Shown here piece after piece: positions 1 through 64,000 of a stretch of 64,000 bases of DNA. Position 1 is the first letter of the stretch. Each line of letters starts with the position of its first letter. Below the pieces are notes generated by a model that was not told where the DNA came from, made no database searches, and saw nothing but the letters and a program-made list of their open reading frames with translations. A program made the translations under genes and the position numbers. This DNA comes from Argopecten irradians (taxonomy: Eukaryota; Mollusca; Bivalvia; Pectinida; Pectinidae): NCBI RefSeq assembly GCF_041381155.1, contig NC_091147.1, positions 35,420,909 through 35,484,908 on the forward strand. The letters run 5' to 3'.

Positions 1-100
1 ACACACGGCTGTTCATTGAAACTGTGTCATATTGATAACTAGATATATTTTTATTTTATTGTTCGGTTAAAACTTAAAGAGTATAAAATCATTCCTACAG

Positions 101-271
101 TTGATGGGGGGTTTTCCGCTTGGGGGTCTTGGGGCGCATGCTCAGTGACCTGTGCAAATGGTGTGCAAACCCGAAGCAGGGCATGTGACAGTCCGTCTGC
201 TCAATATGGCGGACTTCCTTGTTCCGGTGACACAAGTGAAACTCAGACCTGCACATTGAGCCCATGTCCGA
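101..271 (+). CDS. Gene A exon: TSP1 repeat
   Basis: 171-nt exon between ctacag and gtaagt. It starts DGGFSAWGSWGACSVTC, with the W-x-x-W C-mannosylation motif and the C-x-x-T-C O-fucosylation motif known from TSP1 domains, and ends in CTLSPCP. Six cysteines. The CANG (not CGGG) form resembles TSP1 exons in D (31843-32013) and E (54400-54570). Confidence 0.9.
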
Positions 272-2515
272 GTAAGTACATTATAACACACATAGATTGA
301 ATATACAATAAAACCCATTATATTGAGGTCCTTGGTAATTGGAAATATCTTCCAATCATTCAGATTTCAATTTAACCAAGCAGAAAAACAATGTAAATTT
401 GTGAACAAGGATTATGATTCATTTCAAATTGAATGATATTTCAACATTACTCATTAAACATTCACTGGGGTCCATTGTTTTTGTAATTTTCTTATAGACT
501 TGCTTCTTTTGAGTAAAATGTTACTACTCTTATGTTTAAATTAATTTGATATTTCTATTTTGATAGTTGATGGAGCATGGACAAATTGGGAAAATTGGAG
601 CACGTGCACCGTAACTTGCGGTGGAGGTACTTCCGGTAGATCACGTACTTGTACTAATCCCGCTCCCCAATATGGCGGGATTGATTGTACAGGCGCGGCG
701 TCTGAGACTAAAGACTGCAACACACAAACTTGTATCAGTATGTATATGTATTCTGGTAGTTATATTTGTATGAAATAGGTGAACTGTAGGCAACGTGCAA
801 ATATACATGTACATCGTTGCATTTTTTATCATAAATTTAGATAATATGTAATGTAATACAGGATTATCCATGTTTAATGCTAACAAAAGTTGTTAACTCG
901 TGAAAATTCCCCAATATTTGATTATATAACTATATCAAATTTTGAAGATGTTGAAGCAAAAAATCTAATAATATTATCTTTTCATTCAAATCATTTCATT
1001 AGATTATCTTTGCCATACCAGCATTAACACAACTTTTGATGCAAGATAAATGTACTAAGAAGGCAAACACAAAAGACATGTTTTCACTAATTCAATGCTT
1101 TGTTCAGTTGATGGCGCGTGGGGTGATTGGACCGCGTGGAGCCCGTGCACCGTTACCTGTGGGGGCGGGAGAAAGGCCCGGATAAGATCATGTGACAATC
1201 CTGTTCCGGCTAATGGAGGACTTTCCTGTCCCAGCGATTCTGCAGAGACTATTTATTGTAATACAAAATCGTGTGGTGTAGCTGCAGCTGGAGTATATCA
1301 GCAGGTAATCTTATTTCTGATACTAAATGTGTTATTGTCAGAAGTAAAGAAGAAAAAAAGATAATAAAATATATCTTTAGGATTTCCTTTTCTGAGAAGT
1401 CCATTTTCCCAATGACAGTAGATTTTTGGAAATAGGAATTAATACCAAAAAACTGGAATACAAATAGCATGGTGATGCGCTTGATTTTGAAATATTGTGA
1501 ATCAAATAAAGCTATTTTGACGCACATTATGGTTTTACCGGAATGTCACTGTTTTGACCACACACATCACAAAGTAAAGCACTATTTTCAAAATATTACT
1601 GAACAGTTTCAGTGCGTTTCTGTGGCATTTTTAGCGTTTGATTTTGCTTTGCTCGCCCCACCACGCACAAGCATAGAAACCAGAAATGGATGATGGTATG
1701 TATTATGTTTCTTTCATAGCAGGCAAAACACCTTACACATCACCTATTATAGTCTTATCCTTTTTTATGTTATAGCTTTGCCCAACTAACTGGTTTACAT
1801 GTGCGTCTGGTTCGATGAGCTGTATCGACGAGGCCTTCCATTGTGATTGTTCAAATGACTGTGACGACGGAAGTGATGAAACAACCGAATATGGCGGATG
1901 CAGTGCGGAAGTGGTGGCAGCTTGTCAAAATGGGGGCAATGGTTCGTTTTTTTGTCTCCTGTTTGCTTGATTGTTGTTTATTATTGTTTTTTTTATTATA
2001 AGTATTTTACCCCGTGATATGCACCATACTTTCCATACTGATGAATCAAAAAGAGCTTTTCAAATGTTAATCACCACCAAAAGTTAGCAACATTTTGAGA
2101 ATCATAATACGAATTTTCACAGCTTAGTTCATCAAACTTATGGCTTTCAATGCATTACTAATGAAAAAATGTCATTATAAAATTTTCACCAAGTTAGAGC
2201 ACATATAACTTGGAATACAATGCGCATCGCCATTGTTCCTTTAGGTCATCCGTATATTATATGTGTTCATTGTTTATGCCTTTGTGATCATTCGTCACCG
2301 TCCTTAATATGTAATTGTATACCTTTAATATGCTTATAGGCTTTCAACATAGAAGTAGATTTTAGCTTTGAAATATCCTACACTTACGCTTAAATAAGTG
2401 CAGTTAAAACAATAATGAGTTTGTCTTTTTTTCAGATATGGCTGTGGTTCCCATGTTTATGATGTCAGTTATCCTCCAAGCCTATGTTGTTACCGTATTG
2501 GCTTGCGATTTATAG
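101..2515 (+). CDS. Gene A (3' part): TSP1 repeats, LDLa-like domain, hydrophobic tail
   Basis: 3'-terminal part of a multi-exon gene whose 5' end lies left of the window. Five coding exons with GT-AG borders are visible: 101-271, 567-737 and 1108-1304 (one TSP1 each), 1776-1941 (LDLa-like) and 2436-2515 (hydrophobic tail, stop TAG). Phases fit: TSP1 exons are 1-1, the last TSP1 is 1-0, LDLa 0-1. The order is the same as in genes B, D and E, so the missing 5' part probably carries a signal peptide, an IgGFc-binding-type exon and the acidic metal-motif exons; that is inference. It converges tail-to-tail with gene B. Likely an extracellular or membrane-anchored adhesion or recognition protein; ligand unknown. 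Confidence 0.85.
567..737 (+). CDS. Gene A exon: TSP1 repeat
   Basis: 171-nt exon between tgatag and gtatgt. [20 protein letters not shown] followed by [13 protein letters not shown] and CNTQTCI; phase 1-1. It is closest to the penultimate TSP1 exons of B (5615-5785), D (30918-31088) and E (55195-55365), which sit at the same place in those genes. Confidence 0.92.
1108..1304 (+). CDS. Gene A exon: terminal TSP1 repeat
   Basis: 197-nt exon after gttcag and before gtaatc. [20 protein letters not shown], then CDNPVPANGGLSCPSDS, ending AAAGVYQQ. The longer C-terminal end with AGVYQQ and the 1-0 phase mark the last TSP1 of every gene in this family; it splices to the LDLa exon. Confidence 0.92.
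1776..1941 (+). CDS. Gene A exon: LDLa-like domain
   Basis: 166-nt exon after ttatag. LCPTNWFTCASGSMSCIDEA continues to [20 protein letters not shown]. The DCDDGSDE segment is the acidic calcium-binding core of LDL-receptor class A modules. Phase 0-1, as in the other genes. Confidence 0.9.
2436..2515 (+). CDS. Gene A last coding exon: hydrophobic C-terminal tail
   Basis: After tttttcag the frame reads DMAVVPMFMMSVILQAYVV, then TVLACDL and a TAG stop. A hydrophobic stretch ending almost at the C-terminus suggests a GPI-attachment signal or a tail anchor. No sequence similarity to the tails of C, D or E beyond hydrophobicity. Confidence 0.8.
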
Positions 2516-2691
2516 ACATTGTGGTAATGGTATAACCATATAGTATTAAATTTTGCTCAAAGCAAATAACGTAATTACGCGTTTGAAATATTTTTACGTG
2601 TAACGTCATATATGTTTGACTTTTATTTTATTCAATATTCATCGGTAGATATGTTTCGGTTTTTTCTCTTCATTCGACTGTTTATATCGTT

Positions 2692-2697
2692 AATAAA
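2692..2697 (+). terminator. Probable poly(A) signal of gene A
   Basis: AATAAA in 'gttaataaaacgg', about 180 nt past the TAG stop of gene A. It is the first canonical hexamer downstream. Confidence 0.5.
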
Positions 2698-2954
2698 ACG
2701 GTCATTCTAGTAATCGCATATCTTATTATTTGATATAAATGTAAATTGTGTATTTTTTATATACAGCCAGGGCCCATATGTTTAAAGGTGATTAGGGTAA
2801 CCACAGTGTCACAATCATTTTCAAATTAAAATAAAACTATTTCCGTTGAGTATTCGGAACTTTATTCTTTACCTGCTTGCTGATTTCAGTGCAAATGTAA
2901 TCACAAGTTTTGCAGCAATTAAGAAGTTCACATATCAGTCGATTGTACTCTTAA

Positions 2955-3190
2955 TAAAACCGCGAAGCGGTTTATGATACGAGTGAGAGACTTTGTGATA
3001 TTTTTTCATAACGTAAACATATTTATCCAAGTTGATCCTTCTAATTAAGTTTACTAAAGATAATCTCTTCATATTCAAATTTCTTTTTTTATTTTTTTTT
3101 CTATGAAATTGTTATGCTGCCTTTTCAGCCAATCAGAAACGACATTGCAAAAGTAAACACGATTTTTGCCTTTATGTGCTTAGTAAATGT
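2955..3190. repeat. Dispersed repeat shared with 35065-35300
   Basis: The stretch starting cgaagcggtttatgat, with 'gaaattgttatg' and 'tcagccaa' further on, recurs in diverged form at 35065-35300 inside gene D. A related 'ataaaccgctttgcg' occurs in the reverse orientation near 8655. Probably an old mobile element; no ends defined. Confidence 0.4.
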
Positions 3191-3540
3191 TTAGCCTATA
3201 GAAATGCTCTTTACAGGCAAAATCGAATTACATACAAATAATGCAAAATATGTGGAATAAATTCCGTTTTTTATTTTATAACACACGATCAAACTACAAT
3301 GAATCAGTATGACAGACATGCGCATATAGGTTAAGACAGTGCACATACAAATTATTGTAAAATGATTAAAATGTTTGTAAAAAAAGTTGCATAACAAACC
3401 GTGATCTCAATGTATGTATACTGGCAGGGTAAATCAAATTTTGATTACATGATCCAAAACCGATTGGCACATAAGGAATACTACGATGTTGCATGTATAT
3501 CATGACATTAGGAGGTATATTTGGTTGATGCAAAAATCAT

Positions 3541-3546
3541 TTTATT
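3541..3546 (-). terminator. Possible poly(A) signal of gene B
   Basis: TTTATT on the plus strand (AATAAA on minus), about 100 nt past the stop of gene B. Other candidates exist further out, so tentative. Confidence 0.35.
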
Positions 3547-3646
3547 TCAAAACAAAATCGTTTGATCCGAAAATAATAGTGAATATTGAGAAAAGGAGTT
3601 ACTGTTAAAAGCAAAATTATAGAGTTTCAAAGTCTTGTGGCAATGT

Positions 3647-3726
3647 CTATATATAGCGATGGAACATTGCTGCAATTGACGTCAGTACACACAGTAAAAT
3701 TGTCATTGTTCCAATGTGGGCGAGAC
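3647..3726 (-). CDS. Gene B last coding exon: hydrophobic tail
   Basis: After tttacag the frame reads [20 protein letters not shown], then MFHRYI and a TAG stop. About 17 hydrophobic residues with a short basic end: tail anchor or GPI signal. Confidence 0.8.
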
Positions 3727-6700
3727 CTGTAAACAAAACAAAGAAATAAAACTTTAACTGAAATACTACTTAATTTCAATCAATATTTCTTGTTACGACA
3801 TTCTAAACATAATTGAATCATCCATTATCGTTCATATATACTTTTCATGGTACGAAGTGATAAGAATAGTGTTTTTATCTTTACCCAACTTGTAGACCTT
3901 GAAATATCAATACCACAAATTATGTACTGACGTTTTGTACCATCAAGATAATTACCTTCTGCACCACTTCCGCACGTCGATAGGAGAGCGGCGCTACATC
4001 CGGCATAACCGGCAGTTTCGTCACTTCCGTCATCACAATCGTTGGAACAGTCGCACTGGAATTGTTTGGCAATGCACTTCATTGATCCGGACTCACAAGT
4101 GAACCAACCATTTGGACAGAGCTATAAAACAAAATAACTACATTCATTTAACTTTAATTGTTATATAAAAACATAGATGACGACGCTTACAAAAATTCAT
4201 TGATAGGTATAAAACACAAAACGAGTTAACTCGCCACGGGTATTATGTAAGTTGAAGCAGAGTAGATTGGCACGACTGAAAGCGTTTTGTTCATGCATTA
4301 TTTTTGTTTTGGATGATAAAAGCAAAATTATTTGAAAATTATTTCTTTTTCAGTTAATACAATTCGGCTCCGATTTCAGTAAAGTAATATTTTAAACCTG
4401 TGGAAACTAGGATGAAGATAATATTCCTAAAACTTTAGTAAATATACATTATATCACATGACTGACGTTACAAGAATCTCTCTAAGTCAAAGGCTGGACG
4501 TATCATATTGCACAATAAAAGGATCATATATACTCTATGTTCCAGCATAGAAAGAAACCACGAAGAATCATATCTTGTATTAATTTCGGCCACACTATGG
4601 ACGTGATAATAGACACTTAGAAGACAAAGAATTATCTCCCTTGTGGGAAGGTATCGATTGTGACGTCATAATTTTGTGAAACTCACAACGTTTTCGCTGC
4701 AAATATGACTATGCTATCTCAAATACATGACGTCACAATCAATACCAACTCTCAAGCTACGCCCCTGAGAAGGGTTAGATAACTCTGTAATTTGCAAATA
4801 CAGAATAATTTTGTTATAATAAAAGACGATATATATTTTTGAACTATAAAATGACTAGTCTGTACATTGAGATTTTCTATCATTTTGCCTGTGAATCAGA
4901 AATGCTCTTTAGATAGAAGATACGTACCTGTTGGTAGACACCGGCTGCTGCCACAGGACATGATCTGACATTACAGTCACCCAGTACAGAGGAATCTCCG
5001 CTACAAGGGAGGCCACCATTGGCTGGCATTGGGTCGTCACAAACCCTTGATCGAGAACGTTTACCTCCGCCACAGGTCACTGTACACATACTCCAGGAGT
5101 TCCAGGCACCCCACGCTCCATCAACTGTCAAAGGAAAGAAAACATCCGGTTAGTCTGTTATATACTGATATAACCCCTGGTCATGAAATTTGGGGCATAT
5201 ACACTCACACCTGTCTATAAAGGGGCTTAGGAAAATGGTATCTCTAGCCAAATGGTCTTTATAAACGAGTAAAATTGGGTTAACATGACCATTTGGGACT
5301 CTAAGAAAGCGGTCTTATCTAATCAGCAAGTGGTCTGTATACAGAGGTGGTCATTAAGGTAGGTTTCACTAGAGTTGAAAATAAGGCCTTTCCCGCTATT
5401 AGTTAATTACTGCCGACAACGGCGGGAAATACACAACGTGTCAAAGAAACTAGATTTACTAATTTAATAACTTCGAGTACTCTACACAATTATCAAACTG
5501 TTCTATATTTACAATTTAAACATCAAAAATCATTTCGGAAACGTTATGGGACCTTAAATGAAGTTATTTCATGTTAAATTATCCGCAATGTTCTCTACAA
5601 TTTTTTGTACTTACTGATACAAACTTGGGTGTTACAGTCCTTGGTCTCCGAGTTTACACTGGGGCAGTTGGCTCCGCCGTATTGTGGCGGTGGGTTGGTA
5701 CAGGTACGGGTTCGTGTAGAAATACCACCACCGCAGGTCACTGTGCAGGTTCCCCAGCTTGACCATGTCGCCCACTCACCGTCAACTGAAATTGAAAGTT
5801 TTGTTTTTAAGCTCAAATATTTCGTTTGGGACAGATAGATTTTTAAACACATCTTTACGAAAGTTTACGGAAGGGCATTTTGCGATTTCGCGGGTTGTTG
5901 TTTTGGTAGGTGAAAACCCTTCGCGAGTTATATATATATATATGCATACTGAAATTCGTGTATCTAATTGTACCTAGATGACGAACTTTAGTTCCATTGA
6001 CAATATTTTGAGGTCAATATTGCGATGCTGTTTAACGAGCAAACGTAACCGGTTTATACGATACGTACTTATAAGTCCAGCAATGGAACTCCCTTTATAG
6101 CATTTTTAATATATATTGAAATATTGTTTATTGAAAACCTAGTCCATTTAATTCATTATTTTTTATTTCTTGATATGAAGAAAACGGATAATTTGAAGTT
6201 GTCGTTACGTTTATTATAACTGTTCGACTGTATCTAAGTAACAAGAACATCAAACGTCTTACTGTATTGTTGTTTATTTTCGTGCGTGTAAAATTTCGCG
6301 ATTTACTATTGACAATTTATAAACCCGCGTGAATATTAGCAATTATACAGTAATTGTGCTGACGATGTGGTCATAACTCACTTGGACAATGATGTGTGTT
6401 ACAGTCTCTGCTACTGGTATCCGCAGATCCACAGGAAGCGCCACCATATTGTGGACGTGGGTTTGTACAAGTACGAGTTCTGTATTGGACGCCACCTCCA
6501 CAGGTTACTGAGCAGGTGCCATAGCTTCCCCAGCTTGACCATTCGCCATCAACTACAAGAAACATATCAACAGTTACCCCAGCTAGACCATTCGCCATCA
6601 ACTACAAGAAACATATTAACAATTTTGATTTGGGCTTATCCTAATAAAATGAACCATGAACTCAATACTCATCATCAGCTACAAGAAACATATTTACAGT

Positions 6701-9700
6701 TTTGATTTGGGCTTATCCTTATACAATGAACTATGAACTCAACACTCATCGCTAACTACAAGAAACATATTTACAATTTTGAATTGGGCTTATCTTAATA
6801 AAAATGAACCATGAATTCAACACTCATCATCAGCTACAAGAAACATATCAACATTTTTGAATTTGCCTTCTCCTAATTACGCAGCAACTTTACTACTCAC
6901 AATAAACCACAAGAAACATCTCATTTTTTTAAATTGGGCTTATCCTATTAAAAAGAATCCTAACTTGACCACTCATCATCAAATACAAGAAATATATTAA
7001 CAGTTTTGATTTGTGCTCATCCTAATGTAATAACCCTGCTTGACCACTCAGCATTAAATACAAGGACAATACTGACAGTTTGAAATGTAAATACTTATAT
7101 GTGACAGCATATATGAACTGTAAAATGCATATTTCCATTCATATCATTTATTTCAAACAGTTACGGATTTAGAATTTTGAAATAATTAACATTTCCAGCT
7201 AAAAAATTGAATTATTGCATTCATGTAGAAATTGAGTTTTACTAAAATGGTAAGCCAATATATCAAGGCTACATTAACAGATGTTATAAAATAATGTTAT
7301 GGAAAAAATGATGACGTATACATACTTGGACAATGGTGAGTGTTACAGGTGGTGCTGCTGGTATCGGCGGATCCACATGAGGCTCCTCCATATTGTGGAC
7401 GAGGGTTGGTACATGAACGGGTTCTATATTTAACGCCACCTCCACAGGTCACTGAGCATGTGCCATAGTTACCCCAGCTTGTCCATGATCCATCGACTAG
7501 TAACAAAAATAACGGAAATGTTATATTTTATGTAAGCTTGTTTTGTTATATATGAAAACGATTACTTTACAGAGACATTCGTGTGAAGGCCAGTTACCGT
7601 GACCAACACGAAAAGAAATTAAGATATTTAGGGAAACATTTACTTCATTAATCAAAGAGATCATGTGTTAAATGTAATTCATTCGAACAAAGACTGTGTA
7701 TATCAAATAACTGCTTTCAAAATCTTCTTCATCTTATGCTCGTGTACGAGGGTTTAAAACGTAGTTCTTGATAATAAAAATATTATTTAAAAGATTCCAA
7801 GTAAAAGATAAACATTAAATGAATAGAATTGGTATGTTATGTAAATATTACGCACATAGCTGTTCTTGAAATAAAACGTGAAGCATTGCAGAAAAAATCT
7901 ATAGCAATAAAATATAATTCAAATTAATAATTCTTATACATGTAATTCAATCTAAACGCGGTAGATTCTTTGAGGGACTCGTTTCTATGAAATATTTGCG
8001 CCGTTGGTGCAGAGAATTTCAGTCTATATTACAATGGACAATCTAAATTGTTACTTTACGAGAAAATAATATCAAAATTCAAAACAACAAAAATGTTTAT
8101 TTTAATAAAGAATGTGCTATTAAGATATGTTTAGTTATTCATTTCCGTATTTGAGCAGAAGAAGCATAATCAGAGACATCAATAACAGTTGAAGAAGTGA
8201 CTAACTAGAGACACTGGTAGTGATATATCATACTTACTTGGACAATGGTGAGTGTTACATGTGGTGCTGCTGGTATCGGCGGATCCACATGAGGCCCCTC
8301 CATATTGTGGACGAGGGTTGGTACAGGAACGTGACCTATATTTAACGCCACCTCCACAGCTTACGGGACAAGACCCATAGTTTCCCCAGCTTGACCAAGA
8401 TCCATCAACTAGACAAAATATAACAACGAACTTTAAAATTATCTTGTAACGAGCATTTTGATTGGCTCAATATCTGTATAAAACGTAATTATAAAAATTA
8501 CATCGACGGTAGACAAATCGTCAATGATTGACTGTGGAAAAAAACGACGTAATGGTTTCATAGATTTCTTAGAATTAGATTGAACGATAAAAATATACCA
8601 TAATATTTTATGGTATGGAGATATGTGTAATGCAAATATAAGTGTGAACTCTAATCATAAACCGCTTTGCGAATTATTTAGAGTATACTGTGATTTTCGT
8701 GTTCTAGCTCCATAACATATAATCCTGAGGTAGACGACAAATATCTCTGACCTTGCAATGTATTTATGACGAACAGGTGTCTTCACTGATTACCCTAACC
8801 CTAGCCCTTACTTGGACAATTGTGAGTGTTACAGGTGGTGCTGCTGGTATCGGCGGATCCACATGAGGCTCCTCCATATTGTGGGCGGGGGTTGGTACAT
8901 GAACGGGATCTAGACATGGTACCTCCTCCACAAGTCACAGAGCAAGACCCATAGCTTCCCCAGCTTGCCCACGATCCATCAACTAAATAAAATATCACAA
9001 CGCACTTTGAAGTTTGCTTTTAACGAGCATTTTCATTGGCTCAATATATGTGGGAAAATGTAATTATATAAAAAATGAAGTCGACGGTTGTCAGATCGTC
9101 ATTGATTGACTATGTAAAAAACGGCGTAATGATTTCATAGATTTCATGGAATTAGATTGAATGATGAAGATTTACCTGAACATATATGATATTTTTTGAA
9201 GATATTTGTTATGCAAATACAAGTATGAACTCTAATAAGATTATACTATTATTTTCTCGTTATAGCACAATAACATATAAAATGTTCATTATGAGGTATA
9301 CGCCAAATATCTCTGACTTCTTAATTTATTTATGACGCTCGCAATGTATTTATGACGAACAGGTGCCTCCGCCTGTTAACCTAACCCTAGTCCCTTACTT
9401 GGACAGTTGTGAGTGTTGCATGTTGCGCTGCTGGTATCGGCGGAACCACATGAGGCACCTCCATATTGTGGACGAGGATTGGTACATGAACGGGATCTAG
9501 ACATGGTACCGCCTCCACATGTCACTGAGCAAGTCCCATAGCTTCCCCAGCTTGACCACGATCCATCAACTATATTTTGTTTTAAAACGGTCTTTAGATA
9601 CAAAAGTATGCCAAAATCTCCTTGATTGATTATTTATAACAAGAATTAATGATTCGACGAAAAAACTGCTAGAAAAATAGACTTTGGTGTCCCAAAACAG

Positions 9701-12700
9701 GAAGCAGTCTGTAGTATCATTCGTAGTATCTGTCATAACAATGTATTCTATCCTAGAACAATATCAGTTTCAATCGGCTGTGAAAACCAGGTGTTGAGAA
9801 AGAATTCATAAAATAAAAAACAGGCTTCCATTTCCCGAAACAAAGGTCATTTTGACGGATCTTTTTTTTTTTTTTTCGAAGGAACAAAAACGAGAAAACA
9901 ATATTTCAGCAATCTTAAATTTTCACTATCTTTCTTTAAGGGTGTAATTCAACCATATCTATTTTTTTGTGTATCTAATTTTCGCTATCATAGCAATGCT
10001 CATAAAATCCCGAAAATATCTTACTCTCAAAAATAAATGGCTTCACATAAAACTGATGATAGATTATAGGTTCTATGAGTGAGACTTACTTGGACAGGCA
10101 TTGGTGTTGCAAGACGCGCTGTCTCTGTTAGAGTTTGGACAGTCATTTCCGCCATGGGCTGGTGCGGGGTTTGTACATGTTCGGGTCCTCACCTTCTCGC
10201 CACCTCCACACGTTCGTGAACAGCCACCATAACCTCCCCAACTAGCCCATTGTCCGTGAACTAAAATAGTAGATTCACAATTCAATACATAAGACACATA
10301 TATTTGATCATACCGAACTCGATATACGTCCGTCATTACAAGGAAAAAAATCAAGATTAAAATAAATAATTATTACAACTTAAATTTTAAATATGTAATA
10401 TAATATTTTGTTTTCCTTATTCGTTGAAATTGAAATTTCTTAAATGTCCTTCGTAACCGAAATATTAGACTGACTTACGAAGCTTTCGGCTTATAGGTTA
10501 CCGTTTTTGCTATTGGCAAATCCAATTCGTTCCTGAATGAATATTCATATTGTTTTCCGGAGAGAAAGTATATACGGAGTTGATTTACCTGCACAACTTT
10601 GAGTATTACAAGCTGTTGAATCGCTGCCACTTCCGGCGCAGTCTCTGCCTCCATGTGCCCTGGCTGGATTGCTGCACGACCTTGACCTACTTTTTGTGCC
10701 TCCTCCACACGTTCTAGTACAAGATGTCCAAGATCCCCAGTTCGCCCAGTTGCCATCGACTGCACAAAAATAATGCGTTTATACTGTAAACGTACATACA
10801 TGTATTTAATCGCAAACGCGAAAAAATAATGATAATAAATAAATAAATAAATAATATAATATAAAATAAGATACGAAATGATATATGGATTAACGGTATT
10901 TTATCTTCAACGATATGAGTTAGCGCCATTCCATGTTTCCATTCGAGAAATACCCTTCAAAACTTGCGCTGTACAAGATTTAGTGCTTTCGAAAAAATCA
11001 AAAATAAAACTTCAGCTAAAATAGAGTTGCAGTATTTAATATAAGATGTGAAAACCCATTTAAAGAAATAATTAATTCATTCATTTATTTATATAGCTAA
11101 TTGGCAGCACAATTATAAAGCCGTGCTAGTTATCTATTTGCATCATATAGAAGACAAATAATTGGTTTATCGGCGAAAACGTTCTCTTTCGTTCAGCCCT
11201 ATTTTGAAACTAAAATCATTCACTTTTTTCTAGCGTTAAATCTTCTTTCTCATTGTATGTGAATTTACTTACTCGGGCATGCGCTCATCGTACAAGACTT
11301 TGTGTCAGAACTACTTCCGGAACAACTGTTTCCGCCATATTGGGGTGTTGGGCTATTGCAGGAACGAGTTCTGGTTTGAGTTCCACTGGCGCACGTAACG
11401 GAACATCCACCCCACCTTCCCCAGCTTGAGTATCCACCGTGAACTGTTATAATGTTAAAAATATAATAATATCAAGAATATAATACCATATTAACAATAT
11501 AATAATATTAAATTATTATTACAATATAATAATATTATATTGTCATTTAACTACTATTTGTGTCTTAAATTGTTTTCTTTTTCTTTCATCAACAAATGAA
11601 TATTAATATTAATGTGCAGGAGTAAATGCTATAACCAAAGACATGATTTCAAAATCCAATTACCATTTTCTATTAAACTTTTTAATGAGCAATATGTATA
11701 TTGATATTATACAAATATATATCATAATCATTCTTAATTCAAATCAAATTATTGACTATGTTTGTAAGCATTCCAATAAATCTATGAATTGATATGAACA
11801 CAGTGTAAGAGCACACGTTATTTGTCTTTCATATTGGAAAATATTCAAATTATATGCAAATTAGTAACATCATAAGGTGAAATATTTCGGTAAATATATA
11901 TTCCACAGACATTTTAAACCAATAACTGTCAGTGGTAATATATATGTTAATTAACACATTAAACTCAAAAATATTAAAATAAATCCACGTTTTTATGATA
12001 AATCAATAAACAGAACACACTTTTTAGAAAAAAAAATCCACACAAAGAGTTGAGAAAAAAAATCAGTAGATTTTTCTGAGAAGCAATTTATATTATTTTT
12101 GTCAATCAGGAGATACCTACGGCGGCGTATTAGGGCCACTACATATTTTTTTTATCTTGTACGTACAAATTAGTATCTTGTACGTACAAGTTAATATCTT
12201 GTACGTACAACTTAGTATCTTGTACGTACAACTTAGTATCTTGTACGTAAAAGTTAGTATCTTGTACGTACAAGTTAATATCTTGTACGTACAACTTAGT
12301 ATCTTGTACGTACAAGTTAGTATCTTGTACGTACAACTTAGTATCTTGTACGTACAACATAGTATCTTGTACGTACAACATAGTATCTTGTACGTACAAC
12401 TTAGTATCTTGTACGTACAACATAGTATCTTGTACGTACAAGTTAATACGCCGCCGTAATTCTGCGGTGATGAACAGCAGTTCAACTCAACTTGTATGTT
12501 CAAGACACTAAGTTGTACGTACAAGATACTACCTTGTACGTACAAGATACTACCTTGTACGTACAAGTACTATAAGTTGTACGTACAAGATGTACGTACA
12601 AGATGTATCTTGTACGTACAAGATACTATAAGTTGTACGTACAAGAAGACGTACAAGATATAACTTGTACGTACAAGATAAGTAACTTGTACGTACAAGA

Positions 12701-15700
12701 TACTATCTTGTACGTACAAGATACTAACTTGTACGTACAAGATACTAAGTTGTACGTACAAGATACTAACTTGTACGTACAAAAAAACTAAGTTGTACGA
12801 ACAAAATACTAACTTGTACGTACAAGATACCAAGTTGTACGTACAAGGTACCAAGTTGTACGTACAAGATACTAAGTTGTACGTACATGATACTATTTTG
12901 TACGTACAAGATAATAACTTTTACGTACAAGATAATAACTTGTACGTACAAGATAAATAAAATTTTGTAGTGGTCCTAATACGCCGCCGTAGATACCAAC
13001 TTAAGAAAGAAAATTAAAAAAAATATAACAAATGAAATAGCTTGTTAGAAGCAATATTGATATATAACCGAAACTTACTTGGGCAATAGTTAGAAGGTGT
13101 ACATGATTTACTCTCTGATCCGCTACCAGGACATTGTTTTCCGTCATACTTTGGTGCGGGATTGCTACACGGTCTCGTTCTGGTGGTTGTTCCACTGGTA
13201 GCGCCCCCTGATGCGGATTTACAGGACACAGAACAAGTTGCCCATGATTCCCATGATGCCCAAGCTCCGTCAACTGAAGAAACAAAAACCATTAGTATGC
13301 AATCAATTTCATTCAATAAATTTGAAATAAACGAATTATTGTTTCATTTCAATCAATGCTTAATGATGAAGTAGTATGGATACGATACGGATTGATTTTG
13401 AAAATTACAATAAATTGATAATATACATCATGACTTTTTATAGAAAGCGCAAAAAAATTACTTAATAAAACTCAACTGGGAAATTTTACAAAACGATTTA
13501 CTCTACAAATTAAATGAACTAACTATTCCTTTACATACATGTTTTTGCGTGCTTAAATATCCCGCACCAATATACCAAAAAAGGTTAATACTCAACTCAC
13601 TTCTCAAGTAATTAGCATTACTGCTTGAATTTGAACAGCAAAGATAGTGAAAAAATGATATAAGCTATACGAAGCCTGTTTTGCATCTAAAGCTATACTA
13701 GCTTCAAATGTTTTGTATATGTATGTATGAGAGTTATCAAACTGTTGTTTAATCTAATAAAAAGATAGCGATTTGAGTAGTAAACTGTGAATCGTTTTTT
13801 CGTCAAAGGCTAAATACGTTTTTATGTACATATTAAAGAGGAAAATCCCTCTTGTACTATTTTTCTATATTATGAATTATCGAAATACTACATACTTGGT
13901 GGAGGTTTGGCACAGTCTTCTTCCACCTGTCCATCGCCATCATCATCTACAATGATTCAATAGCAACTGATAGGAATCATTAAAGTCATGAAGGATATTA
14001 TAATACACATTAAAGTACATACGACATCTAACGAAGTTACTGCAAATACGGAGACTTACGTAAAAGGGGAATTTTCGCTAAATACACGAACATTTCCACT
14101 ACGCGTAAAGTTGTGTAAATATGTAAACTATGATACCAAATGTCCTAAATCATAGGCATTGATAGAATAACACTGCCGAGAAATCTTTACGTTAATATAT
14201 CGCAAAGTTAAGAACTATTACACATTCGGGCGAAACTATTAGCTTTTACACTATTGGTTTATGGAATCTCATGTTCAGCAGGAGTCGCATTAGTGACGTT
14301 AAAATGTAAATTGTATGAATAATAGCATAAGGTCAAAAATATTGTTTTTAAACTTAGCCAATCACTAACATTAAGTCATAAATGATTAGTCATGTCTAAA
14401 CTTTAGTCTAAGACTGTTCCATGATCCTGGGCTCCAGTATTAGCACAGCATACGCTTAAGCAAACATACAAAATTGAGAAAGATTAGAAGTAGATTTTTT
14501 TTGAGGGATTGGGGAATAAGGAGTTCCAGATATATAATTTAAACTAATAATTAAGAACAAAATTGAGTCAAAATAGCTTATTCGATGAATCGTTGTAATT
14601 TGGGATTGCAAAATTATATTTTATCTTATTTTAAGTCAATTATAAAGTATATCACATGAAGAGTCAAATTAGTTTTGTTCGGTGAATCATTTCAGGCAAG
14701 TTTACCTTGACGTCTGTTTTCAACAGTACATAATTCTTCATCAATCAAGCCGTCACAATCGTTGTCAATGCCATCTCCTACCACCGTCGGGGTGGGAATG
14801 CAAATCTAAACAGAAATTGAAATACGTTTCGTTGATACATCAACTGTATATTACGCATTTGTAATTGTTTTATTGCTAATTGTGAAGTTGCATTATTTTC
14901 TAAATAATAAAGAGGTTGTAAAAAGAAAATAATATAACGTCAATTCCACGCAAAAAACTTATATTTTACGACGTATAATATTAACGACTCATAAAGTTTG
15001 GTTTGAAATATTAGTATTTGAGATTAAAAATATTTTACCGTGTTGATGCCGGCCATACGCATGCCTGTGGTAAACCCGTAGGTCTCGTAGTTGGCCTGCC
15101 CGTACAGATATCCACCAAAGATTGAGATTGGAGATGTGTGACGTACAGTGTGGGACCCCTCAGACACGCTGATGTAACCCCCTACATAATCGGTACCGCT
15201 GATCCTGTTGTATCTTGTACTTGAGGGGAAAGGATTACCATCAACGCGAAGTCCAGATTTTTCTGATTCCTTGACGATGAACATGAAGTAGTTGCTATAC
15301 GAACCCCGAGAGTACTTCGGTGTGGCGAAAGTGTAGTCGGCTCCGAACTGTTCTACTGGAGGAATGATCATCATCATAGGATCAGATTTTTCACGCGAAG
15401 ACTGCTGACTCAGACAGAACTGAACAACAAGAATTGGTTTATCAGATTCAACGAGACAGTACGCTGATGAGCTTATCGTCTTCTGAACCATCGATCCGGC
15501 CTTGCTGAGAGTGAACGAATTCGAATAACCCCCACTTATTGTAACTCTGGTGTTACTTTCACTGGCAATGAACTTGAAATAGTCGCCAACTGTTCTTAGT
15601 GGCACAGGTACGGTAACAAAACGCTTTCCCCAAGTGGCCACTGGTGTTAGATGTTCTACCAAGTGATCAGAACTGCCTCCCCTGCCGATATTTGTTTTCA

Positions 15701-17349
15701 TGTTTCCGCTAAAGACCGAGACAGGCTTTGAGGATTCAATGTAGGTACCGGTAAGATCTCCGTATGTGACGAGCTGAAGGGTGTCGAACCTATTAAGGGT
15801 AACAGTAAGGGTGTTTCCATTTTTATAGTTTCTCCCTCCATATGATATGTATCGACTGCCGATAGCATCCCCTGGAGTAATGCTCACGGTAGTACTGTCA
15901 TTTACGCCGACAACCAACAGTTCGCACTGCCTGGATGGGGGATAGTATGTAACAGCATGGTATTCAGTACCCAGCACGTCAGTGGGTAAACCAAGGAAAG
16001 CATCGCAGGAATATGTCTCTTTGTTCACACCGTAAATGACAACTTCATCGTCAGCTGTGACCAAAACGGCTTTGGAGCTCTTCTCATTGCCCCTCAGACG
16101 AATACGGGGATGGAAGAAGAGTTGTTTGACAGTTCCAGCAGTTATGGAGAAGGCTTCATTGATTCCAGCTGCGCTGTACCTCGGAGCGGTCACCCGAACA
16201 TTGACAGTAGTTGTCCTCATTGTTGTAACGAAAAGTTCGACGTTCATAGATTCGGCGATGTTCTCCATAAACCCGATAATGAATTCGGTACCACGATTGT
16301 CCGGTGCCCCTGTTTTCGTAAAAAAAATACAAGAATGGATATTGAATAATATGAGCTTAAACTACTTTTTTCTACCTTTTACTCTGATTGGTATTTTTTT
16401 ATGAGAATGTCATTATATGATCTAATAAAAGACTGGATAGAAAATTACAGGTAAAGCTTCTTCTAGGCTTACTGTCTTTATTTTTTTCATAATATTTATA
16501 AATCTTAAGAATGATTTCTCGATTGACACGATACGTACATTTTTCAGTTGGTTTTGAGCTTACTAGATATATTGTCAAATTTATAAGTAGTTTAAGTAGC
16601 TAAAATATTGTTATCTTTCTTACAAGTTTTTCATCGATATTACATAGTTATGAAATGACACATATAAATTGTTTACTTGGTTACGTCTAAAACAATAACT
16701 TATATGAGTAAGAAAGAAAAGAAAGAAAAAAAACTGAGTAAAACGAAAATTTCTAGTGCAAATATACATAACTCATCTTGAATCAAAATGTGTGGTTTTT
16801 GTTTGTTTGTTTTTTTTTAACTAAACTTACCATTCACAACTGGGGCAAGTGAGCAAGCTAGGGCCAACAGCACTACGGCCCCACGTTCTAAAAAGAACAA
16901 TATGATGTTGAAAAGAGAAATTATTCGTAGCCTGATAATCTTATTTCGCTTTCATCGAACATATCATCATCGTCGAATTTTGAAATTTTCGACTAATGAA
17001 ACTGTATATATATACAAACAGTCACAAATTGAACAGTTCGAAAGTGATCTTAACATAGATAATCACACTCGCAAATATAAATATTTACAGTATTGTTTCA
17101 TCAAATTATATTTAATCCCATTAAAAAAAACATACACTAAAATAAATAAAAAGCGCACACACGATACGACGCAAAATGACAAACTCGAATGGATTAGAAT
17201 CTCATAATAAACAATTTAACTGTTGGTGTTTCCGTATGACAAAACGATGAATATATTAAATATATTTTACTTAAAGAGAACACTTCTAATTAATTTAAAA
17301 AAGAAGAGAACATTAATGTTAATAATTTAATAATTTTATACAAACCCAT
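3647..17349 (-). CDS. Gene B: signal peptide, IgGFc-binding-type domain, MopE-like motifs, 11 TSP1, LDLa-like, hydrophobic tail
   Basis: Complete gene of 18 coding exons; coding length 3660 nt, 1219 residues, in frame throughout. Exons, 5' to 3': 17349-17346 (ATGG), 16887-16831, 16309-15039, 14805-14706, 13946-13896, eleven TSP1 exons from 13273 to 4928, 4121-3956 and 3726-3647. The N-terminus is [20 protein letters not shown], a good secretion signal. The product is probably a surface-anchored protein with a long TSP1 stalk. TSP1 exons 5 to 9 are near copies of each other, so the stalk grew by tandem exon duplication. The start is chosen because CCGCCATGG has a strong Kozak context and gives the 4-nt start exon seen in C, D and F; transcription from there is unproven. 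No clear TATA box. Intron 1 (16888-17345) shows nothing recognisable. Confidence 0.85.
3956..4121 (-). CDS. Gene B exon: LDLa-like domain
   Basis: 166-nt exon, phase 0-1. [20 protein letters not shown], then [20 protein letters not shown] and [14 protein letters not shown]. The acidic DCDDGSDE core is intact and the cysteines match A and D. Confidence 0.92.
4629..4808. mobile_element. MITE-like inverted-repeat element (family 1)
   Basis: Arms 'tatcgattgtgacgtca' and 'tgacgtcacaatcaata' face each other, with 'ttatctccctt' outside the left arm and 'gataactctgtaat' plus 'tgcaaata' outside the right. The same layout is seen at 44961-45144 and 57021-57209. No coding capacity. It lies in the intron between the LDLa and last TSP1 exons of B. 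Confidence 0.7.
4928..5124 (-). CDS. Gene B exon: terminal TSP1 repeat (11th)
   Basis: 197-nt exon, phase 1-0. [37 protein letters not shown] and an AAAGVYQQ end. Orthologous in position to the last TSP1 of A, C, D and E. Confidence 0.93.
5205..5374. repeat. Dispersed repeat with 'tggtcttt' motifs
   Basis: 'cacctgtctataaagg', 'gccaaatggtctttataa' and 'gtggtctgtatacagagg' form a degenerate element. A related copy ('gccaagtggtctttgtac') is at 56064-56140 in gene E. Intronic; ends unclear. Confidence 0.4.
5615..5785 (-). CDS. Gene B exon: TSP1 repeat (10th)
   Basis: 171-nt exon. [42 protein letters not shown]. This is the penultimate-type TSP1 that precedes the terminal repeat in every gene here. 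Confidence 0.93.
6382..6552 (-). CDS. Gene B exon: TSP1 repeat (9th)
   Basis: 171-nt exon. [20 protein letters not shown], then [18 protein letters not shown] and CNTHHCP. First of five near-identical exons toward the 3' end of the run. The acceptor and first codons are repeated at 6588-6605, where they seeded a tandem repeat. Confidence 0.93.
6537..7095. repeat. Degenerate ~77-bp tandem repeat seeded by an exon edge
   Basis: About seven diverging copies of a unit with 'caactacaagaaacatat' and 'tttgggcttatcctaata'. The first copies include 'gaccattcgccatcaact', which is the start of the adjacent TSP1 exon plus its acceptor. Later copies keep only 'gaccactca' remnants near 6975 and 7040. Confidence 0.7.
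7326..7496 (-). CDS. Gene B exon: TSP1 repeat (8th)
   Basis: 171-nt exon. [44 protein letters not shown]. Member of the recently duplicated group. Confidence 0.93.
8238..8408 (-). CDS. Gene B exon: TSP1 repeat (7th)
   Basis: 171-nt exon. [20 protein letters not shown], then [17 protein letters not shown] and CNTHHCP. CPVSC keeps the C-x-x-S-C O-fucosylation form. Its upstream intron is recognisably homologous to that of the next repeat. Confidence 0.92.
8812..8982 (-). CDS. Gene B exon: TSP1 repeat (6th)
   Basis: 171-nt exon. [44 protein letters not shown]. Nearly identical to the 5th repeat, including the TMSRSRS segment. Confidence 0.93.
9399..9569 (-). CDS. Gene B exon: TSP1 repeat (5th)
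   Basis: 171-nt exon. [44 protein letters not shown]. Its downstream intron shares the 'cttggac' junction and 'ctaaccctag' context with the 6th repeat. Confidence 0.93.
10090..10260 (-). CDS. Gene B exon: TSP1 repeat (4th)
   Basis: 171-nt exon. [42 protein letters not shown]. Begins with HG in place of DG. Confidence 0.92.
10589..10759 (-). CDS. Gene B exon: TSP1 repeat (3rd)
   Basis: 171-nt exon, acceptor gtgcag, donor gtaaat. [44 protein letters not shown]. Six cysteines are present. Confidence 0.9.
11273..11443 (-). CDS. Gene B exon: TSP1 repeat (2nd)
   Basis: 171-nt exon. [45 protein letters not shown]. Closely similar to gene D exon 34514-34684, also the second repeat there, so these two are positional orthologues. 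Confidence 0.92.
12118..12991. mobile_element. Foldback-like element of 21-bp palindromic repeats
   Basis: The outer ends are inverted repeats: ACGGCGGCGTATTAGGGCCA on the left, TGGTCCTAATACGCCGCCGT on the right, flanked by the direct repeat AGATACC (12111-12117 and 12991-12997), which looks like a target-site duplication. Inside are about 13 left-arm and 20 right-arm copies of a 21-bp unit, TTGTACGTACAA plus a 9-bp linker. Linkers read 'cttagtatc' in the left arm and 'gatactaag' in the right, so the arms are mirror images. A third end copy, 'taatacgccgccgt', sits at 12447. It lies in an intron of gene B. Confidence 0.85.
13079..13273 (-). CDS. Gene B exon: TSP1 repeat (1st, long form)
   Basis: 195-nt exon. 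[20 protein letters not shown], then [20 protein letters not shown] and CTPSNYCP. The insertion after the CxxSC motif and the YCP end mark the first TSP1 in B, D (35344-35538) and E (53720-53914). Confidence 0.93.
13896..13946 (-). CDS. Gene B exon: acidic metal-binding motif 2
   Basis: 51-nt exon, phase 1-1: [17 protein letters not shown]. The DxDGDG spacing is that of a calcium-type loop; the PPP forms a linker into the TSP1 run. Confidence 0.88.
14706..14805 (-). CDS. Gene B exon: MopE-like metal-binding motif 1
   Basis: 100-nt exon, phase 0-1: [19 protein letters not shown] followed by [14 protein letters not shown]. [14 protein letters not shown] is the signature of the short motif found in Pfam 'MopE' metal-binding repeats; metal and function here are not known. 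Confidence 0.9.
15039..16309 (-). CDS. Gene B exon: IgGFc-binding-protein N-terminal type domain
   Basis: Single 1271-nt exon, phase 1-0, open throughout; it starts [20 protein letters not shown] and ends GMRMAGINT. The family feel comes from NRGTEF, YNGVNKET-like core segments (here [20 protein letters not shown]), [27 protein letters not shown] and [10 protein letters not shown], matching the IgGFc-binding N-terminal domain seen in FCGBP-like proteins. It is the most diverged copy in the window: [17 protein letters not shown] where D, E and F read SIRLAGNEMSSKAVWIT. IgG binding is not implied in an invertebrate. Confidence 0.9.
16831..16887 (-). CDS. Gene B exon 2: signal peptide core
   Basis: 57-nt exon, acceptor ttttag, donor gtaagt. 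With the ATGG start exon it gives [20 protein letters not shown]; the next exon completes the glycine codon, then APDN. The hydrophobic core is LLALACSLA. Confidence 0.8.
17346..17349 (-). CDS. Gene B exon 1: 4-nt coding start (ATGG)
   Basis: CCGCCATGG followed by gtttgt. Chosen because the four coding bases give the required phase and the other family members start in the same way. The 5' UTR and transcription start are not visible. Confidence 0.55.
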
Positions 17350-20346
17350 GGCGGCAGTAGGTTAATGGTCCTTGGGCTCAGTAAAAATGTGGCTACTATG
17401 GATTTCACTGGTTCTTTATCCCACAACCTAATATACCAATTTGGCACACCTTTCTGTTCGTACAATAGCGATTATCGTAAGCGGATGCATAATTGGAGCA
17501 GAGATTATGAAATTAAATCTAAATCTAGGTCAGAGACTTTCAAGACGGAAAAAAGTTCGATTGTACGATGGAATGATGATATCATCCATTAAAATAGGCT
17601 TTTGTTAAGTTGATGGAAATCGCTTTTCGTTTCCAAAACGTAAATATTACATTTTCTTTATATTTTGCTCTTAATGCAATGAAATAGCAATATGTTCAAA
17701 AACAAAAGTATATTGGATCAAATCGATTTTGAAGTATGAGATATGTTTACATTGATGTTGAAAATAATAATAATTAACATTTGAAAATAGGAATGTATTG
17801 ACACAGTTCTTGAAATGACCTAGATTTATATAATGCGAGTTCTGCGAGTCAAGCGTGGTGTTTTCGTTTAGGAAATGTATAAACACACGTTTTTGATCGT
17901 GTTTTGAATATAACTACTTTAAATTATGATAAAGCAACTTAACATGTTTCTTTTAATCCGTTCAAAATAATAACACTGTAATTAATGTCGAATCTAAAGT
18001 TGACCAAGTTTTCTTGCGATGATTCCGAGAGGTAAAGACATACTATGACTAGCCGTCATAATCCGGGCTTCGGATAAGAAACCAAGCGGAACAGTTATCC
18101 GGTACTAACCATAGGTCTATGGTAATTTTAAATCTTATTTGTCCTAAACTAACAATAGCTGTTAATCGAACAACCATTCAAATTGTCATGGATTCGAAAA
18201 TGTTTTCGTTCTGAAGGTTTCCCTGTATGTTTCGGTTTTACTCCACAGTATTTCTTCGCGTGTGATCTTGTATCATATTTGAAGGATGTGAACACTATCC
18301 ATCCTGAATCGGTCAGGCTCAGTATGAAAGAACCAGGTCCCTGGCGACATTTTCATTTATAGATCAATTTTTACGTCATATGTTATTATTGTTTACAAAA
18401 CAATAGGCTTTATGTCATACAGCTGCCGCCGATAATTGTATATTAACATTATCTGACTGATGTTTACTGATAAACTTTTTCTGTCAAAACAAAAATTTAA
18501 TCCGTCCATATGATTTACTGGAATTTTTTAAACATCTGACGAAATTTTTTTAGCGTGTTCCCGAACGATATCCTTCCGGCTATTGAAACGCTATTCATGC
18601 CCGGAAATAACAGGCAATTTGCTTTTGTTTTGAATAAGAAAAATATTTAAGAGCTATGCAGACAGAATACTTTTTTCTTCCAATACAAGTTTTATTTTAC
18701 CGCTCGGCACGTTAAATCTTCATTTCGACTTTCTTTAATCTTTCACCAAAATAAACCTTATATTAGCCTTTATTTTCCATTTATCTGTTTAGTTTTCCTA
18801 CAAGAAATATGCGAACGTGTGTGTATTCAGATTACCTTATATGCTTTTGTTGTACTTCAATGGGAAAACGGTAGTCGTTTCCTACTGTGTTGTGTAAACC
18901 GCTAAAAGCAATCGTCTAAATATTCACTATTGACGGAATTAATAGTGTTCAGTAAGATTAGATATCCATGTATACTAGCCTTCCACCTCTCGGAGTAGAA
19001 ATCCACGCTTTCTGATTAAAGGAACTGTCAGCAGGTCGATGATGATTCTCCGGGTACTCCGGATTTCATCTAATTCCGGTACTTAGTGGACATTTTCTGT
19101 TTATAGGATTCAAAAATCCAACTTGTATTGCGTTTTGTATATGTTCGATGGAAGTTTTACCATGCTTTGCTTTTGCTTTTAATACGTCCTATGTTTATAT
19201 CTTGGATGTCAATTTTAATTTTACCACTGTTAAATAAAAATATCTTTAAGTGATAATCTATAATTGTATGAAGATATTAATTATGTCACTGTATTTAAAG
19301 GAAAGGGCAGTTTCGGACAGATTTTCGATTTGATTTGAATAAAATGTATGCATGTAATACCAAATGATAAATTTAACGAGATTTGGATTTGAAAATATTT
19401 TAAAAATCGAAGAAAAAAAACCCCAAAAAAACCGAACAACACAAACAAAAAGGAAACCATAAGTTTACTCTGTTGTCTAGAATAATTGTGATTAAAACAA
19501 ATAGGATGTAAAATCCCGTCTAGCATTTGACCGAGCTTACGTGTGTGACCTAAGTAATATATACGTTATATATTAATATTACACTTGGAAGGACACATGT
19601 ATTACTGTCAAATAGGTAACACAGTGGTTATTTTGATAATCTCGTTTAAGAGATTAATCACCGTTAATTCGGTAACACTGTTTAAACTGATTAGGTTATT
19701 CTTTTCTATTTTGAAACTGATCTCTATTGTTCACTTGGATTAATACCTTAGGGTCAAGAAAATCGGACCAGCGTTGAGATTATATGTCGAACTCTTGTGA
19801 AATTGGCATTGCTTGATATTCGTTCGGTTGGTGCAATGGCATGCAAGATATTATATCGCAACTAGTTTGTAATTATTTAATTCCTTTCAATCATATGTTT
19901 ACATGGTCAAGAGAATCAGAAAAAACAAAGTTACTTCAAAATTAGAAAATTAAGTTGATGATAATTTAAACAAAAAATTGCGCTTTTGTCAACTATTTCA
20001 TTTTATTCACATGTTTTTATTATAATAAGTGCATGTAAATTACTTTGACCGCAAATATAACTCAGCGGCCAATAACAACATAACAATATTATTTTCGTAT
20101 GTCCTTTCCATCTTTGAATGTTATCTCAAGTTGTGTTATACGTCCTCCGTAGAAACATAACGTTATTGTGTTATCAGCCTGATAAAACATTATCATATAA
20201 ACTGCGTAATTATTTAGGTTTTAGAGAAATTCGGCTCTCGCTAAGCAGCAAGGATGCTTGTAAGTAAAATTTCCATTCTTACCAGCGGCATTTGTCAGGA
20301 TTATAATGCCTCATAAAATATAATAAACATGAAGAAAAAGCTATTC
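17350..20346. other. Intergenic region upstream of gene B
   Basis: About 3 kb of AT-rich sequence. I see no TATA or CCAAT arrangement like that of C, D and F, no domain-bearing open frame, and no clear repeat. From about 20200 on it shows similarity to 28065 onward (both hold 'ctcgctaagcagcaa'), marking the edge of the C/D duplication. Confidence 0.5.
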
Positions 20347-20352
20347 TTTATT
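20347..20352 (-). terminator. Possible poly(A) signal of gene C
   Basis: TTTATT (AATAAA on minus) within 'aagctattctttatt', conserved at 28215 downstream of gene D. It is about 820 nt past the C stop, giving a long 3' UTR if used. Confidence 0.4.
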
Positions 20353-21169
20353 AACTAGTAAATATTAAAGAACTGGCATTGATATTAGTTAAGCTATCAT
20401 TTTGTCACCAATCGTGAAGAAGATAATAACAAATATCAAGTTAGAAAACAAAAATATGTGCTGAATGAGATTAATATGTACTTCAAATTGACCAATGCAG
20501 AAGATAAGAAAATGAATCAGGCAGACTTTACAGGGATACAAAATGTACTTCTTTCAGAGTTTTTAATTTTAGCGATTTGCATGCGTACATATGTCTCGAT
20601 GATGTTAATATTTTTGAGACAATATCACTTGTTAACGTTTTCCAACATAGATTTATAAAACCATAAACCAAATAATCATGGAATTTTTTCTTAATAAAGT
20701 TCATAGAGTAATAAGCGTTAATCTCCCTCGCATTAATGTCCAGGTGTACAGTATTCACTGACGTCACAAATGTCCATCGATCGTAAATATTCCATCTCCA
20801 TTTGTCTTTTTATAGGTCAATAACAAACATCGCATCTAAATATCCATTTCTACAATATATACGATCAGTAAGTTCAATAAATACGTCCAATGTCTTCCAT
20901 TCAAATTTTTCTTCAATGCAAAATCTTCAAAAATATGCATAAGATATTTGTATCCATTTCAGATAGACTTGACTTGCCAAACTTGAATTATCCATAGATT
21001 ATTAATACATCTCGCACGTGGAAAACCATAATGAATACACTTAGGAAAATCCAAAAGTTCATTGAAATGGAAACATCAATGAAACCACAAACGGTAGCTA
21101 AAGTAACAGTCACATTATGATCGCAATAAGGATACTTCATATCCCGTTGAATACTGTTCTTTTTGTTAT

Positions 21170-21243
21170 TCACAAAAATCCTCCATTCAACAGTAATAAA
21201 GCGGCACCAATAAAAAGGCCCAATAGTCCTGACTTAGGTATAC
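21170..21243 (-). CDS. Gene C last exon: hydrophobic tail
   Basis: GIPKSGLLGLFIGAALLLL, then NGGFL and TGA. A run of small and aliphatic residues with no basic tail is typical of a GPI-attachment signal. Similar to D, where a G-to-stop change removes the last four residues. Confidence 0.7.
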
Positions 21244-21673
21244 CTGAAATATATAAAGTAGCCACGGGGTACACTCAAGTGTAGTGAAAATTCCTGAAAA
21301 CGTATCATTGTATTGATTTCCTTGCTTTCCTTCTTGGGATTCAATTCTTTGAAAATTTCTTGTTTATCGTTTGATAACGAGTATTATTTCATGTTTTCAT
21401 AAAACTCCAGAGTTTAATACTGCATGATAGCAATATGTGTAGATAATAATAATCAAAAGAATGAACTAATCATTTCATTATTTATTTTGTTGATATGTAT
21501 GTAAATAAATGATTATAATGATTATAGTGTGTCGTCATATGAAAACTTATAATAATTAAGATAGCCAGTAAAATACCTTAATTACTATATTATTGACTAT
21601 GTTTCGTATGTTGCAAAAGCAGGTCATTAATCAAATTATATTAAGACTTTTATTAGGCATAAGATAAATGTAC

Positions 21674-21839
21674 CTTCAGCTCCACTCTGACAAGTCGACA
21701 ACAGAGCGGCGCTACATCCGGCATAACCGGATGTTTCGTCACTTCCGTCATCACAGTCGTTCGCGCAATCGCATTTGAACTCTTTGTTGATGCACTTCAT
21801 GGCCCCAGACTCGTATGTAAACCATCCGGTTGGGCAGAG
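21674..21839 (-). pseudogene. Gene C exon: LDLa-like, one cysteine lost
   Basis: LCPTGWFTYESGAMKCINKE, then [21 protein letters not shown] reads WFTCES here; in C a TGC codon is TAC. The loss breaks one predicted disulphide. Confidence 0.8.
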
Positions 21840-22137
21840 CTGAGGGTAAAAATGTATAAACACTTAATTATAATGAATAAAGGTAAATAAGATAACAATA
21901 AAACACAATCAATATAAATATAAATCCATATTGAATACCAGAAACGGTCCTCAAAAGTTAAGAGGTAAATTTAACACCAAGGAGCATATATAAAAAACTC
22001 ACAATATAGTTGCTATCAAAAATGGATAACTAAATTTAGAATTGAACGGATACTACAAATAGCATATGATAGTTACTGTATTGGAACCAGGGGTTACATA
22101 ATGGTAACCGTCCTCTTAAATTTAGTAAGATAAGTAC

Positions 22138-22331
22138 CTGTTGATAAACGCCGGCCATTGGAGCAGGGCACGAATTTACGTTACAATCACCAAGATGGCC
22201 TGAGTCACCAGAACAGGGGAGACCGTTGACAGGTCGGGGATCGCCACATTGCCTTGACCTTGACCTTTTCCCGCCGCCACAGGTCAAGGTACACATACTC
22301 CAACTTCCCCATGCATCCCACTCTCCGTCAA
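22138..22331 (-). CDS. Gene C exon: terminal TSP1 repeat
   Basis: 194 nt, three fewer than [38 protein letters not shown], with one glycine missing from the NGG turn. Ends MAGVYQQ, phase 1-0. Confidence 0.8.
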
Positions 22332-22885
22332 CTGGAAGACGTAATAAACATTGTGTACAATAAATCATAATTAAGATTTTGAAAACCTTATACAAATAAA
22401 TAAGCAAAGCAAAACAGTCTGTCATTAAATAAATTCATAAAATGTTATACATTAAATATATATATAGTACGCAAGCGTAATAATTGAAATGTAATTATAA
22501 ATTTTGTCAATAACAATTACCTTATTAACCGTATTCAATCTGGGCTCTTAAAGCTAAGGGACGCTTACATGTAATAGAACCAAATTGGAGTAGCCTTTAT
22601 AAGGTATTGCACAAAGTAACCATGAATCAATTTACAAAAAGTCAGAAGATTTCTTTTCATATGTTTCGGATGCGTTTAGTAATAGGTCACGAAATTTGAG
22701 GTCTCAATAAGGTGGAGGGGCACTTTTGAGGATGGGAGCGCTATTTGGTCCAATACAATGATGTTAACATGTCTGGCCAATGTGGCGAAACTAACACTAC
22801 ATAAAACAAGATAATAACAAAATAATAAAAAGATATTACACAGAAGCATGAAGTACAATAAAATAATATCAAAAATGTTTCATAC

Positions 22886-23056
22886 TTATACAGGATTGTG
22901 TGTTACAATCTCTCGTCTCTGTGCCTGAATTTGGATAGTTAGCGCCGCCGTATCTAGGGGACGGATTTGTGCACGAGCGGGTCCTAGTTGATGATCCACC
23001 ACCGCACGTGACAGTGCACGAGCTCCAGCTGCCCCAGTTTGTCCAAGCACCATCAA
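22886..23056 (-). pseudogene. Gene C exon: TSP1 repeat with Cys-to-Tyr change
   Basis: [20 protein letters not shown], then TNPSPRYGGANYPNSGTE. D has GGANCPNSG; here TGT is TAT, removing a conserved TSP1 cysteine. The acceptor is also weak (atataag). Confidence 0.8.
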
Positions 23057-23542
23057 CTTATATAAAAAGGTGTAAACATTTGGTTATGTGATATATCGGT
23101 ATTGGTGAATTTAATAAAGTTGCTATCAAAAATGGATTGAATAAAGTCATTATACATTTCTGTATTATAAAATGCCTCAAATCTTTACTCAAATACTAAC
23201 TCTATAAATTTCAAAATAAAATGGAACAAATCTTTTTCGGATAAATATACCATAAGCGTACTTATCACAGCGGTAGTTTTATTTTAGCGCTTTTTGCAAG
23301 TTTGCAAACAAGTATTTCTTGTTATCTGCGCTTTTGCACAAAGATTTGACTACGATAAAAAAATTACAGTATTATATTGTACAGAAATATATTTAAAGGT
23401 TGGATAACGTTCCATGGGTAATACATTTTTTTTCAAAACAAGTAAATGAGAACAAAAGAGCTATTGATTGCAAAATACGTGAAAGCGAATAGAATCGCTA
23501 TGAAAGTTAGTTGATTTGCGGTAAATCACAAGTAAAACTTAC

Positions 23543-23713
23543 TTGGACATGGTGACAATTTGCACCCCTTCGTTCCACTTGTAGCTCCGGAACAGCTTGT
23601 TCCGCCAAATTGAGGTGCTGGATTTGTGCAGGAACGACTCCTCTGTTGTGTTCCACTGGCACAAGTCACGGAACACGTGGTCCAAGTAGTCCAACTTGTG
23701 AACCTGCCATTTA
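23543..23713 (-). CDS. Gene C exon: TSP1 repeat
   Basis: [42 protein letters not shown]. Near copy of D exon 31843-32013. The exon itself is intact. Confidence 0.85.
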
Positions 23714-24213
23714 CTGAACGCAACAACACGAGAACAAAGTTAGTAACGAACAAGAGTGGCGATGTTTACAACATCTGCTTCCGCTAGATAACTTGTCGCC
23801 CAAATGAAATAAATGTATTTTAATAACTTTTGCGTGTGATGACAACATTTGTTATTTTATTCATTACAAGAAACATTTTAATTTATTCAAAAGCCAGTCT
23901 TCAAACAGAAAAAACCCTGCTTAATTATATCTAAAGTTACCAGCATAGTAGATGTTAATTACACTTACTTATAATTATCATAAGATACTGTATAGCGTCT
24001 TTTATTCCCGGGTTTAATAGCTGGTGTTTTTTAATACGAGCTACATATTGTGTATTTGCGGATGTTAAATTTGTGGTTTTCTAGAAATCCGTGAACTTTT
24101 GGTTTTATGTACATCAATGCATTTGTGTATGATTCGTAGACAGTTAAGATGCAAATACATACCGAGAATATACGTTACTCTTTCTTATTTAAGACGATAA
24201 AGTCAATACATAC

Positions 24214-24411
24214 TTGGACAATACGTAGAGGTAGTACAGGAGGCGGACGAGGAGGATGATCCTGGGCAATTAGCGCCATTGTGTTGTGGGGCAGGGTTGT
24301 TACAGGACCGGGTCCGGGTCCGGGTCTTAGTTCCGGTCTGGGACGTTCCGTAGTCCTTACAGGTCAGTGAACAGGATGTGTAGCTGTTCCACGATCCCCA
24401 CACTCCATCGA
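24214..24411 (-). CDS. Gene C exon: TSP1 repeat (long form)
   Basis: 198 nt: DGVWGSWNSYTSCSLTCKDY, then a TRTRTRS run and CTTSTYCP. It is six bases longer than D (32836-33027) through an extra TR dipeptide in a gggtccgggtccggg run, a likely slippage event. Confidence 0.85.
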
Positions 24412-25424
24412 CTGTAGATTAACATATATATCACAATTTAGAGTTATCTGCTGTTGTCTTTGTAAATTGCATCACAATGCCAATGTTGTAATAATAGCAC
24501 TATAGTACAAATGTTGCAATAAAAATTCTTCTTTCTAATGTAATAATAGCACTACGGTGTTGTAATAATACATGTAGGTTTAAAGAGGTGGGCCGCAATA
24601 ATTGTCCATTTTCACTACGATCTTATTTTCGACAAAAAATTACCGGTATGTATATCAAAACTCCCCGGTTAATTTTATGTGTAAACTATATATTACATAC
24701 ATGCACAGTCGTATTACTAAAGGGTGGTCTGAATAGGAAAGTAATACTTATTCATACGTGAAAAATGACCTTATGTTTAACCCCCAACATGATACTCCCC
24801 ATGATATATGTATTGTACTCGACATTTTAAATGACATCATCATTTACATATAGTGACGTCATTTTATAGGCTATGACGTTAATAATGTGCCATTATGTAG
24901 GGGATAAATCACGATACCCAATAAGTCAAAATATAACATAATTTTCTCCGTGTGTATTTCCGTAAGTACTTAGACCTGTGGTTAAAATCAACATGCATGT
25001 TGACAGTTCCGCGATCGGTACACCGGCTTCCGGTAGTTGAATATCTGAGATGACGTCACAACTCATCGGAACTTAAGGGAGGTAAGTCATAGAAAAAAAT
25101 GTGTCTTCAAAAAGATGTGAAGATTGCTTTCATTAATTTTACTATTTTGAGACAAAATGTAAGCAAATATCAAACTGATATATGCTTTAATAGGACATAT
25201 GAATGTTTCTAGCGAATTATCTCATTGCCCGTGTCCCTTCTGTTTTTATCACCTTTAGATATTTCCTAAAGAACAACTAGAGTTAATTTCGACAGATAAT
25301 CAACGTTATGTTCATGAAGCTGAATTTAGTGGTTTTTTTAATTATACACTTTGGTATTTCTTATTACGAAAATCTTCCAAAACATAGCAGTTAAAGAATT
25401 TGATAATTTGATTTTAAACATTAC

Positions 25425-26590
25425 CGTGTTGATTCCGGCCATACGCATACCTGTGGTAAACCCGTAAGTCTCGTAGTTAGTATGTCCGTACAAATATCCA
25501 ACAAATATAGAGATAGGAGATGTGTGACGTACAGTGTGGGACCCCTCAGACACGCTGATGTAACCTCCTACATAATCGGTACAACTGATAGCAGTGTAAC
25601 TGGTGCTGGAGGGGAATGCATTGCCATCGACGCGAAGTCCTGATTTTTCTGATTCCTTGACGATGAACATGTAGTAGTTGCTATAAGACCCAAGAGAGTA
25701 CTTCGGTGTGGTGAAAGTGTAGTCGGCTCCGAACTGTTCCACAGGAGGAATGATCATCATCATGGGATCAGATTGTTCATTCGATGACTGCTGACTTAGA
25801 CAGAATTGGACTAGCAATATCGGCTTGTCCGATTCCACACGACAATAAGCGCTGGAGGAAATCGTCTTCTGGATAACAGTTCCCGGACTACTCAGTGGAA
25901 AGGAAGTAGAATAACCACCACTTATTGTGACCCTTGTGTTACTCTCACTGGCTATGAACTTAAAGTAATCACCGACAGTTCTCAATGGTATAGGGACAGT
26001 AACGAAGCGCTTTCCCCAAGTGTCAACGTTCGTTAGATGTTCAACTAAGTGATCCGAACTGCCACCTCTACCGATATTTGTTTTCCGATTTCCGCTGAAT
26101 ACAGAGACAGGCATTGATGATTCAATGTAGGTTCCAGACAGATCGCCGTATGTAACTAACTGGAATGTGTCAAATCTGTTCATCGTGACGGTCAGTGTAT
26201 TTCCGCTATAGTAGTTCCTTCCTCCCCATGATATGTACCGACTGCCAATAGCATCCCCAACTCTGATATTCACGGTTGTACTGTCGTTCACGCCAACAAT
26301 CAGCAGCTCACATTGGTAGTACGGTGGGTAATATGTGATGGCGTAATATTCCGTACCAAGGACGTCAGTGGGTAGTCCAAGGAAGGCGTCACAGGAGTAA
26401 GTCTCCTTGTTAACGCCATATATAACCACCTCATCATCAGCAGTGATCCAGACAGCTTTAGAGCTCATTTCGTTCCCAGCAAGACGTATAGATGGGGTAA
26501 AGAAGAGCTGTTTGACAGTTCCAGCCGTGATGGAAAATGCTTCATTGTTCCAGCTGCGCTGTACCTCGGAGCGGTCACCATAATATTCTA
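25425..26590 (-). pseudogene. Gene C: truncated IgGFc-binding-type exon
   Basis: Homology to D runs from the 3' splice end (GMRMAGINT, then gtaatg) to about 26579, where it stops abruptly. A single-base deletion (GGAATCAAT in D, GGAACAAT here) shifts frame. An AG at 26591-26592 followed by TAGAATATTATGG would join exon 2 in frame as [19 protein letters not shown], so a rescued product cannot be excluded. Residue changes relative to D include CTDYVGG for GTEYVGG and IFVGYLYGHTN for [11 protein letters not shown]. Confidence 0.75.
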
Positions 26591-26894
26591 CTGATGTGGC
26601 ATGTGAAATATTATATCATCATTTTCCTATGACTAACTAAAAAATGGTAAACGCTTCTCTGATTTTTTTTCTTTTATTCATTTTCTGAAATTGACCTTAA
26701 TTGTTAATGTTACATCAATGACAAACTAACATAATCTATATATATATGTATTTCATGTTCTGAAAGTATGTCGCTGTTTTCTTAATTGTATAATATTTTT
26801 TACTTTGTTTTGTCGGAAGAAAAGCATTAATGAAGTGCTATCTTTACTTAGTATCTTAATTGCATAATTGAATAACGTTTTCCATAGTTCTTAC

Positions 26895-26948
26895 CCTGTA
26901 CGGAAGCTAGGGCACACAGCAGTGACACCAGCCGTATAGCTACGGCCG
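26895..26948 (-). CDS. Gene C exon 2: signal peptide core
   Basis: 54 nt. With the start exon it reads MAAVAIRLVSLLCALASVQ, intact and almost the same as F. Donor gtaaga is intact. Confidence 0.75.
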
Positions 26949-27609
26949 CTTTACAAAAAAAAAGAACAACAAAAATATTATTACATCAATTATTTATTGT
27001 AAAACATATTCTTGATACGAGAGTGTAAAGTTATAAGATAGTAAAGTATAAATCCGAAGTGATGATAACTTTATTTTTTAAATCGACAAAAAAATTAAAA
27101 GTGTAATAATTTTTGTACAACTACTAAACCTATTCATTAATGTATATATGACTTATCTTTGAACACTTTATAAATCAATAATCATTGAATGTCAATAAAT
27201 TTTGCATTTTGAGTTAGTTTCACAATTTACGTTTTTCGGAAAACCTTTGAAACTATTTATAAGAAATGAAAAATATAAAAGTTCCTTTGATACTAAGACG
27301 ATCTTTGGTTAATTATTTGGTCATATACTCAAGATTGTAGTTGAATATCATAAATTATAAAGCAATGTTAATACCAAATTGCCCATTCTTTTCAGATTTA
27401 TCCTATAGTCGAAATAAAAACATCCTTCAAAATCTCACATCCACGTGACATTTTGGGGTGAAATAAAACATTCCAATTAGATATCTCTTTCATAAATATT
27501 TACTCATTATCGTTATTAAAGTAAACAAGAACCGTAACAATAAACGCAGCCATTTAAACTAATAACACAAATTATAATATCATAAAATAGTTGACAATAT
27601 ACAACATAC

Positions 27610-27613
27610 CCAT
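27610..27613 (-). CDS. Gene C exon 1: 4-nt coding start (ATGG)
   Basis: ATGG then gtatgt, preceded by a 5' leader alignable with D and F (gaatctctag on plus). Confidence 0.65.
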
Positions 27614-27790
27614 AGTGTGAATCTCTAGAACCCCGCGGTCGAAGCAATTGACGACGCAAGAAACTCCTCCGATATAAATAAGGTCAAATGTACTTTGGGT
27701 TTATAAGCATTTGCAAAAAGGTTGAAGGGGCATTATTAAGTCTAGTGATTTAACTTATACAACGGTTAGTATAATAACCAGTTCATTTAT
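27614..27790 (-). promoter_or_regulatory. Gene C promoter region, CCAAT box lost
   Basis: TATAAA on minus at 27700-27705 ('gcttataaaccc'), 87 nt before the ATG. The upstream element reads 'ggttattatact' where D and F read 'ggttattggact', so the CCAAT/ATTGG box is broken. The remaining sequence is collinear with D. Confidence 0.6.
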
Positions 27791-28214
27791 TATTTTACTG
27801 GTGTCAACTTTGTAGGAGCGTATTTAAAAAGTCTTTTTTTTTAATTCTATATCGATCAATAGATCAGGCTTTCCGTAATTTTGAATAAAATAAACAAAAT
27901 TAGGGTCACTAATTCACTCAGAAATTTGATTTTGACGGATAATTTACTTTGAAAAAAAAATATTTTATTTACATTTCAGTTCTCTCCCTTTATGAGATAT
28001 GTCTACTCTCAGGAGTGTTTGACACACGATATAACTACACGTATATTGTGTTATACTCCGTAATTATTTATGTTTTATAGGGACTTTGTTCTCGCTAAGC
28101 AGCAAAGAAGCTTTTAAGACAGTATATTCCCCCATTCTAGAAAGCGGCAACTGTTAGAATTCTAAAAAATGTAACGTCTAAGAAGATAAAACAAACATTA
28201 AGGAAAAGCTATTC
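27791..28214. other. Intergenic region between D and C
   Basis: AT-rich spacer upstream of gene C and beyond the probable poly(A) signal of D. Near 28065-28110 it shares 'ctcgctaagcagcaa' with 20238, marking the duplication edge. No gene seen. Confidence 0.5.
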
Positions 28215-28220
28215 TTTATT
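28215..28220 (-). terminator. Possible poly(A) signal of gene D
   Basis: TTTATT (AATAAA on minus), conserved with 20347 downstream of C; about 665 nt past the D stop. The sequence between (28221-28882) is collinear with the C 3' flank. Confidence 0.45.
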
Positions 28221-28882
28221 TCCCAGTAAATGCAAAATAACCAGCGTTGATAATATTTAAGCTATCATTTTGTCACGAAATGTGAAGAAGATAACAACAA
28301 ATACAGTTAGAAAACAGAAATGAATGAGGCTATGTACATGTACTTAAAGTTGGCCAGTGCTGACAATAACAAAATGAATCAAGCAGGCTTTACAGTGGAA
28401 ATCTAATCTACTTCTTTAAGAGTTTTTAATTTCGAGGTTTAAATGCGTAACCATTTCTCAATGATGTTATTGTTTTTGCGATACATACACTCATATACGT
28501 TTTGAAACATATATAAATATCTAAACCATACAACCAAGTGAATTATTGTTAAAAGTCCATCGCGTAATTAGTGAATACCTCCATGGCGTAAATGCCCATG
28601 TGTACACTATCAACGCCGTCCAAAATGGCCATCGATCGTTTTACACTTTAAATTTTAATACAAACCTTCCATTTAACAAAACTTTGCTTTTCATGCAAAA
28701 ACTTTATAAATCCCGCACTTGGAAAACCACAATAGATACACTTAGAAAAATCCATCTAGTTCTTTGAAATGAAACACCAATGAAACAACAAACAGCATAG
28801 AAAGCAACAGTAACATGATGATCGTAATTAGGCTACTTCACAATCCATTGAATAATGTTCTTTTTGTTATTCACAAGAATCC

Positions 28883-28944
28883 TCAATTGAACAGTAAGAT
28901 AGCGACAGCAATGAAAAGGCCCAATAGTCCTGTCCTCGGTATGC
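28883..28944 (-). CDS. Gene D last exon: hydrophobic tail
   Basis: GIPRTGLLGLFIAVAILLFN then TGA. The corresponding C exon reads on through GGFL, so D ends four residues earlier by a GGA-to-TGA change. No cytoplasmic tail; GPI signal likely. Confidence 0.8.
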
Positions 28945-31900
28945 CTGAATTATACAAAATACACTTGAGTTTAGCGAAAATTCCGGAAAACGTATCAATG
29001 CTATGATATTTTTACTTTCTTTCTCGGAATTCAATTCTTTGAAAAAAATAAGGTCTTTGTTTATGATTTCTTGTTTATTGTTCAATTACGAACATGCTTA
29101 CATGTTTTCATAAAACTGTGCAATTCACTACTGTATGCAAGCAATATAGGCATTTGATAAAAGTTCACGTACTACTCATTTTGTTTCGTTATATTTGAAA
29201 GTGTGTTAATTACGATAACTAGTAAAATCTCTTGATTTATTAATTATTACTTATGCTGCGGAAAAACAAACAGCAAGACACTTATCGAATTATAATAAGA
29301 TCATTATTACGCATAATACAGTGTATATATGTACCTTCAGCTCCACTCTGACAAGTCGACAACAGAGCAGCGCTACATCCGGCATAACCGGATGTTTCGT
29401 CACTTCCGTCATCACAATCATTCGCGCAATCGCATTGGAACTCCTTGTTGATGCACTTCATGGCCCCAGACTCGCATGTAAACCATCCGCTTGGGCAGAG
29501 CTGAAGATAAAAAAAGTATAAACACTTACTTCCATCGAACAAAAGTGGTAATAATCATACCTCAGGCAGGAAACGTAGATTATCCTGAAAGGGGTTGGTG
29601 GCTGGCGGTATGCGGGCTAAGTGGTACATGTATTGACGACGAATCTAATAGAGAGGAAATCCGTTTTCCCAACCAAAAGTGTGGCGGTATGCGGGGTTGG
29701 CGATACATTGTGACGGTATAACGGCCACAACAGTAGACATATACATTGATAATTAACATATATTCCCTATAACTTTCAATGTTTTTAATTGGCGCTGTCG
29801 GAAATGAATTTATACGTTATAATACGCGACGTCAGATTTCATTTTTGCTTGAAAATGACTACCTTTGCTTTGCTGGAATGTTTCTGACTCATTAACAAAA
29901 ACCTCCTTATCTTTAAGTAAATACATTTGTATTTTAAATTATTAGGATTAAGTTTATGTTCGTCATAGCTTGTTAATATAATGTTATGAATAATTTAATG
30001 TGGTTAGTTTTTATTTTAGATATCGTATATATCATAGAGATATACCATATGATAGCAATTGAATCAGAGACAGCGTAATAGTAACCGTCATCTATGATTC
30101 AATCAGTACCTGTTGGTAGACGCCGGCCATTGGAGCGGGGCACGAATTTACGTTACAATCACCAAGATCGCCAGAGTCACCAGAACATGGGAGACCACCG
30201 TTGGCAGGACGGGGATCATCACACTGTCTTGACCTTGACCTTTTCCCGCCACCACAGGTCAAAGTACACATACTCCAACTTCCCCATGCACCCCACTCTC
30301 CGTCAACTGAAGAAGAAGCAACAATTATTATGTAGAATAAATCCCAATTCAGATTTTAAAAACTTCATATAAATAAACAAACCGAGCAAAACAGCCTATC
30401 ATGACGTAAAACACCGCAAAAAATATAGCATTAATAAAAAAATAATGCACAAACGTAATTTTCAAAAAGGAATTGTACTCTTTGTCAATAATAATAACCT
30501 GGATGCTTTCTTATACTTTCATACCGTATTCATCCCAATAAGCGTCATTGGACCTTAATATAATGGGCGCTTACATGTAATAGAACCAACTAAGGATTTG
30601 TCTTTCATAAAATTACACACAGATTATACACAGAGTAAGCCATGAATCAATTAACGAAAAGAAATAAATTTAGAAAAATTTAGGTTTTTATATTTTCAGA
30701 CCGCAATTAACTCTATGTCCCTAATTTAAGGCCATAAGGTGGAAGGGCACTCATAGGAACGGAAGCGCTTATTTGGTCGAATACAATAATGTTATTACAT
30801 GAAAATATTACGAACTTATACACATAGCTGGCCAATGTGGCAAAACTAGCACTACATTAAAAACATATCACATGATTATATGAAGTAATATAAAGTATAA
30901 TGAAAGAGGTTTCTTACTTATACAGGATTGTGTGTTACAATCTTTCCTCTCTGTGCCTGAGTTTGGACAGTTAGCGCCGCCATATCTAGGGGACGGATTT
31001 GTGCACGTGCGGGTTCTAGTTGATGATCCACCACCGCACGTGACAGTGCATGAGCCCCAACTACCCCAGTTTGCCCAGGCGCCATCAACTGAAAATAAAA
31101 CATGAGACTGCATTATAAATATTTAATATACATTAATATAACTATGTTTATATTTGTTATACTGGTATATCGCTAATTTCTGAATACCCACTATTCTCAA
31201 AATCAGAGCATTCTTAACACGGAACAATATCGCTTTACACACAAAAAATTCTATATATGCATTTACGTAATAAAAAATACCTCAAATCCTTACTCAAATC
31301 CTTACTCATTGAAATACAAATACAATAGAAAAATCTTTCAGACACACTTCAGATAGTATATGGAACTCAACCCATATTGGAGTTAGAACAGTTCAAATGT
31401 ATCCTCATTTAATTTAGTGAATTGATAACATTTTGAAGGAGTATACAGTAAGCGTATTTATTTTTGCAGTAGTTTTATTTTTTAATTAGCGCTTCTTTAT
31501 GTACTTGCTCAATTTGGTAAAAGAGTATATCTGGTATTTCCGCATTTGCACAACGCCAAAATAGATCCTTTACAATATAATAGCGAAAAAATCATTTTCA
31601 CGTGGGAGTATATTTCGCAGGCAATGAGAAATCGCTCTTTTTTAAAGTAAAACCAAAGCATAATCAATTGCGTATTTGTGAAAATGTACTGTATATAATA
31701 TGTGTAGTGTATTAGCTTACATGGACAGGGTGACACTATGTATCCATTAGCTACCCGCGTAAATTCAGATTTTTGTGTTATACATTAACAATGTAACAAA
31801 TATTTTCAATGTAATCCTTAAATAATACGTAATTTGACTTACTTGGACATGGCGACAATGTGCACCCTTTAGTTCCGCTCGTGGCTCCGGAACAGCTTGT

Positions 31901-34900
31901 TCCGCCAAATTGTGGTGCTGGATCGGTGCAGGAACGACTCCTCTGTTGTGTTCCACTGGCACAAGTCACGGAACACGTGGTCCAAGTAGTCCAACTTGTG
32001 AACCCACCATTTACTAGACGCAACAACAATAGAAGGGTAACGAACAATAGTGGCGATAATAAAAACGTTTGCTTCCTCACTTGATAATTTGTCGCATAAT
32101 TGTGACGCCAACGTTTGTAATTTTATTAATTCCAATTTTTTTTAATTAATTCAAAATTCAGTGTTCAAAGAGTGAAAAAGACAATTATATAAATATAGCT
32201 AAAAGCTACCAGCATAGTAGCTGTTTCATGCACTTACACACCTATCATCATCTTAAACGTTTCATGCACTAACACTGCTACCATTATGTTTCATGCACTA
32301 ACACTGCTACCATTATGTTTCATGCACTAACACTGCTACCATCATATATCATGCACTAACACTGCTACCATCATATATCATGCACTAACACTGCTACCAT
32401 CATATATCATGCACTAACACTGCTACCATCATATATCATGCACTAACACTGCTACCATCATATATCATGCACTAACACTGCTACCCTTATGTTTCATGCA
32501 TTAACAGAGCTGCAATCAAAGTGGATATTCATGCGATAACACATTTTTTATACTGTAGAGAGCTTGAAATTCGCGGTGTCTTATTTCTCGGTTTTCAATA
32601 CTAGCTATTTTTGCGGATGTTGAATTCGCGATTCAATAGATTTATCCATGTTTTTGTTCTTATGTACGTCAATGCATTTCTGTATATTTCGGTGGTATTT
32701 ATAAATTGCGGATTGCAGAGAAGACGTGAATATAGCGACAATAAACTACCCACAATTAGTAAGCGCTACACAGAATCCTTTCATACAAACACGTTTATAT
32801 TTTGTTGCATATGAGGACTAAGTCAATACACCTACTTGGACAATACGTAGAGGTAGTACAGGAGGCGGACGAGGAGGATGATCCTGGGCAATTAGCGCCA
32901 TTGTGTTGTGGGGCAGGGTTGTTACAGGACCGGGTCCGGCTCTTACTTCCAGTCTGGGACGTTCCGTAGTCCTTACATGTCAGTGAACAAGATGAATAAC
33001 TCCCCCACGAGCCCCAAACTCCATCAACTACGGATGTAGAAAGAATACTCAATACAAATTTTGATCACATTTCCTAAATATAAAAGAGTATTATCACGAA
33101 TATCCATTTTAGAAAAAAATAATACACAAAGTTTATCATATATTAACTCCTGTCCTCCAACATATTGTTATTGGAAAGACAGAACTTTTAAAACAAGTTA
33201 CCTGTTACTTGAAAAATTGTTTTAGATTTCATCGATGCTATGCAGATATCTTAGTTGATACATTGTAATAAGGTTGAAAAATAATTTCAGAGAAAAACCT
33301 CTGCATCATTTGAATTGAACCTATCATTTTTACTGTAGATGTATACTGGCCCCTTTATGATTAGTATCGCGTTCCATTTCCGTGTGCGTACCAATACGGG
33401 GGTTTCGAGATCCCAAAACGACGTGGGGAAAGTACAATTTACCGTCGATTAGTCACACTATCCGATGATTATGACGTCATCATTTGACGTGAGTTTCGCG
33501 ACGTCATAATCACCGGAAGGTGGGAGTAATCGACGGTAAATCGTAGTTTACCCATGTCGTTTTGGGATCGCGAAACCTCCGTATTGTACCGGCACGATTA
33601 TGCGATGTTTGTAATGAACGCGCTTTTCATGAATTGTACCACATTGGTACAAAATGGCTCACCCAATGTAATTCGTTTATCGCCGAGACATACTAATATA
33701 CTTGTATATCAACAAGAGGTATTTACATAAGTTGAATTTTGACTTATTACATGCATTTGAAGGCATTAGGTATTGCTTTTATATCCGTAATTCTCTACAG
33801 AGAGAAAATAACTAGTTTTTGAAATCGAAGCATAAGAAATCTGCGAAATCTGCATAATAAACGCATGGTAAGAGATTTCTATACTTACTCGGACATGGAA
33901 ATGTATTGCAGGATGTGCTACTTGTATCAGAGCTAGGGCATGATGCCCCTCCATGCTGTGGAGCAGGGTTCGTGCACGAACGCGTCCGGTACTTTAGTCC
34001 TCCTGCGCATGTCACGGAGCAGGAACCATAACTCCCCCAGGAAGACCATCCTCCATTGACTATGAAATAGGGGGATTTTTGTAAGTATTGCTTAGAAATA
34101 CATTACATTATAACTACAATAACAATTACTCTTTGTGTGTCAATACACAACGTAAACCTAAAACGATTTCTTAATGATTTCTCAGATAATGCAACACTGA
34201 TTATTAACAACAATTAAATACCATTTATTGTTTTAATATCAGATATATTATCTTTAAAGAAAAATATTTTTTTAAAGTATCAAACAATTACCTATGTTCA
34301 AAATTGCAATTGTGTCTTTGTAGAAGTTCCAGTTATTTTAATTTTGACGATTATGGCAAAATATGCTTGACATAATTACGGCAATCTGCTACATGTGGAT
34401 GTGATTCATTGACTTTAGCTAATATATCCATACAACTTTGTCGAGTTTTGTTTTCCATTCTAGAAATTATTACAGGTGAAGTTCTTTTTCTCGTTTCAAT
34501 TATTTATACATACTTGGGCATGCGCTTCTTGTACAGCTTTTGGTGTCGGAGCTATTTCCGGAACAACTGTTTCCGCCATATTGGGGTGTTGGATTGTTGC
34601 AGGAACGAGTTCTGGTTTGAGTTCCACTGGCACACGTGACGGAACATCCGCCCCAGCTTCCCCAGCTTGAGTATCCACCGTGAACTGTTAATTTGGAACA
34701 CTGTGTTATTTATGTAATTATGGATTATTTCCTCAATGTAATTTATCAACTTACATGTATTACATTTGTTTTCTGCTATACATCTCAATCATTTATCCAA
34801 TGTGAATAATTCACGTACCATGTGATACCCGATAACGTTTGTGCGGGGCAATCCTTTCTATAAGTGATGTAATTACGTCATTTCAGCGTGAAGATTACAA

Positions 34901-37900
34901 TTAGTTACGTTGCATCACAACTGGAGATACTAGCCCAGCACAAACGTATTCGGATATCACGTGGTACGTGAATTAGCCCTTTTTACTTATATGAAAATAT
35001 GTTTAAAAGTAACTTGAATATATGCTATGAAGATATTACACACAAAAAATTAGTGTCCTCCTAATATGTCCCGAAGTGGTTTATGATGAGTAATGTTTTA
35101 TATATTCATCACATAACGAAATTATTCACGTTAATCCATATAATTCAATCTACTATTGAAGATCTCTCCAAAACTCCAAATTTATATTTTTCTACGAAAT
35201 TGTTACGTCGTTATATCAGCCAAACGGGAGCGATTTTTCAAACAGGTGCATCAATATTTTCTTTATGGTCTGATAACGTACCTTTGTAAGCCAATGGGAA
35301 TGTTCAATACACGCTAATTTGAATTATCGTAAAACCCGCTTACCTGGACAATAGTTAGATGGTGTACATGATTTGCTCAGTGTTCCAGTACCAGCACATT
35401 GTTTTCCGTCATACTTTGGAGCGGGATTATTACACAACCTCGTTCTGGTAGTTGTGCCGCTGGAAGCGCCGCCTGTCGATGACTTACATGACACAGAGCA
35501 AGTTGCCCATGATCCCCATGACGCCCACACACCATCAACTGAAATCATAAAGTTTTCTCTAATGTGTAATAGGAAATGTAGCTTAGTCTAATTCCTCTAA
35601 AAATGAACCAAAATTAAATAAATCGCACAGACATGTCATAAATCAAATAGTTATATTTCGTGCAGATTGTAGATGAAATGCTTCCTATTACGGATAACTG
35701 CTCTTTCTTGGATTCAGACTGGTCAATTCCACGGGTCACATTTTTCTTGATTTTAATAAAAAAAAAAACTCGAAAAAATGAATTTGCATGTGTCCAAATT
35801 TTAATAATTTTAGCCAAATATTATTAAAATAGAAAAAAATAGCTATTACAATATTTGCCATTTGGCTTCAATGTTCTTCAACCAATTTATATCATTTCAC
35901 GGATCAAAATTCCGGAAAACATTGATGAAATCACGATTATTATCGGCTATTCGGGTTCGTATACGAGTGGGCTATACTGATCATGGGTTTGTGGTTTGCC
36001 AAAATTCTTTATTTTTCTACTTACTAGGAGGAGGAGTGGCACAGTCTTCTTCAGCTTGTCCATCCCCGTCATCATCTATAAGCAATAAAAAACTATCATA
36101 AACGACTTCGATTTTCTTGTCGAATTTCTGAAAGAAATTCTATAAACATACTTTTTTTTAATGTAAATTCAGTTTGTCGCATATTATCCTAATTATGAAT
36201 ACACGCAGAGACTGGTATTAGTAGTATATGAAATAACGTACATGGGTGAAGAAAATAGGGATTCATAAAAAAATATATGACTTAATAGTTGTTAAGTTTT
36301 GCGAATGTAAAAATTCTCTATTTACTGATTGAAACTTATTTGTGGGGATTTATTTTTCCGAATCTCCTAAGTAGCCTTTGAAAACGTCATTCTTAAAACA
36401 CGTTATAATACGTAAACCCATAATTTTGAAGGAACAAAAATGCGAGGAGTTCAAATTCGCGATTTTGGAAAGATCCGCGAATTTAGCTAAATAAAAACTC
36501 CTGCAAATAGTATCAACAATATTATGTTAATGTCAACATCAGCGGTTTTTGCAAAGCAAACAAAGATTGTAAGGTGACATTAAATAGTATCAGCATGTGT
36601 TAAATCTCAAGACTAATGTTATCTACATTATTTATGACTATAACATCATGTGACATTATTTGTTTGTTTCTTGCTATATAAAAATGGTTTTGTCATTTTG
36701 GAGTCATATTTCAAAATATTTGTGAGCAATTTGTATAAATCATAATGAAAGATCTAATATGTATTTTTCTCTCATTTTTAATCCATGACTGCGTTTAACA
36801 TTAATGCCCATGGGTGATCCAATTTTTTATTGCTGTTTTTCAACACAATATTCTATAAAATACATGAAATTATACTGGTTTTTTCCTAAATCTAAGAAAA
36901 ATATTGTTTAAACATCATCCTACCTCGTCCTTGGTTTTCAGTGGTACAGAGTTCCTCATCAATCAAACCGTCACAGTCATTGTCAATACCATCACCAACT
37001 ACTGTGGCAGTCGGTACGCATACCTTCAATTTTTTTTCAAAATGTCAATTTAAAAATGTTCAAAAATAAAAACATTGAGTATTCATCTACATTTCTTTAA
37101 TGGGACGTTTCCATTACTTTTCTTTCTCAATAAGTATTTATTAAGGGTATTTCGACAAATCATCAACGGTGCATTGCGGCTAAAAGGAAACAAGTTTCAC
37201 TTCAATTGTATTTATGCTTTATGCAAATTTAAAAAAAAAATAAACGGATTTCAAATAATAATTTCTATAGATTTGAACAGTTACCGTATTGATTCCGGCC
37301 ATACGCATGCCTGTGGTAAACCCGTAAGTCTCCCAGTTAGCCTGTCCGTACAGATATCCACCAAAGATTGAGATTGGAGATGTGTGACGTACAGTGTGGG
37401 ACCCCTCAGACACGCTGATGTAACCCCCTACATATTCGGTACCACTTATCCTGTTGTATCTTGTACTTGAGGGGAATGCATTGCCATCGACGCGAAGTCC
37501 TGATTTTTCTGATTCTTTGACAATGAACATAAAGTAGCTGTTGTAAGAACCAAGAGAGTACTTCGGTGTGGTGAATGTGTAGTCGGCTCCGAACTGTTCC
37601 ACTGGAGGAATGATCATCATCATAGGATCAGATTGTTCATACGATGACTGCTGACTTAGACAGAATTGAACAAGTAATATCGGCTTGTCTGATTCCACAA
37701 GACAATAAGCGCTGGAGGAAATCGTCTTCTGGACAACAGTTCCTGGACTACTCAGCGTAAAAGAAGTAGAATAACCACCACTTATTGTGACCCTTGTTTT
37801 ACTCTCACTGGCTATAAACTTAAAGTAATCACCGACAGTTCGCAATGGTATAGGAACAGTAACGAAGCGCTTTCCCCAAGTGTCAACGTTCGTTAGATGT

Positions 37901-40499
37901 TCAACCAAGTGATCAGAACTGCCTCCTAAACCGATATTTGTCTTCCGATTTCCGCTGAATACAGAGACAGGCTTTGATGATTCAATGTAGGTTCCAGACA
38001 GATCGCCGTATGTAACTAACTGGAATGTGTCAAATCTGTTCATCGTTACGGTCAGTGTATTTCCGCTGTAGTAGTTCCTTCCTCCCCATGATATGTACCG
38101 ACTGCCAATCGCTTCCCCAACTCTGATATTCACGGTTGTACTGTCGTTCACGCCAACAATCAGCAGCTCACATTGGTAGTATGGTGGGTAATATGTGATG
38201 GCGTAATATTCCGTACCAAGGACGTCAGTGGGTAGCCCTAGGAAGGCGTCACAGGAGTAAGTCTCCTTGTTAACGCCATATATAACCACCTCATCATCAG
38301 CAGTGATCCAGACAGCTTTAGAGCTCATTTCGTTCCCAGCAAGACGTATAGATGGGGTAAAGAAGAGCTGTTTGACAGTTCCAGCCGTGACGGAAAATGC
38401 TTCATTGATTCCAGCTGCGCTGTACCTCGGAGCGGTCACCTTAACATTGACTGTCGTCGTCCTCATCGTTGTGACGAAAAGTTCGACGTTCATAGAAACA
38501 GCGATGTTTTCCATGTATCCGATGATAAACTCTGTCCCTCGATTGTCGGGTGCACCTTTTCAAGAAGAAATGGTATTAGATATATTTCAAGTAAGAAAAA
38601 CCAAATAAACGTTGTAAATATTGAGGTTGTCTGTTGGGTATGTTACCATCATTTTCCTATTGCTAATGGAAAAGGTGTTACGCTTCTTTGAATTGCCAAT
38701 GTTACAACAATGGGGCTTATTATATATACATATATTTAACGTTAAATATCAAATAAACAATTTAACAAAGCATGACAATTTATTTACTCGTGCCCTATCT
38801 GGGCCTCGAACTCACGATCTACGGCACCAAATCGCCTAGCCAAACATACCTGCGCCTACTACCACTGCGCCACATCCACAAAATATGTGTCGCTGTTTTT
38901 CTTAAATGGATCTTATATTAACTTCGTTTTGTCGGAAGACAAACATTAATAAACTGTTAATTCTACATGTTAATTAAATTGCATAGTTCTTACCCTGTAC
39001 GGAAGCTAGGGCACACAGTGACACCAGCCATATAGCTACGGCCGCTGGATAAAATAAAAAATATTATTACATCACTCATGTATCGTTAAACATATCATAG
39101 ATACTAGGGTTTGATTTTTTTAAGATAGGTAAGTATAAATCCGAAATGATGTTTTTCTATGTTGAAATTTATATCAATAATGAAACAAATATTGATTTAC
39201 CTTCATGTTGCAAGTTTAGTATGAAAAGACAAACATAGGCCACGTTGTTATTCATATAGCGATTGGGATCGCATGTTGTGTTTTGTTGTGCTTCATAGTA
39301 GCGACCATTAGCTAAAGGTAGATTAAAAGATCTCAATTGGAAACCAGTCTGGGTTGACTTAGATAGCGAAACTGTTACCCTTGGTAAGGAATGCGGTTGC
39401 CTTCTCTTCAAATTAGTCAAAACTCTAATTCCATAGTCATATAAAAGGAAAATGCTTGGAACATACATGAAAATATATTACTTTAAACAAAAACTAATTA
39501 TCTGTTAAACTACAGGTTAAATTTTTAGCTTGCACGTAAACACCTGCATTGTTAAAAAATAAAGATAAATTAAGCTGAAAAAAAATCAAGGTATTATAAG
39601 TTTGAACAACTGCTAAAATTATTTACTAATATACTGCGAATTCTTAAAGATGCTCCATCGCCGACAGAGCATAAATTATATTCATCATTTGAACAATAAT
39701 TGGTGTTTAATTGTGCATATATATGCCTAATTAACACAAAAAATAACACAAAATAATTTATTTCGCCTTTGTTGCATGCGCAATCATTACTTCATTCCAT
39801 ATAAGATATAGTGCCACGGAATCTTTTTCGGGATGCAATTAATTATCTTTCATTTCTTTTAACTTTAAGTCAAATTAAAAGCTCAAAACTTTTCAATTGT
39901 GGTAATGGTGTAAATAAGTAACTTTTGTGACTGAAGAAAACTACTAAATCGTCTGCTGCTGTTTTTGATAGAGAAAAAAATACCATTTGTCAGCGGTGAA
40001 GCATCTTTAATCAATTAATAATCGATTGATTGTGAATGAGTTTTGAATTTTGAGGTAGTTTCACAATTTACGTTCTCGGAAAACTGTTGAAACCATTAAA
40101 CAGAATAAATATATTCGTATCTTTTATAACTTAAGTTAGGTAAAGGTTAAATCAGGTATTCAAATTTATATTTGTTTCTGATAGTCTAAAGCATAGTTTA
40201 TACTGGTTTGCTCCTTTTTCGGAATATCTCTAATTAAGATAAAACATTTTCATCAAGATTTAACATGCTTGTGATATTGTGAAGTGAAACGGAACATTTC
40301 CATTAAGATTTCACACCCTGTGATATTGTTAGGTGAAATAAAATATTTTCATTCAGATCTCACATTAATAAATATTAACTCGTTATCAATATCCAGGTAA
40401 ACAAAAACGTTCACAATAAACACAGTGATAAAAAGTACTAATGCAAATAATAATATCATGCAATATTTGACACTGTACTTCATACCCATAGTGCGAATC
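28883..40499 (-). CDS. Gene D: signal peptide, IgGFc-binding-type domain, MopE-like motifs, 7 TSP1, LDLa-like, GPI-type tail
   Basis: Complete gene, 14 coding exons, 2973 nt, 990 residues in frame. Exons 5' to 3': 40499-40496, 39044-38994, 38555-37285, 37023-36924, 36075-36025, TSP1 at 35538-35344, 34684-34514, 34059-33889, 33027-32836, 32013-31843, 31088-30918 and 30306-30110, LDLa 29500-29335, tail 28944-28883. Signal peptide MAAVAIWLVSLCALASVQ. Its promoter has CCAAT and TATA boxes. Gene C is a tandem duplicate of D that lost exons 4 to 8. The first part of its IgGFc exon is almost identical to E on the other strand. All cysteines expected in the TSP1 and LDLa modules are present, so it looks functional. 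Confidence 0.88.
29335..29500 (-). CDS. Gene D exon: LDLa-like domain
   Basis: [20 protein letters not shown], then [20 protein letters not shown] and CQSGAE. All cysteines and the acidic core are intact. Confidence 0.92.
30110..30306 (-). CDS. Gene D exon: terminal TSP1 repeat (7th)
   Basis: 197 nt, phase 1-0. DGEWGAWGSWSMCTLTCGGG, then [18 protein letters not shown] and MAGVYQQ. Confidence 0.92.
30918..31088 (-). CDS. Gene D exon: TSP1 repeat (6th)
   Basis: [45 protein letters not shown]. Intact counterpart of the C exon that lost a cysteine. Confidence 0.93.
   Translation of the reverse strand: MMAPGQTGVVGAHALSRAVVDHQLEPARAQIRPLDMAALTVQTQAQRGKIVTHNPV
31843..32013 (-). CDS. Gene D exon: TSP1 repeat (5th)
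   Basis: VNGGFTSWTTWTTCSVTCAS, QRSRSCTDPAPQFGG, CTLSPCP. Starts NGG instead of DGA. Intact. Confidence 0.92.
32225..32510. repeat. 29-bp tandem repeat
   Basis: About nine copies of 'catgcactaacactgctacc' plus a 9-bp tail ('atcatatat' or 'attatgttt'), degenerate at both edges. Intronic in gene D. There are no unique spacers, so it is a minisatellite. Confidence 0.9.
32836..33027 (-). CDS. Gene D exon: TSP1 repeat (4th, long form)
   Basis: 192 nt. DGVWGSWGSYSSCSLTCKDY, then GSKSRTRSCNNPAPQHNG and CTTSTYCP. Contains the inserted KDYGTSQTG segment. Confidence 0.92.
33389..33590. mobile_element. MITE-like palindromic element (family 2)
   Basis: About 60-bp inverted ends: GTACCAATACGGGGGTTTCG on the left, CGAAACCTCCGTATTGTACC on the right, then 'tttaccgtcgatta' and 'taatcgacggtaaa' inside. 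The core carries two 'gacgtcat' sites. No coding capacity. Intronic in D. Confidence 0.8.
33889..34059 (-). CDS. Gene D exon: TSP1 repeat (3rd)
   Basis: [44 protein letters not shown]. The [10 protein letters not shown] segment is the closest in D to the expanded TSP1 group of gene B. Confidence 0.92.
34514..34684 (-). CDS. Gene D exon: TSP1 repeat (2nd)
   Basis: [45 protein letters not shown]. Positional orthologue of B exon 11273-11443. Confidence 0.92.
34808..34974. mobile_element. MITE-like palindromic element (family 3)
   Basis: Inverted ends AATTCACGTACCATGTGATA and TATCACGTGGTACGTGAATT, continued by 'acgtttgtgc' and 'gcacaaacgt' further in. About 167 bp, non-coding. Intronic in D. 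Confidence 0.8.
35065..35300. repeat. Dispersed repeat, second copy
   Basis: Diverged copy of the 2955-3190 sequence: 'cgaagtggtttatgatgag', 'gaaattgttacg' and 'atcagccaa' occur in the same order. Confidence 0.4.
35344..35538 (-). CDS. Gene D exon: TSP1 repeat (1st, long form)
   Basis: 195 nt. [20 protein letters not shown], then [20 protein letters not shown] and CTPSNYCP. Closely similar to the first TSP1 of B. Confidence 0.93.
36025..36075 (-). CDS. Gene D exon: acidic metal-binding motif 2
   Basis: 51 nt, phase 1-1: DDDGDGQAEEDCATPPP. Same length and phase as in B and E. Confidence 0.88.
36924..37023 (-). CDS. Gene D exon: MopE-like metal-binding motif 1
   Basis: 100 nt, phase 0-1: [19 protein letters not shown], then [14 protein letters not shown]. 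Nearly the same as E. Confidence 0.9.
37285..38555 (-). CDS. Gene D exon: IgGFc-binding-protein N-terminal type domain
   Basis: 1271-nt exon, phase 1-0, intact. From [14 protein letters not shown] to [11 protein letters not shown] the protein differs from E and F by a single residue (GEAIG against GDAIG); after that many changes appear, e.g. [20 protein letters not shown] against [20 protein letters not shown]. The abrupt change in divergence points to gene conversion. Confidence 0.92.
38789..38878 (-). mobile_element. tRNA-derived SINE head
   Basis: On minus, 'gtggcgcagtggtagtaggc' resembles a pol III A box region and 'gtgagttcgaggcc' a B box, about 35 nt apart as in a tRNA. No acceptor-stem pairing was found, so it is a SINE head and not a working tRNA. 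It lies in intron 2 of gene D. Confidence 0.65.
38994..39044 (-). CDS. Gene D exon 2: signal peptide core
   Basis: 51 nt. With ATGG it gives MAAVAIWLVSLCALASVQ, one leucine shorter than C and F. Acceptor atccag, donor gtaaga. Confidence 0.8.
40496..40499 (-). CDS. Gene D exon 1: 4-nt coding start (ATGG)
   Basis: ATGG then gtatga, preceded by a leader collinear with C and F. Confidence 0.65.
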
Positions 40500-40670
40500 T
40501 CTAGAGCCCTGCGGTCGAAGCAGTTGACGACGCCAGAAACTCATCCGAAATAAATAAGTACACCTGTACTTAGAGTTTATAAGCATTGGCCAAAAGGTTG
40601 AAGGGGCATTATTAAACCCGGTGATTTAACCAATACAAAGAGAAGTCCAATAACCAGTTCAATAATTCTT
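40500..40670 (-). promoter_or_regulatory. Gene D core promoter
   Basis: TATAAA (minus) at 40576-40581 and CCAAT on the plus strand at 40647-40651, with a second CCAAT at 40630-40634. The leader between TATA and ATG aligns with C and F. The conservation between paralogues supports a real promoter. Confidence 0.65.
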
Positions 40671-41562
40671 TAGCTGATGTCCAAGATGTAGGTATATTAA
40701 AAACGGTCAAACGTTCTGTAACTTTGAATACATTTCACATAAATTATAAAATTAATTGTATAGTTTGCTTGTAAGTTTTGTTTCCTTTCGGGAAATTGTG
40801 CTAGGATATAGGTGTTTAAACAATACTAAGTACATAAGTGAATTACTGTTGTTTCGGCTTGTCTTTTTTTATTCTGAACAATTTGGTAGGCTATATAACA
40901 AAAAGAAAACAAGTGTTAAATGTCATTGGTTACCATTACATAAACACACCCCCAAATGACCGAAAAATACCCCCAGTCGTTCCATTTTATCCAGTGACCC
41001 TAAAATTTTCGCGCATTCTAACATTCGAGTATTTATTTTCAAATTTTCGTGGATAATCAGCTTTTCTGATTAAAAATCCTCATTTTAAGTATCTTTACTC
41101 TCATTAAATTAAATAATAATTCGCGAATATGAACTGTAAAATAATTGCAATCACAAAAATCGCGAAGAAAATCGTGAATGAAAGAAAATTTGCAGTGTAT
41201 ATCACTTTTCACCGGAATGATATACTTTCTTCAGAAATTTCTATTTCGTTACCATAACAACGCAAGTATTCTAATAATTTTCCGCCTGGCCTCCCTCAAA
41301 AAACCCTTCTATACCAATGTTCAATAAACTGGAATATCTCAATTCTGGTCAATCAGAAATCATTGAGTTGTGTTCATTTTGAAACGTAAGGGTCGAGTGC
41401 ACATCTTCTTAACATGACGAAAATTTGCAGTAAATTTTATTCACATCCGTTTCCTTTTTAGAAAGAAGAACAAGAAAGAAGAAGAACAAGAAGAATACAC
41501 GGGGTTAACAAGTCCACAACTTCGTTTTGGAGACAACATTTAGGTGCCGCTACCTAGTAACA

Positions 41563-43832
41563 CTGTGTGGAAATGACACCGGAACTAGGTATACGGCACA
41601 TAGCGAAGGAGGTGTACGGCACATAGTCACTTTATATCTATATGGGAAGTTGTACGGCTTATAGTTACTATTACATATCTTTTCAGTTATGGGATGGTGA
41701 AAACAAAAAGGATAACTATTTAAGACTTAAAATGCCTGATATGTTTCATTATTAAATTATAAGTCTTACTAACACTTTACAATCATGCATAACATTGGAG
41801 TTGGTTTGTTGACACGTACAAAACACACTAATTTCGTTCCCACTCACTAATTAGGTTATCGTTTGTAGATCCAATTATATTCAATATCCACGAAATTGTC
41901 GAGATGCTAATCCATGGTCAAATTTAGAAATAAAATGATTACGATGATGAAAATCATGGAATGATGGTGATGATATAGATGATGGTTGTCATAATAATGA
42001 TGAAGATTTAGGATGATGATATGAGTAAGATGTTTGAGAATGAGTGTGATAGCGATACTGAATGTGAATAAGAATGAAACTATTTAGCTAGGTGTAGTAT
42101 ATTGCACATGAAAAAGAAATAACAATAAATTATAAAATTTAAGTCGCAAGAATTATTACTCGTTTACTCTCATATGTAAATATTTAAGCTTAATATTAGG
42201 AAACGTTTGATTTTGGTTGTATTATTTTAACGTCCTATTAACAGCCAGGGTCATCAAAGGACGTGCATGGTTTGTTGTTGGATGAAAGCTGGAGTACCCA
42301 GAGAAAAACCACCGATCAGCTGTCTGTAACTTGCAACTGCCCCGCATGGGATTCGAACCCACATCCCAGAGGTGGAGGGTTTGTGGAAATATTTAGGGAC
42401 ATCATAACCACTAGGCCACACGAATCTGGCATTGAGACATTTTCTAAGAGACGCAAATGAGAAAACTTACAGATAAGTCTGCAAAATCGAGAATAATTTA
42501 GCACCAAACTATCTCCAAAAGTCAATCATACTAATAACTATGCTTTAAGAACTAATGACAATTATAAAATTCTTCTTCGCAGACTTTCTTTAACTCTTTT
42601 ATACATTCTTCTCTGCATGTATGTGGAATAACTTGGTTGAAGCGATTAGATCATCACCTTCATTAGAAACTTTAAGAAAAATATATCTGATTCATGTAAA
42701 GCTGATGAATAAGATCCAGCCTATTACAATTTTGGTGACACGAATACGAATATTGTGTATGCAAAGTTAAAACATCGATGCAGTCAGTTTAACTTGTTTC
42801 GTGCAAACGTCACCAATAGCCTAAATTGTATCTGTGTTCATAAGTGTGAGAGTGCCTATCAATGGCAGAATTATTTCATTAGATAACTTAAGAAACTTGA
42901 ATGTTTATATAAATTTGAAAGTACTGATCATAAAAACCAAATTATTTTCAGACGTGTGCATCAATTAAAAAAGTCCAGCAAAAAATGTAATTAATGTTAT
43001 TAATATCACCCATGTCTATTGTCTCCTGTTTTGTCATTATATGTTACGAGAAGGCTTTTCAAAGTTCAAATAACTTTTGCCTGATCCCTTTGTCTTTTGA
43101 ATTGACAATGAAATATGTGTAAATTAAAACTTTTCAAGTTTTTAACATTCTAAATTTTACCATCCAGATGGCGACGTATCTGTATATAGATGTACGTAGT
43201 GTCGGAAAATTTGTTCTAAATTCGCTGACGTTACACGTCATTTGACTGAAAAATATATGTATATACATAAAAACAAACATCATCTTATAATTTTACACCT
43301 TACTTATTATCTTTATGATAATTACCGATATCGATATCACTATAAGCCGTACACCTCATTTGCAATGAGCCGTACAATATCCAATCAAATTATCAGCTAT
43401 GAGCCGTACACCACCGAGATTTTATATTGCTCCCCTAACATACATATGTATATAGATGAGGCTGAGATTATTTTTTCTTGTGAATCTACCTTATAAATCA
43501 TAATAGAGTAATGTAGTATTAAATTATGTATATATGGTCGATGGAAAGTTCTTTTCCAGTATCTGTTCTAACGACAGGCGATTTACGTCGGTACCTCCCT
43601 TGGTGTGGTGGCATGATTACATCTGGCAAGCTTTTTTGCGACACTTCTCGAAAACCATTTATATATCATTGTGTGGCTGATCAATTCGGAATCACGTGTA
43701 CTAAACGTCAGTATCCAAAATCATCTCAAAATGCAGATAAACGCGACAAACTTAGCTCTGTTTAAATCCTGATTTTCTCACTCTCGCTTCAGGGGGTACC
43801 TAGTTCCGGGGTCATTACCACGCGGTGAGTAG
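41563..43832. mobile_element. Possible 2.3-kb element with inverted ends
   Basis: Left 'gtgtggaaatgacaccggaa' continuing to 'ctaggta' pairs, with about three mismatches, with the reverse complement of 43806-43832 ('ttccggggtcattaccacgc' side). Inside the left end are three copies of gtacggcnnatag; near 43342-43410 are three in the opposite orientation. No transposase is visible. Confidence 0.45.
42215..42432 (-). mobile_element. tRNA-derived SINE
   Basis: On minus, 'gtggcctagtggttatgatg' (A-box region) and 'gggttcgaatccca' (B box) form a tRNA-like head at 42432-42338. The body runs to 'ggacgttaaaataatacaac' near 42215. The body words 'ttaacgtcctattaacagcc' and 'agaaaaaccaccg' are, from memory, common in bivalve genomes. 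Confidence 0.7.
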
Positions 43833-43894
43833 GCTATACTTGTTTCATGTTCATTTCTGTTAATTCCATTTCACTTGATCATCTTTATTATCGC

Positions 43895-43948
43895 TTGTCG
43901 ATACCTACCCACAAGAGAGCTAACTCTGTAATATGCAAAGACGGAATA
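43895..43948. mobile_element. Half copy of family-1 MITE
   Basis: 'tcgatacctacccacaagag', then 'taactctgtaatatgcaaag' and 'acggaata', matching the right arm of the copies at 44961 and 57021. The left arm is missing. Confidence 0.6.
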
Positions 43949-44960
43949 CATTATGCAATCGCACAGACATTTCGTCCTTAGACTATCAACTTGAACAGCT
44001 GGGGCACCTGTAAAGTGCTAAATGGAAACAAAAACTAACGTTATAATGGACCGAAACGTTAGATTTCGTATCGTTTCGTTACATTTTGCTTTTGATTCAC
44101 AATTTACAGGTACCCAATCGGTGGAGTCAATTTTGCAATCATGTTTCGCGGTTTCCCATGCAATGATAAACAATATTGCCAACAAAACTTACACTGATAA
44201 TAAAAATGACTATGACATAGATGGTAGATGTTACAACAAAGCCATCTGTTAAGCCCAAGTTAGGTTTTTTGTGTAGAATCATTGGTTTCTCATTGTACAG
44301 ACTTGATAATTAAATCCATTTCATGACAAAGGGGATTGCATAACAGAATTGTTTAAGAAAAATAAATCGAATGAGTAGGATTTATTTGATTCGGTACCCA
44401 TAAAACATGCCCATGTTAAATATACTTTCAACATTTAACAAAGCCGGAACCTTTCCAATGCAAATATATGTACATGTATGCACTTTAAGTCTGTAAGGAC
44501 AATGTATTGGATTCAATCAAGGCGTGATAGGTTTATTTTTCTATCTTGTTAAATCTAAAATATTACCAAAGGGCAGTAAGGTTTAGATAGCGCAGGAAAG
44601 CCGGAATATCTGGAGAAAAAAGATCGACCTACGGTGCTCACCCGAACAAGTTTTCAAAAGAGGTAGAGATTTAAGATAATATTTCTTATCAATGGGACAA
44701 CTCTATACAGCCGTATAAAAGAAATTTCATTTCTCATTTTCTATCAAAAGCACCCGTCTCTGTCATTGAAGCAGCTCTTTTCTATCTGTATTCAGCTGTC
44801 CTATTTATCGCCTCCGTCACAATATTTACAGCATTTAAAATTATTAAACGAAATGTTTATGCGTTAAGTATGTTGTTATGTAATGATGAATTTCTGTGGT
44901 TTCACAGAAAGCAAAGATATTTGACGGATCGTCAGCTGTCAATCAAACTGCACAATTTTT

Positions 44961-45144
44961 ATATTCGTCTTTGCATATTACAGAGTTAGCTCCCCTTGCG
45001 GGTAGGTATCGATTAATACGTCATTATTTTGTAGCCAAATTCACGTCGTTTTCTCCGAAACGTATGACGTTACACTCGAAAACACATGACGTCATAAGCA
45101 ATACCTACCCGCAAGGAGAGATAATTCTGTAATATGCAAATATA
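44961..45144. mobile_element. MITE-like inverted-repeat element (family 1)
   Basis: Left 'tttgcatattacagagtta' and right 'taattctgtaatatgcaaat' are inverted. Next inside are 'ccttgcgggtaggtatcgat' and 'caatacctacccgcaagg'. Same layout as 57021-57209. Confidence 0.8.
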
Positions 45145-45273
45145 GCATTGTGTATGCTACGATGTTTGCTCCGACATTTAAAAGAAACGCGTGCCTTTAC
45201 AGGCACAAGGCTTGGCTATAATACACCTGGCGATCGGTCATTTGTAATATAACCCCTTTGATATAAGGAGTAA

Positions 45274-45855
45274 TTAATACGCCGATTCCGGGATACAAGG
45301 AACTCTTCTGGGTAGGAGGTAGAAAAACGTTGATTTGGTCATGTGACCGCGAAAAATTTAGGGCACATTTTTCCGTCATGGCGGTGACACTTATAGGCAG
45401 AGAATACCAATGTCCGGGTAAAGGTCATAGTCGGTAATACTTGCTCGATAACGGAACTAAGATACATATGTAAACTGTTATGTTTTGTGTTTCTTATTTG
45501 TTATTGATTTTTGGGAAAATGCACCAAGGTAAGTTATAAAATATTTGTGAGTGAGACGTCAGATACCGCTGATTTCCAACTGCTAGGCGACAGCTCTATT
45601 TGATGCCGTAATTTACATGTCATTTCCTTATGAAGTGTCTTAATTCAATTTTCGTGCATATTTAGATTAAATTTAATACAATATGTTCCGATAATTAATG
45701 TTAATTGTTCTATCATGATATGTAATTTTCCACCCGTGTTCAATCATTACATATGCCGCCATTTTGTTTCAAATGTGCCCTAAATTAAGTCACGTGGTGA
45801 TGAAAGTCACATGACTAAACTGACTGACTGTTGTATCCCGAAATTGGCGTATTAA
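45274..45855. mobile_element. 0.58-kb element with inverted ends
   Basis: Left TTAATACGCCGATTCCGGGA and right 'cccgaaattggcgtattaa' are inverted. Further in, 'aatttagggcacatttttcc' and 'catggcgg' on the left face 'ccgccattttg' and 'gtgccctaaatt' on the right. Arms are about 110 bp; no coding frame. Confidence 0.7.
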
Positions 45856-48242
45856 GCCTTAATACAAGGAAAACAAAATCAATTAAACAGTATATTTTCA
45901 TTAGCTGTTTACATTCACCGTTAGACAACTTTTTCTACATAATGTTATCTTTTCACACCCAATAAGGACATATTGTAATGTCATGTGCTTACGTAAATCT
46001 GCGCCAAAAATCAGAGTTTATATCATATATTTTACAAGCAAGGTAAAATTGGACAGTCATTCGTTATTCGTTATTCTAATCACGAATAACTGTCTAACTT
46101 TACTTCTGGCCGTGTAAAGCAAAGTTAGAAAGTTATTCGTAATTCAAGCGTCACCTGTTTTGACGGATGCAGCGAAATTAAATATTGTCATATTTTTTGT
46201 TTAATTCCTTGGAATAACTCTATTTTTGCAGAGTTTTCCAGAAAATACTTAAAGCACAGATCTTTCTAAATTATTTGAGAGGTTTATTGTCGATAATAAA
46301 TCATTTTACTGATTCCAAATCTTCAGTTGAGCTTACATTTATTCATTTTTTCATTCGCTCTTTAATAATTATTTCATTGTGGCTAGCCTGGATTATCAAA
46401 TGTCTAAAATACAACGGTCAAATGACGAACATACAGAGCATGAACCTCGTTTGCGAAGCCATCAGATCCTTCATTAAGAATGAAGATCTATATTATTAGT
46501 AGAGCGAAATGACCCAAACGATTGCGTACAAATTTTTAAAATTGTATATAATTTCATAATATCATCATTGATACGGTACTATCGTATGTATTAAGGCGAG
46601 GACCAATGACCAACGGAAATGATAACAATAAAGGTAATATATTCAGTTGATGCAACAAGCTAATTAAACTAGACTTTAATTTCGCTCCTTTACGATGCAC
46701 CAAGTTACGCTCCAATACAAGATCTAACAACGCCCCGTTCGGGGTCAACTCAGCATGTCCCCTGGCCTAGAATTGGAACATCTCGGGACATAATTTAGAC
46801 CGTTTATACTTCTGAAGAAATACACAACACCTCGATTTCGTAGGCGAGACGCTGATTGGCTAGTCACATGTGTCTAATTTTAATTAGAGTGGTTAATCAA
46901 ACTTTTCCTTAATTGTTTTAACAAATAATTCCAACACATAGTTATAACACTAAATATGGGGTTATGAAATTAATAATTACTGACACATATTTTGACATGC
47001 ATTAATAATCCGGTACAGAGTAGGGCATTATGGCGGATTACGGAAAATCCTGAGGATTAATATTTCCAAATGAAGCCTAAAAGCAGGACATTCTCCAAAC
47101 ACACACCACGGTCGCCTAGGGGCGTAACTGGATAGAGACCACATACTGTTATTTGATAATCAGTTTTAATAAAGCTTATAGAGATAAACAGCGTCTACGA
47201 CCACGTTCATGTTGTTCAAAAGAGTAAACAATAATATCGACTTGAAGGAAATAAAAATTAAAAGTATTGTCCTTTCACAATAGATACGACTGTCGGCATC
47301 GTTTGCTATCAATTTTTAATAATGATAAAATAAATTTCTTTATTTTGATACACATTTTATAGATGCTAGCTATATTTGATACTCGAGTAAATTCAAAATT
47401 ATTCAGTGTTTTCACGAAAGATGATAGAAATGTATATGTTATAATTTTTCATATTTCCTTCATCAAAAATTTGACGTCCCTCAATGTCTTAATAAAATTC
47501 CCTAGTAAAATATCTTTTCTCGATCGTAACATTTCTGTAGCTGGCTGATAAGCTCTTTTTTGTTAATTTTAATTCTCAAATTTTAACTACTGCTTTCCTT
47601 TTTATTAGTGTTGTCTCATACTCTCACTTGGGTTAAGGGTTCAAACACTCCATTTGGTGTATAATTGCGGAGTATTGACCGCTGGTATTTTTATTTATTT
47701 ATTTTTTAACTAATAACACAGAAACAACCAAAATTGTCCTCTCATATGATTAGTCCAGGATCTATTTGTGATTAATATTTAAAATTAAATACCAGCTATA
47801 AGCATTTCAAACGTAATATGATCTGAAGGATTAATATGAGTCATTATTTGGTATGTATCCTGAAACGCAATTGACGATCTTAAATCAACAACAAAAAATG
47901 GCCTTATTATAATTAAAACTTAACCAATTTGAACCAATTTGTAATGATAAAATAACATAAAAATAAAAAGAATTATCTTTAGATAACGTCAAAGGGTTTC
48001 ACATCGTTTCTAGATAAATGCGTAATAAGATTCAACTTCAGAGCCAAGTAGATTAAGTACAATAGGTCGAATATGGTACACTGGTCTTAAAAATTATGAC
48101 CCATAGACACGTGTCTGGTTAATGCGCACATTAAATATATATCTGATTAATAATAATAATAATTCGTTTTAAGAGGTTTAAATGAATGTATCCAAATTAA
48201 AACAACGTGTAACACTGACACAGATACACAATTCGTCTAGCC

Positions 48243-48261
48243 ATGGCGCGCTCCACCTTAG
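48243..48261 (+). CDS. Gene E exon 1: start
   Basis: GCCATGGCGCGCTCCACCTT then AG and gtaacg; phase 1, as required by exon 2. Chosen by phase, Kozak context (gccATGG) and signal-peptide quality. Another upstream start exon cannot be excluded. Confidence 0.55.
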
Positions 48262-51200
48262 GTAACGTGCAATATTACTGTTTATTATATTATTAGTAAT
48301 ATTATTTTAATTTATTTTTAAAAGGCATTCCTTTATCTATCATTTTCTATTTTGAAATGGTTCGATTTTTTTGTAAACAGTATTTATCATTATACGAAAC
48401 TGTATATCTTAATTTATTTCTTCAAAAATTATCTCTTTGAAATGAATCACAATTTAGATATCGTAATACTGTTTTATTTTTATTGTTAATTATTGCGTTA
48501 TTAATCATTTTTTTATTTTGTTTGATTCCGAGGTTTGGCACCATATAAACACTATTTATCATGATACAAACTAGTCTAATTAAATCTATTGAGTTTCTTT
48601 AAGATAATTATGTATGATATTAACGGATTTCTAAAACAAGACAATAAAGGGATATTAATGTAGGAATATTTTATAATATGAATATAGAAAAATATGGAAC
48701 AAAATGAGTGAAATGAGTATCTAATTGTGTTTTTCAAACAATAATTTTTAATTTATAGGTTTAAACAACTAAATAAAAAAAAAATCATCAAAAAATAATA
48801 ACGTCTTTTATTTTTGATAAAACATTTTTCAGAAACAATTTCATTTAATTTTTTTGTACAATTTAAGTAACATATAACTGGAAATGTAAGTGTCGCTTCA
48901 CATAAGATATTTCAGAAAACAATTTTACAGTTATAGATTTTGATTTTCATCCATGTAAATTAAATGAAGGGAAGAAAAATCGTTTAATCTTAACCTAAAA
49001 ACAGATACAAAACTCATCTTACTATATTCAAAACACTTTATGATTTTGATTATATAGGGTCTACTTTCACAAACGTTCCTCAACTTAAAATTAAAAGCAT
49101 TACAGAGGTGAAGGATTTTTTTTTTAATAAGAAACATTTCATAAAAATATATAATATGCATTCTTTATAGATAATTTCAAGTTACGGGATTACTTAAATT
49201 CAAGAAAATTCCGCAAAACTGGGTTCTGATTAATGCATGTACAAATAGGATAGAAAGGTTCAAATTATTATACTTTCACGAATAGATATAAATTAGATGA
49301 TAAGTATTGAAATACAATTTAGGATTATGTGACGAATGTATTTATATGACTTATAATATTCAATAAATAAATAATATGACACTAACCTCTGTAGCAAATA
49401 TAGACGTAACATATATTGGAAGTCGACCTCTAAATTGAAATATAATATATCTAGAACGAATATTATATTATAAATTACAATTGTGTAAGATATCTGTTTT
49501 TATTTCTTTATCCCCTACAGGAATTTGGACACTTTTGTGTCTGCTTAGCCAATTTGGATGTATTCATGGTAAGTATACACATCAAAATCATCACTTGATA
49601 AGAATTTATAAAGAATGGCATGCTCCTTAATTTAAGATATTATCCAATTAAAAAGACAGTGAAATACTTTCAGATATATATAATGTTAGTTTATCTTTTT
49701 TTAACATCAAAATTTAAACTATCAAATTTTCTTACTCGAAATATATCTAATACCATTTCTTCTTGAAAAGGTGCACCCGACAATCGAGGGACAGAGTTTA
49801 TCATCGGATACATGGAAAACATCGCTGTTTCTATGAACGTCGAACTTTTCGTCACAACGATGAGGACGACGACAGTCAATGTTAAAGTGACCGCTCCGAG
49901 GTACAGCGCAGCTGGAATCAATGAAGCATTTTCCGTCACGGCTGGAACTGTCAAACAGCTCTTCTTTACCCCATCTATACGTCTTGCTGGAAACGAAATG
50001 AGCTCTAAAGCTGTCTGGATCACTGCTGATGATGAGGTGGTTATATATGGCGTTAACAAGGAGACTTACTCCTGTGACGCCTTCCTTGGACTACCCACTG
50101 ACGTCCTTGGTACGGAATATTACGCCATCACATATTACCCACCGTACTACCAATGTGAGCTGCTGATTGTTGGCGTGAACGACAGTACGACCGTGAATAT
50201 CAGAGTTGGGGATGCTATTGGCAGTCGGTACATATCATGGGGAGGAAGGAACTACTATAGCGGAAATACACTGACCGTCACGATGAACAGATTTGACACA
50301 TTCCAGTTAGTTACATACGGCGATCTGTCTGGAACCTACATTGAATCATCAAAGCCTGTCTCTGTATTCAGCGGAAATCGGAAGACAAATATCGGTTTAG
50401 GAGGCAGTTCTGATCACTTGGTTGAACATCTAACGAACGTTGACACTTGGGGAAAGCGCTTCGTTACTGTTCCTATACCAAGGAGAACTGTCGGTGATTA
50501 CTTCAAGTTCATAGCCAGTGAGAGTAGCACAACTGTAACTATCAGCGGAGGATATTCCAATACATTTACACTTGCAAGTCCAGGAACCGTTGTTCAAAAG
50601 TCAATTTCATCCAGTGCTTATTGTCTTGTACAGGCAGACAAGCCGATATTGCTTGTTCAATTCTGTCTAAGTCAGCAGTCATCGAATGAACAATCTGATC
50701 CCATGATGATGATCATTCCTCCGGTGGAACAGTTCGGAGCCGACTACACTTTCACCACACCGAAGTACTCTCTTGGGTCTTATAGCAACTACTTCATGTT
50801 CATCGTCAAGGAATCAGAAAAATCAGGACTTCGCGTCGATGGCAATGCATTCCCCTCTAATACTGTATACAATACTATCAGTGGTACCGATTATGTAGGG
50901 GGTTACATCAGCGTGTCTGAGGGGTCCCACACTGTACGTCACACATCTCCTATCTCCATCTTTGGTGGATATCTGTACGGGCAGGCCAACTTCGAGACCT
51001 ACGGGTTTACCACAGGCATGCGTATGGCCGGCATTAACACGGTAATCATTGCTGAATATCTACATTTTTCTATATTGTATCGGATAATTATAAGACTGCA
51101 TTTTAAAATGCATCTCTTTTATACGATTTCAAGTATATTCAAAACAACACTTAAAGTAATGACAGAAGCATAATACGTCAAGTGTAATAGTATTTCTTTT

Positions 51201-54200
51201 ATTCGTAGTATAAATTTGTGTAATATATTTACGACTGAATATCGGTGTACTTTAAAACTGTTTTGTAGCCAATTCACCAATGATATTTCTTAATTGATTG
51301 GTCTAATCTTTGTTTTAAAAGAGCCTAAATGTGTCTTCAAGGGTTAGTGATTCAAGCATTATCATAACAATCGTCCTACGAAACATAGAATTCACTTGTT
51401 TGAGTTTCTTATTTGAGTCTATTGCTGAGTAAATGTAAAATAAGATGTATATGTCTTAAGTTGGCAATTTGTTTAAACAGACACTTAAGCTAGCTGCACA
51501 TAAATGATGGAGTGAAAGATATAAAATTACTATTGTAGAGATTAAAGGACAAAATACGGAGATCATTTTTTCTCGGATAATTCAGCCAATAAATGTTTGA
51601 TATTTTCCAAATATTAGACTCCCATTTTGTGGTCTCAGAATCACACATCAGTTGCCGTATGTTCTGTTATTGAAATATGACAAACTCTGAAATTCGAGAA
51701 CTATAGAACGCTAAGTACGGCATTTAACATAAAATGTTAAAAATATCTTGTATTTGCTTCAACAGATTTGCGTACCGACTGCCACTGTGGTTGGTGATGG
51801 TATAGACAATGACTGTGATGGGCTGATTGATGAGGAACTGTGTACTACAGAAAACCAAGGACGAGGTGAGTGCTATTCATTTGACCAGTGGATCACAAAA
51901 ATGATGATGTCATTGAAATGTGATGACCGCTCTCATCCTAACAACCATCAATTTAATAATCGTTCTAATTTCCATTTTCGAGACTCTTGTAACAACAAAC
52001 AAATTTATTTTATTTTTTTTTTTTTTTTTGTAGACATAAAGATCGTGATTTGTATATAGGGATTGAATGTATTTTTCTTATTTTCTTTGCGGCTATGAAA
52101 AGCAGAAACTATCTACATATTCCGTGGAGCACGTTAGCGTTAGCGCTCCTCGGAAGATATGTAGATAGCTTCTGCTATTCATAGCCGCTATGAAAATTAG
52201 AAAAATACATTCAATCCAAATATTAATATAACAATTATTTATTAAAAAAAAAATATTGAAATATTATTATATTTAAAATCATGACACCCATTTACGACAA
52301 GAAACGAGATTAATCGAACCGCTGGCTGACAAAGTCGTTCCTCAACGTTGCGTTTTCAAGTTTCCGCCTTCCGGTCGTACTATTTTTGTAAATGACAATT
52401 GATAAACAAGAAATATAGTCAAAATAAGTTTCGATTGGCTTATTACAGTAACCTTTAGTTGATTATATATCAAGAAACAACACATTAGACATTACACATT
52501 AAAATATTGCGGGGAATCGTCGTATTCATAGTGTTATCATAGGCAAATATTTGTTTTCGTCAGTTGGTTGATTCATATAGTGACGAAACACTCAGAATGT
52601 AAATATACATTGTTTAAGCTAGATAAATATGTGTTTATACTAATAAATATACACATTAGTATAAATAAGAACAGGTTTAAATCTTTAAAATGGGAATGTA
52701 AAACGAAATTGATATATTCATAGTCACAAAAGTTATTCACTTACCGTTGATACTCAGCACTTACCACCCCATTCTTAATAATTTATTTAAATAGATAAAA
52801 TGTTAATTTTCATTTCGTCTTATGTTTCTCGCCGTTGTCCTAATTACGGCGAGTCGGTTGATTATCACTGCGCCAGATGGCAAAACAGCCAAATGAATCT
52901 TCATTGTTAACATATTGTACGCAGGAATCTTCCATTTGGTTGGTGTTAAACATCCCCTTAGGCCATTGGTATACATTTTCGTATATTATTAATCCTTTTA
53001 AGAAACTTTTAATTTTTGTTTCGCAAAGGTAGCGGGCCTTTAATTAGTTAATCATATCTGATAATAATCGTAATACTATTGATATGGATGTTATTTGTGA
53101 CGATTGCTAACATAGTCTACACTTACTTATTATACTTATTTGTAAATTAATCAAGTCATCAAAGATTTTACTAATGGCTGGATAATAAACCAAAATGCTG
53201 AAATTTGTAATTTGTAATTCTTGTAGATGACGATGGTGACGGAACTGCAGAAGAGGACTGTGCAACACCTCCTCCAAGTATGCAAAGCCACATTTTAAAG
53301 GCCTTTTTTCGCTATGCGTCTTACCTCATTTACCGTATATATTAAGGGAACATGAATTTAAATTGAATAAAGATATACTAGAGATGAAACAAAAGAAGTA
53401 AAGTTATATCAACATAAGTCGTAATACGCCATGTTACGGTGAAATAAAGCAACATATTCAATTATTTCAACTCTTGCTGGATATTGTGAAATTAATATTT
53501 GGTTTGAAATTTACAATAGCTCGCACTATACGCTAACCTTTCAAGGAAAATAATAAATGCAGAAAAAAAAATATTTTAGCTAGAACGAACAATGTTAGTA
53601 ATAGTATTGCACATATAAGAACATGGACATTTTATGATTAAATTTTTTTTTTTTCAATTATTAATTTTTTATCACTTCATATTTATCCAACTACATGTAT
53701 TGTCCTTTAATCAATTTAGTTGATGGCGGTTGGAGTTCATATGGAGCATACGGCGCATGCTCACTAACATGTCGATCAACAACAGGGGGCGCTACTACTG
53801 GAATAAAGACTCAGACCAGATATTGTAACAATCCTGAACCTAAATATGACGGAAGACAGTGTTCCGGAAGTGCGACAAACACTGCTTCCTGTACTCCATC
53901 AACCTATTGTCCAGGTAGGTATTTATCATAACTTAATGGCGATGTTTACACTCAACTTTTATTTTTCAACTCTATGGTTCCCATAAACAAATATATTACG
54001 TTCATACTTCTAAAACTAAAAAAAATAAATAACTTTCATTGAATTTAAAACGTTTGAAACAATCGCTTACCGCATTATAAATAAAATAATCTATATTGAG
54101 TGAGAGCGATATCAAAACTATATTGAGATATGTTTATTTTGAAATAGATATATTTTTCGCAGACCTGGTTTATGTTTATAATGTATTTTGATATTTTTAT

Positions 54201-57200
54201 CTCAATTCACAGAAGATACCTATATTTTTAACATTGTTATCTGTTTTTCATTTATTAATTCAAAATATATTTCAATTGCCTCGATATTTTTGTGATATAC
54301 AAATGTATCGCTTCAATAATGAGATCATATAATTGCCATACTGCATATTGATGGTGTACTCTCTCAAGTGTTATTTTAAATATTATTTTCTATTTCTAGT
54401 TCATGGTGGATGGGGTTCCTGGGGCTCCTATGGGTCTTGTTCCGTGACCTGTGCCTCTGGCACGAGGACGAGGACTCGGTCCTGCAATAACCCTAGCCCA
54501 CTATACAACGGTAACGACTGTAGTGGAAGTGACACGTCCACAACCAGCTGTACATTGAGTCCTTGTCCAAGTACGTATGATGGTGTTTACTGATACTGTT
54601 TGATATCAAATATTCGTGGGAACTTTTTCTCGTGGTTAACAGCTTTTGAATCATATCGTGGCTAGAAATATTCGTGGTTTACAGATGGAACAGCACAAGT
54701 AACAAAACACGGATTAATCACATTTCGTTGTTTTTTATTCGTGGTTCTATAGCAACAAGAAAAATCAACGAAATGTTTTACATAACGAAAATATATACTT
54801 GTAAAAAGAAGAAAGATATAGAATTTATTATTTTCTTTTGAAACAGTAATTTGAAAAGAAAACTCATAAACATGGTTTCAAGCACATTTTCGTTGAATTT
54901 TCATTCGTCGCAAACTGTATTTTATTTTTCGTATTTTCTCTGAGCAGTGTAAGTCATGGACATTTAGTACAAGTAACTTAACGGTAATTTCTTTCAATTA
55001 ATTATATTTTTTTCTAAATAACGTTATATAGAATCATTATTAATTCCTATTAAAAAAGGGATATGTTCAAAATTATCAAATGTATTTTCATCATGATATT
55101 ATAATTATTTTCTAGAATAAAACGTATTCAATGCAACAACTCAATTATCATGATTGAAAAAGCTGATTGCCAATGTTTGATAATTCGTTTCTAGTTGACG
55201 GCGCATGGTCGAACTGGAACGCGTGGAGCACGTGCACAGTCACGTGCGGAGGCGGAACTACCACCAGGAGTCGCTCTTGTACTAATCCTAGTCCAGCACA
55301 TGGCGGTGCCCAGTGTGCAGGCAATGACACAGCTACCATAGAATGTAATACTGCCGTGTGTATAAGTAAGTTATTGTTTTTTTGCGGGATTAATGTTACA
55401 CAATTGTATGATGCATGTATCACAGAGGAAAACCTTTCCTGGTGATCAGTATTTGTGCACTTCAATTTCTAACAGTAATTAGTTGAATATATTTGCACAT
55501 CGTTAATGTGAACTAATGTACAAACTAATGTTTGTCAAAGTTAATACAAACATTTTTTTTTATTTTGCAAAAAAAAAAAAAAAAAAAAAGGTGATAGCGA
55601 TAACGATGTGCATGTGTTGTATGGTTTTGTACATTTTGTATATAGCTATTCAGCAACAATGTGTAATCACTTATTTTACATTAACAGTTGATGGGGAGTG
55701 GGCTGCATGGAATGCATGGGGTACATGTACGTTATCTTGTGGAAATGGAACTCGATCCAGAATCCGAAGCTGTTCTGATCCTCTCCCTCTTAATGGCGGA
55801 CTCCAATGCCCCGGAGCGTCTAGTGATTTCAGCGAATGTAACACACAAGACTGCCCCGTTCGTCAGGCCGGGGTTTACCATCAGGTAAACTAGCAATATG
55901 TAAATTTTGAAATATTTTATAATTTTTTTATACAAATAATTCTCAGCAAATACATGACTAAAACAAATTGATTATTTAAAAATGATCAAATTTTGTTTTC
56001 AAATCTTCGCACGAAAGCGTAGTATTAATAGTAATAAACCAATTATTTTTATTAAAACAAACTACAGTTAAGTCTGTCTATACAACCAACCCAACAGGCA
56101 AAGAAAAGTGGTTTTCATAGCCAAGTGGTCTTTGTACACATGCTTACTCAAAAAAATGTCGTTAAAACATGTTTTAAACGAAATGATTACTTGTCTTTCC
56201 GTTCAAGAACAAAACTTTTTGAATAGTTTTATATAGAAATTACATGTAAATACATAAAACATACATTTACAACATGTATTTAAGGTCCACGCGTCGAATG
56301 CATGGGTTCGTAACGTGCAGTCGATCGCGATCGAGCAACTTGACCGCTAATTATATATAAATTGCCGTTGTTTGAAGAATTGGTCTCGCTCTTCACCACG
56401 TTTCAACGGACCCATGTGTGTTCGCCGACACGTATTTGGCGAGTCTTCAGTGCATTCGCCATGCATGATGTTGCAGTTTGTTAGGGAAATTCCACTTTTT
56501 ATGTGCCTACGCATGCGTACTAGATTGTTTTGGCTCTGGGACGGAACTACTGATTTCCCCATTTCCGAAGAGGGGTTTTCTATCGTTTTTGAAAAGACAT
56601 GGAAATGTTGGGCATTTTTTTATTGGCGAATATTTTCATAAGGATAAATGCTCTACTATTCAGCAAAGTTTGGTACTTTATGACGAGATTTTTTTCACCT
56701 CAAAAAATAACGGGGCTTTAACATAAAACTTAGAAAACAATAAAATCATCGTCGATTATATGTTATAAAACTTTATTTGTTTTCGGACTTATAGAGAATA
56801 TTCCTTCTTTTCAGCTCTGTCCCACAAATTGGTTTACCTGTGAGAGTGGCCAGATTACCTGTATACAATTCCCGTTCGTGTGCGATTGTGGAAACGATTG
56901 TGACGACGGAAGTGACGAAACAACGGGATACGCTGGATGTAGCGCTGATCTTCTGGCTTCCTGTGGAAACGGTGCCGAGAGTAAGTAATCGCTAGTGACA
57001 TAGTGACATTCAATAATGTATATTTCGTCTTTGCATATTAAAGCGTTACCTCCCTTGCGGGAAGGTATCGATTGTGACGTCATCGTTTTATGGGAAACAT
57101 TTACGTCGTTTTCGCTGAAAAGTATGATGTTACGCTCGCAAACACATAACGTCACAATCGGTACCTACCCATAAGGGTAGATAACTCTGTAATATGCAAA

Positions 57201-57940
57201 TCCGGAATAAAAATAAAAATATGAGGTATTAAGATGATAAATAATAATCATTGGATAATTATAGCTAAAAGCCTTTTAATTTATACAAATGGTGGGAATA
57301 GCTTTTCACTTTGAATAAATTCATAATAGGTATTTAGTATGTATACTGAATAAAAATACTGTTTGAATAAATTCATAATAGATATTTAGTATGTATACTG
57401 AATAAAAATACTGTTTGAATAAATTCATAATAGGTATTTAGTATGTATACTGAATAAAAATACTGTTTGAATAAATTCATAATAGGTATTTAGTATGTAT
57501 ACTGAATAAAAATACTGTTTGAATAAATTCATAATAGGTATTTAGTATGTATACTGAATCAAAATACTGTTTGAATAAATTCATAATAGGTATTTAGTAT
57601 GTATACTGAATAAAAATACTGTTTGAATAAATTCATAATAGGTATTTAGTATGTATACTGAATAAAAATACTGTTTGAATAAATTCATAATAGGTATTTA
57701 GTATGTATACTGAATAAAAATACTGTTTGAATAAATTCATAATAGGTATTTAGTATGTATACTGAATAAAAATACTGTTTGAATAAATTCATAATAGGTA
57801 TTTAGTATGTATACTGAATAAAAATCCTTCTCTATCATTTATACGATTTTTTGTTTTTCATTTTTACAACAGGTATCCTCCGAATGTCATATGGGTTGGT
57901 TTTATTGGGAATATCATTGTTTTGGCTTCTACGACGATGA
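48243..57940 (+). CDS. Gene E: signal peptide, IgGFc-binding-type domain, MopE-like motifs, 4 TSP1, LDLa-like, hydrophobic tail
   Basis: Complete gene, 11 coding exons, 2457 nt, 818 residues in frame: 48243-48261, 49521-49568, 49771-51041, 51766-51865, 53227-53277, TSP1 at 53720-53914, 54400-54570, 55195-55365 and 55688-55884, LDLa 56815-56980, tail 57873-57940. The predicted start MARSTLGIWTLLCLLSQFGC makes a good signal peptide but is unrelated to D and F. The start exon is longer (19 nt) and there is no TATA/CCAAT arrangement like theirs, so E probably has its own promoter. The IgGFc domain is identical in protein to F. Introns carry a palindromic element (52060-52217), a family-1 MITE and a 52-bp tandem repeat. 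Confidence 0.86.
49521..49568 (+). CDS. Gene E exon 2: signal peptide core
   Basis: 48 nt after cctacag: GIWTLLCLLSQFGCIH, donor gtaagt. The hydrophobic core with a small-residue end fits signal cleavage near the G-APDN junction. Confidence 0.75.
49771..51041 (+). CDS. Gene E exon: IgGFc-binding-protein N-terminal type domain
   Basis: 1271-nt exon, [20 protein letters not shown] to GMRMAGINT, phase 1-0. The flank before it (attttcttcttg-type tail of intron 2) matches D; the exon's later part and the intron after it match F. Residues VPIPRRTVGDYF differ from [12 protein letters not shown] in B, C and D. Confidence 0.93.
51766..51865 (+). CDS. Gene E exon: MopE-like metal-binding motif 1
   Basis: 100 nt: [19 protein letters not shown], then [14 protein letters not shown]; donor gtgagt. 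Confidence 0.9.
52060..52217. mobile_element. MITE-like palindromic element (family 4)
   Basis: Ends GGATTGAATGTATTTTTCTT and 'aaaaatacattcaatcc', with 'gcggctatgaaaagcagaa' facing 'ttctgctattcatagccgc' and 'ctatctacatatt' facing 'atatgtagatag'. The loop is about 25 bp. Nearly a perfect hairpin; it lies in the intron between the two acidic exons of gene E. Confidence 0.85.
53227..53277 (+). CDS. Gene E exon: acidic metal-binding motif 2
   Basis: 51 nt, phase 1-1: DDDGDGTAEEDCATPPP. Acceptor ttgtag, donor gtatgc. Confidence 0.88.
53720..53914 (+). CDS. Gene E exon: TSP1 repeat (1st, long form)
   Basis: 195 nt. DGGWSSYGAYGACSLTCRST, then TGGATTGIKTQTRYCNNPEP and CTPSTYCP. The second tryptophan of W-x-x-W is tyrosine here. 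Confidence 0.92.
54400..54570 (+). CDS. Gene E exon: TSP1 repeat (2nd)
   Basis: [45 protein letters not shown]. Confidence 0.93.
55195..55365 (+). CDS. Gene E exon: TSP1 repeat (3rd)
   Basis: [45 protein letters not shown]. Penultimate type. Confidence 0.93.
55688..55884 (+). CDS. Gene E exon: terminal TSP1 repeat (4th)
   Basis: 197 nt, phase 1-0. DGEWAAWNAWGTCTLSCGNG, CSDPLPLNGGLQCPGASS, ending RQAGVYHQ. Confidence 0.93.
56815..56980 (+). CDS. Gene E exon: LDLa-like domain
   Basis: 166 nt after ttttcag. LCPTNWFTCESGQITCIQFP, then [20 protein letters not shown] and CGNGAE. Intact. Confidence 0.92.
57021..57209. mobile_element. MITE-like inverted-repeat element (family 1)
   Basis: Left 'tatttcgtctttgcatatta' and right 'taatatgcaaatccggaata' are inverted. 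Inside, 'gggaaggtatcgattgtgac' faces 'gtcacaatcggtacctaccc'. In the last intron of gene E. Confidence 0.8.
57310..57828. repeat. 52-bp tandem repeat, about 10 copies
   Basis: Unit begins 'tgtttgaataaattcataat' and ends 'gaataaaaatac'. Copies are almost identical (one 'gaatcaaaatac' near 57557, 'agatattt' for 'aggtattt' in the second), so the array is young. In the last intron of gene E. Confidence 0.93.
57873..57940 (+). CDS. Gene E last exon: hydrophobic tail
   Basis: SILRMSYGLVLLGISLFWLL then RR and TGA. A 14-residue hydrophobic run ending in two arginines: a minimal membrane anchor or, less well, a GPI signal. Confidence 0.8.
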
Positions 57941-58309
57941 TGCTCTTTTAATTTCTTTGCTGACACTCAGTATCTAAATCATCCTCGCAAAGACTTGGGA
58001 TATTCCAAATGGACAGTGATTCTAGCTTTCATTCTCTAATTTATAATACTTTTAATGACTATGGAATGTTTGGCATTGCCTATGAAACACAAAGCAAAGA
58101 GAATGTTTATTGTTATGCCATTTTAATTGGAAATTATGAACTGTAACACACAATTATCTTTGTTTTGATAAAGTATCCTATTACATTTACCTACTAGTGG
58201 TATAAATTTCGACGCAACAAAACTACGATATCAAAGTATTTTGTATATGTATAATACAGATCTGTTGTACTTAAAATACTCCATTTCTTGTTTTTGTATT
58301 TGTATCACA

Positions 58310-58315
58310 AATAAA
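58310..58315 (+). terminator. Probable poly(A) signal of gene E
   Basis: AATAAA in 'cacaaataaagttatgc', 370 nt past the stop, followed by a GT/T-rich stretch ('gatgtgttattttgtttt'). Confidence 0.65.
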
Positions 58316-60920
58316 GTTATGCTGATGTGTTATTTTGTTTTAAATTATGTACTTTATTGTTATTTATTCATGTTGCACTGCAAGTATTTGTGCCTTTCAC
58401 GATTTATCTTTTTTTAAGTCACGTATCATTGCGTAATTAATTAGTTGTTTTTTATTCACACTAATACAAATTCGTTAAAAAATCTTAAAAAATGAAAATG
58501 CGTTCATAATTAAACAAACACTCCAAGGAACGTCGTTAATATCATATATCATGACTTAAAATATGATAAACGAGTTAGGATGTAATTACTAAACACAGAC
58601 AAGGATATCATATTAAAAACATTGTAGATTAAAAACGAAAATTTCCAATTTTTGCGGTTTCATCATTCATTCATTGCGATGGAAACGAAAAATGCGAAAA
58701 TCTAATACCCACGAAAATAGTCGGCAATACGGTACATTGTTTCTCGTCAATGGGTATCATACTATGACAAGTTACGAAATGTATTTCCGCCTTGTTAAGA
58801 CTATTAGCCATTTTAGGATTTTTTTTCGCTTGAAAAAGAAGAAGCAGTTCGATCCCCAAATTACGCATTGTCTTACAAACACAACCACCAGAATACCGTT
58901 TTTTTTTCTTTTTTTTCTTTTCTATTTTTTCTTTTTTTTTTTTTTTTTTTTTTGTTATTTGATTTATTTGTTCATTTTGCATACAAAATCTAACTTAGAA
59001 CATAACAAAAATATAAATCAAATCATCGTGCTAATGTCTCACTTGAATTCTTTTAGTCTTTTTAGTCTTGCATTAGTATCTTCCCCTTCGCAAATTATAT
59101 CAAATTAAGTATTTGTTCGCGCGTTTTATCCATAATAATTACGTCTTTACCATCACAACCAACAACAACAACTTAATAATGTAAGGCTACGTTTTTCTTT
59201 ACCCAATTCCCATTTTTTAACATCTGGAATTCCGCAAAGGACATCAACGATGCAAACATCAATACATTGATTTAAAAACAGATCTTATATGAAGATTTAT
59301 AAACAAAAACAATAACAAAATAAAATGATAAACTTCAGCATATTCCATATGTAATCGTTTCAGTTTAGTGTTAAGGTGATTTTAAATTTTAAGAAATGAG
59401 TCTTAAATGGTTCTCTCTGTGCGGATCAAACTTTCGTGGTGTTAGCAATATACCGCAAAAGCGCCAAAATATTATCTCCGCGAAAACAACTGGCTGTATG
59501 GTAAGCAAACATAATATACATTCAAAAGTAACGTAATGCGGTGAGGATTGTATGACTAAATTCCTTGGGTGATGATCATTGACCTAAATATCGTAACATA
59601 AAGTTAGTACGGCGTTAACAACAGAGGATAAAGAATACGGCTTGCTTATACGATTAGACAAACTATAACAGTAAATCGAACGACTTATATTCAAAGCACA
59701 AGGAAGTCGATAACGCTCAGGATGGTGTTACCGAGTCTTGGTTAGTTTGTTTTAATATTACAAAGACTATATATTAAACTCATTGTTTATCCAAAACAGT
59801 AGCAATAAAACACAATCATCGTTTCGCTTGTTTACTCAATAAAGTTGAATTCTAAATTTATATTAACCACGATAACTATCGCTCAGACACCGTTCCTTAC
59901 GCACAGACCGCACATCGTGCATACATCGTCCGCACATCGTCCGCACACAGCATATCATGTAACGTTGTGCGGTCACACAACTGTATGTTTCCTATCGGAT
60001 AATATAGATATAGGTGTTTAAACAATAAATGAAGAATTACTGCGGTTTTGGAAGAAATTTGCTTCGTGCATTACACGAATATTTGAGTTTAAACCTAAAG
60101 CTATATCCATTTTGTTTTACGTCAAAATAAACTTCCAATTAAGAAGCAGATTTGTAGGAAAATACACAAATTATTCATTGAAGACAACAACAGCGATATG
60201 GTTGTGTCAATGAAAAGTTGAAAGCAGGGGAAATGCAGTTAGACTTTACAAGAAAACCTACGAAGAAGAACAACAACAACAAATGAGTGGAATAATTCGT
60301 TGGCAAATTACACCAAGTCGCCGCATGTGACGTTAATCAGAAAACTTGTGATATTGTATAAAATTGATTGGTCAATCAAATATATAGTTGTGCTTTCCAT
60401 AGTGGAGATCATTTGTTAAAAATAGATTTTTGTCACACGACTGTCCATTATTTTTGGGGAAATGGACAGTGGTCCCATAATAATGGACAGCGAGCGGAGT
60501 TACATAATGAACTCCTAGGTGTCCAGTATTTAACATAATGTTCATATACAACAAAGGACAATTTACAAGTTGGGTTTTGATTATTAAAATGGATGTTTGT
60601 TATGAACAATAAAAGTAAACACGGAAACAAACTCTTCAGGAAAAAATCACAAAAGACAAGCTCAAACATTCGGGTTAAATAACAGTAATGTATCCGTACG
60701 AAGTAATTTATTTTTCAAAACCGCATTAAATTTTCATTGAATACACATATATCTTCGTATAATTATCCGATAAGGAAAATATCTTACAAAATTACAAACT
60801 TGATTTTATATATCATTATTAATTATATTCAAAAGTACAGAATGTTTGACCTCTTGATCGATTAAAAATTTCAAAAGTATAATCAATCATGCACTTTTAA
60901 ATTGTACATCAGTTAAAGAA
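58316..60920. other. Intergenic region between E and F
   Basis: AT-rich. Holds a T-rich tract at 58898-58953, 'cgtccgcacatcgtccgcac' repeats near 59930, and a small palindrome 'ctgtccattatt'/'aataatggacag' at 60441-60490. No gene recognised. Confidence 0.55.
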
Positions 60921-61061
60921 TTAATGAACTGGTTATTGGACTACCCTTTGTATACGATAAACTAATGCTTATAAACCTGAAGTACAGGTGAACTTATTTA
61001 TTTCGGAGGAGTTCCTGGCGTCGTCCACTGCTTCGACCACAGGGCTCTATAGATTCACACT
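60921..61061 (+). promoter_or_regulatory. Gene F core promoter
   Basis: ATTGG (inverted CCAAT) at 60935-60939 within 'gaactggttattggact', and TATAAA at 60971-60976, 86 nt before the ATG. Aligned with D, about 34 bp between the two boxes are missing. The leader after TATA is collinear with C and D. Confidence 0.7.
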
Positions 61062-61065
61062 ATGG
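61062..61065 (+). CDS. Gene F exon 1: 4-nt coding start (ATGG)
   Basis: 'gattcacactATGG' then gtatgt; the same junction as in C and D. Confidence 0.7.
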
Positions 61066-63595
61066 GTATGTTGTATTTCATGATATTATTATTTGTATTA
61101 CATGTTTTGTTACTGCGTTTAGTGTAAAAGTTCTTATATACTTGAAAACCAATAACGAGTTAAGATATATGAATGTTAGAACTTGATGGGATTTAAATTT
61201 TTAAAATTTCAACTTAAGATATTCTAACTCCAACAAAATGAGTAATAAGGTATTAATTGACAAATGTAGTTTTTCACTATCAAAAACAGGAGCAGACAAT
61301 TTAGTATTTTTCTTCAGTTACAAAAGTTACTTACTTTACACCATTACCACCATTGAAAAGTTTGAGCTTCAAATCTTACTTCAAGTTAAAATATGAAAAA
61401 TAATTATTTGCATCCCGAAAAAATTCCATGGCACTATATCCTATATAGAATGATGTACTGAATGCGCGTGCACCAAAGAAAAAATAACTTATTTATATTT
61501 TTTTTTGTGTGTTAATTAGACATGCATAGACACGATCAAACACCAATTATCAATTATGATGAATATCATTTATGATCTGTTGGCATCTTATCTTGTCATA
61601 CTAAGTCCTATAAGAAAGAAATGTATATTTCTTTCATTATTGATATCATCTGTAATTTGAACACGAATCTTGTCAGTTTTTATTATACCTTCATATCTTC
61701 AGTGTTGTAAACCAACTTTCGTGTGCGATTAGCTTTCGTGAATGTAATGATCGAAGTTAATTCGCGAAAGTTTATCTCCTAGTTTGAACATCGTTATAAT
61801 TTATATCGATAGGAATTTTTATTCAAATTTTAAACCTTCGAACGATATTCTTCGCTAAATCACAAAATTTAGTAGCTGCGAAAGAAAGTTCAAATCCAAC
61901 TAACAATAGATCAGAATGCCGCAGTAATATGTTTTATGACACGCGAGTGGTAATAATATTTTCGTTTTTATCCAGCGGCCGTAGCTATTCGGCTGGTGTC
62001 ACTACTGTGTGTCATAGCTTCCGTTCAAGGTAAGAACTATGCTAAAAAAGAATAGTTGAACAAAGCAATTAAGTTATTAGACAATAGGTATTAAAGATAC
62101 CATTCATTGTGAAAACAGCGACGTGATATGTATGCATTTATCATATTCGTTTGGTATTTTTGTAAAATTGACCAATAAGATAAATTTTAGAAAAGAAATA
62201 AAAGGAAAACCAGAAAAGCGAAAACATAATCTTTCAGTTATCCAATGGAAATGATATCATATATCAATATTTTAATTACTAAATGTTCTTACTCAAAATG
62301 TATTTTAAACAATTTCTTGAAAAGGTGCGCCCGACAATCGCGGTACGGAATTTATCATAGGATACATGGAGAACATCGCTGTTTCTATGAACGTCGAACT
62401 TTTCGTCACAACGATGAGGACGACGACAGTCAATGTTAAGGTGACCGCTCCGAGGTACAGCGCAGCTGGAATCAATGAAGCCTTCTCCGTCACGGCTGGA
62501 ACTGTCAAACAGCTCTTCTTTACCCCATCTATACGTCTTGCTGGGAACGAAATGAGCTCTAAAGCTGTCTGGATCACTGCTGATGATGAGGTGGTTATAT
62601 ATGGCGTTAACAAGGAGACTTACTCCTGTGACGCCTTCCTTGGACTACCCACTGACGTCCTTGGTACGGAATATTACGCCATCACATATTACCCACCGTA
62701 CTACCAATGTGAGCTGCTGATTGTTGGCGTGAACGACAGTACAACCGTGAATATCAGAGTTGGGGATGCTATTGGCAGTCGGTACATATCATGGGGAGGA
62801 AGGAACTACTATAGCGGAAATACACTGACCGTCACGATGAACAGATTTGACACATTCCAGTTAGTTACATACGGCGATCTGTCTGGAACCTACATTGAAT
62901 CATCAAAGCCTGTCTCTGTATTCAGCGGAAATCGGAAGACAAATATCGGTTTAGGAGGCAGTTCTGATCACTTGGTTGAACATCTAACGAACGTTGACAC
63001 TTGGGGAAAGCGCTTCGTTACTGTTCCTATACCAAGGAGAACTGTCGGTGATTACTTCAAGTTCATAGCCAGTGAGAGTAGCACAACTGTAACTATCAGC
63101 GGAGGATATTCCAATACATTTACACTTGCAAGTCCAGGAACCGTTGTTCAGAAGTCAATTTCATCCAGTGCTTATTGTCTTGTACAGGCAGACAAGCCGA
63201 TATTGCTTGTTCAATTCTGTCTAAGTCAGCAGTCATCGAATGAACAATCTGATCCCATGATGATGATCATTCCTCCTGTGGAACAGTTCGGAGCCGACTA
63301 CACTTTCACCACACCAAAGTACTCTCTTGGGTCTTATAGCAACTACTTCATGTTCATCGTCAAGGAATCAGAAAAATCAGGACTTCGCGTCGATGGCAAT
63401 GCATTCCCCTCTAATACTGTATACAATACTATCAGTGGTACCGATTATGTAGGGGGTTACATCAGCGTGTCTGAGGGGTCCCACACTGTACGTCACACAT
63501 CTCCTATCTCCATCTTTGGTGGATATCTGTACGGGCAGGCCAACTTCGAGACCTACGGGTTTACCACAGGCATGCGTATGGCCGGCATTAACACG
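61062..63595 (+). CDS. Gene F (5' part): signal peptide and IgGFc-binding-type domain
   Basis: First three coding exons (61062-61065, 61976-62029, 62325-63595) of a gene that continues past the right edge. Signal peptide MAAVAIRLVSLLCVIASVQG, then [13 protein letters not shown]. The promoter, start exon, signal exon and intron 1 resemble C and D, while the IgGFc exon from about 62375 on and the following intron are nearly identical to E (about a dozen differences in 1.6 kb; none changes the domain's protein). MopE, TSP1 and LDLa exons are expected downstream by analogy. Confidence 0.88.
61976..62029 (+). CDS. Gene F exon 2: signal peptide core
   Basis: 54 nt after tatccag: AAVAIRLVSLLCVIASVQ, donor gtaaga. 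Clear paralogue of C and D exon 2. Confidence 0.82.
62325..63595 (+). CDS. Gene F exon: IgGFc-binding-protein N-terminal type domain
   Basis: 1271-nt exon, phase 1-0. The first 50 or so bases differ from E at about six positions (e.g. CGCGGTACGGAA against CGAGGGACAGAG); beyond them the two are almost identical into the intron. Confidence 0.93.
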
Positions 63596-64000
63596 GTAAT
63601 CATTGCTGAATATCTACATTTTTCTATATTGTATCGGATAATTATAAGACTGCATTTAAAAATGCATCTCTTTTATACGATTTCAAGTATATTCAAAACA
63701 ACACTTAAAGTAATGAAAGAAGCATAATACGTCAAGTGTAATAGTATTTCTTTTATTCATAGTATAAATTTGTGTAATATATTTACGACTGAATATCGGT
63801 GTACTTTAAAACTGTTTTGTAGCCAATTCACCAATGATATTTCTTAATTGATTGGTCTAATCTTTTTTTTAAAAGAGCCTAAATGTGTCTTCAAGGGTTA
63901 GTGATTCAAGCATTATCATAACAATCGTCCTACGAAACATAGAATTCACTTGTTTGAGTTTCTTATTTGAGTCTATTGCTGAGTACATGTATATGTAAAA
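63596..64000 (+). other. Gene F intron 3 (to window edge)
   Basis: Near-identical to 51042-51440 of gene E until the last bases, where F reads 'gagtacatgtatatg' and E 'gagtaaatg'. Open frame after the splice donor is intronic. Confidence 0.8.

Follow-up and report, generated by a model that had tools for sequence, protein, structure and literature searches.

Six neighbouring genes of one family

The window, by which we mean the whole stretch of 64,000 nucleotides analysed here (Argopecten irradians, contig NC_091147.1, positions 35,420,909 to 35,484,908), holds six neighbouring members of one gene family, designated A to F. Genes A, E and F are on the forward strand (+), and B, C and D are on the reverse strand (-). 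The original prediction of a six-gene family holds as far as the number of loci is concerned, but only B, D and E are complete (E without its first exon), while C is a pseudogene. The window ends truncate the two outer genes, so that the 5' part of A and the 3' part of F lie outside. The features are as follows.

101..2515, +, gene A, 3' part: TSP1 exons 101-271, 567-737 and 1108-1304; LDLa 1776-1941; hydrophobic tail 2436-2515
3647..17349, -, gene B, 18 exons, 1219 amino acids, 11 TSP1; identical to P0002
Gene B, 5' exons, -: exon 1 17349-17346; signal 16887-16831; head 16309-15039; MopE1 14805-14706; MopE2 13946-13896
Gene B, 3' exons, -: TSP1 exons from 13273 down to 4928; LDLa 4121-3956; tail 3726-3647
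15039..16309, -, gene B head (IgGFc_binding) exon: PF17517, 3.8e-71
21183..27613, -, gene C, pseudogene with four TSP1 and a tail: ATG at 27613; signal about 26948-26895; LDLa 21839-21674
26590-25425, -, gene C head, 5'-truncated
28883..40489, -, gene D, 14 exons, 990 amino acids, seven TSP1; identical to P0001
Gene D, 5' exons, -: exon 1 40489-40486; signal 39044-38994; head 38555-37285; MopE1 37023-36924; MopE2 36075-36025
Gene D, 3' exons, -: TSP1 exons from 35538 down to 30110; LDLa 29500-29335; tail 28944-28883
37285..38555, -, gene D head exon: PF17517 match; AlphaFold2 model
49521..57940, +, gene E, four TSP1: probable signal exon 49521-49568; head 49771-51041; MopE1 51766-51865; MopE2 53227-53277
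Gene E, 3' exons, +: TSP1 53720-53914, 54400-54570, 55195-55365 and 55688-55884; LDLa 56815-56980; tail 57873-57940 with stop
49771..51041, +, gene E head exon: DNA identity 98.8% to F and 93.9% to D
61062..63595, +, gene F, 5' part: exon 1 61062-61065; signal 61976-62029; head 62325-63595

The spliced frames of B and D are open, with GT-AG at every intron and one phase pattern common to both genes: exon 1 0-1, signal 1-1, head 1-0, MopE1 0-1 and MopE2 1-1, then TSP1 1-1, last TSP1 1-0 and LDLa 0-1 on the 3' side. Spliced D and spliced B equal the Argopecten irradians database proteins P0001 and P0002 letter for letter. Since both models were made from the DNA ahead of the database search, this match provides an independent check of the splicing. 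The predicted domain order, exon phases and TSP1 counts (B 11, D 7, E 4, C 4, and at least 3 in A, where three lie within the window) were borne out by Pfam and by splicing. The head exon of B and D measures 1271 bp, compared to 4-197 bp for all their other exons.

Gene E has the same exons and gives an open frame of 813 amino acids, given an assumed first exon ending in ATG-G; one pattern search did not find that exon. No exact database equal of E was named among the best 120 of 293 matches listed, and E was aligned against P0001, P0002, P0004, P0005 and P0006. P0005 is a further Argopecten member, with a tail unlike those of A, B, D and E. Decay of gene C is apparent from a head exon without its 5' part, a Cys to Tyr change in the LDLa module and phases out of register, and no MopE motif was found between its head and first TSP1.

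Tandem repeats occupy some of the introns. In the last intron of gene E, a 52-bp unit is repeated about 10 times with 99% similarity between copies (57310-57825), and an intron of gene D contains about eight copies of a 29-bp unit (32262-32506). In gene B, a minisatellite with 21-, 42- and 63-bp units (12153-12955) carries several open frames that might mislead gene finders, and degenerate repeats of 49- and 77-bp units lie between TSP1 exons 8 and 9 (6528-7026), the first of them overlapping the start of exon 9.

Domains and the extent of the head module

The five head ORFs matched PF17517 (IgGFc_binding) with 221.8 to 240.2 bits (3.8e-71 to 1.6e-65; cut-off 25.6). When the whole D protein was searched, the Pfam matches above cut-off were IgGFc_binding (E 1.8e-65), one LDLa and seven stretches of TSP1. 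LDLa (PF00057) reached 29.2 bits in D, and 35.9 (D) and 34.3 (A) with the pieces alone (cut-off 24.1). MopE (PF11617) stayed below its gathering cut-off of 27, with 15.7 bits in whole D and 21.6 in the piece alone. At E values up to 1, only IgGFc, TSP1-type, one LDLa and weak MopE matches were listed for D.

The MopE-like stretch had been taken for a separate linker. Collinear alignments to bacterial and animal proteins assign it to the head, and it appears to be the end of a single module of about 475 residues, larger than the Pfam domain. The Methylomicrobium protein P0118 is collinear with D residues 1-492 (37% identity) and the Chloroflexota protein P0106 with D 4-468 (38% identity), both through the MopE-like end. 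P0095 from amphioxus, P0079 from chiton and P0082 from scallop likewise align to D through this end (40-43%, 464-507 columns). What accompanies the module differs: P0118 has PKD and P0106 has TSP3 and Kelch domains, and P0095, P0079 and P0082, unlike the family, show no TSP1 or LDLa motif and have 14-17 residues after a hydrophobic span. The MopE-type motif was present in 100 of 119 animal proteins, and in 25 of 115 that are either bacterial or metagenomic and unnamed; three rows whose origin is unknown were omitted. These proteins are drawn from two sets of 293 and 464 matches, of which the best 120 each were taken, and for this reason our counts of MopE motifs and of architectures are no census.

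In an unrooted head tree of 90 rows picked from 237, with several long animal branches, one branch parts animals from the others, except for P0217. This sponge protein (Corticium) pairs with P0160 inside the bacterial part of the tree. We limit our claim to the co-occurrence of the head and its MopE-like end, which the alignments indicate for both animals and bacteria. That the N-terminal domain of FCGBP has homologous N-terminal counterparts in some bacterial proteins is already stated in the available text of a review (PMC9354016).

The AlphaFold2 model of the D head, obtained with 53 sequences, is of high confidence (pLDDT 95.0, pTM 0.93) and mostly beta. No whole-head match was found among the solved structures listed, which does not amount to evidence of a new fold. 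The acidic MopE-like end is possibly calcium-binding.

The head exon evolves in concert

The new finding here is that the head exon evolves in concert. Between D and E, DNA identity is 93.9% in the head, 89% in MopE1 and 76.5% in MopE2, and drops to 65.6, 64.3 and 62.4% in the first, penultimate and last TSP1 exons, 66.3% in LDLa and 41% in the tails. The synonymous divergence shows the same contrast, with dS of 0.20 in the head versus 1.66, 1.75 and 3.2 in the first, penultimate and last TSP1 exons, and saturation in LDLa. Therefore, purifying selection alone is insufficient to account for the pattern. The same is seen between D and P0005, with 98.8% identity in the head and 59% in the C-terminal part.

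The trees of the two parts conflict accordingly. The head tree joins D, E and P0005 of Argopecten (support 100/98), whereas the C-terminal tree places E and P0005 with P0004 of Pecten maximus (98/98), and B and D with P0006 of Mizuhopecten (99/98). In reciprocal AU tests with 11 rows, on groups picked after inspecting earlier trees, each part rejected the grouping of the other (p 1.5e-5 and 1.4e-11). The order of the B, P0004 and P0006 heads in the tree has no resolution. The B head, with dS of about 1.1 to the other heads, is not homogenised with them and is older. Across five exons, C resembles D at 82-96%, but the 300-nt intron flanks beside the head reach only 50-54%, and so C may be a duplicate or partly converted.

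The heads of E and F differ by 15 bases and by zero amino acids. Their near-identity extends past the head (51042-51446 and 63596-64000; 396 of 406 columns) to the window end. One could suppose from this that E and F are a single locus assembled twice. We consider it improbable, given that the E and F upstream flanks are unlike, that of F being closer to D and C than to E; neither the D/E nor the D/P0005 results depend on F in any case.

Selection on the head and the stalk

The head dN/dS was 0.07-0.12 in the five pairs of B, D, E and F other than E/F, and 0.11-0.21 in those TSP1 exons for which it could be computed. The TSP1 exons are thus also under purifying selection. Low dN/dS is no distinguishing mark of the head, since these exons are conserved too; what is special to the head is homogenisation alone.

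This bears on the proposal that the family consists of innate immune receptors with a microbe-binding head, the tandem genes forming a repertoire. The cluster does hold a pseudogene and variable copies, and a Manila clam IgGFc-binding protein, likened to the family by name, responds to LPS and PGN, although the gene went down in that study, as far as the available part of the paper reports (PMC7430831). In a receptor repertoire one would expect the binding end to become diverse, and here most heads are kept alike instead. Homogenised heads with low dN/dS therefore argue against a diversifying repertoire, with the caveat that whole-exon averages may hide a few selected sites, and we regard this proposal as rather unlikely. 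The microbe or self recognition put forward in the original prediction thus draws no support from the evolution of the head. Head conservation would also fit a fixed microbial ligand. The homogenised, conserved heads suggest one shared head partner.

The homogenised head may, however, be a neutral by-product. In this version, conversion between tandem copies reaches only the head because it is the one long exon. The lengths of the exons speak for it, as do the 300-nt intron flanks of the heads, which are mostly unalike save downstream in E/F. The D/E conversion tract does enter the upstream intron by about 44 bases, which is not decisive. Low dN/dS is neutral in this respect, and the long-exon version accounts for the identity pattern equally well as the shared-function reading. 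We therefore treat it as a serious possibility, if somewhat short of an even one.

Hydrophobic C-termini

A MopE-type motif together with at least two TSP1 and an LDLa was found in 27 of the 237 proteins, D and B included, and 25 of the 27 have them in the family order. A hydrophobic C-terminal segment with 0-8 residues past the core is present in 23 of these 27. By simple hydropathy, two residues follow the core in D, five in B, two in E and 12 in A. For comparison, eight scallop relatives picked for their membrane span (P0052, P0054, P0055, P0056, P0065, P0070, P0081 and P0082) have 11-23 residues past the core, by a measure that covers the last 35 residues only. Judged by hydropathy, the family tails look like putative GPI signals. 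Certain observations go against this reading: the tail of E ends in two arginines, A has its 12 residues, and four of the 27 (P0017, P0019, P0021 and P0024, of which two are named as partial) have no hydrophobic end. The architecture, the signal peptides and the hydrophobic C-termini together support the predicted family of surface or secreted proteins with a variable stalk.

Distribution and database names

Among the matches listed, 26 of the 27 motif-bearing proteins carry bivalve names, the organism name of P0017 being truncated, and the IgGFc-MopE-TSP1-LDLa architecture is recurrent across bivalves rather than unique to the scallop cluster. P0003, P0004, P0006, P0007 and P0038 have the head, MopE-type motif, TSP1, LDLa and hydrophobic tail as in the cluster, and differ in TSP1 number and tail sequence. 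In the gastropod Babylonia, a variant carries an extra VWA domain. The brachiopod Lingula has IgGFc with TSP1, which means that TSP1 stalks on this head also occur outside molluscs. That this was not a described family is correct insofar as no description of the architecture or its concerted evolution was found in the open-licence literature, judged by titles and abstract openings, and the available portions of PMC7333891, PMC5908917 and PMC10206775 held nothing decisive for the scallop family. It is incorrect insofar as the family recurs in the databases under misfitting names: SCO-spondin-like, hemicentin-1, adt-1-like and IgGFc-binding protein-like.

SCO-spondin has VWD domains and a cystine knot beside TSP1 and LDLa, hemicentin has immunoglobulin repeats and VWA, and ADAMTS and adt-1 proteins have a metalloprotease domain. 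The names were assigned by database sources, but no VWD, immunoglobulin or metalloprotease domain was listed for D (E up to 1) or among the precomputed domains of D and B. The domain content of D contradicts a SCO-spondin, hemicentin or ADAMTS identity, and that the cluster encodes such proteins is hardly credible.

With FCGBP, the scallop family has the PF17517 head in common; the VWD, C8 and TIL families are absent from the D listing (E up to 1), and D instead has a TSP1 stalk, LDLa and a hydrophobic tail. Molluscs are not known to have IgG. The H domain of FCGBP comprises 450 residues, according to the accessible part of the review (PMC9354016).

A model for the function of the family

The reading we prefer, with a probability of roughly 0.45, is that the cluster encodes tandem, probably cell-surface proteins which would present a shared head at varied distances from the membrane, and whose heads would organise an adhesive or mucus coat. 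Each protein has a signal peptide, a mostly beta head of about 475 residues with its acidic MopE-like end, and beneath it a stalk of 4 to 11 TSP1, one LDLa and a short hydrophobic C-terminus that would direct GPI anchoring. Stalk length would set the distance of the common head from the membrane. Gene conversion and purifying selection keep the heads alike, and divergence falls on stalk length and the C-terminal part. The head may bind one common partner, for example a glycan, a mucin-type glycoprotein or another head, and may thereby organise a coat, adhesive or mucous, over epithelia or larvae.

The proteins could also be a secreted part of a larval foot adhesive, mucus or shell matrix, the tail being removed or serving as a processing aid. 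The leads for this come from oysters, in the available text of three papers. Genes selected at the pediveliger stage include a "hemicentin-1" that carries three TSP1 and one LDLR domain, and also six IgGFc-binding proteins; these candidate relatives are a lead for the preferred model as well (PMC6337334). A "SCO-spondin", also a candidate relative by name, is high in one settlement-stage group as well as during metamorphosis induced by epinephrine, and was discussed as a neural factor (PMC7525975). In larvae under elevated CO2, three SCO-spondin-like, two coadhesin-like and one adt-1-like gene were lower (PMC9498863, Table 1). The oyster proteins are likened to the family by name or domains only, however, and the C-terminal hydrophobic segment is kept in 23 of the 27 motif-bearing proteins, so that we find a purely secreted role unlikely, much as we do the immune one.

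A bolder reading is that the head with its acidic end is a single ancient adhesin module that bacteria and animals have in common and that serves in scallops as an interchangeable coupler: genes with stalks of different length would carry the same head because heads pair with one another or with a single common partner, the match being maintained by gene conversion. We hold this to be doubtful, more so than either the secreted or the immune role.

Our findings give a coherent identity to bivalve proteins databased as SCO-spondin, hemicentin or ADAMTS, ill-fitting names that may mislead expression studies. They also provide a testable case of a modular, probable surface protein in which the head, a module found in bacteria too, is homogenised across genes that diverge in stalk and C-terminal part.
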